IMG/VR virus record: IMGVR_UViG_3300044618_001825
Coordinates: 1-42,495 of that record
DNA: 42,495 nt
Reading direction: 5' to 3' (one strand)
DNA from: a virus
Below the pieces are notes generated by a model. The model ran no database searches and was not told the origin of the DNA. It saw only the letters and a program-made list of their open reading frames with translations. Both the position numbers and the translations under genes were made by a program. Position 1 is the first letter of the stretch, and every line of letters starts with the position of its first letter. Shown one piece after another: positions 1 to 42,495 of this stretch.

Positions 1-577
1 GTGCGGTTCCTGCTGCAGTAGCGGCTGCAGAAATTGCTTCTGATTTAGCAGTTGCTACGTTTGCTGTAGTTGCTAGAAGCGAAGTGTCAGCAATTCCGTG
101 TACGCTTGTTGTATCTGCTTCGTGAGTAGCAATTGCTGCTGAGATTGCTGCTGTAGCGGATATTTCTCTCCAGTTGCCATTTGTGCTTGCAGGGGAAGAG
201 GCAAGTACATATGTTGTTCCATTGTCTGACTGGATTGCAATATCGCCAGGTTCTGCGGTTAAAGCCAAACGTGCAGCTTGATTTGCTGCTGAAGAAACTG
301 TAACTTTTGCTAATGGGGGTAGCTGTGCTGATGGAATAAATCCTGATGAGTCTAATGACGCAACACCATTTGCAACACCTTTAGTGCTTAAAAGAATATA
401 ATCGTCTACTGTTTGTGAGAGAGCATAGCTTAGTGAATTCCAAGGGGTGCTTCCATCTCCAAATTTAAATGTATTAGTATCTGTTTCAATACCAATTTCT
501 CCTGGTGCTAGTGTTGGGTTGGCGGCAACCCATTGATCTGCTTCGCCTCTTCTTAATTGTAATCTTACTGTTGCCAT
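1..577 (-). CDS. Tail fibre protein with Mtd-like N-terminus (3' end outside window)
   Basis: The frame opens at the ATG complementary to 575-577 and runs off the left edge after about 192 codons with no stop. Residues about 5-50 carry the RRGEADQWVAANP...GEIGIETDTNTFKFGDG...WNSL pattern, typical of the N-terminal domain of major tropism determinant-like fibres, which anchors fibres to the baseplate. The visible C-terminal part turns alanine-rich (SEAISAAATAAGTA), suggesting a coiled-coil shaft. It is the last gene of the leftward tail operon. Family assignment is by motif; receptor specificity cannot be judged because the tip is missing. Confidence 0.8.
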   Translation of the reverse strand, partial: MATVRLQLRRGEADQWVAANPTLAPGEIGIETDTNTFKFGDGSTPWNSLSYALSQTVDDYILLSTKGVANGVASLDSSGFIPSAQLPPLAKVTVSSAANQAARLALTAEPGDIAIQSDNGTTYVLASSPASTNGNWREISATAAISAAIATHEADTTSVHGIADTSLLATTANVATAKSEAISAAATAAGTA

Positions 578-630
578 TTTGTTACCCCTTATATATTTTA
601 TTTATACTGCTTATTGTATCATTTATTGCT

Positions 631-996
631 TTAAGATATGACTCCAGAGTCAAAAACCATAGAAACATCGGCATCTGTAGAAGATGGAGATCCACCATCT
701 ACAAACTTGCTTGTTACTTCAGGAGTAACTCCATTTGCCTGCACTGTGTAGATTGGTTCTCCGTTATAATCAATGGCCAATCCGATGTCCATAAAGCTAA
801 TTTGTGAAGCTGGATCTGGTATATCTGAATTAAAAGCTATTGGGGTCCATGTCCCATTTAGCTGAATTTGTAGCTTATTTGTTGCTGTATCAAATCTAAG
901 GGGTGTTTCGCCTAAAACGACATTAGACCCAAATGTGGCAGTACCTGCTACATTGAGTCCGTTCTTTACTTTAAAATTCTTATTTTCTGTTGCCAT
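631..996 (-). CDS. Short tail structural protein, MATxNKNFxVKNGL family
   Basis: This 121-residue protein starts MATENKNFKVKNGLNVAG, nearly the same as the start of the 496-residue fibre encoded upstream, followed by a predicted beta segment (RFDTATNKLQIQLNGTWTPI). That opening is common in actinophage tail/baseplate appendage proteins. It looks like a stand-alone copy of the N-terminal attachment module, joined to a different short tail. A virion role is inferred from homology of its start and its position between two fibre genes. Confidence 0.7.
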   Translation of the reverse strand: MATENKNFKVKNGLNVAGTATFGSNVVLGETPLRFDTATNKLQIQLNGTWTPIAFNSDIPDPASQISFMDIGLAIDYNGEPIYTVQANGVTPEVTSKFVDGGSPSSTDADVSMVFDSGVIS

Positions 997-1065
997 TTAA
1001 GTTCACATATCCCCTAAGTGTTTTGGTGGGGTTTTTAAAAGGAACCCCATAACCTTGTTATTTAA

Positions 1066-2556
1066 TTATTTAATAAGTGTTGCTACTACGGTTACTGTTG
1101 TATTTGCATAAACAGTATTTACTTCTATTCCAATGTTTCCCGCCACATATGAGGCAGTAATTGTTCCAAGGGAACCATTTGTGCCAGTCTCAGCAAAATC
1201 AGTAATTGCTATGTTATTTGATGAGTCTGTAGTTAGTAGAATTTCTGAAATTTGTGAATGTGTTGCTGTTGCAAACTTTACCCACAATTTAGCTGTTGGA
1301 TAGTCTGACTTAGCCCATGACATTACAGAAGAGCCTGTTGCTATTGAAGCAAGAACTGCCTGGGCTGCCCGTTGTGAAACCAGGTCATTTACGTTTACTG
1401 CTGTAAACTTTGTAGTACCATTCTTTACTGCAGTAAGTGCTGATGCTGCTGTAGCCTCTGCTGCTGCCTGAGCTGCGTTAGCTTTTGTAGTAGCATCTGT
1501 TGCTGCTGCTGTAGTTGCTGCTGACTGAGCTGCATTAGCTTTTGTAGTAGCATCTGTTGCTGCTGCAGTTGTTGCTGCTGACTGAGCTGCATTAGCTTTT
1601 GTAGTAGCATCTGCTGCTGCTGTGGCTTCTGCTGCTGCTTGAGCTGCATCTGCTTCTGCTTTTGCGAATGCTGTAGTTGCAATCTGAGTTGTGTCAGTGT
1701 TTGCTGCTGCAGTAGGTGCTGTTGGCACACCAGTAAGTGCTGGTGAAGCAAGAGGAGCCTTTGTCGCCAAAGCTGATGTCATAGTTGTTGCGTAGTTTGC
1801 ATCGTCTGCAATTGCTGCTGCTAATTCATCAAGTGTGTTAAGTAAATTTGGTGCTCCTGCAACAAGGTTATCTACCGCTGTTGAAATTGCTGTATTTCGG
1901 TTTGAAACTTCTGTTGAAATTGCAGAGGTTAATGCTGAGTTTGCTGCTGTTGCTGCTGCTGAAATTGCTGCTGCCTGGGCTGCGTTAGCTTTTGTAGTAG
2001 CATCTGCTGCTGCTGTGGCCTCTGCTGCTGCCTGGGCTGCGTTAGCCTTTGTAGTAGCATCTGTTGCTGCTGCAGTCTGTGCTGCTGAAGCTGCACCGTA
2101 TGCATCATAAGTATTTGCAGTTACAGATATTGCACCTGTTGTATCATTGTATGAAAGACCAGTACCTAAAGAATTACCTATAGCATCTTGAGCTCTTTCA
2201 TCTGTGTAATATTTATTTGTTGATCCTTCTGAGATCTCGTCTGAACTATGTCCTGAAAGGCTTGATACTGTTCCAGCTTGACCGCTTACGTTACCAGTTA
2301 CATCACCAGTTACGTTACCAGTAAGGTTACCCGTAAATGTTGCAGTAATTGTTCCTGCAGCAAAATTTCCGTTGGCATCTCTTTTTACAACAGTATTAGC
2401 TGTATTGGCTGAGGTTGCTGTACCACCAATAATACTAACAATGTAGTCTTGGTCCGCTTGTGCCTTTGTTAATACATCAAAACCATTGACGGTGGCTGAA
2501 CCACCTTCAACGATAAGACCATTTTTAACTCTAAAATTCTTATTTACTGTTGCCAT
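1066..2556 (-). CDS. Long tail fibre with alanine-rich repeat shaft
   Basis: The 496-residue product begins MATVNKNFRVKNGLIVEG, then a beta-rich region with a TGNLTGNVTGDVTGNVSG repeat (about 75-95), a YYTDERAQDAIGNSL motif common in phage fibres, and a long Ala/Thr coiled-coil shaft (about 150-390) made of ATTKANAAQ-type repeats. The C-terminus (about 400-496) is not repetitive and would form the tip. Length and layout fit a trimeric fibre. The repeats are also near-identical in DNA, so this gene could change length by recombination. Start is ATG; the upstream gene ends 25 bases away. Confidence 0.8.
   Translation of the reverse strand: MATVNKNFRVKNGLIVEGGSATVNGFDVLTKAQADQDYIVSIIGGTATSANTANTVVKRDANGNFAAGTITATFTGNLTGNVTGDVTGNVSGQAGTVSSLSGHSSDEISEGSTNKYYTDERAQDAIGNSLGTGLSYNDTTGAISVTANTYDAYGAASAAQTAAATDATTKANAAQAAAEATAAADATTKANAAQAAAISAAATAANSALTSAISTEVSNRNTAISTAVDNLVAGAPNLLNTLDELAAAIADDANYATTMTSALATKAPLASPALTGVPTAPTAAANTDTTQIATTAFAKAEADAAQAAAEATAAADATTKANAAQSAATTAAATDATTKANAAQSAATTAAATDATTKANAAQAAAEATAASALTAVKNGTTKFTAVNVNDLVSQRAAQAVLASIATGSSVMSWAKSDYPTAKLWVKFATATHSQISEILLTTDSSNNIAITDFAETGTNGSLGTITASYVAGNIGIEVNTVYANTTVTVVATLIK
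1444..1660. repeat. 57-bp tandem repeats inside tail-fibre gene
   Basis: The phrase GCTGC(A/G)TTAGCTTTTGTAG recurs at 1472, 1529 and 1586, a period of exactly 57 bp, encoding a 19-residue unit ATTKANAAQSAATTAAATD on the minus strand. Diverged copies continue to about 1660 and reappear at about 1971-2075. The repeats build the coiled-coil shaft and are likely substrates for slippage or recombination. Confidence 0.85.
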
Positions 2557-2581
2557 TGATATGACTCCCTTTTACTGCTTT

Positions 2582-3145
2582 TTATGCTTTTAGTGCTGTT
2601 CTAGAATATCTTACTCTTATGGAGCCTGATATCGGCGCAACACATAGACTTATTATACCGCTATTTTCTTCAAAAGTTATATTACCCAAAACATCATTTG
2701 TATTTGAAATAACATTAGATTCGGACATGTAGACATTTGCTCCATCGTTTAGAATCAGTACTGTTGAGCTTGTAGTTAAGTTTCCAACCTGCTTATCAAT
2801 CTGAATTTTATACTCAACTGTTTTGTAAACATTTTTAGAAAACGAATCAATAGTTGTTTTGTTCTCTATACCGTTTATAGTTAAATCATTATTGCCATCT
2901 AGCCCCAAAAGTTCTGAAGCGTTTTCTGCATCAAGGTTAGCTAAGTTTGTTTCTAGCTGAGAAACCTTATAGTCTATTGAATTTACATCTGATGATCCGT
3001 TTACGCCTAGCTTGTTTTCAATTGCTTCAATTGCATCATTGACGTTGCCATGCAGAGACGCATGGCCTTCCATTGATTCAGTTGCGGCAGGATTAGTAAA
3101 GTTATCTTTTGATGTAGGATAATTAGTCGCCAATTTGGCCTCCAT
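2582..3145 (-). CDS. Tail/fibre-associated structural protein
   Basis: This 187-residue protein has an N-terminal helix-rich part (HASLHGNVNDAIEAIENKLGVNG, about 28-50, then YKVSQLETNLANLDAEN), a motif often seen in phage appendage proteins, and a beta-rich C-terminal half that ends IRVRYSRTALKA. It overlaps the end of the preceding gene (3123) by 23 bases, so the two are translationally coupled. No enzymatic motif is visible. A structural role is inferred from its place in the tail operon. Confidence 0.65.
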   Translation of the reverse strand: MEAKLATNYPTSKDNFTNPAATESMEGHASLHGNVNDAIEAIENKLGVNGSSDVNSIDYKVSQLETNLANLDAENASELLGLDGNNDLTINGIENKTTIDSFSKNVYKTVEYKIQIDKQVGNLTTSSTVLILNDGANVYMSESNVISNTNDVLGNITFEENSGIISLCVAPISGSIRVRYSRTALKA

Positions 3146-3497
3146 CCAACAATGTTAACTGCGTGTAACTTGCATTTGTATACGATGATGTTGGAGTACC
3201 ACCGTCTATGCCTATTATAGCAGGACTTGTTTCTACAACTCCTGCGTTATTGTTAATATCAGAAAAATCAATTGTTTCTTGTAAATTAACTGTATGTACA
3301 TTTCCATCATAAGAGTGAGTGTGCATATAAAATGGAGCGGGATCGGTAGAGCCAGGAGTTAAGTCAACCCACACTGCACCATTGTATATCTTAATGTTTT
3401 TGCTTGTTACATTAAAATACACATCTCCAGTTGATCCAATTATAGGATCTTCTGGAAGTGTAAGCAGATTTAATAATGACTTAAACTTTTTGGCCAT
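3123..3497 (-). CDS. Tail structural protein, MAKKFKSLLNLL type
   Basis: The 124-residue product has the short pattern LPEDPIIGSTGDVYFNVTSKNIKIYNGAVWVDL (about 14-46), the same G-x-(I/V)-Y-(Y/F)-(D/N) block and NG-x-W motif found in the 431-residue fibre next door. This block is usually an attachment module. A histidine-containing stretch (FYMHTHSYDGNVHTVNL, about 56-72) follows. The reading frame overlaps the next gene. It is probably a small virion appendage protein. Confidence 0.65.
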   Translation of the reverse strand: MAKKFKSLLNLLTLPEDPIIGSTGDVYFNVTSKNIKIYNGAVWVDLTPGSTDPAPFYMHTHSYDGNVHTVNLQETIDFSDINNNAGVVETSPAIIGIDGGTPTSSYTNASYTQLTLLDGGQIGD

Positions 3498-3506
3498 TTG
3501 AAATCC

Positions 3507-4802
3507 TTATCCTATTACAACTACTCTATATTCTCCAATTGCTGGTGCAACTGCAAATCTAATAGTTACAACTGAATCTGATGTATGCTCAATATCTGCC
3601 TCAATTTGTGCATATGGAGAAGCAACTTCATATATAGCAGTCACAACATCTTTTGTTCCTAAATTGTGAGTTACTGTATAAGATGTTGCTGAAGTATTAA
3701 GAGTTGTCTTATACTTTCTTGTTATCTCATGATAATTTGTTCCATCATTAGTTAGTGTCCACTGATCTGATGTTTCATTCCACAATATTTCTGCATCTGC
3801 AGATGTTCCTCGTTCTACACGGATTCCAGCATCTACTGTTGGTGCTCCTGCAAAATCGGTATTTAGGTTAATCTTATTGTCAACAATATTTACCTGAGTA
3901 GTATTTACTGAGTTAATTGTTCCAGTTACATTCAAATTACCGCCAACTGTTAAATTATTAGTAATTGTTACGTCATCTGGCAATCCAATTGTTACGGCTG
4001 CTGACTCTCCGCTATTTGGAGAAACAGTAACTTCATTGGCTGTGCCAACAATTGTTGCTACATAATCTCCAGTTGTATCTGTTCCAAGGGCAATTGAGTT
4101 TGGCTCAATTGTGGTTGATATTGTTACGTCTCCCAAATTGGTCATTGTTGCAGAACCAGTTACATCTCCTGAAAGTGTAATTACTGGATCTTTATTGAGA
4201 GATACTGCTCCTGCTGTAACTGTAAAATCTGTTGAATTAAATGAAGCAACACCCTTATTTGTATAAGTTGCATCTTCTGCAGATACCGTAATTGTGTTAT
4301 TTGTTACCGCTACATCAATTCCTTCTCCGCCAGATACTGTAAGAGTGTCTGTAAGAAGATCGACTGTGTCTGTTCCAGTGTCTCCAGCAACTGAAAGATT
4401 AGTTGCTACGCTAACTGTTCCTGCTGCAGTTAAACGACCTTGAGCGTCAACTGTAAATGTAGGAATTGCTGTTGTTGATCCATATGAACCAGCAGTTACA
4501 GCGGTATCGTCTAAATCAATTGTTGTTGTTCCAGCTGGGTCTCCGTATGTTGCTGTTAAGCCAACTCCGCCAACAATAGATGAACCGATTACATCTTGTA
4601 TAACTTCTGTAGAGCCAGACATTGGCATCCATGGACCATTAGGTGATGATAGTCCATTATAGTAATACATTGTGTTATTTGATGTATCGTAGTAAATCTG
4701 TCCAACTACTGGATTTGAAGGTGCTGAACCTAAGTTTTGGATTCTAGCATTGAGCAACTCATTCTTGTTGAGATCAACGCTAACTAAAAATTTTCTTGCC
4801 AT
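3507..4802 (-). CDS. Tail fibre protein, beta-repeat type
   Basis: The 431-residue product starts [24 protein letters not shown], then has the [17 protein letters not shown] attachment block (about 34-50) and a long beta-rich shaft with [26 protein letters not shown]-type repeats and [13 protein letters not shown] segments common in phage fibres. The C-terminal 70 residues ([19 protein letters not shown]...) resemble the C-terminus of the 146-residue neighbour (YSVVISHGLGYQPNVTVK...), suggesting a shared tip domain. A strong AAGGAG site precedes the ATG. Confidence 0.8.
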
Positions 4803-4813
4803 TTGCTATCTCC

Positions 4814-5254
4814 TTATGACAGGTATGCTGTCCCTGAAAATGGTTGAGCCATTGTCAGTGTTATTTGGTTATTACTATTGTAATCTATTCCAGTTTCTAA
4901 AATATCTCCTGCGCTTGATTTAACTGTAACGTTTGGTTGATACCCAAGCCCATGGCTAATAACAACAGAATACACACCTAGGGTTGGCCCAGTGACCTGA
5001 GCGAGCTCCCAAGAATAAGCTAATGTATTATTTGTTAAAAATATTTTAGTAGATCCTGACCATGTTAAATCAGAAACTTTTGGTCCGTGAAAAGCAGAAG
5101 ATACCGTGTCGTAATAAAAATCTCCAGTAAGTCCTAAATTTGCTGCAGGATCTCCAGATCCATTTAGAATAGTTCTTCCTCTTGGGCCTTGTGGTCCAGG
5201 TGAAGAAATTATGACTTTGTTTATTTGTTCTTTAACAACTACGGATTCTACCAT
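4814..5254 (-). CDS. Short collagen-motif tail protein
   Basis: This 146-residue protein has a short collagen-like GPQGPRG stretch near residues 20-26, then TGDFYYDTVSSAFHGPK, and a C-terminal beta domain with the (V/I)SHGLGY pattern also present at the end of the 431-residue fibre. Such collagen-bearing small proteins usually sit in tail fibres. Its start overlaps the stop of the preceding gene (TAATG), so it is co-translated. The function is inferred from motifs and position. Confidence 0.7.
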   Translation of the reverse strand: MVESVVVKEQINKVIISSPGPQGPRGRTILNGSGDPAANLGLTGDFYYDTVSSAFHGPKVSDLTWSGSTKIFLTNNTLAYSWELAQVTGPTLGVYSVVISHGLGYQPNVTVKSSAGDILETGIDYNSNNQITLTMAQPFSGTAYLS

Positions 5255-5601
5255 TATATGGTCACCGACCTATTTAGGGTTATAAACCCTTCAAGGAGTT
5301 TTATTTTATTCGCATTAGAATCTACGACCATGATGTCATATACAGACTTTGGGTAAAAGAGTTTATTTGTTTGAGTTGGTGTAAGTGTTACAGTTACTTT
5401 TCCAAGTGGGCCGTTTATTACTATACCGCCGCTTGGAGATGTTAAAGTTACTGCTAGCTTTGTTCCACCTTTTACATCACGAACCTGCATTTTTGCAGAT
5501 GCGCCAGTGAGATCAATCGCATTACCATTGTCGTCTTTATATTCTACTACAAAGCTAAATGTTGCATTCTGATCTACTTCGAAATTCTTTTGTCCTGCCA
5601 T
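5254..5601 (-). CDS. Baseplate/tail protein, BppU-N-like beta domain
   Basis: The 115-residue product (MAGQKNFEVDQNATFSFVVEYKDDNGNAIDLTGASAKMQVRD...) has the layout of the beta-sandwich domain found at the N-terminus of baseplate upper proteins: an early polar strand, D-x-(D/N)G-x-x-(I/V)DLTG, then A-(K/R)MQ(V/I)R. It is the first gene of the leftward tail operon after a strong hairpin and has an AGGAGA ribosome site. It likely connects fibres to the baseplate. Recognition is by pattern only. Confidence 0.65.
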   Translation of the reverse strand: MAGQKNFEVDQNATFSFVVEYKDDNGNAIDLTGASAKMQVRDVKGGTKLAVTLTSPSGGIVINGPLGKVTVTLTPTQTNKLFYPKSVYDIMVVDSNANKIKLLEGFITLNRSVTI

Positions 5602-5623
5602 TTGCCATAGTCTCCTAAATAGG

Positions 5624-5657
5624 AATACTCCTGTACTAATTTTAGCACAGGAGTATT
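5624..5657 (-). terminator. Perfect 11-bp hairpin between holin-like gene and tail operon
   Basis: AATACTCCTGT (5624-5634) pairs perfectly with ACAGGAGTATT (5647-5657) around a 12-base loop. It lies directly after the holin-like gene and before the ribosome site of the next gene. The U-run is weak, so partial termination or message stabilisation is as likely as full termination. Confidence 0.6.
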
Positions 5658-5672
5658 TCTAATCGACTATAT

Positions 5673-5906
5673 TTACTTGTTTGTGAAACCGAACGATGGT
5701 TCGTTTGGATTAAGTGCTTTCAAAATTACGGGTGCTGTGGCAGCAAATCCGCCCAATAGTAGGTCTCTTGGACTAGTGTTGCCAGTCATATATAGGGCAA
5801 TTGCTGCTCCTAAAAAATGACGTCCATAACTTGCTAGTGCTGCTAGAATTTTCTCTTGCATTGTAACCTTTCCATCTCCATTAAGATCTTCTTTAGCTTT
5901 TGCCAT
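5673..5906 (-). CDS. Holin-like small membrane protein with EF-hand-like loop
   Basis: The 77-residue protein begins with a DLNGDGKVTMQEK calcium-loop-like segment (about 7-19), followed by two hydrophobic stretches (HFLGAAIALYMTG and LLLGGFAATAPVILKAL) separated by TSPRD, and ends ALNPNEPSFGFTNK. Two-helix proteins ending in an NP-x-(D/E)-x-(S/A)FG tail are typical of actinophage holin-type genes. It has a very strong AAGGAGGATC site. Separation from the lysozyme gene by the reductase gene is somewhat unusual, so holin activity is an inference. Confidence 0.5.
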   Translation of the reverse strand: MAKAKEDLNGDGKVTMQEKILAALASYGRHFLGAAIALYMTGNTSPRDLLLGGFAATAPVILKALNPNEPSFGFTNK

Positions 5907-5946
5907 TTTTGATCCTCCTTATTTCTAGGCGGGTAGCCTAGGAATT

Positions 5947-5962
5947 TTGGGCTTTAGCCCAA
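5947..5962 (-). terminator. Small hairpin after the reductase gene
   Basis: TTGGGC-TTTA-GCCCAA forms a 6-bp stem just downstream of the stop codon of the ribonucleotide reductase gene and before the ribosome site of the holin-like gene. No long U-run follows, so it may be a weak terminator or a processing site. Confidence 0.4.
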
Positions 5963-5978
5963 TTCTATTATTGTACCA

Positions 5979-7913
5979 CTATGCGCTAATATCTACCAAT
6001 TCACAATTGCCGTCAGAGCTGCAAGCAAGAGTAGCATTTGTTGAAGTTCCATCTTCTGTTTCATAAAAAGATAGATCTTCCCAGCGAATTTCCTTTGGCA
6101 TCTTTGCAACAAGGGCCTCGTACTCCTCCTTGCTTACTTCTTGATAAGGAGCTTGCTTATAAGAGTGATCTGAATGTGGTAGAAATGAAATTCCAGACAC
6201 TTCATCAAAATGCTTGTACACCCAGGCGCCAACTTCCATCCACTCATCTTCTTTTACAGAAACTGTAATAGATGGCTTATGCTCACACCATGCACGTTGG
6301 TAAACCAACCAAATATTAAGGTGCTCAATAGCTGTCAAATCATTTCTAACAATTGCACCTTCTGGTGCCTTTACTGGAAAAGAAAAAACATAAGTTTCAT
6401 TTGGCTTCATTACATCATCTTCTACTGGAATTCCAACTTCTTTAAGAAATACAGAAATAGGATCCCCCTTAGAACCACGAACAGTTCTAATGTAGTATGG
6501 AGAGTGCCACGCATGCATGCCAGAAGACACTCCAACTAATTGGGAAACAGTTCCAGATGGCTTTACACATGTAATAGCTGCAGACTCGGGAATTCCAATT
6601 TTTCCTGCTTCTTTTTTATTTGCTTCTCTTGCTGATTCACGAAGATTCATTAAAAAGGCTTCGAGGGAAACCAGATCTTCTTTTCCTGACATAAACTTAT
6701 TTCCAAATTGTCCTGTTAAAGATACTCCCAGCAAGCGTTCTTCTTCTGTATTATCTTTCCAGATTTTTCTAAGATATTTAAAATCAGTAAGCGTAGATTG
6801 CCATGTGCCAAGGATTGTAGCTAGCTCTACCTTGCGTTCAATATCTTTCTTTGTATCACCTTCACGTAATACGACTTCTGAAAGATTGCAAAACTGATAA
6901 GGACGTAAAATAATTTCTGAACACGGGTTAGTGCCATAGTGTATATCTGGATCTCTTCTTCCATATTTGGCTGCTTGGGTTTGAGCTGCGGCCACATTGT
7001 ATATCCCTCGTTCTCCCGACTTTGAGTCATATAGAGATTTCCATTCTGCAATAAATTGCTCCATATCTGGCTTGCGTGAGTATGCAACAGAATTATTAGA
7101 CAACGCTCTCTGAGGGCTTTGCTCCCACCAGTTTCCTGATTTAGCCTGTGCCATTTCAATATCATTAATGTTAGAAAGAGAAATCATTGCTGAGCGACGA
7201 ACTCCTCCTACAACAACTACTTCACCAATCTTGCACATAATATCATGGCATTCAATTGGCTTAAGAGTTCTTCCTGCGGCATTTTTAAATTTTGCAATTG
7301 TAAAATCAAACAAGTTAACCAATGGCTGCGGGCCAGATGATCTTCCGCCCATTGTCTTAAGTCTTGCGCCTGCAGGACGAACCCTAGAAACATCTATTGC
7401 TGGAATCTGACCCGACCAAAGAAGGGCTAGCAACTCACGATATGCTTTTGCCCACCCTTGCTTTGAATCTTCTACAGTAATAACTGTAGTTGATTTCTCT
7501 AAAGATTCTGGGACGGCAGGAAGTTTATTAATGTACTTGTATTCAACAGAAAACCCTACACCCGTTCCACACATAAGGATATACATTGTTTCATCAAATG
7601 AACGTGGTGAGTCAACTGGCAAAAAAGCACAATTGTATCCTGCAACATTATCTCGTTCTAGTGCTGCTCCTGAAGTCATTACGGAGCGCATTGAGGGCAT
7701 GACATTTCTTTTGAATACACCGTCTTTTAATTCCGCTACAAGCTTTTCAGTTGGAATATAATTGTGGTTTTGCTTTAGGTGATTCAGCATATAGTCAAAA
7801 TATCTATCTACTGTTTCACCCCACGTTTCACGACGGTTCTCTTCTGGAATCCATCTAGCGTAACGCGATAACGCAATAAAATTTTCGTAAGGGTTTGCAA
7901 TAGTATTTGACAT
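5979..7913 (-). CDS. nrdJ: Class II (adenosylcobalamin-dependent) ribonucleotide reductase
   Basis: The 644-residue enzyme would reduce ribonucleotides to deoxyribonucleotides for phage DNA synthesis, without oxygen and with coenzyme B12. Visible signatures are GYNC (C95), CGTGVGFSVE (about 115-124), the catalytic NPCSEI loop with C331 and E333, a further QFCNL cysteine (C342), PSGT followed by HAWHSPYYIRTVRG, and two C-terminal shuttle cysteines (C631 and C637). Length is slightly below the monomeric B12-dependent triphosphate reductases (about 740), and no separate small subunit is nearby. It lies alone between the holin-like gene and a divergent promoter region. No cobalamin riboswitch is visible upstream. 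The host would have to provide B12. Confidence 0.93.
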   Translation of the reverse strand: MSNTIANPYENFIALSRYARWIPEENRRETWGETVDRYFDYMLNHLKQNHNYIPTEKLVAELKDGVFKRNVMPSMRSVMTSGAALERDNVAGYNCAFLPVDSPRSFDETMYILMCGTGVGFSVEYKYINKLPAVPESLEKSTTVITVEDSKQGWAKAYRELLALLWSGQIPAIDVSRVRPAGARLKTMGGRSSGPQPLVNLFDFTIAKFKNAAGRTLKPIECHDIMCKIGEVVVVGGVRRSAMISLSNINDIEMAQAKSGNWWEQSPQRALSNNSVAYSRKPDMEQFIAEWKSLYDSKSGERGIYNVAAAQTQAAKYGRRDPDIHYGTNPCSEIILRPYQFCNLSEVVLREGDTKKDIERKVELATILGTWQSTLTDFKYLRKIWKDNTEEERLLGVSLTGQFGNKFMSGKEDLVSLEAFLMNLRESAREANKKEAGKIGIPESAAITCVKPSGTVSQLVGVSSGMHAWHSPYYIRTVRGSKGDPISVFLKEVGIPVEDDVMKPNETYVFSFPVKAPEGAIVRNDLTAIEHLNIWLVYQRAWCEHKPSITVSVKEDEWMEVGAWVYKHFDEVSGISFLPHSDHSYKQAPYQEVSKEEYEALVAKMPKEIRWEDLSFYETEDGTSTNATLACSSDGNCELVDISA

Positions 7914-8050
7914 TTATAGTACCTGTTTCTCCGCCTAGCGGTCTAATTTAATTTAAGTAGAGTCCTATTCTACCAAACTTTTTTACGCATGGGAAGAGCA
8001 TTAAATTAAAAGTAAAGAAAACAGCTTTATTATTAGTTAACTAAAACAAA

Positions 8051-8063
8051 TATAACATGAACT
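8051..8063. promoter_or_regulatory. 13-bp motif shared with the 28.85-kb promoter
   Basis: TATAACATGAACT here is identical to 28851-28863, where it lies in the spacer of a canonical minus-strand promoter. Here it sits in the divergent region between nrdJ and the lysozyme operon, next to TATATT on the minus strand, and could be part of an nrdJ promoter or a shared operator. Confidence 0.35.
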
Positions 8064-8068
8064 CTAGG

Positions 8069-8098
8069 TTGACAGATTAAACTTTTTAATGGTATTCT
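8069..8098 (+). promoter_or_regulatory. Canonical promoter for the lysozyme operon
   Basis: TTGACA (8069-8074), an 18-bp spacer and TATTCT (8093-8098) precede the lysozyme-like gene by about 30 bases. A GGAGG ribosome site follows at 8118-8122. Confidence 0.65.
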
Positions 8099-8131
8099 TA
8101 TAGTTCGTTATCTCTATTGGAGGAAATGCCT

Positions 8132-8692
8132 ATGGAGAATATAAAAGAAAAACTTAGCGATGTTTTACATCACTATGTTGCAATAGCAGTAGCTGTATTG
8201 TTTTTATTTACTGGTCAACCAGAAATGATTCAATCAGCATCTGCACTGGTTGTAAAACCAGATGTAAAAACCGAAGCACAACTTGACAAGGAAACGCTGA
8301 AGCAATTCAGTAATACTGTGTGGAAACCATCTGAGTCTTTAACAGATAAAGAATTGGTTGAACTTCTCAAAGCTGTAGGCTTTGAGGGTAGCGCCCTTAA
8401 AATGGCGTGGGCCGTAGCTAAAAAGGAGTCTAATGGACGCCCAATGGCTTATAACGGCAACATAAAAACTGGAGACAGCTCTTATGGAATTTTTCAGATT
8501 AACATGTTGGGAAACCTAGGTGATAATCGTAAAGAAAAGTTCAAACTGGACAGTAACTATTCGTTATTTGATCCAGCAATCAACGCAGAGATAACGTATT
8601 ATATGACCAATGGCGGTCAAGATTGGTCGTCATGGAAAGGTTTAACTCCTCGAACAAAAGAGTGGCTAAACAAATTTCCATCTAGAAGTTAG
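8132..8692 (+). CDS. Membrane-anchored or exported lysozyme/transglycosylase-like protein
   Basis: The 186-residue protein has a hydrophobic N-terminal segment (about 16-30, AIAVAVLFLFTG) that acts as signal or anchor, a linker, and a lysozyme-fold domain with the catalytic-type glutamate in AKKESNG and the SYGIFQIN signature seen in soluble lytic transglycosylases. It would cut peptidoglycan for lysis or entry. The ATG at 8132 was chosen because GGAGG lies 8-9 bases upstream; an in-frame TTG at 8117 overlaps that site. It is the first gene of a rightward operon after a canonical promoter. An endolysin role is likely but not proven. Confidence 0.75.
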   Translation: MENIKEKLSDVLHHYVAIAVAVLFLFTGQPEMIQSASALVVKPDVKTEAQLDKETLKQFSNTVWKPSESLTDKELVELLKAVGFEGSALKMAWAVAKKESNGRPMAYNGNIKTGDSSYGIFQINMLGNLGDNRKEKFKLDSNYSLFDPAINAEITYYMTNGGQDWSSWKGLTPRTKEWLNKFPSRS

Positions 8693-8704
8693 AAAGGATT
8701 TACT

Positions 8705-8926
8705 ATTAAGATACAATTGGTATCTGAATATCTGAGCCTTTCAAGAGAAGGTCTTGTTTCAGAAATGGCTTGTCCATTAGATCAAGGCCTTCTCTTTTCT
8801 AACACAGACAACGAAGATAAAATTTTTATTTATTGTGTTTCTTGTAAATACAAAAGCTATATCGGTATAGCCCTTTATAGCAAAATGGTGAAAGAAATAG
8901 AAAATGCAAATAGAAAGCAAGTTTAA
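8705..8926 (+). CDS. Small zinc-ribbon-like protein, possible ATT start
   Basis: The protein has cysteines at CPLDQG and CVSC, a spacing that suggests a small zinc ribbon. The only good ribosome site (GAAAGGA, 8692-8698) is 6 bases before ATT at 8705, giving 73 residues that begin (M)KIQLVSEYL. The first conventional start is TTG at 8717 (69 residues), which has no clear ribosome site. The end is certain; the start is not. It is co-transcribed with the lysozyme-like gene. Function unknown. Confidence 0.65.
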   Translation: MKIQLVSEYLSLSREGLVSEMACPLDQGLLFSNTDNEDKIFIYCVSCKYKSYIGIALYSKMVKEIENANRKQV

Positions 8927-9098
8927 CAAAGACTTAGTTCTAGACATGTCTTCTAATATTCCATGTGCACACATACCCAGAGCATTTCTTGCTGAAAAAG
9001 CATTAAATGTTATTCAGTCATATTTAGAGCTAGCTAAAGTTCGCGGCCTAAATACAATTGACGAAGTGCTTGAAGACATAAAAGTAAAAAATGACTGA
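8904..9098 (+). CDS. Hypothetical protein, 64 aa
   Basis: This protein overlaps the previous gene by 23 bases. It is helical in its second half (FLAEKALNVIQSYLELAKV, then IDEVLEDIKVKND), with no recognised domain. Tight overlaps on both sides indicate translational coupling within the lysozyme operon. Confidence 0.6.
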   Translation: MQIESKFNKDLVLDMSSNIPCAHIPRAFLAEKALNVIQSYLELAKVRGLNTIDEVLEDIKVKND

Positions 9099-9294
9099 AA
9101 CTAATTCTAGCAACCTAGAAGACAATCTGCCTATGGTAAATTATATAATGCTTCATAGAATATATGACGTATTATGCCTGATAGCCAAGCAAGGCGGGGA
9201 TGTAAAAGAAATAGAGAAAATGGTAGAATATCATAAAGAAGGATTCTTGCTGGGACCTTCCCCAGCATTTATTTCTGAGGAGAATAATGGATAG
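9091..9294 (+). CDS. Hypothetical acidic protein, 67 aa
   Basis: This small protein overlaps its neighbours by 8 bases on each side. The sequence is mostly helical (LPMVNYIMLHRIYDVLCLIAKQGGDVKEIEKMVEYHKEG) with no recognised motif. An operon member of unknown role. Confidence 0.6.
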   Translation: MTETNSSNLEDNLPMVNYIMLHRIYDVLCLIAKQGGDVKEIEKMVEYHKEGFLLGPSPAFISEENNG

Positions 9295-9472
9295 AGAAGA
9301 AATAATCAACCTCATGACTGAGGTTTTTAGCGAAACAAATAAGAGCATGGCTCTAGCAAGCGGTATGGAAGAAGCTGAAGTAGATAAGTTTATTGAGCAA
9401 AGCACTCCTTCTATTAATCATGCATTGACTGCTGTATACGATGTGCTTCTTGAAAAAGAACTCGTAAAATAG
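9287..9472 (+). CDS. Hypothetical acidic helical protein, 61 aa
   Basis: This is the last gene before a promoter and terminator region. It has a GAGGAG ribosome site. The product is acidic and helical (EEIINLMTEVFSETNKSMALASGMEEAEVDKFIEQ). No family recognised. Confidence 0.6.
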   Translation: MDREEIINLMTEVFSETNKSMALASGMEEAEVDKFIEQSTPSINHALTAVYDVLLEKELVK

Positions 9473-9479
9473 TATTGCT

Positions 9480-9508
9480 TTGTCAAAAAAAATATACTAC
9501 AATATAAG
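9480..9508 (+). promoter_or_regulatory. Promoter driving a short leader or small RNA
   Basis: TTGTCA (9480-9485), 17 bp, TATAAG (9503-9508). A transcript would start near 9515 and meet a strong terminator about 60 bases later. Confidence 0.5.
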
Positions 9509-9514
9509 TGTGTG

Positions 9515-9583
9515 ATATTAATTACACTATGCGGATATAACGCAACAAAGACCCTAAAGGATCCGCCTCCTTTGGGGTTTTTT
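9515..9583 (+). ncRNA. Candidate short structured RNA or attenuated leader
   Basis: The stretch between the 9480 promoter and the 9551 terminator has no reading frame of useful length. It contains TGCG-GATATAA-CGCA, which can form a small hairpin, and then the terminator stem. It could be a free small RNA or a leader whose termination controls the methyltransferase and oxygenase genes just downstream. No known RNA family is recognised. Confidence 0.35.
9551..9583 (+). terminator. Strong Rho-independent terminator
   Basis: ACCCTAAAGGA (9551-9561) pairs with TCCTTTGGGGT (9568-9578), an 11-bp stem with a 6-base loop, followed by a run of T to 9583. It separates the lysozyme operon from the methyltransferase gene. 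Confidence 0.9.
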
Positions 9584-9597
9584 GTTTAAGGAGCAAA

Positions 9598-10230
9598 ATG
9601 GACTCATATTTAAGCAGATGGACTGAAGACCAAGATTTTGTAAAACTACATAATGATTTTAATTTAATATGTAACATACAGAATTCTATGGACAATGCTC
9701 AGTACGGAAGAATATCTATATTAAGACAGCTGGCAAAACATCAATCTGTAATCAATCCAAATTTAAACTTTGCTGAGACTGGTGTTTATGCTGGAATGAC
9801 AATGTTCTTTACCGCCGAGTTTTGCAACAAATCTTTTATAGGAATTGATTCTTGGGAAGGCGTTTCTGAGCCAGGAGAGTTTGATACAGAATACTTTAAA
9901 ACAGTAAAACTAAAATCTGAAATGGCGTGGGCAAAAAATAACCTATCTAGATACAAAAATATAGAATTAAAAAAAGGCTGGATACCAGAAGTATTTAAAG
10001 ACCTTGAAGAAAAACAGTATTCATTTGTACATGTAGATGTAGATTTATACGAGCCAACAAAAGAATCAATAGAATATTTTTGGCCTAAAATAGTTTCTGG
10101 CGGAGTATTAATATGTGATGACTACGGTTCTTACAAAACAGAAGGATCTAGAAAAGCTGTAAAAGACGCTTTTGAAGATCACAATATACTTGAGCTACCT
10201 ACTGGCCAAGCTATTATGTGGAAGGAATGA
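9598..10230 (+). CDS. TylF/MycF-like O-methyltransferase
   Basis: The 210-residue protein has an AdoMet-binding Rossmann fold: AETGVYAGMTMFF (about 59-71, glycine loop), FIGIDSWEG (acidic end of strand 2), and the metal/substrate motif HVDVDLYEPTKESIEYFWPK...GGVLICDDYG characteristic of macrocin-type O-methyltransferases, which methylate sugar hydroxyls. Its usual partners are deoxysugar or glycan pathways. Ribosome site AAGGAG precedes the ATG. It is followed immediately by a 2OG oxygenase gene, so both may act on one substrate. Substrate unknown. Confidence 0.8.
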   Translation: MDSYLSRWTEDQDFVKLHNDFNLICNIQNSMDNAQYGRISILRQLAKHQSVINPNLNFAETGVYAGMTMFFTAEFCNKSFIGIDSWEGVSEPGEFDTEYFKTVKLKSEMAWAKNNLSRYKNIELKKGWIPEVFKDLEEKQYSFVHVDVDLYEPTKESIEYFWPKIVSGGVLICDDYGSYKTEGSRKAVKDAFEDHNILELPTGQAIMWKE

Positions 10231-10236
10231 TACAAT
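10231..10236 (+). promoter_or_regulatory. Possible -10 element giving a leaderless oxygenase message
   Basis: TACAAT is followed by six bases and then the ATG at 10243, the same geometry as other leaderless genes here. No clear -35 is seen, so support is weak. Confidence 0.3.
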
Positions 10237-10242
10237 AATACT

Positions 10243-10893
10243 ATGACCACTTGGATGAAAAAAGAATTTGAAGAAAGCGGATATACCGTAGAAACTCCTA
10301 TTGATGGATTGCTTGTTGTTAAAAACTTTATAACGAAAGAAGACATTGAAGAATACATGGGTATAATAAATAACACCTCTGAAGAACAATGGGATAAGTG
10401 GTATACAGACCAGCTAAAGGTTTTTACAAAAGAAAAATTTGGCAGGGAAGATATAGAAAATTTAGTTAAAGAAGGTTTATACGAAGTAACATTAAACTGG
10501 AATGATAAAAACGTATCCTTCATTAACTCAGATATACATAGAAGAATAGATAAAAGATTTAATGATGTGCTTGAAAAAACCAAAGAAGGGCTTTTACTAA
10601 GTGGATTTTATTTTATACAGAGAATGTATGATGGGGTACAGCTAGTATCTCATCATGATCAAAATACAGATGAATCCATACAACACGCTGGAGTTATATA
10701 CATAAATAATGATTATAACGGTGGTGAAATTTTTTGGGCTAAAAAAGGATTTGAAATGAAACCAGAACCTGGAGATCTTTTACTATTTGGTGGGGATCCA
10801 GAATGGGAGCATGGAGTAAGATTTGTAACAGAAGGACCTACAAGATATGTACTTCCAGCTTTTATAAAAATACCTAACTTTTACAAAAATTAA
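10243..10893 (+). CDS. 2-oxoglutarate/Fe(II) dioxygenase, prolyl-4-hydroxylase type
   Basis: The 216-residue protein has the iron facial triad H137-x-D139 and H190, with R201 (PTRYVLP) to hold 2-oxoglutarate, and the core strand pattern GVIYINNDYNGGEIFW of P4Hc-type enzymes. It would hydroxylate an unknown substrate, possibly a peptide or sugar. It starts 12 bases after the methyltransferase gene. No good ribosome site precedes it, but a -10 hexamer 6 bases before the ATG may give a leaderless message. It is one of at least four such enzymes in the window. Confidence 0.85.
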   Translation: MTTWMKKEFEESGYTVETPIDGLLVVKNFITKEDIEEYMGIINNTSEEQWDKWYTDQLKVFTKEKFGREDIENLVKEGLYEVTLNWNDKNVSFINSDIHRRIDKRFNDVLEKTKEGLLLSGFYFIQRMYDGVQLVSHHDQNTDESIQHAGVIYINNDYNGGEIFWAKKGFEMKPEPGDLLLFGGDPEWEHGVRFVTEGPTRYVLPAFIKIPNFYKN

Positions 10894-10899
10894 TCTTTG

Positions 10900-11436
10900 T
10901 TATGCTAAAGTGAGTCCCAAAATAAGAGAATCTTCTTCTCCTGAACTCATGATGTTTTCATTTTCAGAATCTGATACAAAAAACACAATTTCTTTTGGTG
11001 CAAACACTTTAGAAGAAATTCCATTTATTTTTAAGCTACCATCTAATACAATATAAGCTTTTACAAATATTGCATCTGGATCTAGCTCTACAGACATTGT
11101 ATGAGTATGTTCAAAAGGCTCGGCGTTAGAGTAAGCCATTGTGTAATAATTTTTTATGCTGAGTAGGCTTTTTAAATCAGACAACTCTACAAACTTTTCT
11201 CTTATTTCAGTTAAAGTAGGTCTTACTGGAAGTCTTGGATGAGAGTAATTAATTCTAGTTATATTAGAATGCTCAATTGTTTCTTTTTCCTCATCTGTAG
11301 CAGAATTTAGCCAATTTTTAATTTCAAGAACTTCTTCGTCTGTAATTTCAAAAGAAATAAATTTTTTTTGTGAGCTTGCAGGAAGAGTAATTACTGGTTG
11401 CTCTTCAGCATGGGTTACGTCATCAAGGATTCCCAT
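10900..11436 (-). CDS. Hypothetical protein, possible cupin-like core
   Basis: The 178-residue product starts MGILDDVTHAEEQ at an ATG that overlaps the stop of the upstream gene (TAATG), so I prefer it to a start 18 bases earlier. The C-terminal half has a small beta-rich domain with EHTHTMSVELDPDAIFVKAYIVLDGSLKI...APKEIVFFVSD, faintly cupin-like. No full metal site is certain. It converges with the oxygenase gene, with only 6 bases between stop codons. Confidence 0.6.
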   Translation of the reverse strand: MGILDDVTHAEEQPVITLPASSQKKFISFEITDEEVLEIKNWLNSATDEEKETIEHSNITRINYSHPRLPVRPTLTEIREKFVELSDLKSLLSIKNYYTMAYSNAEPFEHTHTMSVELDPDAIFVKAYIVLDGSLKINGISSKVFAPKEIVFFVSDSENENIMSSGEEDSLILGLTLA

Positions 11437-11729
11437 TAATTTGCAGCCTTCCAAGATTCAAGATCTGCTATGTCAGACTCTGTGCCGAAGTTTGTTACTA
11501 GATACTCTTCAGACTCTTCTAGCTTTAGATTTGCTGTTTCATAAACCAATCCATCGTAGTTTTGATCTTCTTGGTATTTAATTGTTAGCTTGCCATCTTT
11601 TGTTGCTTCCAAGATTTCTTCGTCTGATAAAGATGGGTTTGCTTCTTTGAATTCTTTAACTAGAAAAAGATCGAACTTGTTCCAGATTGCGTTTACTCTT
11701 TCAGAGTCAATTGTACTAAAAAATCTCAT
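11436..11729 (-). CDS. Hypothetical acidic protein, 97 aa
   Basis: The protein is acidic, with MRFFSTIDSERVNAIWNKFDLFL at the start. It has an AAAGGAG site and a clear promoter upstream. It is translationally coupled to the 178-residue gene. No domain recognised. Confidence 0.65.
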   Translation of the reverse strand: MRFFSTIDSERVNAIWNKFDLFLVKEFKEANPSLSDEEILEATKDGKLTIKYQEDQNYDGLVYETANLKLEESEEYLVTNFGTESDIADLESWKAAN

Positions 11730-11762
11730 CGTGTATCTCCTTTAATTTTTAAGAATAAGTAT

Positions 11763-11791
11763 ATTATACCCTACATATTCTACAGATTCAA
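11763..11791 (-). promoter_or_regulatory. Canonical promoter upstream of the 97-aa gene
   Basis: On the minus strand TTGAAT (11791-11786), 17 bp, TATAAT (11768-11763) lies about 30 bases before the start at 11729. Confidence 0.65.
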
Positions 11792-11826
11792 TGTCCTAAA
11801 AAGTGCGGCGAAAAGTGAGCCGAAAA

Positions 11827-11988
11827 TTAGAGACCATAGTCCTGAATTCTTTTTAACATCGCTATATACTCGTCCAATTGCTCCTCAGTAGGCCCTATAT
11901 TATTTTCTGCTGGTACACCAGCATATACGATAAAAAGGAGGGCGGAAAGAGGAACATCATAGGCTAGCATAGTAATATTATACTCCAT
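11827..11988 (-). CDS. Possible small membrane protein, 53 aa
   Basis: A 53-residue frame starts at an ATG directly next to the parS palindrome. It has one hydrophobic segment (LSALLFIVYAGVP) and an acidic helical tail (TEEQLDEYIAMLKRIQDYGL). No ribosome site is visible before the first ATG; an internal ATG at 11970 is an alternative. It may not be a real gene. Confidence 0.4.
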   Translation of the reverse strand: MEYNITMLAYDVPLSALLFIVYAGVPAENNIGPTEEQLDEYIAMLKRIQDYGL

Positions 11989-12003
11989 GTTTCACGTGAA
12001 ACC
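11988..12003. promoter_or_regulatory. Consensus parS (ParB-binding) site
   Basis: TGTTTCACGTGAAACC matches the bacterial chromosomal parS consensus TGTTTCACGTGAAACA at 15 of 16 positions, and the inner 14 bases are a perfect palindrome. It lies between two tiny genes downstream of tRNA-Ile. No parA or parB gene is in the window, so host ParB would have to bind it. Confidence 0.85.
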
Positions 12004-12011
12004 AAGTAGAT

Positions 12012-12116
12012 CTATAAATTAAAAAAAAGAAATAGTACTATAACGCCAAAGCATACAAGAAGGAATTTAGCCTTCTTAGTTTTTGGCCATTCATCTGGCA
12101 CTCTTACATTATCCAT
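12012..12116 (-). CDS. Single-pass membrane mini-protein, 34 aa
   Basis: The 34-residue product has a polar N-terminus (MDNVRVPDEWPKTKKAK) and a hydrophobic C-terminal helix (FLLVCFGVIVLFLFFNL). A strong GGAGG site lies 5 bases before the ATG, overlapping the end of the tRNA-Ile transcript, so it is probably cotranscribed with the tRNA. Function unknown. Confidence 0.65.
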   Translation of the reverse strand: MDNVRVPDEWPKTKKAKFLLVCFGVIVLFLFFNL

Positions 12117-12128
12117 ATTTCCTCCAAG

Positions 12129-12203
12129 TAGGCCTATTGGGATTTGAACCCAAAGTCGATTGCATATAAGACAATTGCTTTAACCAGGTTAAGCTATAGG
12201 CCC
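12129..12203 (-). tRNA. tRNA-Ile (anticodon UAU)
   Basis: The minus strand folds as a full cloverleaf: acceptor GGGCCTA/TAGGCCT, D stem GCTT/AAGC, anticodon stem ATTGT/GCAAT with loop CTTATAT (anticodon TAT), T stem TTGGG/CCCAA with TTCAAAT loop, discriminator A. CCA is not encoded. It reads AUA, a codon used often in the AT-rich phage genes. Confidence 0.88.
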
Positions 12204-12208
12204 TTATA

Positions 12209-12286
12209 TTAGCCTATTATCTGATATATGATACCAAGGGTAAAAGTCATTACAGTTACTATGGCTATAGCCAAAAGAAGTTTCAC
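12209..12286 (-). CDS. Membrane mini-protein, 25 aa, GTG start
   Basis: The 25 residues are almost entirely one hydrophobic helix (MKLLLAIAIVTVMTFTLGIIYQ). The GTG start overlaps the stop of the upstream gene (GTGA), which supports both. A GGGGGT site precedes it. Too short for family assignment. Confidence 0.45.
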   Translation of the reverse strand: MKLLLAIAIVTVMTFTLGIIYQIIG

Positions 12287-12390
12287 TGTTCTACCCCCGT
12301 TTTTTTAAAAATTGAATCTAGGACTTCATCCATAGAATCATCTATCGTTCTAGTATGTTGTCTTGAACAGTTTCCACATTCTCTACACAT
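12283..12390 (-). CDS. Cys-rich mini-protein, 35 aa (MCxxCxxC)
   Basis: The product begins MCRECGNCSRQH and has an acidic helix behind it (TIDDSMDEVLDSIFKK). CxxCxxC could bind zinc or iron. AGGTGA lies before the ATG and the stop overlaps the next start. It resembles the MCxxCxC proteins at 33.6-34.1 kb. Confidence 0.6.
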   Translation of the reverse strand: MCRECGNCSRQHTRTIDDSMDEVLDSIFKKTGVEQ

Positions 12391-12586
12391 ACTTATCACC
12401 TATTTGTCTTATATTCTTTATCTTTTTTAACTTTTTATCTGGGTATATTAGATTTTAGGAAAGCCCCCCTACCCCCCAAATTTTTTCTTTTTGGAAAGAT
12501 AGAGAAAGCAATTCCTGGAACATATATCCACAGATGTTATCTGGTACATATTGAGTTTCAGGGTAAGCCCCCCACAAAGCAAACTA

Positions 12587-12616
12587 AGTGTAGCATTTTA
12601 CTTTTACCAAAGTCAA
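12587..12616 (-). promoter_or_regulatory. Canonical promoter for the tRNA-Ile/parS operon
   Basis: On the minus strand TTGACT (12616-12611), 18 bp, TACACT (12592-12587). It would drive the leftward mini-gene and tRNA operon. Confidence 0.6.
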
Positions 12617-12790
12617 TAGCTTATATAACAGCTATGTTGATCAAGTAGTATCTTACCATATTCCCCGCCATTTATTCTAGTTGACTGCTTTTTCAGATTT
12701 AAGAAAATGTTAATATATTTTTTACATGTATGATACACAATTTAGGCAAAACGGACATTTCGGATAGTGCGCCCATAATGAATGGTCATT

Positions 12791-12806
12791 TGTGACTCAT
12801 CTCACA
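12791..12806. promoter_or_regulatory. CRP/GlxR-type palindrome
   Basis: TGTGA-CTCATC-TCACA, perfect half sites, centred about 95 bases before the inferred start of transcription of the first TGTCA-N11 promoter. Confidence 0.75.
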
Positions 12807-12815
12807 CGATTTTTT

Positions 12816-12831
12816 TGTGATACATCTCACA
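12816..12831. promoter_or_regulatory. CRP/GlxR-type palindrome
   Basis: TGTGA-TACATC-TCACA, perfect half sites, 25 bp from the neighbouring palindrome centre to centre. Confidence 0.75.
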
Positions 12832-12865
12832 ATGTCCGAATTATACGCATTTTGGATTAGACATT

Positions 12866-12887
12866 TGTCAGACCCCCATGCTATGCT
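12866..12887 (+). promoter_or_regulatory. TGTCA-N11-TATGCT promoter
   Basis: TGTCA (12866-12870), 11 bp, TATGCT (12882-12887), then ACGAAAGG before the ATG at 12923. Confidence 0.65.
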
Positions 12888-12922
12888 TAAGGTATAACAA
12901 ACAAACGAAAGGTAATCATCTA

Positions 12923-13093
12923 ATGAATACACTAGAACGAATTAGAAAAGAACAACAAGAGCGAAACGCTATCGCTCACGAAAAGGCTATGGCTAAGTCA
13001 CCTTGGATTAGAGAGAGCGTACAGGCTTTCCGCAACGCTACACCTGAGCAATTAGCACAGGTCGAGGCTATTCGCCTCAAGAGAGGCATGTGA
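12923..13093 (+). CDS. Hypothetical basic helical protein, 56 aa
   Basis: First gene of the rightward arm. MNTLERIRKEQQERNAIAHEKAMAKS... is a charged helix, rich in Arg/Lys/Glu. The ATG at 12923 follows a GAAAGG site; an upstream in-frame ATG lies inside the promoter and is not used. A CRP-type site overlaps its stop codon. Unknown function. Confidence 0.65.
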   Translation: MNTLERIRKEQQERNAIAHEKAMAKSPWIRESVQAFRNATPEQLAQVEAIRLKRGM

Positions 13094-13104
13094 CACACCT
13101 CACA
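13089..13104. promoter_or_regulatory. CRP/GlxR-type palindrome overlapping a stop codon
   Basis: TGTGA-CACACC-TCACA overlaps the end of the previous gene and lies 28 bases before the next TGTCA box. Confidence 0.7.
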
Positions 13105-13132
13105 GCGACACGCTAGCCCAACCTCCCCAATT

Positions 13133-13154
13133 TGTCAGACCCCCATGCTACAAT
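13133..13154 (+). promoter_or_regulatory. TGTCA-N11-TACAAT promoter
   Basis: TGTCA (13133-13137), 11 bp, TACAAT (13149-13154), then CGAAAGG before the ATG at 13187. Confidence 0.75.
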
Positions 13155-13186
13155 TACAGAATAACAACAACGAAAGGTCAGAATAA

Positions 13187-13300
13187 ATGACACTAGATGA
13201 ATACAAGCAAATGGTAGAGGCGCAACGCCTTGCCTCCCTAGCAATAGCCCTAGAGGCTTTGCGTAAGTCCGATACAATCGCTAAGGAGATGAATAAATAA
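13187..13300 (+). CDS. Hypothetical helical protein, 37 aa
   Basis: A 37-residue helix (MTLDEYKQMVEAQRLASLAIALEALRK...). It follows a TGTCA-N11 promoter and a GAAAGG site, and its stop overlaps the next start (TAATG). It leads a six-gene chain. Unknown function. Confidence 0.6.
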   Translation: MTLDEYKQMVEAQRLASLAIALEALRKSDTIAKEMNK

Positions 13301-13482
13301 TGTCATACGCATACTCATACGAAACTAATAGCGTATCTAAATGGGATACTATCCAATCAGATGTCGCAGACGCATACGCATACCTTGATGAGGTAGATGA
13401 GGAACAACCTCCACTAGATGAATTTGATGACTCAGATGATGAGGCACTAGCAAAACTTTACCAACTAACATGGGAGAACTAA
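13300..13482 (+). CDS. Hypothetical acidic protein, 60 aa
   Basis: A strongly acidic protein (DEVDEEQPPLDEFDDSDDEALAKLYQL). It could mimic DNA or act as an anti-repressor, but this is speculation from charge alone. Overlaps the previous gene by one base. Confidence 0.6.
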   Translation: MSYAYSYETNSVSKWDTIQSDVADAYAYLDEVDEEQPPLDEFDDSDDEALAKLYQLTWEN

Positions 13483-13484
13483 TA

Positions 13485-13604
13485 ATGATGTACCCAATGG
13501 ATACACTAGCCGACATGGCTAAGGCTAACGGATTTACTGTAACACCTGAACTACTAACACTACTAAACAAGTCCTATGAACTAGGCGTAGAGGATACTTA
13601 CTAA
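13485..13604 (+). CDS. Hypothetical protein, 39 aa
   Basis: A 39-residue product (MMYPMDTLADMAKANGFTVTPELLTLLNKSYELGVEDTY). TAATAATG links it to the neighbour before, TAATG to the one after. The helix pattern is faintly like a small helix-turn-helix, too short to call. Confidence 0.55.
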   Translation: MMYPMDTLADMAKANGFTVTPELLTLLNKSYELGVEDTY

Positions 13605-13759
13605 TGATAATCACTTACACACTTTGGCAAGGTAGCCAACTACTAAGCGTTAATAACAAGGCTACTAGCGCAGATGAATTGCTAACAGTAATGAACGAAC
13701 TAAATAAACTAGGTAAGGGTTTCACTTACAACATTAGAGAAGTAGAGGTAAATAAGTAA
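13604..13759 (+). CDS. Hypothetical protein, 51 aa
   Basis: A 51-residue beta-alpha-beta-like protein (MIITYTLWQGSQLLSVNNKATSADELLTVMNELNKL...FTYNIREVEV). One-base overlaps on both sides place it in a coupled operon. No family recognised. Confidence 0.6.
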   Translation: MIITYTLWQGSQLLSVNNKATSADELLTVMNELNKLGKGFTYNIREVEVNK

Positions 13760-13950
13760 TGACTATCGAACTAAATGAATACGGCTTTATGCTTGACATG
13801 GGTGATTTTATTTACTTATCCCTATCATGGGCTTTCCTTATCTTGTCCTCCGTTGTTTTTATCGGTTATAAGATTTATAAAAGAGTAAAGAATAATCGAA
13901 CACTAGGCAATTGCTTGCCTACTAATACTAATGATACATGGGGAGAGTAA
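13759..13950 (+). CDS. Single-pass membrane protein, 63 aa
   Basis: One clear transmembrane helix (IYLSLSWAFLILSSVVFIGYKIY, about 18-40) with a basic cytoplasmic flank (KRVKNNR). It is cotranscribed with other mini-genes. It may act at the host membrane, for example against superinfection, but there is no direct evidence. Confidence 0.6.
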   Translation: MTIELNEYGFMLDMGDFIYLSLSWAFLILSSVVFIGYKIYKRVKNNRTLGNCLPTNTNDTWGE

Positions 13951-14069
13951 TGAATAGACTACTTACTACACTAGTCCAATTAGGTATTGGTATTCCCGCC
14001 CTAATTATGCTCCGCCTTGTATGGCGTGAGATCGTAGCGGATTACCGAGAGTGGGCTAACTCACACTAG
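13950..14069 (+). CDS. Small membrane-associated protein, 39 aa
   Basis: A 39-residue protein with one hydrophobic segment (LVQLGIGIPALIMLRLVW) and a charged tail (REIVADYREWANSH). The start overlaps the previous stop. Last gene of the first rightward operon. Confidence 0.55.
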   Translation: MNRLLTTLVQLGIGIPALIMLRLVWREIVADYREWANSH

Positions 14070-14075
14070 CCTAAC

Positions 14076-14177
14076 GGCGTGTCGGCTTGACATTGTCAAG
14101 CTGGCCCGCAAGTACTTGCGGGAGTTATCCACAGGGTTACGGGGGTTATCCACAACCCCCAGGTTTTGCGACACGCC
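14076..14177. repeat. Intergenic element I: inverted repeat enclosing palindrome and DnaA-box pair
   Basis: GGCGTGTCG (14076-14084) and CGACACGCC (14169-14177) flank a hairpin CTTGACATTGTCAAG (14086-14100), a perfect 18-bp palindrome CCCGCAAGTACTTGCGGG (14105-14122) that may terminate the operon, and two DnaA boxes. A second copy of this layout is at 15080-15178. Confidence 0.8.
14125..14154 (+). promoter_or_regulatory. Pair of DnaA boxes, 21 bp apart
   Basis: TTATCCACA occurs at 14125-14133 and 14146-14154 on the same strand, with GTTACG between. Both match the classic nine-base DnaA consensus perfectly. Confidence 0.8.
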
Positions 14178-14185
14178 CGAGATTT

Positions 14186-14201
14186 TGTGATTACTATCAC
14201 A
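14186..14201. promoter_or_regulatory. CRP/GlxR-type palindrome
   Basis: TGTGA-TTACTA-TCACA, centred about 85 bases before the inferred transcription start of the next promoter. Confidence 0.75.
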
Positions 14202-14250
14202 TAGGCTGAGCGTCTCATTATTTGGAATTACTGGCTAGTAGGTAGATAAA

Positions 14251-14272
14251 TGTCAGACCCCCGTGGTAAAAT
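14251..14272 (+). promoter_or_regulatory. TGTCA-N11-TAAAAT promoter
   Basis: TGTCA (14251-14255), 11 bp, TAAAAT (14267-14272), followed by AGAAAGGTGG and the ATG at 14304. Confidence 0.65.
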
Positions 14273-14303
14273 ACTACCATAACGAAAAAGAAAGGTGGTC
14301 ACT

Positions 14304-14489
14304 ATGACTACACTAACAAATACACATACACACACTCCACACATGGAGAGCGTATCTACTACCTATGGCATGGGTGTAGATGTCGAATACACTTTCTGCG
14401 AAACATGCGAGCAGAACATAGATAGAGTCTATTTCTATGATGACTATGACCGCTTACCATTTTATTCCGATTGGAGTTTAACTAAATGA
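14304..14489 (+). CDS. Hypothetical protein with CxxC, 61 aa
   Basis: The protein has a Thr/His-rich N-terminus (MTTLTNTHTHTPHM) and FCETCEQN, a CxxC that could bind a metal, with an aromatic acidic tail (YFYDDYDRLPFY). ATG at 14304 is chosen because AAAGGTGG precedes it; an in-frame GTG at 14295 lies in that site. It opens a five-gene coupled operon. Confidence 0.6.
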   Translation: MTTLTNTHTHTPHMESVSTTYGMGVDVEYTFCETCEQNIDRVYFYDDYDRLPFYSDWSLTK

Positions 14490-14647
14490 AAACTAATTTT
14501 GAGGTAACGCAAGAAATAACAACTCTTGCTAAAAAGCACTATGGCGAAATGGATTTAGCCTTTAAGTGGGGTTGCGCTCAAGCGTTACTAAGCACTAAGC
14601 AATTAGAGATTATTCTAAACATACTAAAAGATAAGGAAACTAACTAA
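14486..14647 (+). CDS. Hypothetical protein, 53 aa
   Basis: A 53-residue helical protein (MKTNFEVTQEITTLAKKHYGEMDLAFKWGCAQALLSTKQLEIILNILKD...). The ATG overlaps the previous stop (ATGA). Unknown function. Confidence 0.6.
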   Translation: MKTNFEVTQEITTLAKKHYGEMDLAFKWGCAQALLSTKQLEIILNILKDKETN

Positions 14648-14788
14648 ATGGCTGTATTTAATTTTGATTTATCCGTTACTGTTGAGGCAGATGATTTTGA
14701 GTCTGCCTTATCATGGTTAAAGGTTGTTCCATTAGAGCGACTTGATTTTATTGTTGTTGATTATACCGAATTGGAGTTAAGCGAATGA
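14648..14788 (+). CDS. Hypothetical protein, 46 aa
   Basis: A compact beta-alpha-beta protein (MAVFNFDLSVTVEADDFESALSWLKVV...LDFIVVDYTELELSE). It directly follows the previous stop and overlaps the next start (ATGA). No family recognised. Confidence 0.55.
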   Translation: MAVFNFDLSVTVEADDFESALSWLKVVPLERLDFIVVDYTELELSE

Positions 14789-14979
14789 AATCAGATTTCG
14801 AAAAAGATTTAGAAATTAAAGAAAGCTTTATTGATTTACTAAATGATGTTTACCCTACTGTAAAAATTGGTTACTCTACTTTTACTCCCGCCGAAATTTT
14901 GGAATGTTGCGACCCAATCGCTTTTTCAATCGGACTAATTGAACATGAAGATTATTTAGCAGAAATGGAAAACGAATAA
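14785..14979 (+). CDS. Hypothetical acidic protein, 64 aa
   Basis: An acidic protein (MKSDFEKDLEIKESFIDLLNDVYPTVKIGYSTFTPAEILECCDPIAFSIGLIEHEDYL...), with a vicinal Cys pair. The YSTFTPAEILECCDPIAF segment resembles small phage proteins of unknown function. Coupled by ATGA to the gene before. Confidence 0.6.
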   Translation: MKSDFEKDLEIKESFIDLLNDVYPTVKIGYSTFTPAEILECCDPIAFSIGLIEHEDYLAEMENE

Positions 14980-15074
14980 TGGATTTTTTTGGATTTGAAA
15001 AAGCAATTGAAATTGATCATTTAACAGATGAGCAAATTCTAAAGCTTGAAGAAATTTTTAAAGATTTCGAATAA
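14979..15074 (+). CDS. Acidic helical mini-protein, 31 aa
   Basis: A 31-residue product (MDFFGFEKAIEIDHLTDEQILKLEEIFKDFE), strongly acidic and helical. It overlaps the previous stop by one base. Short, but the coupling supports it. Confidence 0.5.
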   Translation: MDFFGFEKAIEIDHLTDEQILKLEEIFKDFE

Positions 15075-15079
15075 ACAGC

Positions 15080-15178
15080 GGCGTGTCGACTTGACAAAAG
15101 TTGATGCGCCCGCAAAAGAGCGGGGTTATCCACAGGGTTACGGGGGTTATCCACAACCCCTGGAATTTGCGACACGCC
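15080..15178. repeat. Intergenic element II: second copy of the inverted repeat with DnaA boxes
   Basis: GGCGTGTCG (15080-15088) and CGACACGCC (15170-15178) again flank a GCCCGCAAAAG stretch, two DnaA boxes, GTTACG and CCCTGGAATTT. The layout matches element I almost base for base in its core. Confidence 0.8.
15126..15155 (+). promoter_or_regulatory. Pair of DnaA boxes, 21 bp apart
   Basis: Perfect TTATCCACA at 15126-15134 and 15147-15155, the same strand and spacing as at 14.1 kb. Confidence 0.8.
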
Positions 15179-15186
15179 CGAGATTT

Positions 15187-15202
15187 TGTGATTTTTATCA
15201 CA
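15187..15202. promoter_or_regulatory. CRP/GlxR-type palindrome
   Basis: TGTGA-TTTTTA-TCACA, centred about 85 bases before the inferred transcription start at about 15279. Confidence 0.75.
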
Positions 15203-15250
15203 CGACTTGAGCGTCTCAAAATGTGGAATTACTCGCCAGTAATGTGAAAA

Positions 15251-15272
15251 TGTCAGTGGCATAGGCTATAAT
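15251..15272 (+). promoter_or_regulatory. TGTCA-N11-TATAAT promoter
   Basis: TGTCA (15251-15255), 11 bp, TATAAT (15267-15272), followed by ACGAAAGG and the ATG at 15305. Confidence 0.8.
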
Positions 15273-15304
15273 TGCCAGTATCAACAAACGAAAGGTGACA
15301 ACTC

Positions 15305-15514
15305 ATGTCAGCAAAAGCATACACTATCGAAAGCCTCTTAGAGGGAAAACACTATCGCTCACACTCTCGCCATGACGAGGGAACTATCGTATACGCAACA
15401 AAGCGTGACGCAATTTGGTACGGAGAAAACCTAGAGGCTTACGCTATCGAGGTTCGCCCAACCCGTGGGATCAAAAACTTTTGGGCAACCATTGCGGTTA
15501 GGGTATCTGACTAA
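15305..15514 (+). CDS. Hypothetical protein, 69 aa
   Basis: A basic beta-rich protein (MSAKAYTIESLLEGKHYRSHSRHDEGTIVYATKRDAIWYGENLEAYAIEVRP...). It is a single-gene unit between two TGTCA-N11 promoters. No domain recognised. Confidence 0.65.
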   Translation: MSAKAYTIESLLEGKHYRSHSRHDEGTIVYATKRDAIWYGENLEAYAIEVRPTRGIKNFWATIAVRVSD

Positions 15515-15516
15515 TT

Positions 15517-15538
15517 TGTCAGTGCTATCCGCTATAAT
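15517..15538 (+). promoter_or_regulatory. TGTCA-N11-TATAAT promoter
   Basis: TGTCA (15517-15521), 11 bp, TATAAT (15533-15538), then ACGAAAGG and the ATG at 15567. It begins right after a stop codon. Confidence 0.8.
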
Positions 15539-15566
15539 TACAGAATAAACAAACGAAAGGAAAACT

Positions 15567-15731
15567 ATGTTAAACATAATCGACAAAACCGATTTCTATG
15601 AAATCGCAGACGAGCAACATTTTTGTTGTGATGAAAGTCAATTTAAGTATTACTGTATCGAACACCTAGAATTTATGGGTTGCTACTTTTGCGGATTTGA
15701 CTATGACAAAGATTGCGAGGAACAACACTAA
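15567..15731 (+). CDS. Cys/His-rich small protein, 54 aa
   Basis: The product has six cysteines and histidines: EQHFCCDES, YYCIEHLEF, GCYFCGFDYDKDCEEQH. CxxC plus CIEH could form a zinc site. First gene of a five- or six-gene coupled operon. Function unknown. Confidence 0.65.
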   Translation: MLNIIDKTDFYEIADEQHFCCDESQFKYYCIEHLEFMGCYFCGFDYDKDCEEQH

Positions 15732-15871
15732 TGATTAACTCAGTATTAACAATAGATTGCCAAGATTGCTTAGGTCATGGCGTAATCTTTTTTGGTGATG
15801 ATAATGATTTTGATTGCGAGCCTTGCGATTGTCAAGATGGCTCTTTATTTAAGAACGGGGAAAATGACTAA
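15731..15871 (+). CDS. DnaJ-type zinc-knuckle mini-protein, 46 aa
   Basis: IDCQDCLGHGVIFF...DCEPCDCQDG has two CxxC motifs with the CxxCxGHG pattern of DnaJ zinc fingers. It probably binds zinc. One-base overlaps on both sides. Confidence 0.6.
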   Translation: MINSVLTIDCQDCLGHGVIFFGDDNDFDCEPCDCQDGSLFKNGEND

Positions 15872-16077
15872 TGTACCAAATAACAATTTCCTACGATAGC
15901 AAGCCTATCCATTGGAATAAAAACTATGATGACGCTTTAGAAGCGTTCACCGCATTTCTTTCATTTACCGATTGGGGATTTGCTAACGAATACTCAACTG
16001 TAAATTTAATGACGCCAACTGGCAAGATGTACACAAAAACATTTTATCGTGAAGGTCGAAAGGTCGTAACAAAATGA
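15871..16077 (+). CDS. Hypothetical protein, 68 aa
   Basis: A beta-rich protein (MYQITISYDSKPIHWNKNYDDALEAFTAFLSFTDWGFANEYSTVNLMTPTGKMYTKTFYREG). Small proteins with this strand-helix-strand layout are common in phages, with no known function. It overlaps neighbours by 1 and 4 bases. Confidence 0.65.
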   Translation: MYQITISYDSKPIHWNKNYDDALEAFTAFLSFTDWGFANEYSTVNLMTPTGKMYTKTFYREGRKVVTK

Positions 16078-16265
16078 TGACAAGAAAAGATTATGTCGCA
16101 GTAGCAGAAATTTTAAACTTTGCTAGTGATAAGGCGCACCCTGCTTTATTTTCTAAAATTGTAAATGATTTCGCAGTTATGTTCGCAAAAGATAATGAGC
16201 GATTTGATGTAAACCGATTTCATAAAGCGTGTGGATACCATGTCACAAAATTCACTTCGAGATAA
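16074..16265 (+). CDS. Hypothetical protein, 63 aa
   Basis: A helical protein (MMTRKDYVAVAEILNFASDKAHPALFSKIVNDFAVMFAKDNERFDVNRFHKACGY). The KDYVA-(V/I)A ... DNE(R/K)FD-x-(N/D)RFxxACG pattern is common in small phage proteins of unknown role. The start overlaps the previous stop. Confidence 0.7.
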   Translation: MMTRKDYVAVAEILNFASDKAHPALFSKIVNDFAVMFAKDNERFDVNRFHKACGYHVTKFTSR

Positions 16266-16371
16266 AGTTAAACGCATACAGGAATTGCGTCGCAGTAATG
16301 CGGCGCAACCTGTACGCAATAAGAAAAAATATTTTAGAAAAATAAAACATAAAAATAAATTTGATCAATGA
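16240..16371 (+). CDS. Basic mini-protein, 43 aa
   Basis: A very basic product (MSQNSLRDKVKRIQELRRSN...RNKKKYFRKIKHKNKF), overlapping the preceding gene by 26 bases. No clear ribosome site; the charge would suit nucleic-acid binding. It may be spurious. Confidence 0.45.
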   Translation: MSQNSLRDKVKRIQELRRSNAAQPVRNKKKYFRKIKHKNKFDQ

Positions 16372-16375
16372 CGCT

Positions 16376-16456
16376 GCCCGCCCGTAAAGCTGCGGGGTTA
16401 TCCACAGGGTTACGGGCGTTATCCACAACCCCCTGGAATTTGTGAGATTAATCACA
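16376..16456. repeat. Intergenic element III: DnaA-box pair plus CRP-type site
   Basis: GCCCGCCCGTAAAG, then DnaA boxes at 16398-16406 and 16419-16427 (21 bp apart), GTTACG at 16409, CCTGGAATTT at 16432, and TGTGA-GATTAA-TCACA at 16441-16456. The flanking GGCGTGTCG arm is absent here. Confidence 0.8.
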
Positions 16457-16493
16457 AAATAAATTAGATAAAGCTTGGGCGTGTTGAGCAATT

Positions 16494-16515
16494 TGTCAGT
16501 GGCATAGGCTATAAT
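16494..16515 (+). promoter_or_regulatory. TGTCA-N11-TATAAT promoter
   Basis: TGTCA (16494-16498), 11 bp, TATAAT (16510-16515), followed by ACGAAAGG and the ATG at 16545. Confidence 0.8.
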
Positions 16516-16544
16516 ACTCTTATACCAACAACGAAAGGCAACAA

Positions 16545-16748
16545 ATGAGAATAGAACACAACCTGAAGTTCGTAACAGAGTTTAAGGACGGCCATCCAGT
16601 AACTAAGCAAATAGAAATGCTTGATGAGGATACTCGTATCTTTATGCTAGAGTCAATGCTAAAAGATTTAGTCGGTAGCCGACTACAACCAATTCTTGAT
16701 GAGATAAATGCTAATGGCTCATACGCAATTCTTAAGGTGGCAGAATAA
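16545..16748 (+). CDS. Hypothetical protein, 67 aa
   Basis: An acidic protein (MRIEHNLKFVTEFKDGHPVTKQIEMLDEDTRIFMLESMLKDLVGSRLQPILDEI...). It overlaps the next gene by one base. No family recognised. Confidence 0.65.
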   Translation: MRIEHNLKFVTEFKDGHPVTKQIEMLDEDTRIFMLESMLKDLVGSRLQPILDEINANGSYAILKVAE

Positions 16749-17011
16749 TGGGATACAATACAGCATTAGATTTAACTGAATTAGATTTAGAGGTAGCACT
16801 AGGTTATCACTTACAGGGTAATCATTACCCGCCCGTCCCACTTTCTATGGTACAGCCTTGTATCGAGGCTATTGATGCTTACTATGATGAGGATTATAAT
16901 AAGTTGATCGAAATGCCTGAAGGCGTATCTTATAAGGGTGACTCTCATGCGCCAGCGTGGGCTATTATCGAACAGCACCACTTAGACGCTTGGCTACCTG
17001 AAAGTGACTAA
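16748..17011 (+). CDS. Hypothetical acidic protein, 87 aa
   Basis: The 87-residue product has LDLEVALGYHLQGNHYPPVPLSMVQPCIEAIDAYYDEDYNKLIEMPEGVSYKG, a layout seen in small phage proteins of unknown role. A CRP-type palindrome overlaps its stop codon. Confidence 0.65.
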   Translation: MGYNTALDLTELDLEVALGYHLQGNHYPPVPLSMVQPCIEAIDAYYDEDYNKLIEMPEGVSYKGDSHAPAWAIIEQHHLDAWLPESD

Positions 17012-17018
17012 GGTCACA
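17003..17018. promoter_or_regulatory. CRP/GlxR-type palindrome, one mismatch
   Basis: AGTGA-CTAAGG-TCACA, overlapping the previous stop, centred about 74 bases before the inferred transcription start near 17085. Confidence 0.55.
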
Positions 17019-17056
17019 CAATAACTTTCTCAAATAATGAGATAGGGCTAGACTAA

Positions 17057-17078
17057 TGTCAGACCCCAATGCTATAAT
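17057..17078 (+). promoter_or_regulatory. TGTCA-N11-TATAAT promoter
   Basis: TGTCA (17057-17061), 11 bp, TATAAT (17073-17078), driving the gene at 17109. Confidence 0.8.
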
Positions 17079-17108
17079 TACCAACCTAACAAAGAAAAGA
17101 GGCAATAA

Positions 17109-17291
17109 ATGACAATCAACGACAAGTTGTATCAGGTAGGCGATTTATTCACTACCCTTAAGTCAAAGAAAACAGGTGTGATTAAAGAAATCCACCCACA
17201 AACATCTGGCTCGGTGCGTGTGCTATTGGAAATGCCAAACAAGGAAACTCGTTGGACTTCCGTATCCGCTCAAACACTACTAGGCGTATAA
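17109..17291 (+). CDS. Hypothetical small beta protein, 60 aa
   Basis: The product (MTINDKLYQVGDLFTTLKSKKTGVIKEIHPQTSGSVRVLLEMPNKETRWTSV) looks like a small SH3-like barrel: strand, G-x-x-F, (S/T)-G-x-(I/V)-x-E-(I/V), then RVLLE. It could bind nucleic acid or protein. Single-gene unit with its own promoter. Confidence 0.65.
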   Translation: MTINDKLYQVGDLFTTLKSKKTGVIKEIHPQTSGSVRVLLEMPNKETRWTSVSAQTLLGV

Positions 17292-17316
17292 TCTAAAGGC
17301 AGGGGGGTCGCAGAAA

Positions 17317-17338
17317 TGTCAGACCTCCCTGCTATAAT
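17317..17338 (+). promoter_or_regulatory. TGTCA-N11-TATAAT promoter
   Basis: TGTCA (17317-17321), 11 bp, TATAAT (17333-17338), driving the gene at 17378 with ACGAAAGAAGG as ribosome site. Confidence 0.8.
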
Positions 17339-17377
17339 TACTTCATCAACCCAACCCACAACGAAAGAAGGAAACAA

Positions 17378-17800
17378 ATGGCTAGAGGAAAAGCAATCTC
17401 GGTGAAAATCCCAACTCAGCGAGTAATCAAGGCTTTGGAAACAAAGTTGGCACAACTAAATAAAGACTTCGCATCACAAGAAGCAAACGAAGCAAAGTAT
17501 AACAAGCAGGTAGAAGCGTGGAAAAAGGAAATTGGAAAGTGGGCTATTGCTAACTTCTCAAAGGCTGAAAACCTACGCACAAACTATCGCAACTGGAACA
17601 ACACTCTCAATGTTGATTTTGACATCATCACAAAGGAAGGAAACTTCCCTGCTGAACCTGAGAAGGACTACGAAGTAATCCACCGCCACTCATACAATGA
17701 GATGAAAGAGGAAATGGAAAACGCAATTCGTATTCTTAAAATGACAGATGAGGAAGTTGTTAATACCAGCACTTACAATGCGGTTGCTCGTTATCTGTAA
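17378..17800 (+). CDS. Hypothetical coiled-coil protein, 140 aa
   Basis: The protein begins MARGKAISVKIPTQRVIKALETKLAQLNKDFASQEANEAKYNKQVEAWKKEIGKWA, with a long charged helix (about 14-60) and a second helix near the C-terminus (MKEEMENAIRILKMTDEEVVNTSTYNAVARYL). Phage proteins of this kind are common and uncharacterised. The start is fixed by ribosome site and promoter. Confidence 0.7.
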   Translation: MARGKAISVKIPTQRVIKALETKLAQLNKDFASQEANEAKYNKQVEAWKKEIGKWAIANFSKAENLRTNYRNWNNTLNVDFDIITKEGNFPAEPEKDYEVIHRHSYNEMKEEMENAIRILKMTDEEVVNTSTYNAVARYL

Positions 17801-17871
17801 ATAATCCAACGACCTGAGTATGTCGCCAAACTGCTCTCCCTTTTGGGACAACTACTAACAAAGGCAACAAA

Positions 17872-18126
17872 ATGAAAAATCGTTTCAGAGTAGAAATCTA
17901 TGATGAGAACAAGTTAAATGATGTAACAATTTATTCAGAGCAAGGCGTTGATAAGGAATACTTAACTGAATTAGCATTCTCTAATCGCCGTAACTTTTTT
18001 GGTGATGTTCGTGCTTATGTGTATGATACATTGAAGAAGACTAAGACAACTGCTCTTTATCTTCCCGCCGAAGTTATTAACTTCAATCGAAAGAATCAAT
18101 TAACCAGGGATGAGTTAGGTCTGTAA
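17872..18126 (+). CDS. Hypothetical protein, 84 aa
   Basis: An alpha/beta protein (MKNRFRVEIYDENKLNDVTIYSEQGVDKEYLTELAFSNRRNFFGDVRAYVYDTLKKTKTTALYLP). It lacks its own TGTCA-N11 promoter and probably reads through from the 17317 promoter across a 71-base gap. An AAAGG ribosome site precedes it. Unknown function. Confidence 0.65.
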   Translation: MKNRFRVEIYDENKLNDVTIYSEQGVDKEYLTELAFSNRRNFFGDVRAYVYDTLKKTKTTALYLPAEVINFNRKNQLTRDELGL

Positions 18127-18157
18127 AGATCTAACACTAGCTGCATATCCTGCAGCT

Positions 18158-18235
18158 GGCCCGTAAAGGTAAGGGGTTATCCACAGGGTTACGACTGCCT
18201 GTGGATATCCCTGGAATTTTGTGAGATTAATCACA
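18158..18235. repeat. Intergenic element IV: DnaA box with inverted partner plus CRP-type site
   Basis: GGCCCGTAAAGG, TTATCCACA (18177-18185), GTTACG (18188), then an inverted DnaA-like TGTGGATAT (18200-18208), CCCTGGAATTTT and TGTGA-GATTAA-TCACA (18220-18235). Unlike copies I-III the second DnaA box points the other way. Confidence 0.75.
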
Positions 18236-18273
18236 TGGATCAATTCGGACATATTGTATCTAATCCTAGACAA

Positions 18274-18295
18274 TGTCAGTGGCACCTGTTATACT
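18274..18295 (+). promoter_or_regulatory. TGTCA-N11-TATACT promoter
   Basis: TGTCA (18274-18278), 11 bp, TATACT (18290-18295), followed by ACGAAAGG and the ATG at 18327. AATTCGGACAT (18242-18252) lies just upstream. Confidence 0.75.
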
Positions 18296-18326
18296 TATGA
18301 CTAATCAAACGAAAGGTAAAAAATAT

Positions 18327-19334
18327 ATGGCTCACAATCTAGAAATGGAAAACGGCGAAGTTGCTTTCGCTCTCCGTGGCGCACCTGCTTGGCACAACCT
18401 AGCAAATCGCATCTTCACAAAAGATGAAGAAGTTACTACCGCCCTAATGCTTGAAGAAGCAAAGTTGGCAAATTGGAATGTTCGTCTATCTCCAATCACT
18501 GAGCACATTCCAGAATCTTGGAATGATGTCTCTACCGCATCTCTTGTCATTCGTGACAATCCATTCAATAAGGGAACTGATGTTCTTGCCACTGTTGGCA
18601 AGCGTTACAAGCCTGTACAGAATGAAGAATTATTCGCATTCGCTGATGCTATTCATGATGCGAACGCTGACTGCCGTTGGGAATCTGCTGGCTCATTGAA
18701 AAAGGGCAAAGTTGTATTCGGCACTGTTGATATTCCTCGCACAATGGTTCTTGACCCACAAGGTGCCAACGATGAAACTAAACTCTATTTAATTGTATGG
18801 ACATCACATGACGGGTCAGTTGCTGTTCAGGCTGCTGTTACTCCTGTTCGTGTTGTATGCCAAAACACATTGAATCTTGCCATGCGTAACGCTAAGCAAT
18901 CTTTCAAGATTCGTCATACGCAATCTGTTGAAGGTCGCATTCAAGTTGCTCGTGAAACTCTTGGGCTTGCTCTTGGTTACTTTGATGAATTCGAGAAGGA
19001 AGCGCAAGCACTTTATTCTCAGTCAATTACTGATGCTGAATTCTCAAAGTTAATTCACACAATTTATCCAAAGCCTGCTGATGATGCTGCTAAAGTTGCG
19101 CTAACTAAATGGGAGAATAAGGTCGTGCTACTTGATGACCTTTACCATAACTCACCAACTAATGCTAACATCAAGGGAACTAAATGGGGTGCGTTTAATG
19201 CTCTCACCGAACGCCTTGATTACTATCGCTCAGGTCGTGGAAATTCTGAAACGCTTATGGCTGGCGCATCAGGATTTGACCCAGTGCTAACCGCTGAGAA
19301 AAACAAAATCAAGAAATTGATTTCTGCTTTCTAA
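18327..19334 (+). CDS. DUF932 / TIGR03299 phage-plasmid protein
   Basis: The 335-residue protein starts MAHNLEMENGEVAFALRGAPAWHNL, the typical opening of the TIGR03299 (DUF932) family found on phages and plasmids; RFKPVQN-like YKPVQNEELFAFADAI, TVDIPRT and QAAVTPVRVVCQNTLNLA follow at expected places. The family's activity is not established; a role in DNA replication or recombination has been suggested only from context. Length is typical. The ATG at 18327 follows GAAAGG; an earlier in-frame ATG lies inside the promoter. It is the largest gene in the rightward arm. Confidence 0.88.
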   Translation: MAHNLEMENGEVAFALRGAPAWHNLANRIFTKDEEVTTALMLEEAKLANWNVRLSPITEHIPESWNDVSTASLVIRDNPFNKGTDVLATVGKRYKPVQNEELFAFADAIHDANADCRWESAGSLKKGKVVFGTVDIPRTMVLDPQGANDETKLYLIVWTSHDGSVAVQAAVTPVRVVCQNTLNLAMRNAKQSFKIRHTQSVEGRIQVARETLGLALGYFDEFEKEAQALYSQSITDAEFSKLIHTIYPKPADDAAKVALTKWENKVVLLDDLYHNSPTNANIKGTKWGAFNALTERLDYYRSGRGNSETLMAGASGFDPVLTAEKNKIKKLISAF

Positions 19335-19381
19335 ATAAAAATAATCCTGAGCAAGATTTAAAACTGCTCACATTTTTTCTT

Positions 19382-19458
19382 GGTCCATTAGCTCAGTTGG
19401 TTAGAGCGCTACCCTGTCACGGTAGAGGCCGACGGTTCAAGTCCGTTATGGATCGCCA
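19382..19458 (+). tRNA. tRNA-Asp (anticodon GUC)
   Basis: A complete cloverleaf: acceptor GGTCCAT/ATGGATC, D stem GCTC/GAGC, anticodon stem CTACC/GGTAG with loop CTGTCAC (GTC), T stem GACGG/CCGTT, discriminator G and encoded CCA. It lies in the gap after the DUF932 gene. Confidence 0.93.
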
Positions 19459-19459
19459 A

Positions 19460-19520
19460 GCGCCCTCAAAGCTAAGGGGGCAAAAAGTGTGTTACGACTC
19501 ACATTTAAATTCCCTGGAAT
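19460..19520. repeat. Intergenic element V (no DnaA box)
   Basis: GCGCCCTCAAAGC, GTTACGAC (19491) and CCCTGGAATC (19512) share the spacing of the other elements (23 bases from GTTACG to CTGG) but lack DnaA boxes and the CRP-type site. Confidence 0.65.
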
Positions 19521-19530
19521 CTATTGTAAA

Positions 19531-19552
19531 TGTCAGTGGGGTCCTGTATAAT
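19531..19552 (+). promoter_or_regulatory. TGTCA-N11-TATAAT promoter, leaderless geometry
   Basis: TGTCA (19531-19535), 11 bp, TATAAT (19547-19552). The next ATG (19560) is only 7 bases past the -10, so the message would start at or next to the start codon. Confidence 0.75.
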
Positions 19553-19559
19553 TCTGTAC

Positions 19560-20234
19560 ATGACCAACGAACTAGTATCAAGCGTGTACACATTTGTCTG
19601 TGACCCAGATGAGTGTGATTGTTTAATCCAATTAACATCATCTGATGGATTTGGCTTTCCATCAGGTGTGACAGAACTCACATGCCCGTGTGGCCGTAAG
19701 ACCACATTAGTGTCAGTGGAGCATGCTACAATTACATCCTTAAACCAAACGAAAGAAGGAAGCAATATGGACGGAATGACAGTAGAAAACCTGCCTCTAT
19801 CAGATGCAGAGAAGTACAACCCTGACCAATTAGTTACATACAAAGTAATCCGTGGTTATTCGGATGCTGAATATGCTACAGATAAAGTTCGCAACATTGA
19901 ATACGAACTGCATAATGGTCGCACAAATTCTAAGGCAGTCTCATCTTTACAGAATAAGATTGGCTTAGTTAAAGATATTATTTCAGAGGCATATGCTGAT
20001 TCAGAAGACCAAGAAACTTTGCAAGCAATTGCAGAAGCGCTTGAGATTGAATTAATTAGAGAGATTGAATGGTCTGCATCTATTGAAGTTAGCGGAACTA
20101 TTTCAGTCAACCTACTTGAGGATACTCATTTTGACTTAGATTCAGAAATTGAAGATGCTCTTTATGCTGATTCACACAATGGCAACATTGAAGTTGTTGA
20201 CCAAGAAATCTGCAACATTAGGGAGAACTGCTAA
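19560..20234 (+). CDS. Zinc-domain protein, long form (224 aa) with nested short form
   Basis: Reading from a likely leaderless ATG at 19560, the N-terminal part has VYTFVCDPDECDCLIQL...ELTCPCGRKTTL, a small Cys cluster suited to zinc. The same frame continues without a stop through a second promoter and GAAAGAAGG site to an ATG at 19767, from which a 155-residue protein (MDGMTVENLPLSDAEKYNPDQLVTYKVIRGYSD...) is made. That C-terminal part is acidic with no known domain. Two products from one frame, or an in-frame fusion of two genes, are both possible. Confidence 0.6.
   Translation: MTNELVSSVYTFVCDPDECDCLIQLTSSDGFGFPSGVTELTCPCGRKTTLVSVEHATITSLNQTKEGSNMDGMTVENLPLSDAEKYNPDQLVTYKVIRGYSDAEYATDKVRNIEYELHNGRTNSKAVSSLQNKIGLVKDIISEAYADSEDQETLQAIAEALEIELIREIEWSASIEVSGTISVNLLEDTHFDLDSEIEDALYADSHNGNIEVVDQEICNIRENC
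19721..19742 (+). promoter_or_regulatory. TGTCA-N11-TACAAT promoter inside a reading frame
   Basis: TGTCA (19721-19725), 11 bp, TACAAT (19737-19742), then ACGAAAGAAGG and ATG at 19767. The promoter is itself in the long reading frame of the gene it nests in. Confidence 0.75.
19767..20234 (+). CDS. Hypothetical acidic protein, short form (155 aa)
   Basis: The short product has its own promoter and a good ribosome site (GAAAGAAGG, 7 bases before ATG). It is acidic, with IRGYSDAEYATDKVRNIEYELHNGRTNSKAVSSLQNKIGLVKDIISEAYADSEDQETLQAIAEAL, helices typical of many phage proteins. It is coupled to the next gene by TAATG. Function unknown. It shares its frame and stop with the 224-residue long form. 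Confidence 0.7.
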   Translation: MDGMTVENLPLSDAEKYNPDQLVTYKVIRGYSDAEYATDKVRNIEYELHNGRTNSKAVSSLQNKIGLVKDIISEAYADSEDQETLQAIAEALEIELIREIEWSASIEVSGTISVNLLEDTHFDLDSEIEDALYADSHNGNIEVVDQEICNIRENC

Positions 20235-20437
20235 TGTATTTTGAGTTGACTGCTCCTGATAGGCTATCCATGGAGATGGCCTATTGGGATGCACAAATTA
20301 TTGGGCTGGACCCGCAAGCAATGTCACCGTTGACATTCAACATTGGAACTGGTAGTATTGAGAAAGTAAGTAGAATTCGTGATAAGTATAACTTAACTGA
20401 ATCTTACATATCAGACTACGAAACCACAGGTTATTAA
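20234..20437 (+). CDS. Hypothetical protein, 67 aa
   Basis: The product (MYFELTAPDRLSMEMAYWDAQIIGLDPQAMSPLTFNIGTGSIEKVSRIRDKYNLTESYISDYETTGY) resembles uncharacterised small phage proteins. It overlaps the preceding stop. Confidence 0.65.
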   Translation: MYFELTAPDRLSMEMAYWDAQIIGLDPQAMSPLTFNIGTGSIEKVSRIRDKYNLTESYISDYETTGY

Positions 20438-20446
20438 GGAGAAATT

Positions 20447-20593
20447 ATGTCAGACTATAAAGATGGTTGGGACGATGGGTATAAGTTTGCCCGTGATGAA
20501 ATCATGGAAAAGTTATCAGAGATTGATATCAACGACATTGATTCCTGGATCCTTGATCGTCTTTCTGAGATGATTGAAGGTGGAGCACTATGA
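20447..20593 (+). CDS. Hypothetical acidic protein, 48 aa
   Basis: An acidic product (MSDYKDGWDDGYKFARDEIMEKLSEIDINDIDSWILDRLSEMIEGGAL). The G-W-x-D-G-Y-x-x-(A/G)R-x-E motif is frequent in tiny phage proteins. AAGGAG precedes it and the stop overlaps the next ATG. Confidence 0.65.
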   Translation: MSDYKDGWDDGYKFARDEIMEKLSEIDINDIDSWILDRLSEMIEGGAL

Positions 20594-20799
20594 CAATGGA
20601 AGATCTAACAAGATGGATAGCATGTGACCAATGTGGCACAGCCCAAGCAATGTATATGGTTAAACTAGTAGATGGTGAGCTTTTCTTTTGCGGTCACCAC
20701 TACAACGCAAGCAAGCGTGGCCTTGACAAGGTCGCATACGAAGTGATAGAATTAAACAAAACGGAAGAAGCAATCCCTCAACTAGAAACGGCGGAATAA
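20590..20799 (+). CDS. DUF7455-like zinc-binding protein
   Basis: The 69-residue product has CDQCGTAQAMYMVKLVDGELFFCGHHYN: two cysteines, then CGHH, the layout of the DUF7455 family common in actinobacteria and their phages. It probably binds one zinc ion. Function unknown. ATGA overlap with the preceding gene. Confidence 0.8.
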   Translation: MTMEDLTRWIACDQCGTAQAMYMVKLVDGELFFCGHHYNASKRGLDKVAYEVIELNKTEEAIPQLETAE

Positions 20800-20800
20800 A

Positions 20801-21166
20801 ATGGGCGACAGAGCAAACTTTGGATTCAGAGATTCCAAGGAGAATGTACTATTTCTATATGGACACTGGGCTGGGCATAATATGCTAGCCAAGTTGGCCA
20901 ATGCTGTGCAGGCTGCAGAGCCTCGCTGGCAGGATGAATCATATGCAACACGCATTGCTATATCTAATCTAATTGGAGAAGACTGGACTGAAAAAACAGG
21001 CTGGGGTATCTACATTAATCAATTAGGAGATAATGAGCATAAGGTGCCTGTTATTGATTGGTCCAATCAAACTTTTACACTGTATGAAGAGGACCTGAGC
21101 ACGGTAGTGTTTACCTCGTCCCTTGCAGCATTCGTAGATAAATACAGTCGACTAGTTATGGTATAA
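20801..21166 (+). CDS. Hypothetical MGDRANFGF-type protein, 121 aa
   Basis: The protein begins MGDRANFGFRDSKENVLFLYGHWAGHNMLAKLANAV, an opening seen in conserved actinophage proteins of unknown function (GDRAN, then YGHW). It ends with ENDLSTVVFTSSLAAFVDKY-like beta-helix. Last gene of the operon before a terminator. Confidence 0.75.
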   Translation: MGDRANFGFRDSKENVLFLYGHWAGHNMLAKLANAVQAAEPRWQDESYATRIAISNLIGEDWTEKTGWGIYINQLGDNEHKVPVIDWSNQTFTLYEEDLSTVVFTSSLAAFVDKYSRLVMV

Positions 21167-21171
21167 TTAGA

Positions 21172-21193
21172 CTAGGACTTTGGTCCTGGTTTT
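21172..21193 (+). terminator. Hairpin with T-run after the MGDRANFGF gene
   Basis: CTAGGAC (21172-21178), loop TTTG, GTCCTGG (21183-21189), followed by TTTT. A TATAAT (21162-21167) overlaps the stop codon just before. Confidence 0.7.
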
Positions 21194-21316
21194 AATAGGA
21201 AATGAAATGGTGCGTCTATTAGTCTTTAGGGCCAGGCGCTAAGTAAAGCGGTTTATTTCTTTCGTTGGAAATCAGCAGCCATATTCATAACCCCCAGCAT
21301 AGCTGGGGGTTTTCTA
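21194..21316 (+). ncRNA. Gene-free stretch, possible small RNA ending in a terminator
   Basis: No reading frame of use is seen in these 120 bases, which end in a strong terminator. A TATAAT at 21162 could start a transcript before the first hairpin. The conserved spacing between two terminators suggests a stable RNA, but no known family is recognised. Confidence 0.3.
21289..21313 (+). terminator. Strong Rho-independent terminator
   Basis: AACCCCCAGC, loop ATA, GCTGGGGGTT (10-bp stem), then TT. Ends the transcript before element VI. Confidence 0.85.
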
Positions 21317-21318
21317 TT

Positions 21319-21399
21319 GCCCGCAAAGACTTGAGGGTAGCATGTTTGTTTTACGACGTCAAGTTAATTTTCCCAGGAATTTGTGTGATCTTGACCACA
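21319..21399. repeat. Intergenic element VI with CRP-type site
   Basis: GCCCGCAAAGAC, TTTACGAC (21350), CCCAGGAATTT (21372), and TGTGA-TCTTGA-CCACA (21384-21399, one mismatch in the right half). No DnaA boxes. Confidence 0.65.
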
Positions 21400-21445
21400 T
21401 AGCTTGGAAAATGTGGTGTGAAACACACCTATTTGCTATTCCAAA

Positions 21446-21467
21446 TGTCAGTGGTCCATTGTATAAT
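21446..21467 (+). promoter_or_regulatory. TGTCA-N11-TATAAT promoter
   Basis: TGTCA (21446-21450), 11 bp, TATAAT (21462-21467), followed by ACGAAAGG and the ATG at 21495. Confidence 0.8.
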
Positions 21468-21494
21468 TGGAACATATCAACGAAAGGATATAAA

Positions 21495-22229
21495 ATGCCA
21501 AATTGGGTATTTAATGGATTAACTATTGAAGGTAATCCTGAGCAAGTAAAATCTCTAATCAAACAAATGAATAAGCCATTTGTTTATTCTATTACTGCAG
21601 TAGGTGATTTATCATATGATGTCAAGCAGACTAAGTATGTTAATCCTATCTTTGCTTTTCATAATATCTATAACTATAGAGATGCTGGTATTACTGATGA
21701 GGTATATCATGGACAGCCTCCTCGTTCCACCGACTTTTCTCAGGCAATGAAGTTTGAGACCAATGACTGGTACAACTTTAATGTGCGTGAGTGGGGAACC
21801 AAGTGGGATGTTGCTGTAGCCGAGGGTAATAAGTATCCTGATACAACTATTGAAGAAGCAGAAAACGGTGAGAACTATGTAGTTCATTACAACTTTAACA
21901 CTGCATGGTCACGACCTCTTGGTGCTATCTCTAAACTATCTGCACAATACCCAACACTACTATTTACTTTATCATATGAAGAAGAAACAGGTTGGGGTGG
22001 GGAAATGGAATTCCTCCGTGGAGAAGTTATATCAGAATCAGAATACGATAACATGTGCCGTGATTGTGATGCAACTGACCAAATGGAATACTGCGACAAT
22101 GACTGCGGTGAAATCTGTGGCAACTGCAACTGGCTAGGCAATGCTGACCTAGAGGCTGTAGCAATTTGTCAGACCCATAAGATATACTTAGACACTAAAG
22201 TACCCGAATATAGAAAGGCGGAAGCATAA
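21495..22229 (+). CDS. Api92-like protein with ferredoxin-like fold and C-terminal Cys cluster
   Basis: The 244-residue protein opens MPNWVFNGLTIEGNPEQVKSLIKQM, the standard start of the Api92-like ferredoxin-fold family in phages and mobile elements, and keeps the FHNIYNY...WY-x-FN-x-x-EWGTKWD block (about 105-150). The last 50 residues add CRDCDATDQMEYCDNDCGEICGNCNW, a zinc-ribbon-like cluster. Activity unknown. ATG at 21495 chosen by the GAAAGG site; the longer frame starts inside element VI. A promoter for the next gene is embedded in its 3' end. Confidence 0.78.
   Translation: MPNWVFNGLTIEGNPEQVKSLIKQMNKPFVYSITAVGDLSYDVKQTKYVNPIFAFHNIYNYRDAGITDEVYHGQPPRSTDFSQAMKFETNDWYNFNVREWGTKWDVAVAEGNKYPDTTIEEAENGENYVVHYNFNTAWSRPLGAISKLSAQYPTLLFTLSYEEETGWGGEMEFLRGEVISESEYDNMCRDCDATDQMEYCDNDCGEICGNCNWLGNADLEAVAICQTHKIYLDTKVPEYRKAEA
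22167..22188 (+). promoter_or_regulatory. TGTCA-N11-TATACT promoter inside the Api92-like gene
   Basis: TGTCA (22167-22171), 11 bp, TATACT (22183-22188); GAAAGG and the ATG at 22229 follow. Confidence 0.6.
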
Positions 22230-22441
22230 TGGAAGCATTTACAGATACAGTAGGAGAACATATCCTTGGAGCAATTCAAGTAGATATTGAGCAACATCTC
22301 TTTGAACAATGGAACAGCAAAAATTTAGATGAGGGCAGCGATTATGCTGAATATATGTTCATGCAATTTGCTCCTGATAACTTAAAACAATCATACAATG
22401 AGTACTATGGTTATATTGAAGGAGATGAATTCCTCCTATGA
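22229..22441 (+). CDS. Hypothetical acidic protein, 70 aa
   Basis: The product (MEAFTDTVGEHILGAIQVDIEQHLFEQWNSKNLDEGSDYAEYMFMQFAPDN...) is acidic and helical. It heads a chain of coupled genes that runs to 24068. Unknown function. Confidence 0.65.
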   Translation: MEAFTDTVGEHILGAIQVDIEQHLFEQWNSKNLDEGSDYAEYMFMQFAPDNLKQSYNEYYGYIEGDEFLL

Positions 22442-22584
22442 TTACCAGCCAAGAACTAATTGATTATATCTATGATGACAACTTAATCCATTTTGATGAT
22501 AGAGATACATCAGATGATTGTGATTGTCACATTCATATAACACTTAATACTATGATTAAATATATGGAGGCAATAGAATGCTAG
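22438..22584 (+). CDS. Hypothetical protein with DCDCH motif, 48 aa
   Basis: MITSQELIDYIYDDNLIHFDDRDTSDDCDCHIHITLNTMIKYMEAIEC has a Cys/His patch (CDCHIH). It overlaps neighbours by ATGA and by 7 bases. Confidence 0.55.
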   Translation: MITSQELIDYIYDDNLIHFDDRDTSDDCDCHIHITLNTMIKYMEAIEC

Positions 22585-22751
22585 GTTATACTAAAGATGA
22601 TCTTGATGAGATGATTAACTCAGTACATGATGCTAAGTTATTTTATCTTAGAACCCCGTCCGATTTAATGGACAAGTCAATATTAAATGAAGGCTTGTTA
22701 AAAACAAATGACTTCCTCCAGGGGCTTTGGGCGGAGGGTTATTTTGACTAA
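22578..22751 (+). CDS. Hypothetical acidic protein, 57 aa
   Basis: MLGYTKDDLDEMINSVHDAKLFYLRTPSDLMDKSILNEGLLKTNDFLQGLWAEGYFD. The start overlaps the previous gene. Similar YT-x-(D/E)DL-x-x-M-(I/V) openings occur in small phage proteins; function unknown. Confidence 0.6.
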   Translation: MLGYTKDDLDEMINSVHDAKLFYLRTPSDLMDKSILNEGLLKTNDFLQGLWAEGYFD

Positions 22752-22950
22752 GTCATCACATTTTATGGAGTATCTAAAGATACATAAGATTAGTTTAGAA
22801 CAAGATTTAGAAGATGCTAGAAATAATATTCCTATTCCTGAAGATGAATACTTCGAATCAGATAGTTATTATATGGGTGCCATTGATACTATGGAACATA
22901 TTTTGTCAGTGGCTACTGATATAATGATTGATAACGAAAGGGTATATTAA
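22744..22950 (+). CDS. Hypothetical acidic protein, 68 aa, TTG start
   Basis: TTG at 22744 is chosen because GGAGGG lies just before it and because it overlaps the previous stop by 8 bases; earlier starts would overlap by more than 40. The product (MTKSSHFMEYLKIHKISLEQDLEDARNNIPIPEDEYFESDSYYMGAIDTMEHIL) is acidic and helical. Its last codons contain the next promoter. Confidence 0.6.
   Translation: MTKSSHFMEYLKIHKISLEQDLEDARNNIPIPEDEYFESDSYYMGAIDTMEHILSVATDIMIDNERVY
22904..22925 (+). promoter_or_regulatory. TGTCA-N11-TATAAT promoter inside a gene
   Basis: TGTCA (22904-22908), 11 bp, TATAAT (22920-22925), followed by AACGAAAGGG and the ATG at 22950. Confidence 0.7.
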
Positions 22951-23153
22951 TGAACATATCATCTAGAGAAGTTACTTATCGTTCCGCCGTTGAACAAATA
23001 TTTTTTGAGGACGGGACAGAATTGGTAATCACAATTGGTGCTCCTGCCGAAGGCGGAGGAGATATCGATATTGAATATGATTGGGTAGAAGGAAAGCCTG
23101 ATTGGGCAAACAACTTAAATGAATCAACACTAGTGAACTATGAGGTAATATAA
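22950..23153 (+). CDS. Hypothetical acidic beta protein, 67 aa
   Basis: MNISSREVTYRSAVEQIFFEDGTELVITIGAPAEGGGDIDIEYDWVEGKPDW... is acidic and beta-rich. TAATG links it to both neighbours. Confidence 0.65.
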   Translation: MNISSREVTYRSAVEQIFFEDGTELVITIGAPAEGGGDIDIEYDWVEGKPDWANNLNESTLVNYEVI

Positions 23154-23443
23154 TGAATCAAGAAGACATTGGGCTCCCTCCGCACCTACAGCGTTTGGTT
23201 AATGCGGGTGTTAGCGGATTAGATATAATGCACGGAGAACTAAAGAACTTAATGCTAATTGCCGAGCAAGATTTAAAGGACGCATTAGCACAGGAGGAGT
23301 TGTCTGAAGAGGCAATGGATTCTATGGTCCGAACAGAATGTGAAGGACGACTAGATACTCTAGTCGAACTATATCAACTAACATATGAACTATCATTTGC
23401 AATTCAATCAAGAATAGATTTGGAGTTTGCTAATGAAGCCTGA
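23153..23443 (+). CDS. Hypothetical acidic helical protein, 96 aa
   Basis: A helical protein (LQRLVNAGVSGLDIMHGELKNLMLIAEQDLKDALAQEEL...RLDTLVELYQLTYELSFAIQSRI). No family recognised. Coupled to both neighbours. Confidence 0.65.
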   Translation: MNQEDIGLPPHLQRLVNAGVSGLDIMHGELKNLMLIAEQDLKDALAQEELSEEAMDSMVRTECEGRLDTLVELYQLTYELSFAIQSRIDLEFANEA

Positions 23444-23759
23444 CGATAAAGATAAACTAAACAAGTGTTTAGAGATTCTAGACAGCACTGACCTAGGTCT
23501 ATCATTAGTTTGGTTGTGGACTTGGTCAACAATTAACAACATATTTGAGGATGAGACCTACAAGCAGAACTGCACCCTAGATGACATGTGGGGCCACCTC
23601 TGTGAGGCTGTGGAGGCTGGTATGGGGTTCTCTCTGGAGTACGGTGCCGAACAGCACAACGAAGATGTCCTTGAATGGATGATGAATCGTGAATACATTG
23701 TGGACACAATGTTTGAGGAAGATGAAGAAGAGGAGGACGACGAAGATGAAGATGAGTGA
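23433..23759 (+). CDS. Hypothetical protein with polyacidic tail, 108 aa
   Basis: The 108-residue product has a folded helical part (LGLSLVWLWTWSTINNIFEDETYKQNCTLDDMWGHLCEAVEAG) and ends in EEDEEEEDDEDEDE. Acidic tails can mimic DNA; here that is only a possibility. ATG at 23433 follows GGAG; a TTG two codons earlier is less likely. Confidence 0.65.
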   Translation: MKPDDKDKLNKCLEILDSTDLGLSLVWLWTWSTINNIFEDETYKQNCTLDDMWGHLCEAVEAGMGFSLEYGAEQHNEDVLEWMMNREYIVDTMFEEDEEEEDDEDEDE

Positions 23760-23889
23760 TAAGTACTTAAACGATCAACTTAGTAAAGCCCAAAAGCTTT
23801 TGTGGGGTGGGTCCGAAACAGAAAACATCGAGGCACACAACATCATTGCTAAACTAATTAAAGACAAGATAGAACAGGTGGAACTATGA
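23746..23889 (+). CDS. Hypothetical protein, 47 aa
   Basis: MKMSDKYLNDQLSKAQKLLWGGSETENIEAHNIIAKLIKDKIEQVEL. The ATG at 23746 lies 9 bases after AGGAGG; the ATG at 23752 is an alternative. It is read in another frame across the acidic tail codons of the preceding gene. Confidence 0.55.
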   Translation: MKMSDKYLNDQLSKAQKLLWGGSETENIEAHNIIAKLIKDKIEQVEL

Positions 23890-24068
23890 CTAAACAGTTT
23901 AAAGTATATGGCGACACCATTCAGGAATTTTACATTGTAGTAGAAGCCAAGGACAGCGATGAGGCATGGTACAAGGCAGTAGCCGCACCTAAGAAAGAAT
24001 GGCAAAAGGGTGCCAATCGTAAAGATAAGATAGAGCCATACCAAGTAGAAGAACTAACAACTGAATAA
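23886..24068 (+). CDS. Hypothetical small protein, 60 aa
   Basis: MTKQFKVYGDTIQEFYIVVEAKDSDEAWYKAVAAPKKEWQK... has the strand-helix layout (V/I)EA-x-(D/N)-x-(D/E)EA(W/I) common in DpnD/PcfM-like small proteins. Last gene of the chain, followed by a dyad. Confidence 0.6.
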   Translation: MTKQFKVYGDTIQEFYIVVEAKDSDEAWYKAVAAPKKEWQKGANRKDKIEPYQVEELTTE

Positions 24069-24080
24069 AGATAGGTTGGG

Positions 24081-24107
24081 CCGTTATGGACAATTCGGAC
24101 ATAACGG
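24081..24107. promoter_or_regulatory. Inverted repeat enclosing an AATTCGGACAT motif
   Basis: CCGTTATG (24081-24088) and CATAACGG (24100-24107) form a dyad after the last gene of the chain; no T-run follows, so an operator is as likely as a terminator. Confidence 0.45.
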
Positions 24108-24152
24108 TCATAATCTAAGGGCACGGGCAAAAATTTTGCTTTACGGCACCTA

Positions 24153-24181
24153 TTTACAAATCGCCGAAATTCGGATATAAT
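24153..24181 (+). promoter_or_regulatory. Canonical promoter of the Lsr2-domain gene
   Basis: TTTACA (24153-24158), 17 bp, TATAAT (24176-24181). This is the only gene in the rightward arm with a clear ordinary promoter and no TGTCA box. Confidence 0.65.
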
Positions 24182-24214
24182 ATATATAACAAAGATCTAG
24201 AAAGGATCAAACAA

Positions 24215-24367
24215 ATGACATCAACACCAACAACAACTCGTGAGTACCTCAAGACCCAGGGAATTTCTGTGGGCAAGCGTGGCCGCTTTTCAGCTGCAGC
24301 TCTAGGCGTTATCAGCAAGGCAGCACAAGAGGGCGTAGTCTTCACAGACAAGAAGAACGTCAAGTAA
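24215..24367 (+). CDS. Lsr2-type C-terminal DNA-binding domain mini-protein, 50 aa
   Basis: After MTSTPTTT, the product reads REYLKTQGISVGKRGRFSAAALGVISKAAQ, which matches the Lsr2 C-terminal domain pattern (R-x-W/Y-(A/L)-x-x-x-G-x-x-V-x-x-RGR-(I/F)-x-x-x-(V/L)-x-x-x-(Y/I)-x-x-A), with RGR as the AT-hook-like DNA contact. The N-terminal dimerisation domain of Lsr2 is missing. It may bind AT-rich DNA without bridging, and so compete with host Lsr2 silencing or regulate phage genes. It has its own promoter, an AAAGGATC site and a strong terminator. Confidence 0.7.
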   Translation: MTSTPTTTREYLKTQGISVGKRGRFSAAALGVISKAAQEGVVFTDKKNVK

Positions 24368-24381
24368 TAAACTAAGTGTGG

Positions 24382-24422
24382 GGTTCCTCCTCTCTGTGGG
24401 AAAACGGGAAAGGGGAGGAACC
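24382..24422 (+). terminator. Long-stem terminator after Lsr2-domain gene
   Basis: GGTTCCTCCTC (24382-24392) pairs with GGGGAGGAACC (24412-24422), an 11-bp stem with one G-T pair and a 19-base loop. Confidence 0.7.
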
Positions 24423-24438
24423 TCGCTTCATTTACAAA

Positions 24439-24460
24439 TGTCAGTGGTCAATGGTATAAT
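24439..24460 (+). promoter_or_regulatory. TGTCA-N11-TATAAT promoter
   Basis: TGTCA (24439-24443), 11 bp, TATAAT (24455-24460), then AACGAAAGG and the ATG at 24482. Last of this promoter class. Confidence 0.8.
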
Positions 24461-24481
24461 CAAAACGAAAGGCGGAACTCA

Positions 24482-24826
24482 ATGGCTAAAGCGAACGAAT
24501 TCAAAGCAGCAGAAAAACTAACAGACTATCTAAACAATGCTAACTTCTCCCCTGCCGTAATGGCAAATGTATTAACAACTGAACATACCTTATACACCCA
24601 AGACAGGCTAATGGAACTAGTTAGATATATTATCCAATACAATTCCCTTAGATTAAAGTCAGAATGGGACAAGGGATACACATCCGAAGGATTGCTTCTG
24701 GCTGATGCTCTCAACGATATGATTGAGGCAAAATACGGGGCGGTGGATAGAAACCTAACTATTAAATCCCTTGAAGAAACAAGAGTAAGAGATAGCAAAT
24801 ACATAATGGATCTAGATTCATTCTAA
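24482..24826 (+). CDS. Hypothetical protein, 114 aa
   Basis: A helical protein (KAAEKLTDYLNNANFSPAVMANVLTTEHTLYTQDRLMELVRYIIQYNSLRLKSEWDKGYTSEGLLLADALNDMIEAKYG). No family recognised. It is the last rightward gene and has its own promoter. Confidence 0.65.
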   Translation: MAKANEFKAAEKLTDYLNNANFSPAVMANVLTTEHTLYTQDRLMELVRYIIQYNSLRLKSEWDKGYTSEGLLLADALNDMIEAKYGAVDRNLTIKSLEETRVRDSKYIMDLDSF

Positions 24827-24842
24827 TATAACTTCCCCTATG

Positions 24843-24879
24843 GGGCATATGGCTTTAATTAGCTATATGTCCCATTTTT
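24843..24879 (+). terminator. Terminator at the end of the rightward arm
   Basis: GGGCATATGGCT (24843-24854) pairs with AGCTATATGTCCC (24861-24873) with one bulge, followed by ATTTTT. Confidence 0.75.
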
Positions 24880-24970
24880 GTATGCCCATCTTATGGGCCA
24901 AATTTCTTCTTTACGACGCATGTAAAAATACGCTGGAATTTGTATGCATATTGAATAAAATCTGTCAAAA

Positions 24971-25011
24971 TCTGTATAGAATATCTCATTATATGAGACA
25001 AATTATACAGA
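24971..25011. promoter_or_regulatory. Nested 41-bp dyad
   Basis: TCTGTATA...TATACAGA (outer arms, 8 bp) and TCTCAT...ATGAGA (inner arms, 6 bp) share the same centre at 24991. Could be a double operator or a hairpin that blocks convergent transcription. Confidence 0.5.
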
Positions 25012-25090
25012 ATTAGACATAATTTTTTGCCATAAATATGGGCCAAAATTGCTCTTTACGAACAAATAAAAAAATTTCCTGGAATATCTA

Positions 25091-25119
25091 TTGACAAATA
25101 TTGGCCAATATGCTTTATA
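25091..25119 (+). promoter_or_regulatory. Promoter-like sequence with 14-bp palindrome in its spacer
   Basis: TTGACA (25091-25096), 17 bp, TTTATA (25114-25119). The spacer contains ATATTGGCCAATAT (25098-25111), a perfect palindrome. No rightward gene follows, so any transcript would be noncoding or antisense. Confidence 0.4.
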
Positions 25120-25220
25120 TAGGCCCTATTGACATTATGACCCATCAAATGGTAACGTTCCATTACATAGATATGTTTAACTATATATAATGATAGTATT
25201 TGGATCTAAATTGATAGTAT

Positions 25221-25250
25221 GATTCTCCACTTTACTCCACAATACTCCAC
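25221..25250. repeat. Three tandem 10-bp CTCCAC repeats
   Basis: GATTCTCCAC, TTTACTCCAC, AATACTCCAC follow each other with a period of exactly 10 bp, about one helical turn, as in small iteron arrays. Confidence 0.55.
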
Positions 25251-25317
25251 TAAATAAGCCTCTAGGAGGCTCATACAAGGGAGATTAAAGGGAGGGGGAT
25301 AGAATAGGTAAGGCTCT

Positions 25318-25503
25318 TTATGACTCTAATTGTTTGCCTATTTGTGCAGCTTTCTTTCGTATCTTATCTGCTGATTCTATGGTATGTTCAATTGATTTTT
25401 GAAAGGATTTGCACATTTTGCAGAGATCGAGCATATCTGGGTATTTAGCCCATGCTGCCTTATTTGTCTCTATTGAACATGTCTTGCACATTGGAGTACT
25501 CAT
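25318..25503 (-). CDS. Zinc-ribbon mini-protein, 61 aa
   Basis: MSTPMCKTCSIETNKAAWAKYPDMLDLCKMCKSFQ has two CxxC motifs, then a charged helix. The ATG at 25503 follows a GAGAAAGATA site; the longer TTG start is less likely. Last gene of the leftward arm. Confidence 0.65.
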   Translation of the reverse strand: MSTPMCKTCSIETNKAAWAKYPDMLDLCKMCKSFQKSIEHTIESADKIRKKAAQIGKQLES

Positions 25504-25600
25504 GTTATATCTTTCTCTAGTAACCAAGGATGTTTATCCCTATAGTACTATTATACTCCTTTGTCTCCCCCGCCTTAAAGATATGGGGTAGGGCTGTCAC

Positions 25601-25735
25601 TCATTTTGCTGAGCATGTAAGGCATATAAATGGGTCATCATCTTGCTTGACATACAGTTGCTTACATTGAGTACATGCTACCTTATATGGCTCAGTATTC
25701 ACATACTTCTCATAGGATGATTGAAACTTATCCAT
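25601..25735 (-). CDS. Zinc-ribbon mini-protein, 44 aa
   Basis: MDKFQSSYEKYVNTEPYKVACTQCKQLYVKQDDDPFICLTCSAK has CxxC twice, a treble-clef-like small ribbon. Its ATG overlaps the end of the glycosyltransferase gene by 8 bases, so they are coupled. Confidence 0.65.
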   Translation of the reverse strand: MDKFQSSYEKYVNTEPYKVACTQCKQLYVKQDDDPFICLTCSAK

Positions 25736-26780
25736 TGGTTCCCCCGCCCTCACCTTTTCCAACCAGGTATTCTCTCTTTGATATAAAGTATTTAGATAAA
25801 TCTATCCCTATCTTATTATAATACTCAGCAATTGATTCCTTGTTTGGTGCTCCCCAATATCCTAGGTATTCCCCAGAAAATATTTCAGTTTGATCAAATT
25901 GAGAGTTAACTTCGTTAAATTTTCCAATTTTGCCTCTATCAAGAGTTCTCCAGTCATCGTCAGACAAAAGCTTACCATCGTTAAACTTGTCTTTAGACCA
26001 CATTATACACTTCTTGATTGAGAACATTCTGTATCCTCTAGTGCCCGCTCTAAAAGATAGATTAATTTGATCACCGTTGAAAGGGTTTGCTGGATCATGC
26101 ATCAGCTCACGAGTAAAACCAAATTTTGTAAACATAAATGAAGCAAATATCAGTCCGTGCTCAACAAAATCTTGACCCTCTTGCCAATCCACATGACAAC
26201 CCTCAATAAAAGCATAATCCATCATTTCTTCGCTTGGTACTTGAGCGTTTGCATACGAGGAAGCATTTATGGAAATAACCTGTATTTTTAATGAACCAAA
26301 ATTTTCATCAGTTTTAAAATCAAGTGGGTCTACCGCCATACCCCTCAAATTGTTATGCAAAAATACTTCTTTGTTTGGTCCATCTATCCATCTAAGAGGA
26401 TTTGTAGATATGATAGGCTTATCACAAATCTTTAACAGATCGTTATAGTGTTGCTTTAGGGTAGTGTCCCATCCTTTTTCAAAAACATTGTGTGCGTCAA
26501 CTTGCAGCAAATACTCATGGTCTCTATAATTTATAATAGAGGCCATCATCCTACCAATACCAGTGCCTAGTGGGCGCTCATGCTTTATATCTACATAGGT
26601 TAGTCTGGGATGATTAAATATTGGATCTGACAAAAAGTCTTTTTGATCTATAACCATATTGGCTATTCCAAAATACAATAGGTCTGGATTGTCTGCGTTA
26701 GCTAGTGCGCTTTTGATTGTTTGAACTAAAAACTCTTCTTTGCATGCTGCTATAGATATATAAATTGTTTCGTTGTTCAT
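25728..26780 (-). CDS. GlcNAc-transferase-like glycosyltransferase (PF11397 type)
   Basis: The 350-residue protein has IYISIAACKE at the N-terminus, the HERPLGTGIGRMMASIINYRDHEYLLQVDAHNVFEKGWD block (about 68-105) with the VDAH metal/nucleotide motif, and ISINASSYANAQ...AFIEGCHVDWQEGQDFVEHG, as in the GlcNAc-transferase family related to Skp1 glycosyltransferase. It would move a sugar from UDP-GlcNAc or a similar donor to a protein or glycan. It is flanked by a small membrane protein and a zinc ribbon. Acceptor unknown; host wall glycan or phage structural protein are possible. Confidence 0.75.
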   Translation of the reverse strand: MNNETIYISIAACKEEFLVQTIKSALANADNPDLLYFGIANMVIDQKDFLSDPIFNHPRLTYVDIKHERPLGTGIGRMMASIINYRDHEYLLQVDAHNVFEKGWDTTLKQHYNDLLKICDKPIISTNPLRWIDGPNKEVFLHNNLRGMAVDPLDFKTDENFGSLKIQVISINASSYANAQVPSEEMMDYAFIEGCHVDWQEGQDFVEHGLIFASFMFTKFGFTRELMHDPANPFNGDQINLSFRAGTRGYRMFSIKKCIMWSKDKFNDGKLLSDDDWRTLDRGKIGKFNEVNSQFDQTEIFSGEYLGYWGAPNKESIAEYYNKIGIDLSKYFISKREYLVGKGEGGGTNG

Positions 26781-27004
26781 AGATGAATCTCATTTACTGG
26801 CTCTTTCGACCAGTGTATGTAAGATCTAATATAAACTGCTGCATATGCTATTGCTGAGGCTATAAATCCATATTGCTTTGTTATTAGGGCATATGCTATC
26901 CACAAAGCCTCATTAAATAATAAAACCCACCATCCCCATATTGTCTTTCGACCAACAAAGAATATGCCTGTTACACCTATAATAGCTAATACCCATGACC
27001 ACAT
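26777..27004 (-). CDS. Small multi-pass membrane protein, 75 aa
   Basis: Three hydrophobic segments (VLAIIGVTGIFFVG, GWWVLLFNEALWIAYALI, FIASAIAYAAVYIRSYIHW) resemble a compact membrane family found in phages, distantly like parts of PnuC-type transporters. Too short to be a full transporter. Overlaps neighbours (TAATG, 4 bases). Confidence 0.65.
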   Translation of the reverse strand: MWSWVLAIIGVTGIFFVGRKTIWGWWVLLFNEALWIAYALITKQYGFIASAIAYAAVYIRSYIHWSKEPVNEIHL

Positions 27005-27150
27005 TATTTGTCACCCCGTTCTTTTTCCCAATACGGGATCCCGTTTTTATCACGATCATTCCACTTTTCACCGCTCATATCAATATCTTTAAGCATCTCT
27101 TCTATAACTAATTTAAGACGCATTGATCTGTCAGGATCAATATCGCTCAT
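27004..27150 (-). CDS. Hypothetical charged protein, 48 aa
   Basis: MSDIDPDRSMRLKLVIEEMLKDIDMSGEKWNDRDKNGIPYWEKERGDK. Overlaps both neighbours by one to four bases (TGATG, TAATG). Function unknown. Confidence 0.6.
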   Translation of the reverse strand: MSDIDPDRSMRLKLVIEEMLKDIDMSGEKWNDRDKNGIPYWEKERGDK

Positions 27151-27362
27151 CAGTATCCACCAAGACATTCATTACGAGTATGATATAGCCTGATCTTAGT
27201 CAATATCTTTTTAGTTGGAGCGTTTAATGGCTCTTGGCATGCACCGCATTCCATATCCCATTCACCGCTAAAGAAGTCATATCTAGCACCATATTTTTGT
27301 TTTGCGTATTTTGCTATACGAAAAGCAGTAAATGGATCAGGTATCTCTAAACTCTGCAACAT
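27150..27362 (-). CDS. Zinc-finger-like small protein, 70 aa, likely leaderless
   Basis: MECGACQEPLNAPTKKILTKIRLYHTRNECLGG gives a CxxC...HxxxC site after an N-terminal helix (DPFTAFRIAKYAKQKYGA). The -10 (TATACT) lies six bases before the ATG, so the message is probably leaderless. Confidence 0.65.
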   Translation of the reverse strand: MLQSLEIPDPFTAFRIAKYAKQKYGARYDFFSGEWDMECGACQEPLNAPTKKILTKIRLYHTRNECLGGY

Positions 27363-27368
27363 GTATTT

Positions 27369-27397
27369 AGTATAGCATTTATGTCAGGTACTGACAA
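27369..27397 (-). promoter_or_regulatory. Promoter with dyad in its spacer, leaderless geometry
   Basis: On the minus strand TTGTCA (27397-27392), 17 bp, TATACT (27374-27369), six bases before the ATG at 27362. TGTCAG-GTA-CTGACA (27382-27396) covers the -35 and spacer and may be an operator. Confidence 0.6.
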
Positions 27398-27445
27398 GGG
27401 GGTCTCTACTTTTCGACTTCACTTTTCGGTCAATATTAGATTATA

Positions 27446-27613
27446 TTATGAGCTTAATCCTTTAAATGAATGGCATTCACATACGCCTACTACATCATAT
27501 CTACATGTATCTACTTCTGCTAAATCATTATACTTAGCTGCTTTAGTGCAGTAATAACATTTTTCTGGCTCTTCCGCCTCTAAATAGGCTTCAAGGTTAT
27601 CTAGTATGCCCAT
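27446..27613 (-). CDS. Cys-rich zinc-ribbon mini-protein, 55 aa
   Basis: MGILDNLEAYLEAEEPEKCYYCTKAAKYNDLAEVDTCRYDVVGVCECHSFKGLSS has CxxC, C, CxCH. Such ribbons often bind nucleic acid or protein. ATG overlaps the neighbour region closely; function unknown. Confidence 0.6.
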   Translation of the reverse strand: MGILDNLEAYLEAEEPEKCYYCTKAAKYNDLAEVDTCRYDVVGVCECHSFKGLSS

Positions 27614-27614
27614 G

Positions 27615-27842
27615 CTACTTATTCCTTGGGATGAGGCTCTGTGGTCCTTCTGTGCCGAATAGAGACTTCTTTACTGGTACACAGTTAGGGACTTTCTTTC
27701 CGCCCTTATCTTTCATACCAACCTGCTTGTATCCGCTCCAGCAAGCCTTTTCTAGGTTGTCCCATTTATCTTCATCTGGGTTATCTGATTCATATCCCTT
27801 TGAGATCTCTTCATCTGTTAAATTAATATCATTATTGTCCAT
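27615..27842 (-). CDS. Hypothetical GYKQVGMK...PNCVP-type protein, 75 aa
   Basis: The segment ACWSGYKQVGMKDKGGKKVPNCVPVK (about 33-58) is a common motif in phage and bacterial proteins, often found at ends of larger head or modification proteins. Here it is stand-alone. ATG at 27842 is six bases after TATAAT (27849-27854), suggesting a leaderless message; an ATG at 27848 overlaps that hexamer. Confidence 0.65.
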   Translation of the reverse strand: MDNNDINLTDEEISKGYESDNPDEDKWDNLEKACWSGYKQVGMKDKGGKKVPNCVPVKKSLFGTEGPQSLIPRNK

Positions 27843-27849
27843 AATCATA

Positions 27850-28221
27850 TTATATCATATTCTTAGATTTATCTTCTGACACTTGCTCTAAGTATATTTT
27901 AGCTGAAATTGCAAGCTCTTCGTATGTCATTGCTGTATGCTTATGCTCTTTATCTTTTCCAAACAGATTCTTCAGTAGCTCAACTGGGGTGATAACCTTA
28001 TCTTCTGGCAGCCCGCCGTATTTATAAAGCATTTTAAGAAGGACACCTGCAATAAATATATCATCGGTAAATGCAGCCCAAGGGAAAAGTATATCGAATG
28101 GGTCAATTGGTGAAGCCAGCCAGACAACACACAAGATAGAAATAACCTTTATGTGTCTTGGTGATCTATCAAATTGTGCCTTATACGGCTTTAATAATAT
28201 CTTTAATTTCTTATACTTCAT
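27850..28221 (-). CDS. DUF1232/YkvA-like membrane protein
   Basis: The 123-residue protein has RSPRHIKVISILCVVWLASPIDPFDILFPWAAFTDDIFIAGVLLKML, where SPID and DD(I/L) are the marks of the YkvA/DUF1232 family (SPIDLIPDFIPVLGYLDD in typical members). A membrane segment lies at about 27-45. Function of the family unknown. Overlaps the preceding gene. Confidence 0.78.
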   Translation of the reverse strand: MKYKKLKILLKPYKAQFDRSPRHIKVISILCVVWLASPIDPFDILFPWAAFTDDIFIAGVLLKMLYKYGGLPEDKVITPVELLKNLFGKDKEHKHTAMTYEELAISAKIYLEQVSEDKSKNMI

Positions 28222-28354
28222 CTATTGGGATTGCCATTCTTATTTGATTTTCATGATACTGAATATGATAATCTCTTAGTTGATGTGTTACTGCACAATA
28301 GCATATTGGACAGTTGGTGATCCATTGAGATTTATCCTCCCAATGTTTAGGCAT
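28211..28354 (-). CDS. C2H2-like zinc-finger mini-protein, 47 aa
   Basis: MPKHWEDKSQWITNCPICYCAVTHQLRDYHIQYHENQ has CxxC followed by H-x(4)-H, a C2H2-like layout. AAGGAAG precedes the ATG. Overlaps both neighbours. Confidence 0.6.
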   Translation of the reverse strand: MPKHWEDKSQWITNCPICYCAVTHQLRDYHIQYHENQIRMAIPIDEV

Positions 28355-28613
28355 CTTCCTTTTTTAACCATTGATCTTCCCACAATCCAATGAGGGACTT
28401 ATTGCCAATGTCATCAAAGTAGTAACGCTTAGCGTTACTATCGTAGTTCCAGCCATACCACATGTCGCCTTCCATCCAGCTACATGATGCAATCTTCATT
28501 CCTTCTGGGTCATTAACAATTGTATCTAAATGATCATAAAGGTGAACTTCATCAAAAATATATTCTCTGAGATTGGTCCAGCTAAATATGCGCCTTGCTA
28601 TCCATTCAATCAT
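28347..28613 (-). CDS. Hypothetical protein, 88 aa
   Basis: MIEWIARRIFSWTNLREYIFDEVHLYDHLDTIVNDPEGMKIASCSWMEGDMWYGWNYDSNAKRYYFDDIG. The ATG at 28613 overlaps the preceding stop (ATGATTGA), which makes it preferable to the longer start. Unknown function. Confidence 0.65.
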   Translation of the reverse strand: MIEWIARRIFSWTNLREYIFDEVHLYDHLDTIVNDPEGMKIASCSWMEGDMWYGWNYDSNAKRYYFDDIGNKSLIGLWEDQWLKKEDA

Positions 28614-28710
28614 CTTTTGGATCCTTTTCCCATGTAAGCTTTCCATCTTTATATACTGGCCAATATCCTAAAGGACGCCAGTCCATTTTCATTATCTTAG
28701 GCTCTTTCAT
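28606..28710 (-). CDS. Hypothetical protein, 34 aa
   Basis: MKEPKIMKMDWRPLGYWPVYKDGKLTWEKDPKDD. The start overlaps the stop of the gene upstream (ATGA). A longer frame in the same phase to 28821 is possible but covers the 43-residue Cys-rich gene. Confidence 0.5.
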   Translation of the reverse strand: MKEPKIMKMDWRPLGYWPVYKDGKLTWEKDPKDD

Positions 28711-28838
28711 TGCGCCGCCTGAATTGGTATCATTAATCTGCATCTCTCGCAGTACTGATAAGTTGATCCTGTATATGGGCATGAGCCTGCTGCTACGAGA
28801 ATGTGTCCCTTGATGCGACAAATTATTTTATTTATCAT
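28707..28838 (-). CDS. Cys-rich zinc-ribbon mini-protein, 43 aa
   Basis: MINKIICRIKGHILVAAGSCPYTGSTYQYCERCRLMIPIQAAQ: C-x-(I/L)-x-GH...C...YCERC, a classic phage small zinc-ribbon pattern. It follows a perfect promoter and ATG is near the start of transcription. Confidence 0.65.
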   Translation of the reverse strand: MINKIICRIKGHILVAAGSCPYTGSTYQYCERCRLMIPIQAAQ

Positions 28839-28846
28839 TATAGTTC

Positions 28847-28875
28847 ATTATATAACATGAACTAAATGTTGTCAA
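28847..28875 (-). promoter_or_regulatory. Perfect consensus promoter with operator-like dyad
   Basis: On the minus strand TTGACA (28875-28870), 17 bp, TATAAT (28852-28847). GTTCAT...ATGAAC arms overlap the -10 and spacer. It lies at the 3' end of the oxygenase gene and drives the 28838 mini-gene chain. Confidence 0.85.
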
Positions 28876-29662
28876 TAGTATTATTGTTATTAAAACTTAT
28901 TAGCTTTTCTTCCATATTTTGGTAAGGCTCTCCAAGAGCTGAAGTTATTCCTGTTCCAGTATGCATAAACAAAAATATATAAGTTTTGTTTCCAGAAATC
29001 ACTTCACTAACTTCATGAGAAACCAAGCATGGAAGGAAAACTATGCTCCCAGCTGAAGGCTTTATTGAATATCCTAGCTGATCAAACACTAGTTCTCCGC
29101 CTTCATAGTCATCATTTAAGTATATAAGAGATGTCCAGTCCATAGAATTTTTTGGGTTTAAAATGTTTCTGTCTATGTGTGGCCCCATGAAACCACCAAT
29201 TCTATACTTTCTAATACAGTAGTTTCTGGTTATGTGATGCGGTAGATCATTGTTTGTCTTTTCTGACCAAATTTTTAAAGCGTTAATATAATCATCTTCT
29301 ATCATTTTGATAGCTGGCAATGCCAATTGATGAGCTTTGCTTTCTTGAGCATAATTAGAAATGTCTTTGCGGGGCCAAAATTCATTGTTTTCATTATAAG
29401 AAAGGTCCCAGTCTAACAGTTTAGCAACTCCCGCTAAAGCTCCCTCGTTGTCTGGGAATATCTGTTCCCATTTTGTCAAATCATTTGGATCTAAGCTAAC
29501 TGGATAACCGTTAATCCATGTGCTCCATGAAGGAAAAACTTTTAAAATTTCAGGGTTTTGATCATTTGATTCCACAAAATCTAAAAACTCTTTAGATTTA
29601 GGAAATGCATTCTCAATGTATATTACGCCACCAGGCATATCGTGAATTATTGGAGTAGTCAT
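28862..29662 (-). CDS. 2-oxoglutarate/Fe(II) dioxygenase, P4H type
   Basis: The 266-residue protein has GPHIDRN (H162, D164), LVSHEV (H216) and K226 in GNKTYI for 2-oxoglutarate, plus LIYLNDDYEGGELVF. This is the prolyl-4-hydroxylase-like core after an N-terminal extension (about 140 residues). A -10 six bases before the ATG suggests a leaderless message. Substrate unknown. Confidence 0.88.
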   Translation of the reverse strand: MTTPIIHDMPGGVIYIENAFPKSKEFLDFVESNDQNPEILKVFPSWSTWINGYPVSLDPNDLTKWEQIFPDNEGALAGVAKLLDWDLSYNENNEFWPRKDISNYAQESKAHQLALPAIKMIEDDYINALKIWSEKTNNDLPHHITRNYCIRKYRIGGFMGPHIDRNILNPKNSMDWTSLIYLNDDYEGGELVFDQLGYSIKPSAGSIVFLPCLVSHEVSEVISGNKTYIFLFMHTGTGITSALGEPYQNMEEKLISFNNNNTIDNI

Positions 29663-29668
29663 GAATTA

Positions 29669-29698
29669 ATTATAGCATTTCTTTATTTATTGTGTCTT
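29669..29698 (-). promoter_or_regulatory. Promoter with leaderless geometry
   Basis: AAGACA (29698-29693), 18 bp, TATAAT (29674-29669), six bases before the oxygenase ATG at 29662. Confidence 0.55.
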
Positions 29699-29858
29699 TA
29701 ATCACTGGATCAAGTCTGTTCCAATGTCCTTTTTCGCTTCCCTGGTAAACCTGACCAGTTTCTCTATCTACAAGAAGCCACTTTTCTGGACACTTAGTTT
29801 TAACAGTTAAATTGACAGATTTTAAAATTGTTTTAAACTTAAATTGTTTACGCAACAC
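29670..29858 (-). CDS. Hypothetical basic protein, 62 aa
   Basis: MLRKQFKFKTILKSVNLTVKTKCPEKWLLVDRETGQVYQGSEKGHWNRLDPVIKDT has the KWLLVDRETG-x-(V/I)YQG pattern common in uncharacterised phage proteins. GTG at 29858 directly follows the groES stop; TTG three bases later is closer to a normal spacing from AAAGGA. Confidence 0.65.
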   Translation of the reverse strand: MLRKQFKFKTILKSVNLTVKTKCPEKWLLVDRETGQVYQGSEKGHWNRLDPVIKDTINKEML

Positions 29859-30155
29859 TTATCCTTTTATTGCAAGCACACTTTTTGTATTTAAAAGTAA
29901 GTACTTTTCTCCATCTGTATCTTCAATATCTGTTCCGCTATTTTGGTTGTAATAAACTATATCATTAACATTGAGGCCCGTTATAGGAATGAGCTCGCCT
30001 TTATAGTTATATTCTCCGTTTCCCATTTCTAGAATCTTACCAGTTCTAAGGTTAGATTCACTTAATGATGCCATAAGAACTATGCCAGACGTTGTGGTTC
30101 GGTCCTCAACTTTATCTTCTTTTACTAACAACAGGTTGCCAAATGGCTTAATCAT
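29859..30155 (-). CDS. groES: GroES-like co-chaperonin
   Basis: The 98-residue protein has the Cpn10 outline: PFGNLLLVKEDKVEDRTTTSGIVL (mobile loop region about 12-30), GKILEMGNGEYN, LNVNDIVYYNQNSGTDIED, GEKYLLLNTKSVLAI. It would cap host GroEL and help fold phage proteins, as phage-encoded Gp31-type proteins do. No GroEL gene is nearby. AGGAG precedes the ATG. Confidence 0.85.
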   Translation of the reverse strand: MIKPFGNLLLVKEDKVEDRTTTSGIVLMASLSESNLRTGKILEMGNGEYNYKGELIPITGLNVNDIVYYNQNSGTDIEDTDGEKYLLLNTKSVLAIKG

Positions 30156-30161
30156 TTGTTA

Positions 30162-30323
30162 TTACTCCTCAAAAGATTCTTGTGTTTCCCAAAAGCTATC
30201 TTTTTTGAACTGCTCTTGTATTCTTTTTGCATCTAAAATTACAGACATTTCTCTATAAAGTTTTATTCCCACGTAAGCACACACTGCAAATATAGCTGCG
30301 GCAAATATAATAAAGTTATTCAT
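30162..30323 (-). CDS. Single-pass membrane protein, 53 aa, likely leaderless
   Basis: MNNFIIFAAAIFAVCAYVGIKLYREMSVILDAKRIQEQFKKDSFWETQESFEE: an N-terminal transmembrane helix (4-20) and a charged cytoplasmic helix. The ATG at 30323 is six bases after a consensus -10, so I prefer it to the longer in-frame start, which would include the promoter. Confidence 0.65.
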   Translation of the reverse strand: MNNFIIFAAAIFAVCAYVGIKLYREMSVILDAKRIQEQFKKDSFWETQESFEE

Positions 30324-30329
30324 ATCTAT

Positions 30330-30359
30330 ATTATACAGCACTATAGGTAAAGCTGTCAA
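30330..30359 (-). promoter_or_regulatory. Consensus promoter with leaderless geometry
   Basis: TTGACA (30359-30354), 18 bp, TATAAT (30335-30330), six bases before the ATG at 30323. Confidence 0.8.
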
Positions 30360-31036
30360 TCCTTATATATATTTTTTAATACTTCTCTAGAATCAAAACC
30401 TTTAAATTCATATTCCTTTTCTTTAACAAGCCATAGAATTACAGCATACTTAGTTCCGTCTGATATCATCCTGCCACCGTGCCATTGATCGGCTGGGAAA
30501 ACAAATGCGTCCAAGGCTTTTGGCTTGCACACAAGACCGCCTGCGCCATCTTTATATAAATAAAATGTATTACCGTATCGCGCTGCATGTGGAGATTCTT
30601 CGAAATCAGCTTCGTCAAAGCTCTCCAAGAAAACAACTTCTCCGTCTGAATAATTATCGTTAAGGTATATAACACAGCTCCAAACTAAAGATGAGAAATC
30701 GTTGTGGACGTCCTGATGTATTCTAAGCTGTATATCTTTTGATAGTTTTGTTATAGAAACTCCATAAAAGTATAAATCTTGATCTATTTTATATTCTGAT
30801 TTAACAATGTCTATAAATTTTTTAGAATACTTATTTATAATTGGCTCTAAATCTTTAAACAAATACGGGGGCTTTTGGTCTGGGAATATTGCTCTAGATG
30901 CCAATCCTTTATTTACGGCTATACCGACCCTACTTTTAAACTTTAAATCATCATCCGAATTTTTATCGATCCAGTCTATTAAAAACAAAGAGTCTTCCTC
31001 AGACATGAAGTTGTTAATTAATTTTATATTTTTCAT
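30356..31036 (-). CDS. 2-oxoglutarate/Fe(II) dioxygenase
   Basis: The 226-residue protein has RIHQDVHNDF (H107, D109), QWHGG (H186) and K196 in GTKYAV as a 2-oxoglutarate contact, with CVIYLNDNYSDGEVVF as the core strand. It is a second, shorter P4H-like enzyme in the same arm. Function and substrate unknown. Overlaps the next gene by 4 bases. Confidence 0.85.
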   Translation of the reverse strand: MKNIKLINNFMSEEDSLFLIDWIDKNSDDDLKFKSRVGIAVNKGLASRAIFPDQKPPYLFKDLEPIINKYSKKFIDIVKSEYKIDQDLYFYGVSITKLSKDIQLRIHQDVHNDFSSLVWSCVIYLNDNYSDGEVVFLESFDEADFEESPHAARYGNTFYLYKDGAGGLVCKPKALDAFVFPADQWHGGRMISDGTKYAVILWLVKEKEYEFKGFDSREVLKNIYKD

Positions 31037-31626
31037 TTATTAGATGAATCTGGGAATATGTCTATTAATAAATGAACTCTATCTATGCTGCTATCATTTA
31101 AAACAGAATGCGGCTTTAAGTTATTTATCTCCCAACATTCTCCGCACTTCATGTTAATTTTTTCTCCATTAACAGTATAATAAACACTATCATTTGTTAT
31201 AATCGGTATATGAAATCTCTTTACAGTAGATAGGTAATCTCCTCTATCGGTATGCTCTGAAACATCCTTATTGGATTCAAGCTTAATCAGTAGGACTCTT
31301 CCAGAAGTGCCACCGTAGATTGACTCTAGATCTTTTACTATAGGTGAGACTAAATCAAAAATGTTTTGGTCTTTAACGACTGCATCTATCTTTGTTCCAA
31401 AGTCCCACTCTAGGCTGTGGTCTTGTACTATAAATGTTTGTGTGTGTGCATGTGGATTTGCTCTGCCTACATAAACCACATTTTGCCTATTCTGATTAAT
31501 TAGCCATTCAGAGCTAAATTTTTGTAAAGCATCTGCAATATGATCTACATCATAAGTTTTATTAAATCTAAAATTAAAATCTTCTAACTCTTTTTTTGGA
31601 GTCAGATCTCCTCTAAGAAATGCCAT
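31033..31626 (-). CDS. Aspartyl/asparaginyl beta-hydroxylase-like oxygenase
   Basis: The 197-residue product has EHTDRGDY (H125, D127), RFHIPIITNDSVYYTVNGE...MKCGECWEINNLKPHSVLNDSSIDRVHLLIDI (H173, R183), the layout of the aspartyl/asparaginyl beta-hydroxylase family (PF05118), usually acting on protein side chains. The ATG at 31626 has AAGGA at a better distance than the ATG at 31635. Coupled to the sulfotransferase gene. Confidence 0.85.
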   Translation of the reverse strand: MAFLRGDLTPKKELEDFNFRFNKTYDVDHIADALQKFSSEWLINQNRQNVVYVGRANPHAHTQTFIVQDHSLEWDFGTKIDAVVKDQNIFDLVSPIVKDLESIYGGTSGRVLLIKLESNKDVSEHTDRGDYLSTVKRFHIPIITNDSVYYTVNGEKINMKCGECWEINNLKPHSVLNDSSIDRVHLLIDIFPDSSNK

Positions 31627-32482
31627 TTGTCTCATTATCCTTCACATAATTGTAAATAAAGTAATCAATATCATTATTTTTTATAATCAGATCAATGTCT
31701 TCTTCAGATATAAGAGACATCAGGTATTCAGTAGTAATGTTTTTCTCATCTCCGTATGAAAAAGATCCGTAGTTTATAAGATTGTTCTGGTCAAAATCTA
31801 TTTCTATTTGATAGTTATTATTAAACCAATCGCTGATATTTTTTTCAAACATAGCAATATTGTCTAAAGAGTTTACAATTTTAAACTTTTTTATCGCTTC
31901 CATTGCATTTTCTTTAGAAGTTTTTTCGTTTCCAACAAACCAAGTAAACGCCTCTCCCTTTTTAAAAAATGGATCCATCATTTCTTCATGATTTTTTGTG
32001 TAAAAGCTTCTAGGATCAAATGAACGCTCATCAGCTGAATTGCAAATAAACCTGGATTGATAGTTATTGTGTAGCTTAAAATTTGGATCTTCAAAAAGAT
32101 AGTATCTTAATTTTTCCAGCGTGGACTTTCTTTCAATATACTCATCTCTTAAAAAAAGAGCACGATTATATATAAAATTAAAATAGCTTAGTCTAGCTTC
32201 AACTGGGTGTCTTACTACAACAGCAACATCTAAAGAGTCTATTAGATCAATTGGATAGGTACCAGCATGCATAGATATGTAGGCTTTGTTAACAAAATTT
32301 TTATTGTTTGGATAGTGTGTACTTATGTAGTAAGGTATATTATTTTTATCTAAAGATTTCTTTATATTTGCAGATACATATTTACCAGCAGTTTTTGGTA
32401 TGTGCAAAAAATATAGCTGCTTTAGACTTCCTTCTTGATTAAGTTCTCGTTCCAGCCGTTCTCGATTATTTTCTCGTTCCAC
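31613..32482 (-). CDS. Sulfotransferase-like protein
   Basis: The 289-residue protein has FLHIPKTAGKYVSANI (25-40), the 5'-phosphosulfate loop, and VVVRHPVEARLSYFNFIYN (about 88-106), the 3'-phosphate motif of PAPS-dependent carbohydrate sulfotransferases (Sulfotransfer_2 type). It would move sulfate to a sugar hydroxyl. GTG at 32482 is supported by AGGAG 9 bases upstream. It overlaps the upstream oxygenase by 61 bases in another frame. Phage sulfotransferases are rare but seen in aquatic phages. Confidence 0.8.
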   Translation of the reverse strand: MERENNRERLERELNQEGSLKQLYFLHIPKTAGKYVSANIKKSLDKNNIPYYISTHYPNNKNFVNKAYISMHAGTYPIDLIDSLDVAVVVRHPVEARLSYFNFIYNRALFLRDEYIERKSTLEKLRYYLFEDPNFKLHNNYQSRFICNSADERSFDPRSFYTKNHEEMMDPFFKKGEAFTWFVGNEKTSKENAMEAIKKFKIVNSLDNIAMFEKNISDWFNNNYQIEIDFDQNNLINYGSFSYGDEKNITTEYLMSLISEEDIDLIIKNNDIDYFIYNYVKDNETNGIS

Positions 32483-33288
32483 TTATTAAGGCTCCTTCCT
32501 TGATTATAAGAGCCTTCCTTGTGTCTTTCACGAAGAATTTCTGTCCACTCTTCTTCAGAGTGTTGAGCTTTTTCAGAATGCCAGGCTTCTGATCCTGGGT
32601 ACTCGTATCTCCAGTAAGCTCTAATTAGCGCTTTAGATCCGCCCTTAGCAATCATTGGGCTATGGTAAAAAGGGTGACCAGAAGGGAACATTATTAAGTC
32701 ACCAGCATTTGGCTTGTAGTATACGTGACTGAGTAGATCTTCCTTATCATCACTTAGCTCTATAATGTTTACTCCACCATCTTCATAATCATCATTCAAA
32801 TAGAATAAGCATGTTGTTCCAAACTTTAGTCCAGGATCTTCTCTTCTTTCTTCTTGGAAATCAGTGTGGTAGTTCATGCCCTGGAAATCGTTAACGCCCA
32901 TTCCGTCTTTATAGTAAGCTATATCAACCGAATCCCAGCACCAGTTATCGTAATCCACTTTAACTGAGCCAAAGTACTGAACTGAAGATTCATGAAATAC
33001 TTTAAACAAATCTTTAACGTACTCATTATTTGTAATTCCAATTTCTTTATCAGAAAAATTTTCATCCATAAACTTTTGCCAATCATCTTTGCTTGGAAAT
33101 GACTCAAAGTATCCTCTGGATGTTGGTATTAATATATGAAAGCCAAACGTATACCAAGGTACAGACTTATCTTCATAGTTACTTAGGTAGTATTCTAGCA
33201 TCTCATTAGAGTTACTTAGGGCATTTTTAAACACCCAAACTTTTTCATGAAGTTTTTCTACCTCAATCTCTTTACCATTTATAATCAA
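32422..33288 (-). CDS. 2-oxoglutarate/Fe(II) dioxygenase, TTG start
   Basis: The 288-residue enzyme has MNYHTDFQEER (H141, D143), a distal histidine in the PFYHSP segment (H209), and R223 (KALIRAYWRYE), with CLFYLNDDYEDGGVNIIE as the core. The start is TTG with AGGAAC 8 bases before. The extra C-terminal 60 residues are charged. It overlaps the sulfotransferase gene, suggesting joint control. Confidence 0.87.
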   Translation of the reverse strand: MIINGKEIEVEKLHEKVWVFKNALSNSNEMLEYYLSNYEDKSVPWYTFGFHILIPTSRGYFESFPSKDDWQKFMDENFSDKEIGITNNEYVKDLFKVFHESSVQYFGSVKVDYDNWCWDSVDIAYYKDGMGVNDFQGMNYHTDFQEERREDPGLKFGTTCLFYLNDDYEDGGVNIIELSDDKEDLLSHVYYKPNAGDLIMFPSGHPFYHSPMIAKGGSKALIRAYWRYEYPGSEAWHSEKAQHSEEEWTEILRERHKEGSYNQGRSLNKWNEKIIENGWNENLIKKEV

Positions 33289-33324
33289 CTGATAGTTCCT
33301 ACCTTTAGAAAGATAATAGATAGT

Positions 33325-33462
33325 CTATTTCTTTGGATGTTTTGGAGAGTAATCTCCTACGATAGCTTTTATTCTACCGTCTTTTCTTAATCTCACAATT
33401 TTACCATCACGAATAATCGTGTCGTTAAAAGGTACTTGCCTGCCAAATTTTTTTGGAGGCAT
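33325..33462 (-). CDS. Basic mini-protein, 45 aa
   Basis: MPPKKFGRQVPFNDTIIRDGKIVRLRKDGRIKAIVGDYSPKHPKK is basic and beta-rich. TAATG with the preceding gene. Could bind nucleic acid. No family recognised. Confidence 0.6.
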   Translation of the reverse strand: MPPKKFGRQVPFNDTIIRDGKIVRLRKDGRIKAIVGDYSPKHPKK

Positions 33463-33644
33463 TATACTTTCTTTCTTCCAGTTTTTCTAGGTGCTTGAGG
33501 AACAGCTGGTGTTTCTCTTCTAATACCGTGCTTGTTGACATCGATTTTCATTGGAGGTCTTTTAGGCTGTACGCCAGATTTAAATTTACCCTGAGAAGGA
33601 TTCTTTTTTGTTGCTTCTCCAGAGCTTACAACGTTTTCTGACAC
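33462..33644 (-). CDS. Basic Pro/Lys-rich mini-protein, 60 aa
   Basis: MSENVVSSGEATKKNPSQGKFKSGVQPKRPPMKIDVNKHGIRRETPAVPQAPRKTGRKKV is disordered and basic. GTG start overlaps the previous stop (TAGTG). Confidence 0.6.
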   Translation of the reverse strand: MSENVVSSGEATKKNPSQGKFKSGVQPKRPPMKIDVNKHGIRRETPAVPQAPRKTGRKKV

Positions 33645-33751
33645 TACGCTCCCTTAATTTGTGAGATAGTTACAACATTATTGTTAGCTGGTGATGGAGC
33701 TGATTCATACTGAATTTGCTCGTCTTTACCGCATGCACAATCTTTACACAT
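33644..33751 (-). CDS. Cys-rich mini-protein MCKDCACGK, 35 aa
   Basis: Starts MCKDCACGKDEQIQYESAPSPANNN: the MCxxCxC block at the N-terminus and a Pro/Asn-rich tail. TAATG links it to the MCFECGC gene upstream. Together with its paralogues it lies downstream of the radical SAM gene and could be a modification substrate or a small metal protein. Confidence 0.65.
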   Translation of the reverse strand: MCKDCACGKDEQIQYESAPSPANNNVVTISQIKGA

Positions 33752-33843
33752 TATTGATCCCTTTGATCTGATACATCCTGGATATTAACTTCTTTAATTC
33801 CAGTTTCGCTTCCTACGCTTTCGCAACCGCATTCAAAGCACAT
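33751..33843 (-). CDS. Cys-rich mini-protein MCFECGCES, 30 aa
   Basis: MCFECGCESVGSETGIKEVNIQDVSDQRDQ: same MCxxCxC head as the neighbours, acidic tail. The ATG is 2 bases from the previous stop. Very short, but the paralogy supports it. Confidence 0.65.
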   Translation of the reverse strand: MCFECGCESVGSETGIKEVNIQDVSDQRDQ

Positions 33844-33844
33844 A

Positions 33845-33997
33845 TTACTTTGGACCCTGAGCCTGCGCTTGGTTTGAAACGTCTGTTGATGGGAATGCTG
33901 CCTTTGGGTCAGCTGCGTACTGCTCGTTGTTACCCCATACTGTTGAATCGTTTACTTTTGGTGATGTAAATCCGTTTAAATCTTTTCCGTCTGACAT
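33845..33997 (-). CDS. Hypothetical MSDGKDLNGF protein, 50 aa
   Basis: MSDGKDLNGFTSPKVNDSTVWGNNEQYAADPKAAFPSTDVSNQAQAQGPK is polar and probably unstructured. A GGAGCAAT site precedes it. It sits between two MCxxCxC genes. No family recognised. Confidence 0.6.
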   Translation of the reverse strand: MSDGKDLNGFTSPKVNDSTVWGNNEQYAADPKAAFPSTDVSNQAQAQGPK

Positions 33998-34044
33998 GTT
34001 ATTGCTCCTATAGGTTATTTATTTAAGCGGGACTAGTATTCCAC

Positions 34045-34149
34045 TTATGAATCTATTATATCATTTAGTTGATTAGGATCAACTTCTGCCTCTGTGGGCC
34101 TCTCATTGCCAAGACCCACGTGGTCTGCACATCCGCATATCCAACACAT
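34045..34149 (-). CDS. Cys-rich mini-protein MCWICGCADH, 34 aa
   Basis: MCWICGCADHVGLGNERPTEAEVDPNQLNDIIDS. The ATG is only 6 bases after the radical SAM stop codon, so the two are probably coupled. Same MCxxCxC head as the 33.7-kb mini-proteins. Confidence 0.65.
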   Translation of the reverse strand: MCWICGCADHVGLGNERPTEAEVDPNQLNDIIDS

Positions 34150-34154
34150 CTGCG

Positions 34155-35153
34155 CTAGCCCCAGATGGCCGCTGAGCACTTGGTACACATATTAGAGTAT
34201 GAGTCTTCTATCATGTTTGTTCTCTCTTTGCTAAACCATATATCTTTAATTGTAGATTTATTAGAATTTCCGTACACTGTCTTAAAATCAAAATCAGCGC
34301 AGCAGATAAATAAGTCACCATTTGGGTTAATATGTATCCACTCATTAGTTCTGCTTCTTACGCCTAATCCACCATTGCATCCTATTACCTTCTTGCCTTC
34401 TCCCGCCAAATATTTATTAATAGCTGAAGTCTGATCAATTATTCCTGAATCAGCAAGGTGGCCTGCTCTGTCGTATAAATGGTGGGCTGGGAAAACTTCA
34501 ATTGAAGGGAATATAGATTTTAATAGCTTAACCTCTTGAGCTAAATCTCCAGACTCTACATCTAAATTTAAATCTGGGGCTCCAGGAAGTATGTCTAACC
34601 ACCCACCATTTTCAACTAATGAATTATTATTTAGACCATTAACCATTAAAAAAAATCTATTTTCTAAAACTAATTCATTTAGTTCTTCTGCAGCATATAA
34701 AACATTATCTACCATTTTATCAAACATTTTTTCATTTAAATTTACATACTTAGACCATCTGGTTTTATCTCCAGATGGTATATTTAAAAGAATTCCACCA
34801 ATCACATCGATATTTTTTTTAATTATATCAACTTTTTTCTTGGTAAGTGGAGTACCATTTGTAAGTATGTTTATTGTAAAGTTATATTTTCTATACAAAT
34901 CAAACATCTCTTCAAAGTTTTTATACAATAACACTTCGTTGTAATTAGCTGTATAAATGTTTTTTAGATTAGGGTCTACAAAATCACCTTTGCCATTATG
35001 AAGTTGAGAGAGTATATTTTCTAACTCCCCCAACTCCATATCTCTAATAGCAGATTTTGGGTTTCCTTCATAAGAAACTGGGCAAAACCAACATCCAGCA
35101 TTACATAGACCGTTTACATCTATTTGTACTGCGCTGATCTTGTATTGTGACAA
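34155..35153 (-). CDS. Radical SAM protein with SPASM/twitch-like C-terminus
   Basis: The 332-residue protein has C17-x3-C21-x2-C24 (LCNAGCWFC) to hold the catalytic 4Fe-4S cluster and AdoMet, NILTNGTPLT as a barrel strand, and a C-terminal segment with GCNGG...NPNGDLFICCADFDFKTVYGN and MCTKC, resembling an auxiliary-cluster SPASM or twitch domain. Such enzymes often modify peptides. It is directly followed by three Cys-rich mini-proteins (34-, 30- and 35-residue), and preceded by a Dps-like gene. It could act on peptides, sugars or a protein residue; target unknown. Confidence 0.85.
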   Translation of the reverse strand: MSQYKISAVQIDVNGLCNAGCWFCPVSYEGNPKSAIRDMELGELENILSQLHNGKGDFVDPNLKNIYTANYNEVLLYKNFEEMFDLYRKYNFTINILTNGTPLTKKKVDIIKKNIDVIGGILLNIPSGDKTRWSKYVNLNEKMFDKMVDNVLYAAEELNELVLENRFFLMVNGLNNNSLVENGGWLDILPGAPDLNLDVESGDLAQEVKLLKSIFPSIEVFPAHHLYDRAGHLADSGIIDQTSAINKYLAGEGKKVIGCNGGLGVRSRTNEWIHINPNGDLFICCADFDFKTVYGNSNKSTIKDIWFSKERTNMIEDSYSNMCTKCSAAIWG

Positions 35154-35154
35154 C

Positions 35155-35625
35155 TTAGTCTTTTAGTGACTTCCATGGGTTAGGAGGAAGCTTTAGGCTT
35201 GACTCCAAGAACCAGTTCCATTCTTGATGCGCTGAAAGTCGTTCAGATAGATATGATGATAGTCCGTACTCGTTGTTTTCATTTGCAACAGAGATAAGGT
35301 TTTTAATCTCTTCGATCATCTTCTTATTAATTGGAACTAAGTGAATTGCCATTTCCACGCCACAGTATGTATCTGGCTTAACATTTCCTAGAGTTTGGTT
35401 GGATGCATACTCTTCTAGGGTGTAAGGCGCTTCTCCGCCTAATCGGCGAAGCCATGTTGAGGTATTGTGTACGCCCTCTTCAGAGTCTAGATAGATATCT
35501 TCATAAACAATGCGTGATTGACGCATCAAGACAGATTCTGTATTCCAGAAAAAGCCTCTTACTAAATTTGTGTATACCACAGAATTAGCTTGAAATGTTT
35601 TTAACAGATTAATTAAATTTTCCAT
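35155..35625 (-). CDS. Dps/ferritin-like protein
   Basis: The 156-residue protein is four-helix-like: FQANSVVYTNLVRGFFWNTESVLMRQSRIVYEDIYLDSEEGVHNTSTWLRRLGG (about 10-65), then APYTLEEYASNQ, and NNEYGLSSYLSERLSAHQEWNWFLESSLK near the end, as in the Dps family (WN-x..., L-x-x-LGG, HEKW-like). The usual first ligand HWN is FWN here, so iron oxidation may be weak or altered. It may be a structural relative. Only one base separates it from the radical SAM gene. Confidence 0.65.
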   Translation of the reverse strand: MENLINLLKTFQANSVVYTNLVRGFFWNTESVLMRQSRIVYEDIYLDSEEGVHNTSTWLRRLGGEAPYTLEEYASNQTLGNVKPDTYCGVEMAIHLVPINKKMIEEIKNLISVANENNEYGLSSYLSERLSAHQEWNWFLESSLKLPPNPWKSLKD

Positions 35626-35641
35626 TTTATCCCTTTGCTAT

Positions 35642-35764
35642 TTACCTTTTATAAATTTTATTATAACAGGTCTTACATACTTGAATCATTTTGGTTTCTG
35701 TAGAAGTTATATATTTTGCTTCTCCAAAACAATCTTTAATTTCACACTTATCTAAATCGGTCAT
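35642..35764 (-). CDS. Zinc-ribbon mini-protein, 40 aa
   Basis: MTDLDKCEIKDCFGEAKYITSTETKMIQVCKTCYNKIYKR: C-x4-C and CxxC. TAATG overlap with the DUF2061-like gene upstream. Confidence 0.6.
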   Translation of the reverse strand: MTDLDKCEIKDCFGEAKYITSTETKMIQVCKTCYNKIYKR

Positions 35765-35988
35765 TAATTTAATTGCTTACCTTTAATCTTTTCCCAAATT
35801 TTTTCATGAAGATAATAGAATGACATTTCTACGAGCAAGTATGATATAGCTCCAATTCCAATATATTCCCATTCAGCTTCTCCTGTAAGAAGTTTAGTTA
35901 CAATATAAAGTAACCCTCCTACAAAAAATACATGCACAAATGGCCATGTAATTGATTTGTATAGGCTTTTCTTATTAGGATCTATCAC
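35764..35988 (-). CDS. DUF2061-like small membrane protein
   Basis: The 74-residue protein has SLYKSITWPFVHVFFVGGLLYIVTKLLTGEAEWEYIGIGAISYLLVEMSFYYLHEKIWEKI: two membrane helices and the K(S/T)(I/L)(S/T)W...(F/L)YYLHE(R/K)(I/L)W frame typical of DUF2061. Role unknown. GTG start overlaps the previous stop (GTGA). Confidence 0.75.
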   Translation of the reverse strand: MIDPNKKSLYKSITWPFVHVFFVGGLLYIVTKLLTGEAEWEYIGIGAISYLLVEMSFYYLHEKIWEKIKGKQLN

Positions 35989-36200
35989 TTTACTGACTTG
36001 CTCTTAGTAACGCCAGCCTTCTTGGCTGGTGCCTTCTTGGCTGGTGCCTTCTTGGCTGGTGCCTTCTTGGCTGGTGCCTTCTTGGCTGGTGCCTTCTTGG
36101 CTGGTGCCTTCTTGGCTGGTGAGCTTAGCTCTTTCAGGATCAATTCAATCTCTGATTCAACTGACTTGAACCCTAACAAATTTTTTAACTTATTTAACAT
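35985..36200 (-). CDS. Histone H1-like KAPAK-repeat protein
   Basis: The 71-residue protein has an N-terminal helix (MLNKLKNLLGFKSVESEIELILKEL) and a basic tail of seven near-identical AKKAP units followed by KAGVTKSKSVK, similar to tails of histone H1-like and HupB-like proteins that bind DNA non-specifically. The tail is made of seven exact 15-bp repeats. It may compact or coat phage DNA. Confidence 0.75.
   Translation of the reverse strand: MLNKLKNLLGFKSVESEIELILKELSSPAKKAPAKKAPAKKAPAKKAPAKKAPAKKAPAKKAGVTKSKSVK
36016..36120. repeat. Seven perfect 15-bp tandem repeats
   Basis: GCCTTCTTGGCTGGT is repeated seven times without change from 36016 to 36120. It encodes AKKAP-type units and would be prone to slippage. 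Confidence 0.95.
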
Positions 36201-36361
36201 GATGCCTCTTTTTCTTTTAATTTTCTAAGTACTAAACTTAAAACCTCTCTTGGTCTCCAGTCTGGTGGGATCTCTAAACTTTCTAATTCTTTAATTAGAT
36301 CTTCTAGAACTTTTTTTTGAATCACATGAAAGTGATCCCATTCATTATCTAATTGTACCAT
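36194..36361 (-). CDS. Hypothetical protein, 55 aa
   Basis: MVQLDNEWDHFHVIQKKVLEDLIKELESLEIPPDWRPREVLSLVLRKLKEKEASC is helical and charged. The stop lies inside the start region of the next gene. Function unknown. Confidence 0.6.
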   Translation of the reverse strand: MVQLDNEWDHFHVIQKKVLEDLIKELESLEIPPDWRPREVLSLVLRKLKEKEASC

Positions 36362-36363
36362 TT

Positions 36364-36993
36364 TTAAAGATCATCCGCAATAGGATTATTTCTATCAGCA
36401 TTTACTAGAAAACCTGTCCTTGGGCCAGGGGCCCAAACACGATGTGTTGTTTTTTTAGGGAAAAACAATAGGTCTCCCTCTTTTAACTCATAAGTTGTTG
36501 TTGAGTTTTTTCCTTTTATTTCCCAAAAAGAAGTACCAATTGATTGAAGGTAGCAAGCTGGCCAAGGGTCGCTATGCTCTCCTACAGATTTTTCTCCCAA
36601 TGAAACTTTTATGCCTTCTGTGTGCCACAAAGCTCCGCAGGTACATCCTCTGGCATCCCATTCTTTATAATAATTACAATTTGAAAAGTCTGCATTAAAA
36701 CCTGATTCTTTATTTATCTTAACTAAAAAATCTTTCATTTCAGGAAAATGTTCCCAGACTAATCCAGTTTGAGGAGCAAGCCACATAGGTTTTTGGGCTA
36801 GAATATTACCGTATGTGTCTACGCCTGGGCCCTGTTCCTTATTTTTTGATTCCAGGTCAGGGTTATTTATTTTTGTTTGATCGTATACAAAATCTAAAAC
36901 ATTTTGCCAAGTAAATTCTGTTTTAAAATAATCTTTAATCAAAACAGCTTCTTCATTTATGGCTGCTTTTTTAAATTCTAAAAGTAAATTCAT
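36364..36993 (-). CDS. Cupin/JmjC-like Fe(II) oxygenase
   Basis: The 209-residue product has GEHSDPWPACYLQSIGTSFWEIKG (H140, D142) and FPKKTTHRVWAPGPRTGFLV (H184, R192), the HxD...H layout of the cupin/JmjC 2-oxoglutarate family with a G-x-S-x-W-E strand. It would oxidise an unknown substrate. It follows a strong hairpin and precedes a basic DNA-binding-like gene. Distinct from the P4H-like enzymes here. Confidence 0.7.
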   Translation of the reverse strand: MNLLLEFKKAAINEEAVLIKDYFKTEFTWQNVLDFVYDQTKINNPDLESKNKEQGPGVDTYGNILAQKPMWLAPQTGLVWEHFPEMKDFLVKINKESGFNADFSNCNYYKEWDARGCTCGALWHTEGIKVSLGEKSVGEHSDPWPACYLQSIGTSFWEIKGKNSTTTYELKEGDLLFFPKKTTHRVWAPGPRTGFLVNADRNNPIADDL

Positions 36994-37009
36994 ATCAGTT
37001 TCCCTAATT

Positions 37010-37035
37010 AAGGGCAGTGGTTTCCCACTGCCCTT
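37010..37035 (-). terminator. Perfect 11-bp hairpin with GNRA loop
   Basis: AAGGGCAGTGG, loop (GAAA on the minus strand), CCACTGCCCTT lies just after the secreted-protein gene on the minus strand. The U-run is weak. Confidence 0.7.
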
Positions 37036-37041
37036 AAAAAA

Positions 37042-38286
37042 TTACTTAACTAGGGTTACCTTAGCTTTTGGATTCTTTGCATTCCACTTTGTAGCGAGTG
37101 CATTGAATGACTTCTTTAAAGAAGCAAGTGCTTTAGCATTGTCTGCTGTCAGCTTAGCAATAGCTGCATCCTTAGCAAGGACAACTGCATCGTGTGCAGT
37201 CTTTGCATCAGCAAGTGCCTTAGCAGAAGCAGCCTTCTCAGCAGCAAGTGCTGCATCTGAAGCAGTCTTTGCATCTGCAAGTGCTTTATCTGAGGCAGTC
37301 TTGGCAGCAACTGCATCCGCAGCAGCCTTTGCAAGAGCAGCATCTGAAACAGCCTTAGCAGCAACTGCATCCGCAGCAGCCTTTACAACTGCAGCATCTG
37401 ATACAGCCTTAGCGGCGAGTGCTGCATCTTTTGCAGCCTTCTCAGCAGCAAGTTCTGATACTAGATCACGAACTGCAATCTCTGCGAATGGCGCTAGTAC
37501 ACGAGCAGGTAGACCAACTACATCGGTAGTGGTTGCATCTCCAGCAGTTGTTGGACTAAATGTGATTAGTGATCGTGTTCCAGCAGCTGGAAGCGTTGCC
37601 TTAAATGTTGCAACTCCAAAGTCTGAAAGAGTTGCACCAGTTGTTGCTGTTGCTGTATCCATAACTGCTGTAGCAGCAAACACTGTTGCAGTAATTGACT
37701 TGCCAGACACCTTGTTGCCAAATACATCTGTTGCAGATACTGTAATATCTTGTCTTGTTCCTGCAGCGCCTGTAGCAGGAGCAGAAACTGTTAGATTATT
37801 AATAAGACCAGCAGTACCTTGAACATAGTATGTCAAAGTTACTGGGCCATTTGTAATTACAATTGTTCCAATTGCTGTTGTCTTTGTGTAGACATAAAAT
37901 GTTGCTGTTGTTCCTGTACCAGTTGCAACTGTCAAAGATGATGATCCTGATGTTGCTCCTACTGGTGCAGCAGTTGAGTGTAGTGCAGATACGATTGTTG
38001 CATTTGTTGAAGTTGCAGTAACTGATGTTCCTGCTACTACTGTTGCCACGATCTGAACAACGTCTGTATTGTCAACAGTGTTGTCTGCAGGTACTGGACG
38101 TACGATTGCAGTCGTTAGCGCTGTTCCAGCAGTTGCTGGAGTGTCGTACCCTGCGCCACCTGTTTTTGCAGCATTCCATGTGGATGCTACAACTGACATG
38201 GTGTTAGCACTTGCAGGTGTTGCTACCATTGTGCCCAAAGTCATGGCTGCAACCACGGCTAGAGCGATTTTTTTAAATGAGTTCAT
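37042..38286 (-). CDS. Secreted Ig-like and alanine-rich repeat protein
   Basis: The 414-residue protein starts with a clear signal peptide (MNSFKKIALAVVAAMTLGTMVATPASA), then beta-rich Thr/Val/Ala domains, with an invasin/Big-like segment (INNLTVSAPATGAAGTRQDITVSATDVFGNKVSGKSITATV, about 165-205), and a long Ala/Lys/Asp coiled coil (about 275-390) of roughly 18-residue repeats. It ends in KWNAKNPKAKVTLVK. Such proteins are normal on the host surface but odd in phages. It could be displayed on infected cells to block adsorption, or be released. The stretch looks richer in G+C than neighbouring genes. Confidence 0.75.
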   Translation of the reverse strand: MNSFKKIALAVVAAMTLGTMVATPASANTMSVVASTWNAAKTGGAGYDTPATAGTALTTAIVRPVPADNTVDNTDVVQIVATVVAGTSVTATSTNATIVSALHSTAAPVGATSGSSSLTVATGTGTTATFYVYTKTTAIGTIVITNGPVTLTYYVQGTAGLINNLTVSAPATGAAGTRQDITVSATDVFGNKVSGKSITATVFAATAVMDTATATTGATLSDFGVATFKATLPAAGTRSLITFSPTTAGDATTTDVVGLPARVLAPFAEIAVRDLVSELAAEKAAKDAALAAKAVSDAAVVKAAADAVAAKAVSDAALAKAAADAVAAKTASDKALADAKTASDAALAAEKAASAKALADAKTAHDAVVLAKDAAIAKLTADNAKALASLKKSFNALATKWNAKNPKAKVTLVK

Positions 38287-38334
38287 TTAATTTATTCTCC
38301 TTATTTCCTCTGTGACCTTTGCGATTACAGAAAT

Positions 38335-38529
38335 TTAATGTAGTGCATTTATTTTTACATGGAAAGAGCAGGGATCTCCTCCTTCTTCCCATTCTTGCAT
38401 TTCTTCATCTGTTAAAGGTGGCCCATCATGTGTATCGCAAAATACATCAGATATCCAGCCTCTGTCGTAACCACTTTTGAGCCATATTTCAAACTCTAGA
38501 TGATCTGAACCTATGTTTTCTAGATCCAT
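38335..38529 (-). CDS. Hypothetical acidic protein, 64 aa
   Basis: MDLENIGSDHLEFEIWLKSGYDRGWISDVFCDTHDGPPLTDEEMQEWEEGGDPCSFHVKI has the CDTHDGPP-x-(T/S)xEE block common in small actinophage proteins (typically followed by EW-x-x-G-x-D-C). Likely zinc-binding. Function unknown. Overlaps the thioredoxin gene by 10 bases. Confidence 0.75.
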   Translation of the reverse strand: MDLENIGSDHLEFEIWLKSGYDRGWISDVFCDTHDGPPLTDEEMQEWEEGGDPCSFHVKINALH

Positions 38530-38822
38530 TCCGAAAGCTCTTCTAGCATAACATGCTTAGGTTTTGCACCAGTAATAGTTTTTACTGGCTTCCCAGACTT
38601 AAATAGTACCATATAAGGGATAGATGTTACAGAGTATTCTGCTGATTTTATAGGATTCTCATCAACATTTAACTTGCCGACCCATAATCCACGCTCTTTA
38701 GATATCTCATCTAGTATGGGAGACACCTTTAAGCATGGTCCGCACCATGGAGCCCAAAAATCAATAAGGACTAAATTATGAGAATCTAGAACCCTATTGA
38801 AACTTTCATCTGTAACTATCAA
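38520..38822 (-). CDS. trxA: Thioredoxin
   Basis: The 100-residue protein has the full thioredoxin fold and active site WCGPC (C27, C30), with VDENP and the cis-proline segment TSIPYMVLFKSGK. It would reduce disulfides in the host cytoplasm; it could serve the class II ribonucleotide reductase made by the same phage, which needs thioredoxin-like electrons. Symbol by family. Confidence 0.92.
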   Translation of the reverse strand: MIVTDESFNRVLDSHNLVLIDFWAPWCGPCLKVSPILDEISKERGLWVGKLNVDENPIKSAEYSVTSIPYMVLFKSGKPVKTITGAKPKHVMLEELSEWI

Positions 38823-38823
38823 C

Positions 38824-39033
38824 TTACTCTCCCTTTAGTTCGTCCGCTGCATTATTAAACTTATTCATAAATGTTTGGATTACCCACAAGGCTGTCTCAC
38901 CAGCATTTGTAGACATTGCTTTTGATGCTTCTTCTGTTCTATCTTCAATGGCGAGGGCGTTGTACCATTTCTGGTACAACTCCTCACCAATCTCCTTGAT
39001 TATTTCTTCAAGTATAGTTAACTTACTATCCAT
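38824..39033 (-). CDS. Hypothetical helical protein, 69 aa
   Basis: MDSKLTILEEIIKEIGEELYQKWYNALAIEDRTEEASKAMSTNAGETALWVIQTFMNKFNNAADELKGE, all helical. Overlaps the subtilase gene by 8 bases. No family recognised. Confidence 0.65.
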   Translation of the reverse strand: MDSKLTILEEIIKEIGEELYQKWYNALAIEDRTEEASKAMSTNAGETALWVIQTFMNKFNNAADELKGE

Positions 39034-39991
39034 TGATTACTTTACTCAAGTTAAACAGATAAACGTTTTGTCCATAAGAGTTTTCTACTGGATCAGAAGC
39101 TTTCTTCATTAATGAAATTAGCTCTGTTGATGTCAGCGTTGGCTTCATGGTCTTTAATTGTACGTACTTTGCAGCAATTACTTGAACAGAAACAGATGTT
39201 CCATAAGAATATCCACTAACATTTCCAGGATAAATTGTTGGCTGCTGAATTTCACCCCATAGATCTACAAGGTTAACATCATAGTTGCTTGTTAAAGAAA
39301 CTTGAGGCTTATCTAGATTTAGAGTTTCAACTCCACCAACTGCAATTGACTGGCTAATACATGCTGGCCATTCGATCTTGCCATTCATGCTTGTATTTCC
39401 ACCACTATTTCCAGAAGGAAAGAATACTGGTACGCCAGAGTTATTTAAATTAGAAATTACTGTATCGACTGCTGTTGGCAGACAATAAGCAGATGAAGCG
39501 CTTCTCTTAATAACTGGAGCATTTGTAGCATGTGCTGATGCAACTGCTACAATATTGTACTTAGCTTTGTTGTTATTAACCCATGTTAAAGCATTGACAA
39601 GAGTATTGAGTCCATAAGTTTGTACTTGGCCCTTTGATGTATTGCCAACAATTCTAATGAATACGATATTAATGTTTGGATTAGCTGCAATTGCTGCAGA
39701 AGCCATTTGTGTTCCATGGTTAAAGTTATTTGTTGATAACATGCTAATTGGAAGAACTGATGCTCCTGTTCCCTCCATAAATTTAGTTTTGTTGGGACAT
39801 GATGCCCAATCTAAAATGCATACCTCAGCAACTAGTCTTGACTTAATTGATGGGATTGATGTGTCTAATGCTGTGTCTAAAATAGCCAATGTTGGTACAA
39901 CTGTTTTTGGCTTTAGATTTGCCTGTGCAGGCATTACTGTGATTGCGATTGTTGTGGCGATTAGTGCCATAGTAGCTATTAGTTTTTTCAT
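39026..39991 (-). CDS. Secreted subtilisin-like serine protease, likely leaderless
   Basis: The 321-residue enzyme starts at an ATG (39991) six to seven bases after a -10, and has a signal peptide (MKKLIATMALIATTIAITVMPAQA). The subtilase triad is D39 (LAILDTALD), H92 (FNHGTQMAS) and S266 (YSYGTSVS), with N195 (FPSGNSGG) for the oxyanion hole. It would cut proteins outside the cell membrane. A longer in-frame start (40027) overlaps the promoter. A secreted protease in a phage could remodel or kill a surface target. Confidence 0.85.
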   Translation of the reverse strand: MKKLIATMALIATTIAITVMPAQANLKPKTVVPTLAILDTALDTSIPSIKSRLVAEVCILDWASCPNKTKFMEGTGASVLPISMLSTNNFNHGTQMASAAIAANPNINIVFIRIVGNTSKGQVQTYGLNTLVNALTWVNNNKAKYNIVAVASAHATNAPVIKRSASSAYCLPTAVDTVISNLNNSGVPVFFPSGNSGGNTSMNGKIEWPACISQSIAVGGVETLNLDKPQVSLTSNYDVNLVDLWGEIQQPTIYPGNVSGYSYGTSVSVQVIAAKYVQLKTMKPTLTSTELISLMKKASDPVENSYGQNVYLFNLSKVING

Positions 39992-39998
39992 AAAGCTA

Positions 39999-40027
39999 AT
40001 CTTACTAAATAGAGTGGTGTTTGTCAA
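39999..40027 (-). promoter_or_regulatory. Canonical promoter of the subtilase gene, leaderless geometry
   Basis: TTGACA (40027-40022), 17 bp, TAAGAT (40004-39999), seven bases before the ATG at 39991. Confidence 0.7.
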
Positions 40028-40031
40028 CAGA

Positions 40032-40211
40032 TCAGGAATTCTGATTTGGGTTTTTGCGTGGATACCACTTGCCAGAATCCATATTTCTTGCTTCCGCCGC
40101 TTGGGTCTGTACGTTTATAACGTTGCTCATTATTTCGTGCATTATATCTAATTCAATTCTAATTTTGTACAGTTCAAGTTCTAGCATGTCAATTCTTCTT
40201 TGTGATCTCAT
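40032..40211 (-). CDS. Hypothetical helical protein, 59 aa
   Basis: MRSQRRIDMLELELYKIRIELDIMHEIMSNVINVQTQAAEARNMDSGKWYPRKNPNQNS: a helix with heptad-like spacing and a charged end. Its ATG overlaps the previous stop (ATGA). Function unknown. Confidence 0.65.
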   Translation of the reverse strand: MRSQRRIDMLELELYKIRIELDIMHEIMSNVINVQTQAAEARNMDSGKWYPRKNPNQNS

Positions 40212-40420
40212 TCTTCTTCTTCTCTATCCAGTGGCGTTGGTGCTGTTGCCAGTGTGCCACAATTAGCACACTCCATATCTAAAAAATAAGTTGCAATTTC
40301 ACAACTATCAAAAATAACTTTAAGGTTCCATATTTCACAACCGCATGGACATACATGTGTTGGTACACCTCTTATGTCCATTGATTTTGAATAGTCTGGT
40401 CTTAAGTCGTTTATATCCAT
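40208..40420 (-). CDS. Zinc-ribbon protein, 70 aa
   Basis: HVCPCGCEIWNLKVIFDSCEIATYFLDMECANCGTLATAPTPLDREEEE has CxCxC and CxxC sites suited to a ribbon. Small proteins with CPCG...W-x(L/V)-(K/Q)VxFd...CxxCG are widespread in actinophages. Function unknown. Confidence 0.75.
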   Translation of the reverse strand: MDINDLRPDYSKSMDIRGVPTHVCPCGCEIWNLKVIFDSCEIATYFLDMECANCGTLATAPTPLDREEEE

Positions 40421-40434
40421 TAACTAATTATACA

Positions 40435-40992
40435 CTAAACTTGAATGTATGTATAGGGGGCAGCTACGCTCATATTAAACTCAGTTGCTGCTTCTAATGC
40501 TGCTTTAAGCCTGAGTCTTGGGTTCTTTTGATTCTTTGTAGCATGAAGTGCTCCTAGTGCTATCTGTCCGCCGCTTCCTTCTGCCATATAGTTTACTATG
40601 TTTTCTCCAACATGAAAGTCTTCATCTATAGTAAAGATTCTACCTTCAAGGCCTACTATAAAAATTCCACCAGTATCTTCCTCAGAGGATGATCCGATGC
40701 TTCCATATCCATGCTCTTTAAATGCAGCCTTGACTGAATCAACAAACTTAGTTCTCATAAACTTATCTAATCCAGAATTAGTTTTTGTTGGTGTGTATTT
40801 TGGTGGAGTCCACATATACTGAAGAATTTGCCCCATGCGAAATGAATCTGTAAATGCAATAGCATACTGACCAACTTTAAAACACTTTGGTTCTTTTCTT
40901 GACAGGATCCAACCAGTTTTATCATCTGAGGCAGCATGATCTGATGCCATATAAACGACACCACTCTGGGCAATAGCAACAATACAAGTCAT
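40435..40992 (-). CDS. Proteasome/HslV-type Ntn hydrolase
   Basis: The 185-residue protein begins MTCIVAIAQSGVVYMASDHAAS: Thr2 would be the nucleophile after Met removal, with Asp18 (D17 in mature numbering) and a lysine near residue 33-36 as in HslV and 20S beta subunits. It ends with GSGGQIALGALHA and LRLKAALEAA. It could form a ring protease or be a stand-alone member. No HslU or Mpa-type ATPase is seen here. Confidence 0.75.
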   Translation of the reverse strand: MTCIVAIAQSGVVYMASDHAASDDKTGWILSRKEPKCFKVGQYAIAFTDSFRMGQILQYMWTPPKYTPTKTNSGLDKFMRTKFVDSVKAAFKEHGYGSIGSSSEEDTGGIFIVGLEGRIFTIDEDFHVGENIVNYMAEGSGGQIALGALHATKNQKNPRLRLKAALEAATEFNMSVAAPYTYIQV

Positions 40993-40998
40993 ACCTTT

Positions 40999-41027
40999 AT
41001 TGTACTATTTTAATTATTCTGTGTCCA
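40999..41027 (-). promoter_or_regulatory. Promoter of the Ntn hydrolase gene
   Basis: TGGACA (41027-41022), 17 bp, TACAAT (41004-40999), followed by AAAGGT and the ATG. Confidence 0.55.
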
Positions 41028-41328
41028 GCATCTCATGATATTCTAAGTGATTTAATTGATTAATTACACTATCTAATTCAGACTTCATTTCAATTAAATC
41101 TTGAATGGCTTTATAATATTTGTCTTTCCACTCAGTTAATTCTTTTTCTAATTGATATAACTCTATTTTAAGGTCTTTTATATCTAATCTAAGCTGGTCT
41201 TTTTCTTTTTCTTCCCGCCTAATTCTTTCTTTTTTGGCGTCCCTAATTCCAGCAATAATAGCAGTTCCAAAACCACTTAGGCTTGCCGCTAATATTGAAA
41301 CCACTATGGTTATGTATGATATTTCCAT
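41014..41328 (-). CDS. Membrane-anchored coiled-coil protein, 104 aa
   Basis: An N-terminal membrane segment (ITIVVSILAASLSGFGTAIIAGI) is followed by a long coiled coil (KERIRREEKEKDQLRLDIKDLKIELYQLEKELTEWKDKYYKAIQDLIEMKSEL). This layout resembles i-spanin or small tethers, but lysis genes lie far away, so spanin is only a guess. Confidence 0.65.
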   Translation of the reverse strand: MEISYITIVVSILAASLSGFGTAIIAGIRDAKKERIRREEKEKDQLRLDIKDLKIELYQLEKELTEWKDKYYKAIQDLIEMKSELDSVINQLNHLEYHEMLDTE

Positions 41329-41357
41329 TATATATCATATTATACCTTATATTTAGT

Positions 41358-41597
41358 TTAAATTAATAACTCTGAAGCTGTTATCTCTGATCCAAGGTAC
41401 TTTCTTTTTTGTATAAAATCCTTAACTGATTCATGTCCATTTTGCCTTCCAGCAATTAAAACTACCCATCTTGGCTCAAGCTTTTCGTCTATGCATGTTT
41501 GGCAAAGGAATAGATTAATCGGTAGAAGAGAAGACTTCTTTAAGTTAAGCTTGTTCTTTGTTTTATTACATGAATAACAAAATATTTTTTCGTTCAA
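41358..41597 (-). CDS. Zinc-ribbon protein, 79 aa
   Basis: FCYSCNKTKNKLNLKKSSLLPINLFLCQTCIDEKLEPRWVVLIAGRQNG has two CxxC motifs in the pattern typical of small actinophage proteins (LEPRW-x(V/I)(I/V)LA-GR). Function unknown. Overlaps the previous gene. Confidence 0.75.
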   Translation of the reverse strand: MNEKIFCYSCNKTKNKLNLKKSSLLPINLFLCQTCIDEKLEPRWVVLIAGRQNGHESVKDFIQKRKYLGSEITASELLI

Positions 41598-41902
41598 TTT
41601 GTTGGTTTCCCTTCAAGTTCTACTCGAACACCATAAGACTCAAGTAGTTTTTTAACTTTTGTAACATAATCAATAACTTTTTCTTTTTCTAACCCGTCAA
41701 ACTGAATGAAGTTATCTTCATACAATCTTAACGCCAGAAAGTCTGGATACTTTACTATATCCATTAAAAGAAACATAGGCTTCTTTAGCTCCCATACTTT
41801 CTTTTTCATTTCTTCTGTATAGAATACTGGCTTATTAGGTTCACCAGTCCACTGATTCATTCCATACTTAAAGTGCTTATTATCATATACATTAGAGACC
41901 AT
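41594..41902 (-). CDS. Hypothetical protein, 102 aa
   Basis: FKYGMNQWTGEPNKPVFYTEEMKKKVWELKKPMFLLMDIVKYPDFLALRLYEDNFIQFDGLEKEKVIDYVTKVKKLLESYGVRVELEGKP: mixed alpha/beta. No family recognised. Lies between the WhiB-like gene and a zinc ribbon. Confidence 0.7.
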   Translation of the reverse strand: MVSNVYDNKHFKYGMNQWTGEPNKPVFYTEEMKKKVWELKKPMFLLMDIVKYPDFLALRLYEDNFIQFDGLEKEKVIDYVTKVKKLLESYGVRVELEGKPTN

Positions 41903-42203
41903 GCTTTACCTTTAGCTGCTTCCATGTATCTTTAGTTTTATGTACATTTTTGATTTTATCAACCAGTCCAGAAGATAGGAACACTCCGCCCCAAACCCCG
42001 TACTCATCTTGATCTACTCCAGACTTGTAGCACATGCTTATAACTGGGCAAGATAGGCAGCACTGATCAATTGCATTAGCCATTTGAACATCAGACTCAT
42101 ACTTATCAAAGAATAGGTTGGTATCCATTCCATTGCATGCTGCTAAATCCCACCATCTTATAGAGTCTTGGTCTGAATTTAATTTATTTAAAATGTCTGA
42201 CAT
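41892..42203 (-). CDS. WhiB-family Fe-S transcription factor
   Basis: The 103-residue protein has the four cluster cysteines C23, C49, C52 and C58 (AAC...CLSC...MC), GVWGG turn (DEYGVWGGVFLSS) and a short basic tail. WhiB-like proteins bind the sigma factor and steer RNA polymerase; phage members such as TM4 WhiB block host WhiB2. It may redirect host polymerase to phage promoters, possibly the TGTCA-N11 class, though no data here show this. Confidence 0.9.
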   Translation of the reverse strand: MSDILNKLNSDQDSIRWWDLAACNGMDTNLFFDKYESDVQMANAIDQCCLSCPVISMCYKSGVDQDEYGVWGGVFLSSGLVDKIKNVHKTKDTWKQLKVKHGL

Positions 42204-42405
42204 GTTTTAGCGGAATTGACCATATACCTTTGGAATTAACTGGAAACTCATTTGCGATTCCCCAGGAATTATTTCTATAAATACCTTTGAGATTAAAATA
42301 TCCGCTACTATTTTTTTCCCACGCTATTAAATTATAGTTGTTCCAGTAAAAATTATTTGATCTTTTAATCAGAATTTCTACGCCTCGCTCTGTTAAGTTT
42401 AGCAT
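42184..42405 (-). CDS. Hypothetical protein, 73 aa
   Basis: MLNLTERGVEILIKRSNNFYWNNYNLIAWEKNSSGYFNLKGIYRNNSWGIANEFPVNSKGIWSIPLKHVRHFK: beta-rich, with WGI-x-x-x-(F/V)...GIW-x-(I/V)P. This resembles small phage proteins linked to the WhiB gene. Overlaps WhiB by 20 bases. Confidence 0.65.
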   Translation of the reverse strand: MLNLTERGVEILIKRSNNFYWNNYNLIAWEKNSSGYFNLKGIYRNNSWGIANEFPVNSKGIWSIPLKHVRHFK

Positions 42406-42428
42406 CTTTAAATTGCCTTATCTATACA

Positions 42429-42458
42429 ATTATACATTACGACAGCAAGAGAAGTCAA
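42429..42458 (-). promoter_or_regulatory. Promoter of the WhiB operon
   Basis: TTGACT (42458-42453), 18 bp, TATAAT (42434-42429), about 24 bases before the first start at 42405. Confidence 0.75.
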
Positions 42459-42495
42459 GCTATTTTTTCTCTTTTATACTCGCAATTTTTACTGA

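Follow-up and report, generated by a model that had tools for sequence, protein, structure and literature searches.

The middle promoters of phage T4 are read by host polymerase through sigma appropriation by MotA and AsiA: an activator element near -30 is combined with a -10, and there is no -35. In class I CRP-dependent promoters, TGTGA-N6-TCACA boxes lie upstream at helical steps. The PafBC (or RecA-NDp) promoter of actinobacteria has the consensus tTGTCRgtg-8nt-TannnT (PMC5656591) and does not require a -35. PafB reads the -26 motif, and PafBC sits between the DNA and the sigma domain that normally touches the -35 (PMC11804915). RecA-NDp promoters occur in Streptomyces as well (PMC5087735).

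We analyzed a 42,495-nucleotide stretch of viral DNA (the window). It contains 15 matches to TGTCA-N11-TANNNT, all on the plus strand, between 12866 and 24460 (Table 1). The first-pass annotation had listed these sites; all 15 exist, every gap is 11 bases, and 14 of the 15 coordinates are exact (19721 should read 19711). As it had proposed, we compared the motif count with shuffled sequence. A stricter pattern, TGTCAG-N10-TANNNT, is matched 17 times across both strands of the window, versus 0.54 expected and a maximum of 2 in 100 shuffles. The two of these 17 that are not among the 15 sites, at 85 (plus strand) and 42181 (minus strand), are in line with chance, and the reversed pattern had no matches. 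For the block itself, 400 first-order Markov shuffles gave a mean of 0.04 matches (maximum 1), versus 15 observed. ACGAAAGG and an ATG were said to follow most sites: the exact octamer follows 9 of the 15, and a GAAAG-type site follows 13. The other arms were said to use TTGACA-N17/18 instead, which holds only in part. In 25000-42495, we found 68 sigma-70-like matches versus 65.3 in shuffles, which is no real excess, although two of them are perfect (12 of 12).

We identified relatives with the DUF932 gene as the query and kept 80 of 268 (L001-L080). These 80, which were fetched by protein, are the basis of the counts of spacing, contexts, bases, and CRP-box enrichment. Contigs that were fetched by the motif (L081-L199 and L308-L344), among them L115, L125, and L157 (3 of the 14 long relatives), were excluded from enrichment counts. 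The spacing holds in the relatives as it does in the window: a gap of 11 between TGTCA and the -10 occurs in 930 cases, and any other gap on the same strand occurs in at most 11. The fifth base of TGTCA is A in 958 cases, G in 67, C in 2, and T in 1; position 3 is the next most variable, with 27 changes. G as the second base at position 5 is what the R of the published TGTCR consensus predicts. (One scan that took in Francob restricted this base to A or G; the unbiased count is from the 80 relatives.)

The TGTCR core lies at about -28 to -24 in all 15 window promoters. Among the 263 contexts below 85% identity, G is found at -23 in 94%, and positions -36 to -33 carry just 0.01-0.14 bit each, which agrees with the earlier statement that there is no conserved -35. 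The phage -10 hexamers are near-consensus and often extended (TGN). Such strong hexamers may fire partly without PafBC.

Judged by its letters and spacing, this is not a new class of promoter: it equals the published PafBC promoter. Like the PafBC promoters of mycobacteria and other actinobacteria, the phage sites have a TGTCR core, 11 bases to TAnnnT, a -26 element, and no -35. They differ in forming arrays of 10-22 promoters within one block, in having a stronger -10, and, in the window's clade, in lacking a nearby LexA box and adding CRP-type boxes. So the sites do form a distinct class, as the first-pass annotation proposed, but not a phage-specific one, since the motif is the known PafBC promoter and is also found upstream of recA in acI actinobacteria (below). 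Host polymerase with an extra factor that acts at about -26 also fits, but the "unknown activator" now has a known candidate, host PafBC. We think it quite likely that the 15 sites are PafBC-type promoters that are run by host PafBC and sigma-A polymerase, often with CRP, and that they serve a block that is probably early. These promoters share their letters and spacing with those by which the probable host turns on DNA repair, so the virus seems to have placed a block of small genes under the control of that host's response to DNA damage. The motif, its spacing and conservation, and the WYL pair and recA promoter of acI are observed; we infer host, habitat, binding, timing, transcription, and DNA-damage dependence.

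In the mechanism that we propose, a dimer of host PafB and PafC, activated by ssDNA, would bridge the DNA and region 4 of sigma, reading TGTCAG at about -26 in place of a -35. Host sigma-A RNA polymerase would then open these promoters, and CRP at the boxes of 10 of the 15, which are mostly in phase, would add class I-type activation. This arrangement would resemble the T4 middle promoters, but T4 supplies its own activator, while the phage studied here seems to rely on a stress regulator of its host.

Table 1. Promoters, CRP-type boxes, and genes of the block, in window coordinates.
Feature	Position	Strand	Basis	Remark
Block of small genes	12866..24826	+		served by the 15 promoters
DUF932 gene	18327..19334	+		in block
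PafBC-type promoter 1	12866..12887	+	pattern match	TGTCAGACCCCCATGC-TATGCT
PafBC-type promoter 2	13133..13154	+	pattern match	
PafBC-type promoter 3	14251..14272	+	pattern match	
PafBC-type promoter 4	15251..15272	+	pattern match	TGTCAGTGGCATAGGC-TATAAT
PafBC-type promoter 5	15517..15538	+	pattern match	
PafBC-type promoter 6	16494..16515	+	pattern match	
PafBC-type promoter 7	17057..17078	+	pattern match	
PafBC-type promoter 8	17317..17338	+	pattern match	
PafBC-type promoter 9	18274..18295	+	pattern match	upstream of DUF932 gene
PafBC-type promoter 10	19531..19552	+	pattern match	
PafBC-type promoter 11	19711..19732	+	pattern match	
PafBC-type promoter 12	21446..21467	+	pattern match	
PafBC-type promoter 13	22167..22188	+	pattern match	within end of ORF 21342-22229
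PafBC-type promoter 14	22904..22925	+	pattern match	within end of ORF 22708-22950
PafBC-type promoter 15	24439..24460	+	pattern match	
CRP-type box	12791..12806			TGTGA-N6-TCACA; centre -95.5 of promoter 1
CRP-type box	12816..12831			centre -70.5 of promoter 1; off the phase of the other boxes
CRP-type box	13089..13104			centre -64.5 of promoter 2
CRP-type box	14186..14201			centre -85.5 of promoter 3
CRP-type box	15187..15202			centre -84.5 of promoter 4
CRP-type box	16441..16456			centre -73.5 of promoter 6
CRP-type box	17003..17018			one mismatch; centre -74.5 of promoter 7
CRP-type box	18220..18235			centre -74.5 of promoter 9
CRP-type box	19488..19503			one mismatch; centre -63.5 of promoter 10
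CRP-type box	19667..19682			centre -64.5 of promoter 11
CRP-type box	21384..21399			one mismatch; centre -82.5 of promoter 12

CRP-type boxes lie upstream of 10 of the 15 window promoters, mostly in helical phase, and 7 of these promoters have an exact box. Among the relatives, 267 of 295 distinct contexts of CRP-type boxes are located upstream of a motif at a distance of no more than 120 bp. Counting from assumed start sites, the centres in the relatives are mostly at about -64, -74, -85, and -95, with off-phase ones at -69.5 and -70.5. These TGTGA-N6-TCACA boxes at helical steps are like those of class I CRP promoters, except that they are joined to a PafBC-type core; with start sites assumed, their centres are 2-3 bp further upstream than the class I positions of E. 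coli. LexA co-control was rejected for the window's clade: the strict box (CGAAC-N4-GTTCG) was not found near the motif in any of 81 records, and looser forms were at 1/56 and 3/68. In distant phages, 5 of 9 pieces do have LexA-type boxes before some of their motifs, at a distance of 33-65 bases, so the lack of LexA boxes does not extend to all phages with the motif.

The probable hosts are acI actinobacteria, given the whiB gene, the kinship with actinophages, and the match to the recA promoter. WYL genes are present in 11 of 12 acI genomes, always as two neighboring genes. For one of these genomes, the two proteins match the solved structures of PafB and PafC (E = 1.7e-35 and 4.6e-29, PDB match) and RMFER is retained; we equate its arginines with R44 and R48 in the structure from Arthrobacter. 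TGTCAG-N10-TANNNT, followed by a LexA box, lies upstream of recA in 10 of the 12 genomes; of the two genomes without the motif there, one has WYL genes. All 10 acI genomes given for the CRP family encode a member. On the other hand, the GC content of the phage is 0.376 (0.40 in the block) versus 0.45-0.48 in ten acI coding loci. Two cultured Planktophila phages, which encode a sigma-70 factor, are within 2% of their host's GC (PMC10202952), so we counted the difference against the particular acI genomes that we used. No record named Planktophila was among the 158 records matched by the window's WhiB. A composite pattern with ACGAAAGG had no matches in genome_contigs, and binned phage contigs therefore gave no indication of the host.

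We also searched the phages for factors that might read these promoters. WYL proteins were found in 0 of 15 phage records and CRP (HTH_Crp_2) in 0 of 15, and we rejected a phage-encoded WYL reader and a phage CRP on these counts. Sigma70_r2 was found in 0 of 17 records, some of which, including the window, are incomplete genomes, so the search gave no phage sigma factor. As no PafBC or sigma gene was found in the phages, the host's factor is probably used.

It is unlikely, in our view, that TGTCA is bound by a phage adaptor (WhiB-like or an unrecognized small protein) that brings in host polymerase, thereby imitating or displacing PafBC. Each of 15 phage records does have one WhiB match, WhiB proteins bind region 4 of sigma-A, and several genes in the block have no known function. 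(A weak, below-cutoff Pfam match for ORF 17378-17800 was taken as noise.) But a separate factor would need to copy the host's PafBC element, including its spacing and its A-or-G position. Also, Streptomyces phages have relatives of this WhiB (43-48% identity, among the 40 matches listed). These include Jay2Jay and Francob, whose whole genomes contain 1 and 0 motif matches. Because they share WhiB yet lack the array, the first-pass suggestion that a WhiB-like protein reads TGTCA is weakened. Streptomyces has RecA-NDp promoters, yet the tested Streptomyces-phage relatives have no array, and we counted this against host PafBC as the reader.

The near-consensus -10 hexamers, with TGN in 159 of the 263 contexts, would also suit extended -10 promoters that plain sigma-A polymerase uses independently of PafBC, with TGTCAG as spacer that has no dedicated reader. 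This seems quite improbable, as TGTCAG keeps a constant distance from the -10 and acI recA pairs TGTCAG with a weaker -10 than the phage sites have. Also, in distant phages picked by the motif, TG directly follows TGTCAG in 149 of 168 contexts but is at -15/-14 in just 28. Even less credible is that the motif is read by a host activator other than PafBC. ClgR is the example: a report cited in PMC5656591 has ClgR recognizing the recA P1 promoter region, but a -26 element without a -35 suits the structure of PafBC.

The BE phages of Streptomyces (Stanwilliamsviridae, Boydwoodruffvirinae; e.g., Jay2Jay) share the window's gene order: RNR, a block with DUF932, and WhiB. In contrast to the window, they have no promoter array (3 matches in the whole genome of Coruscant), and their hosts are Streptomyces. 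In Jay2Jay, the DUF932 gene lies inside the 11,438 bp direct terminal repeat, and from gene order we infer that the window's block is the positional equivalent of this repeat. Because of this position, the block is probably early or pre-early; ssDNA from infection or from breakage of host DNA would probably turn it on.

More distant phage contigs, which were selected by the motif, have 5-30 sites each, while 15 cultured actinophages have 0-3 matches each. In a comparison with G001, the contig to which L191 belongs (G029) proved to be distantly related, with about 50% for DUF932 and 36-52% for structural genes, and L119 was seen to share three small ORFs, so we describe L119, L168, and L191 as distant rather than unrelated. 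A megablast search of 12000-25000 against the phage collection gave no match.

We tentatively suggest, with somewhat more doubt than confidence, that in several divergent lineages, phages that infect the freshwater bacteria of greatest abundance have made PafBC their early-gene switch. ssDNA that arises from DNA entry or from breakage of host DNA would be the signal of infection, the LexA brake would have been dropped in the window's clade, and CRP would provide a second, energy-state input there. With its 15-30 strong sites, the array may also compete with host repair genes for PafBC and polymerase. If this is correct, then a transcription factor can be named for the early program that a large set of uncultured actinophages follows, and phage gene expression would be tied to a DNA-damage sensor that acts by sigma adaptation. 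Arrays of TGTCR-N11-TANNNT would then be a sequence rule by which metagenomes could be searched for these phages and the early blocks that they carry.

The CRP-type boxes, as well as DnaA boxes, were missing from the first-pass annotation. Where the published consensus has gtg after TGTCR, TG directly follows TGTCAG in 112 of the 263 contexts in the window's clade, with AC and TC common instead, and in 7 of the 10 acI recA motifs (it is missing from 3).

The strict pattern TGTCAG-N10-TANNNT occurs 15 times at 12,866-24,460 in the 42,495 bases of this virus record, always on the plus strand, while shuffled sequence of the block gave a mean of 0.04. Across both strands of the window there are 17 matches instead of the 0.54 expected, and none to the reversed pattern. 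Thus, the fifteen TGTCA-N11 sites that the first-pass annotation proposed as promoters are present and enriched far above expectation, with one position to be corrected (19711 instead of 19721). Its statement that most sites are followed by ACGAAAGG applies more loosely: we found the exact sequence at 9 of the 15 sites and a GAAAG-type site at 13. Its placement of TGTCA at -28 to -24 corresponds to the -26 element of promoters that are activated by PafBC.

To obtain relatives without using the motif, we searched IMG/VR with the DUF932 protein encoded at 18327-19334, which gave 268 records, of which we kept 80. In these, we counted TGTCAG with any of six strong -10 hexamers downstream of it. 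There were 930 cases at spacing 11; on the same strand, no other spacing from 5 to 24 exceeded 11 counts, and the highest count on the opposite strand was 24 (at spacing 17). With a looser pattern, all 81 records (the 80 and the window) had at least 5 sites, adding up to 1138 on the block strand versus 39 on the opposite one. We also counted the strict pattern in 14 long relatives (105-117 kb, including three that were fetched by motif): each has 10-22 matches on the block strand and at most one on the opposite strand. Among the matches listed for ten long relatives, the block-strand sites lie in a single stretch of about 9-15 kb, except for 0-1 per genome; this stretch crosses contig ends in two of the ten.

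We built a profile from 263 contexts below 85% identity. It has A/T at -31 to -29, TGTCAG, and then TATAAT, TACAAT, or TATACT, with no conserved element in the -35 region. PafBC is described as a heterodimer of WYL-domain proteins that activates the RecA-NDp promoter; it is itself activated by single-stranded DNA and sits between domain 4 of sigma-A and the DNA, with the helix-turn-helix of PafB reading the -26 motif and PafC contacting sigma-A domain 4 (PMC11804915). The published consensus of the RecA-NDp promoter is tTGTCRgtg-8nt-TannnT (PMC5656591), with the same spacing as the sites here. Such promoters are also described outside of mycobacteria (PMC8223512), including in Streptomyces (PMC5087735). 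If the fifth base of TGTCA is left free, the 80 relatives have A in 958 cases, G in 67, C in 2, and T in 1, while the next most variable of the five positions has 27 changes. G is the only tolerated change, which matches the R of the PafBC consensus, and this strengthens the reading of these sites as PafBC promoters. Against this reading, TG follows TGTCAG in only 112 of the 263 contexts, and the Streptomyces phages that we tested lack the array, even though Streptomyces has RecA-NDp promoters. Alternatively, the strong -10 could be active in the absence of PafBC; 159 of the 263 contexts have an extended -10 (TG). No title in the open-licence literature that we searched reported phage use of PafBC promoters.

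The first-pass annotation considered these to be a phage-specific class of promoters. Among possible regulators of the phages themselves, we did not find WYL in any of 15 phage records, Sigma70_r2 in any of 17, or HTH_Crp_2 in any of 15 (it is in 10/10 of the acI actinobacteria given), and these absences carry little weight for the window and some other fragment records, but 14 of the relatives are long (105-117 kb). WhiB is present in all 15 phage records. It is also found in 158 records of named actinophages, all below 60% identity, and two of these, Jay2Jay and Francob, lack the array.

Many of the promoters appear to have a second input. The window contains 12 matches to TGTGA-N6-TCACA with at most 1 mismatch (1.7 expected), and 11 of them precede promoters (ten of the 15), centered at -63.5 to -95.5 if transcription is assumed to start 7 bases past the -10. 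Of the 295 distinct exact sites counted in the relatives, 267 have a motif no more than 120 bp downstream. Their main centers are -63.5/-64.5, -73.5/-74.5, -84.5/-85.5, and -95.5, and an out-of-phase group is at -69.5/-70.5 (31 contexts). Near motifs, the spacer is 6 bases in 251 contexts, 1 base in 10, and 8 bases in 1; many contexts are homologous copies and so are not independent events. The CRP of acI bacteria contains GASRETVNKAL, which we take to be typical of regulators of this box, and from these sites we infer that host CRP acts on the promoters as a class I activator.

For the candidate host, an acI 16S stretch led to 17 contigs and then to 12 genomes, which include Planktophila versatilis, P. 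lacus, IMCC26103, and LanE43. WYL matches were found in 11 of the 12, and in every one of these, two matches are neighbors, about 0.9 kb from each other. In the loci that we inspected by eye, the neighbors are presumably trmI and tatC. The pair from one genome matches the solved PafBC structures (E = 1.7e-35 for PafB and 4.6e-29 for PafC), and the stretch RMFER is identical. By our count, its arginines would be R44 and R48, which are proposed to contact DNA (PMC6789036). TGTCAG-N10-TANNNT is upstream of recA in 10 of the 12 genomes, with TG after TGTCAG in 7 of the 10. G026 lacks it although WYL genes are present; G021 (0.9 Mb assembled) lacks both. We also noticed a PafBC-type promoter (at ~1501 in L257, L263, and L277) at a gene in three acI genomes that we take to be carD, a polymerase-binding factor; this might link PafBC to general transcription in these bacteria.

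At acI recA (L289-L298), where the motif is about 260-300 bases before the start of RecA, the LexA box core GAAC-N4-GTTC begins 24 bases past the first T of the motif, or 2 bases past the -10, so LexA would directly block the PafBC start. No strict LexA box (CGAAC-N4-GTTCG) was found near a motif in the 81 records of the window's clade, which looks as if it took the activator half of the host's recA control without the repressor half. This is not general across phages: in 5 of 9 pieces of distant phages (L119, L332, L318, L309, and L311), some motifs have the box 33-65 bases upstream, and joint control by LexA and PafBC is possible in those five.

Freshwater phages with whiB have been assigned to actinobacteria, at least 36 of them to acI (PMC6802176). 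Two acI phages that have been cultured, with genomes of 39 kb, carry whiB and a sigma-70 factor (PMC10202952), whereas we did not find sigma-70 in the 17 phage records here. The GC content of the cultured phages is within 2% of their host's (PMC10202952), but here it is 0.376 for the phage and 0.40 for the block, versus 0.45-0.48 in ten acI coding loci. Given this gap and the LexA boxes found in distant phages, the host assignment and the wider claim stand less firmly.

Among named phages, the Stanwilliamsviridae are nearest (best DUF932 ~50%, best RNR ~66%). Jay2Jay has the same order of RNR, block, and WhiB as the window, on the complementary strand, but Jay2Jay and Coruscant lack the array (1 and 3 matches in their whole genomes). 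The DUF932 gene of Jay2Jay is within its direct terminal repeat, which is exactly 11,438 bases long; repeats of 10-12 kb are described for this cluster of Streptomyces phages (PMC8612146). We infer that the block corresponds to this repeat and is probably early or pre-early.

Another 13 cultured phages with DUF932 matches, which infect Streptomyces, Arthrobacter, Microbacterium, Mycobacterium, or Gordonia, have 0-2 motif matches each (the reversed control gives 0-3 on each strand). Eight contigs that we picked by motif scan have 5-30 sites on one strand; in pieces from these, exact CRP boxes are absent throughout, and the block proteins are absent from all but one, which has DUF932 at 51%. This motif-biased sample provides leads that the array may track the host group more than one phage lineage, and that CRP boxes may be concentrated in the window's clade and in nearer relatives. 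In one distant phage (G042, the contig of L329), 14 of the 25 sites at 5097-20536 have TGTCG instead of TGTCA. A composite pattern of promoter and ribosome site has at least 120 matches in viral contigs and none in genome contigs.

Other features of the window
Feature	Position	Strand	Remarks
54-base module, copy 1	14106-14159		upstream of a promoter
54-base module, copy 2	15107-15160		upstream of a promoter
54-base module, copy 3	16379-16432		upstream of a promoter
54-base module, copy 4	18158-18211		upstream of a promoter
tRNA-Ile	12128-12203	-	anticodon TAT
tRNA-Asp	19382-19458	+	inside block, between DUF932 gene and promoter 10
Gene cluster	28862-36993	-	2OG-Fe(II) oxygenase-like genes, Asp/Asn hydroxylase-like, radical SAM/SPASM, ferritin-like, cupin
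HslV-like peptidase gene	40435-40992	-	phrog_1040, E 6.3e-22

Together, the 54-base modules hold seven exact DnaA boxes (TTATCCACA; 0.55 expected). These modules could be either replication start sites or sites of DnaA-controlled transcription. In the relatives, too, most DnaA boxes have a motif within the next 200 bp downstream (177 distinct contexts versus 31 elsewhere).
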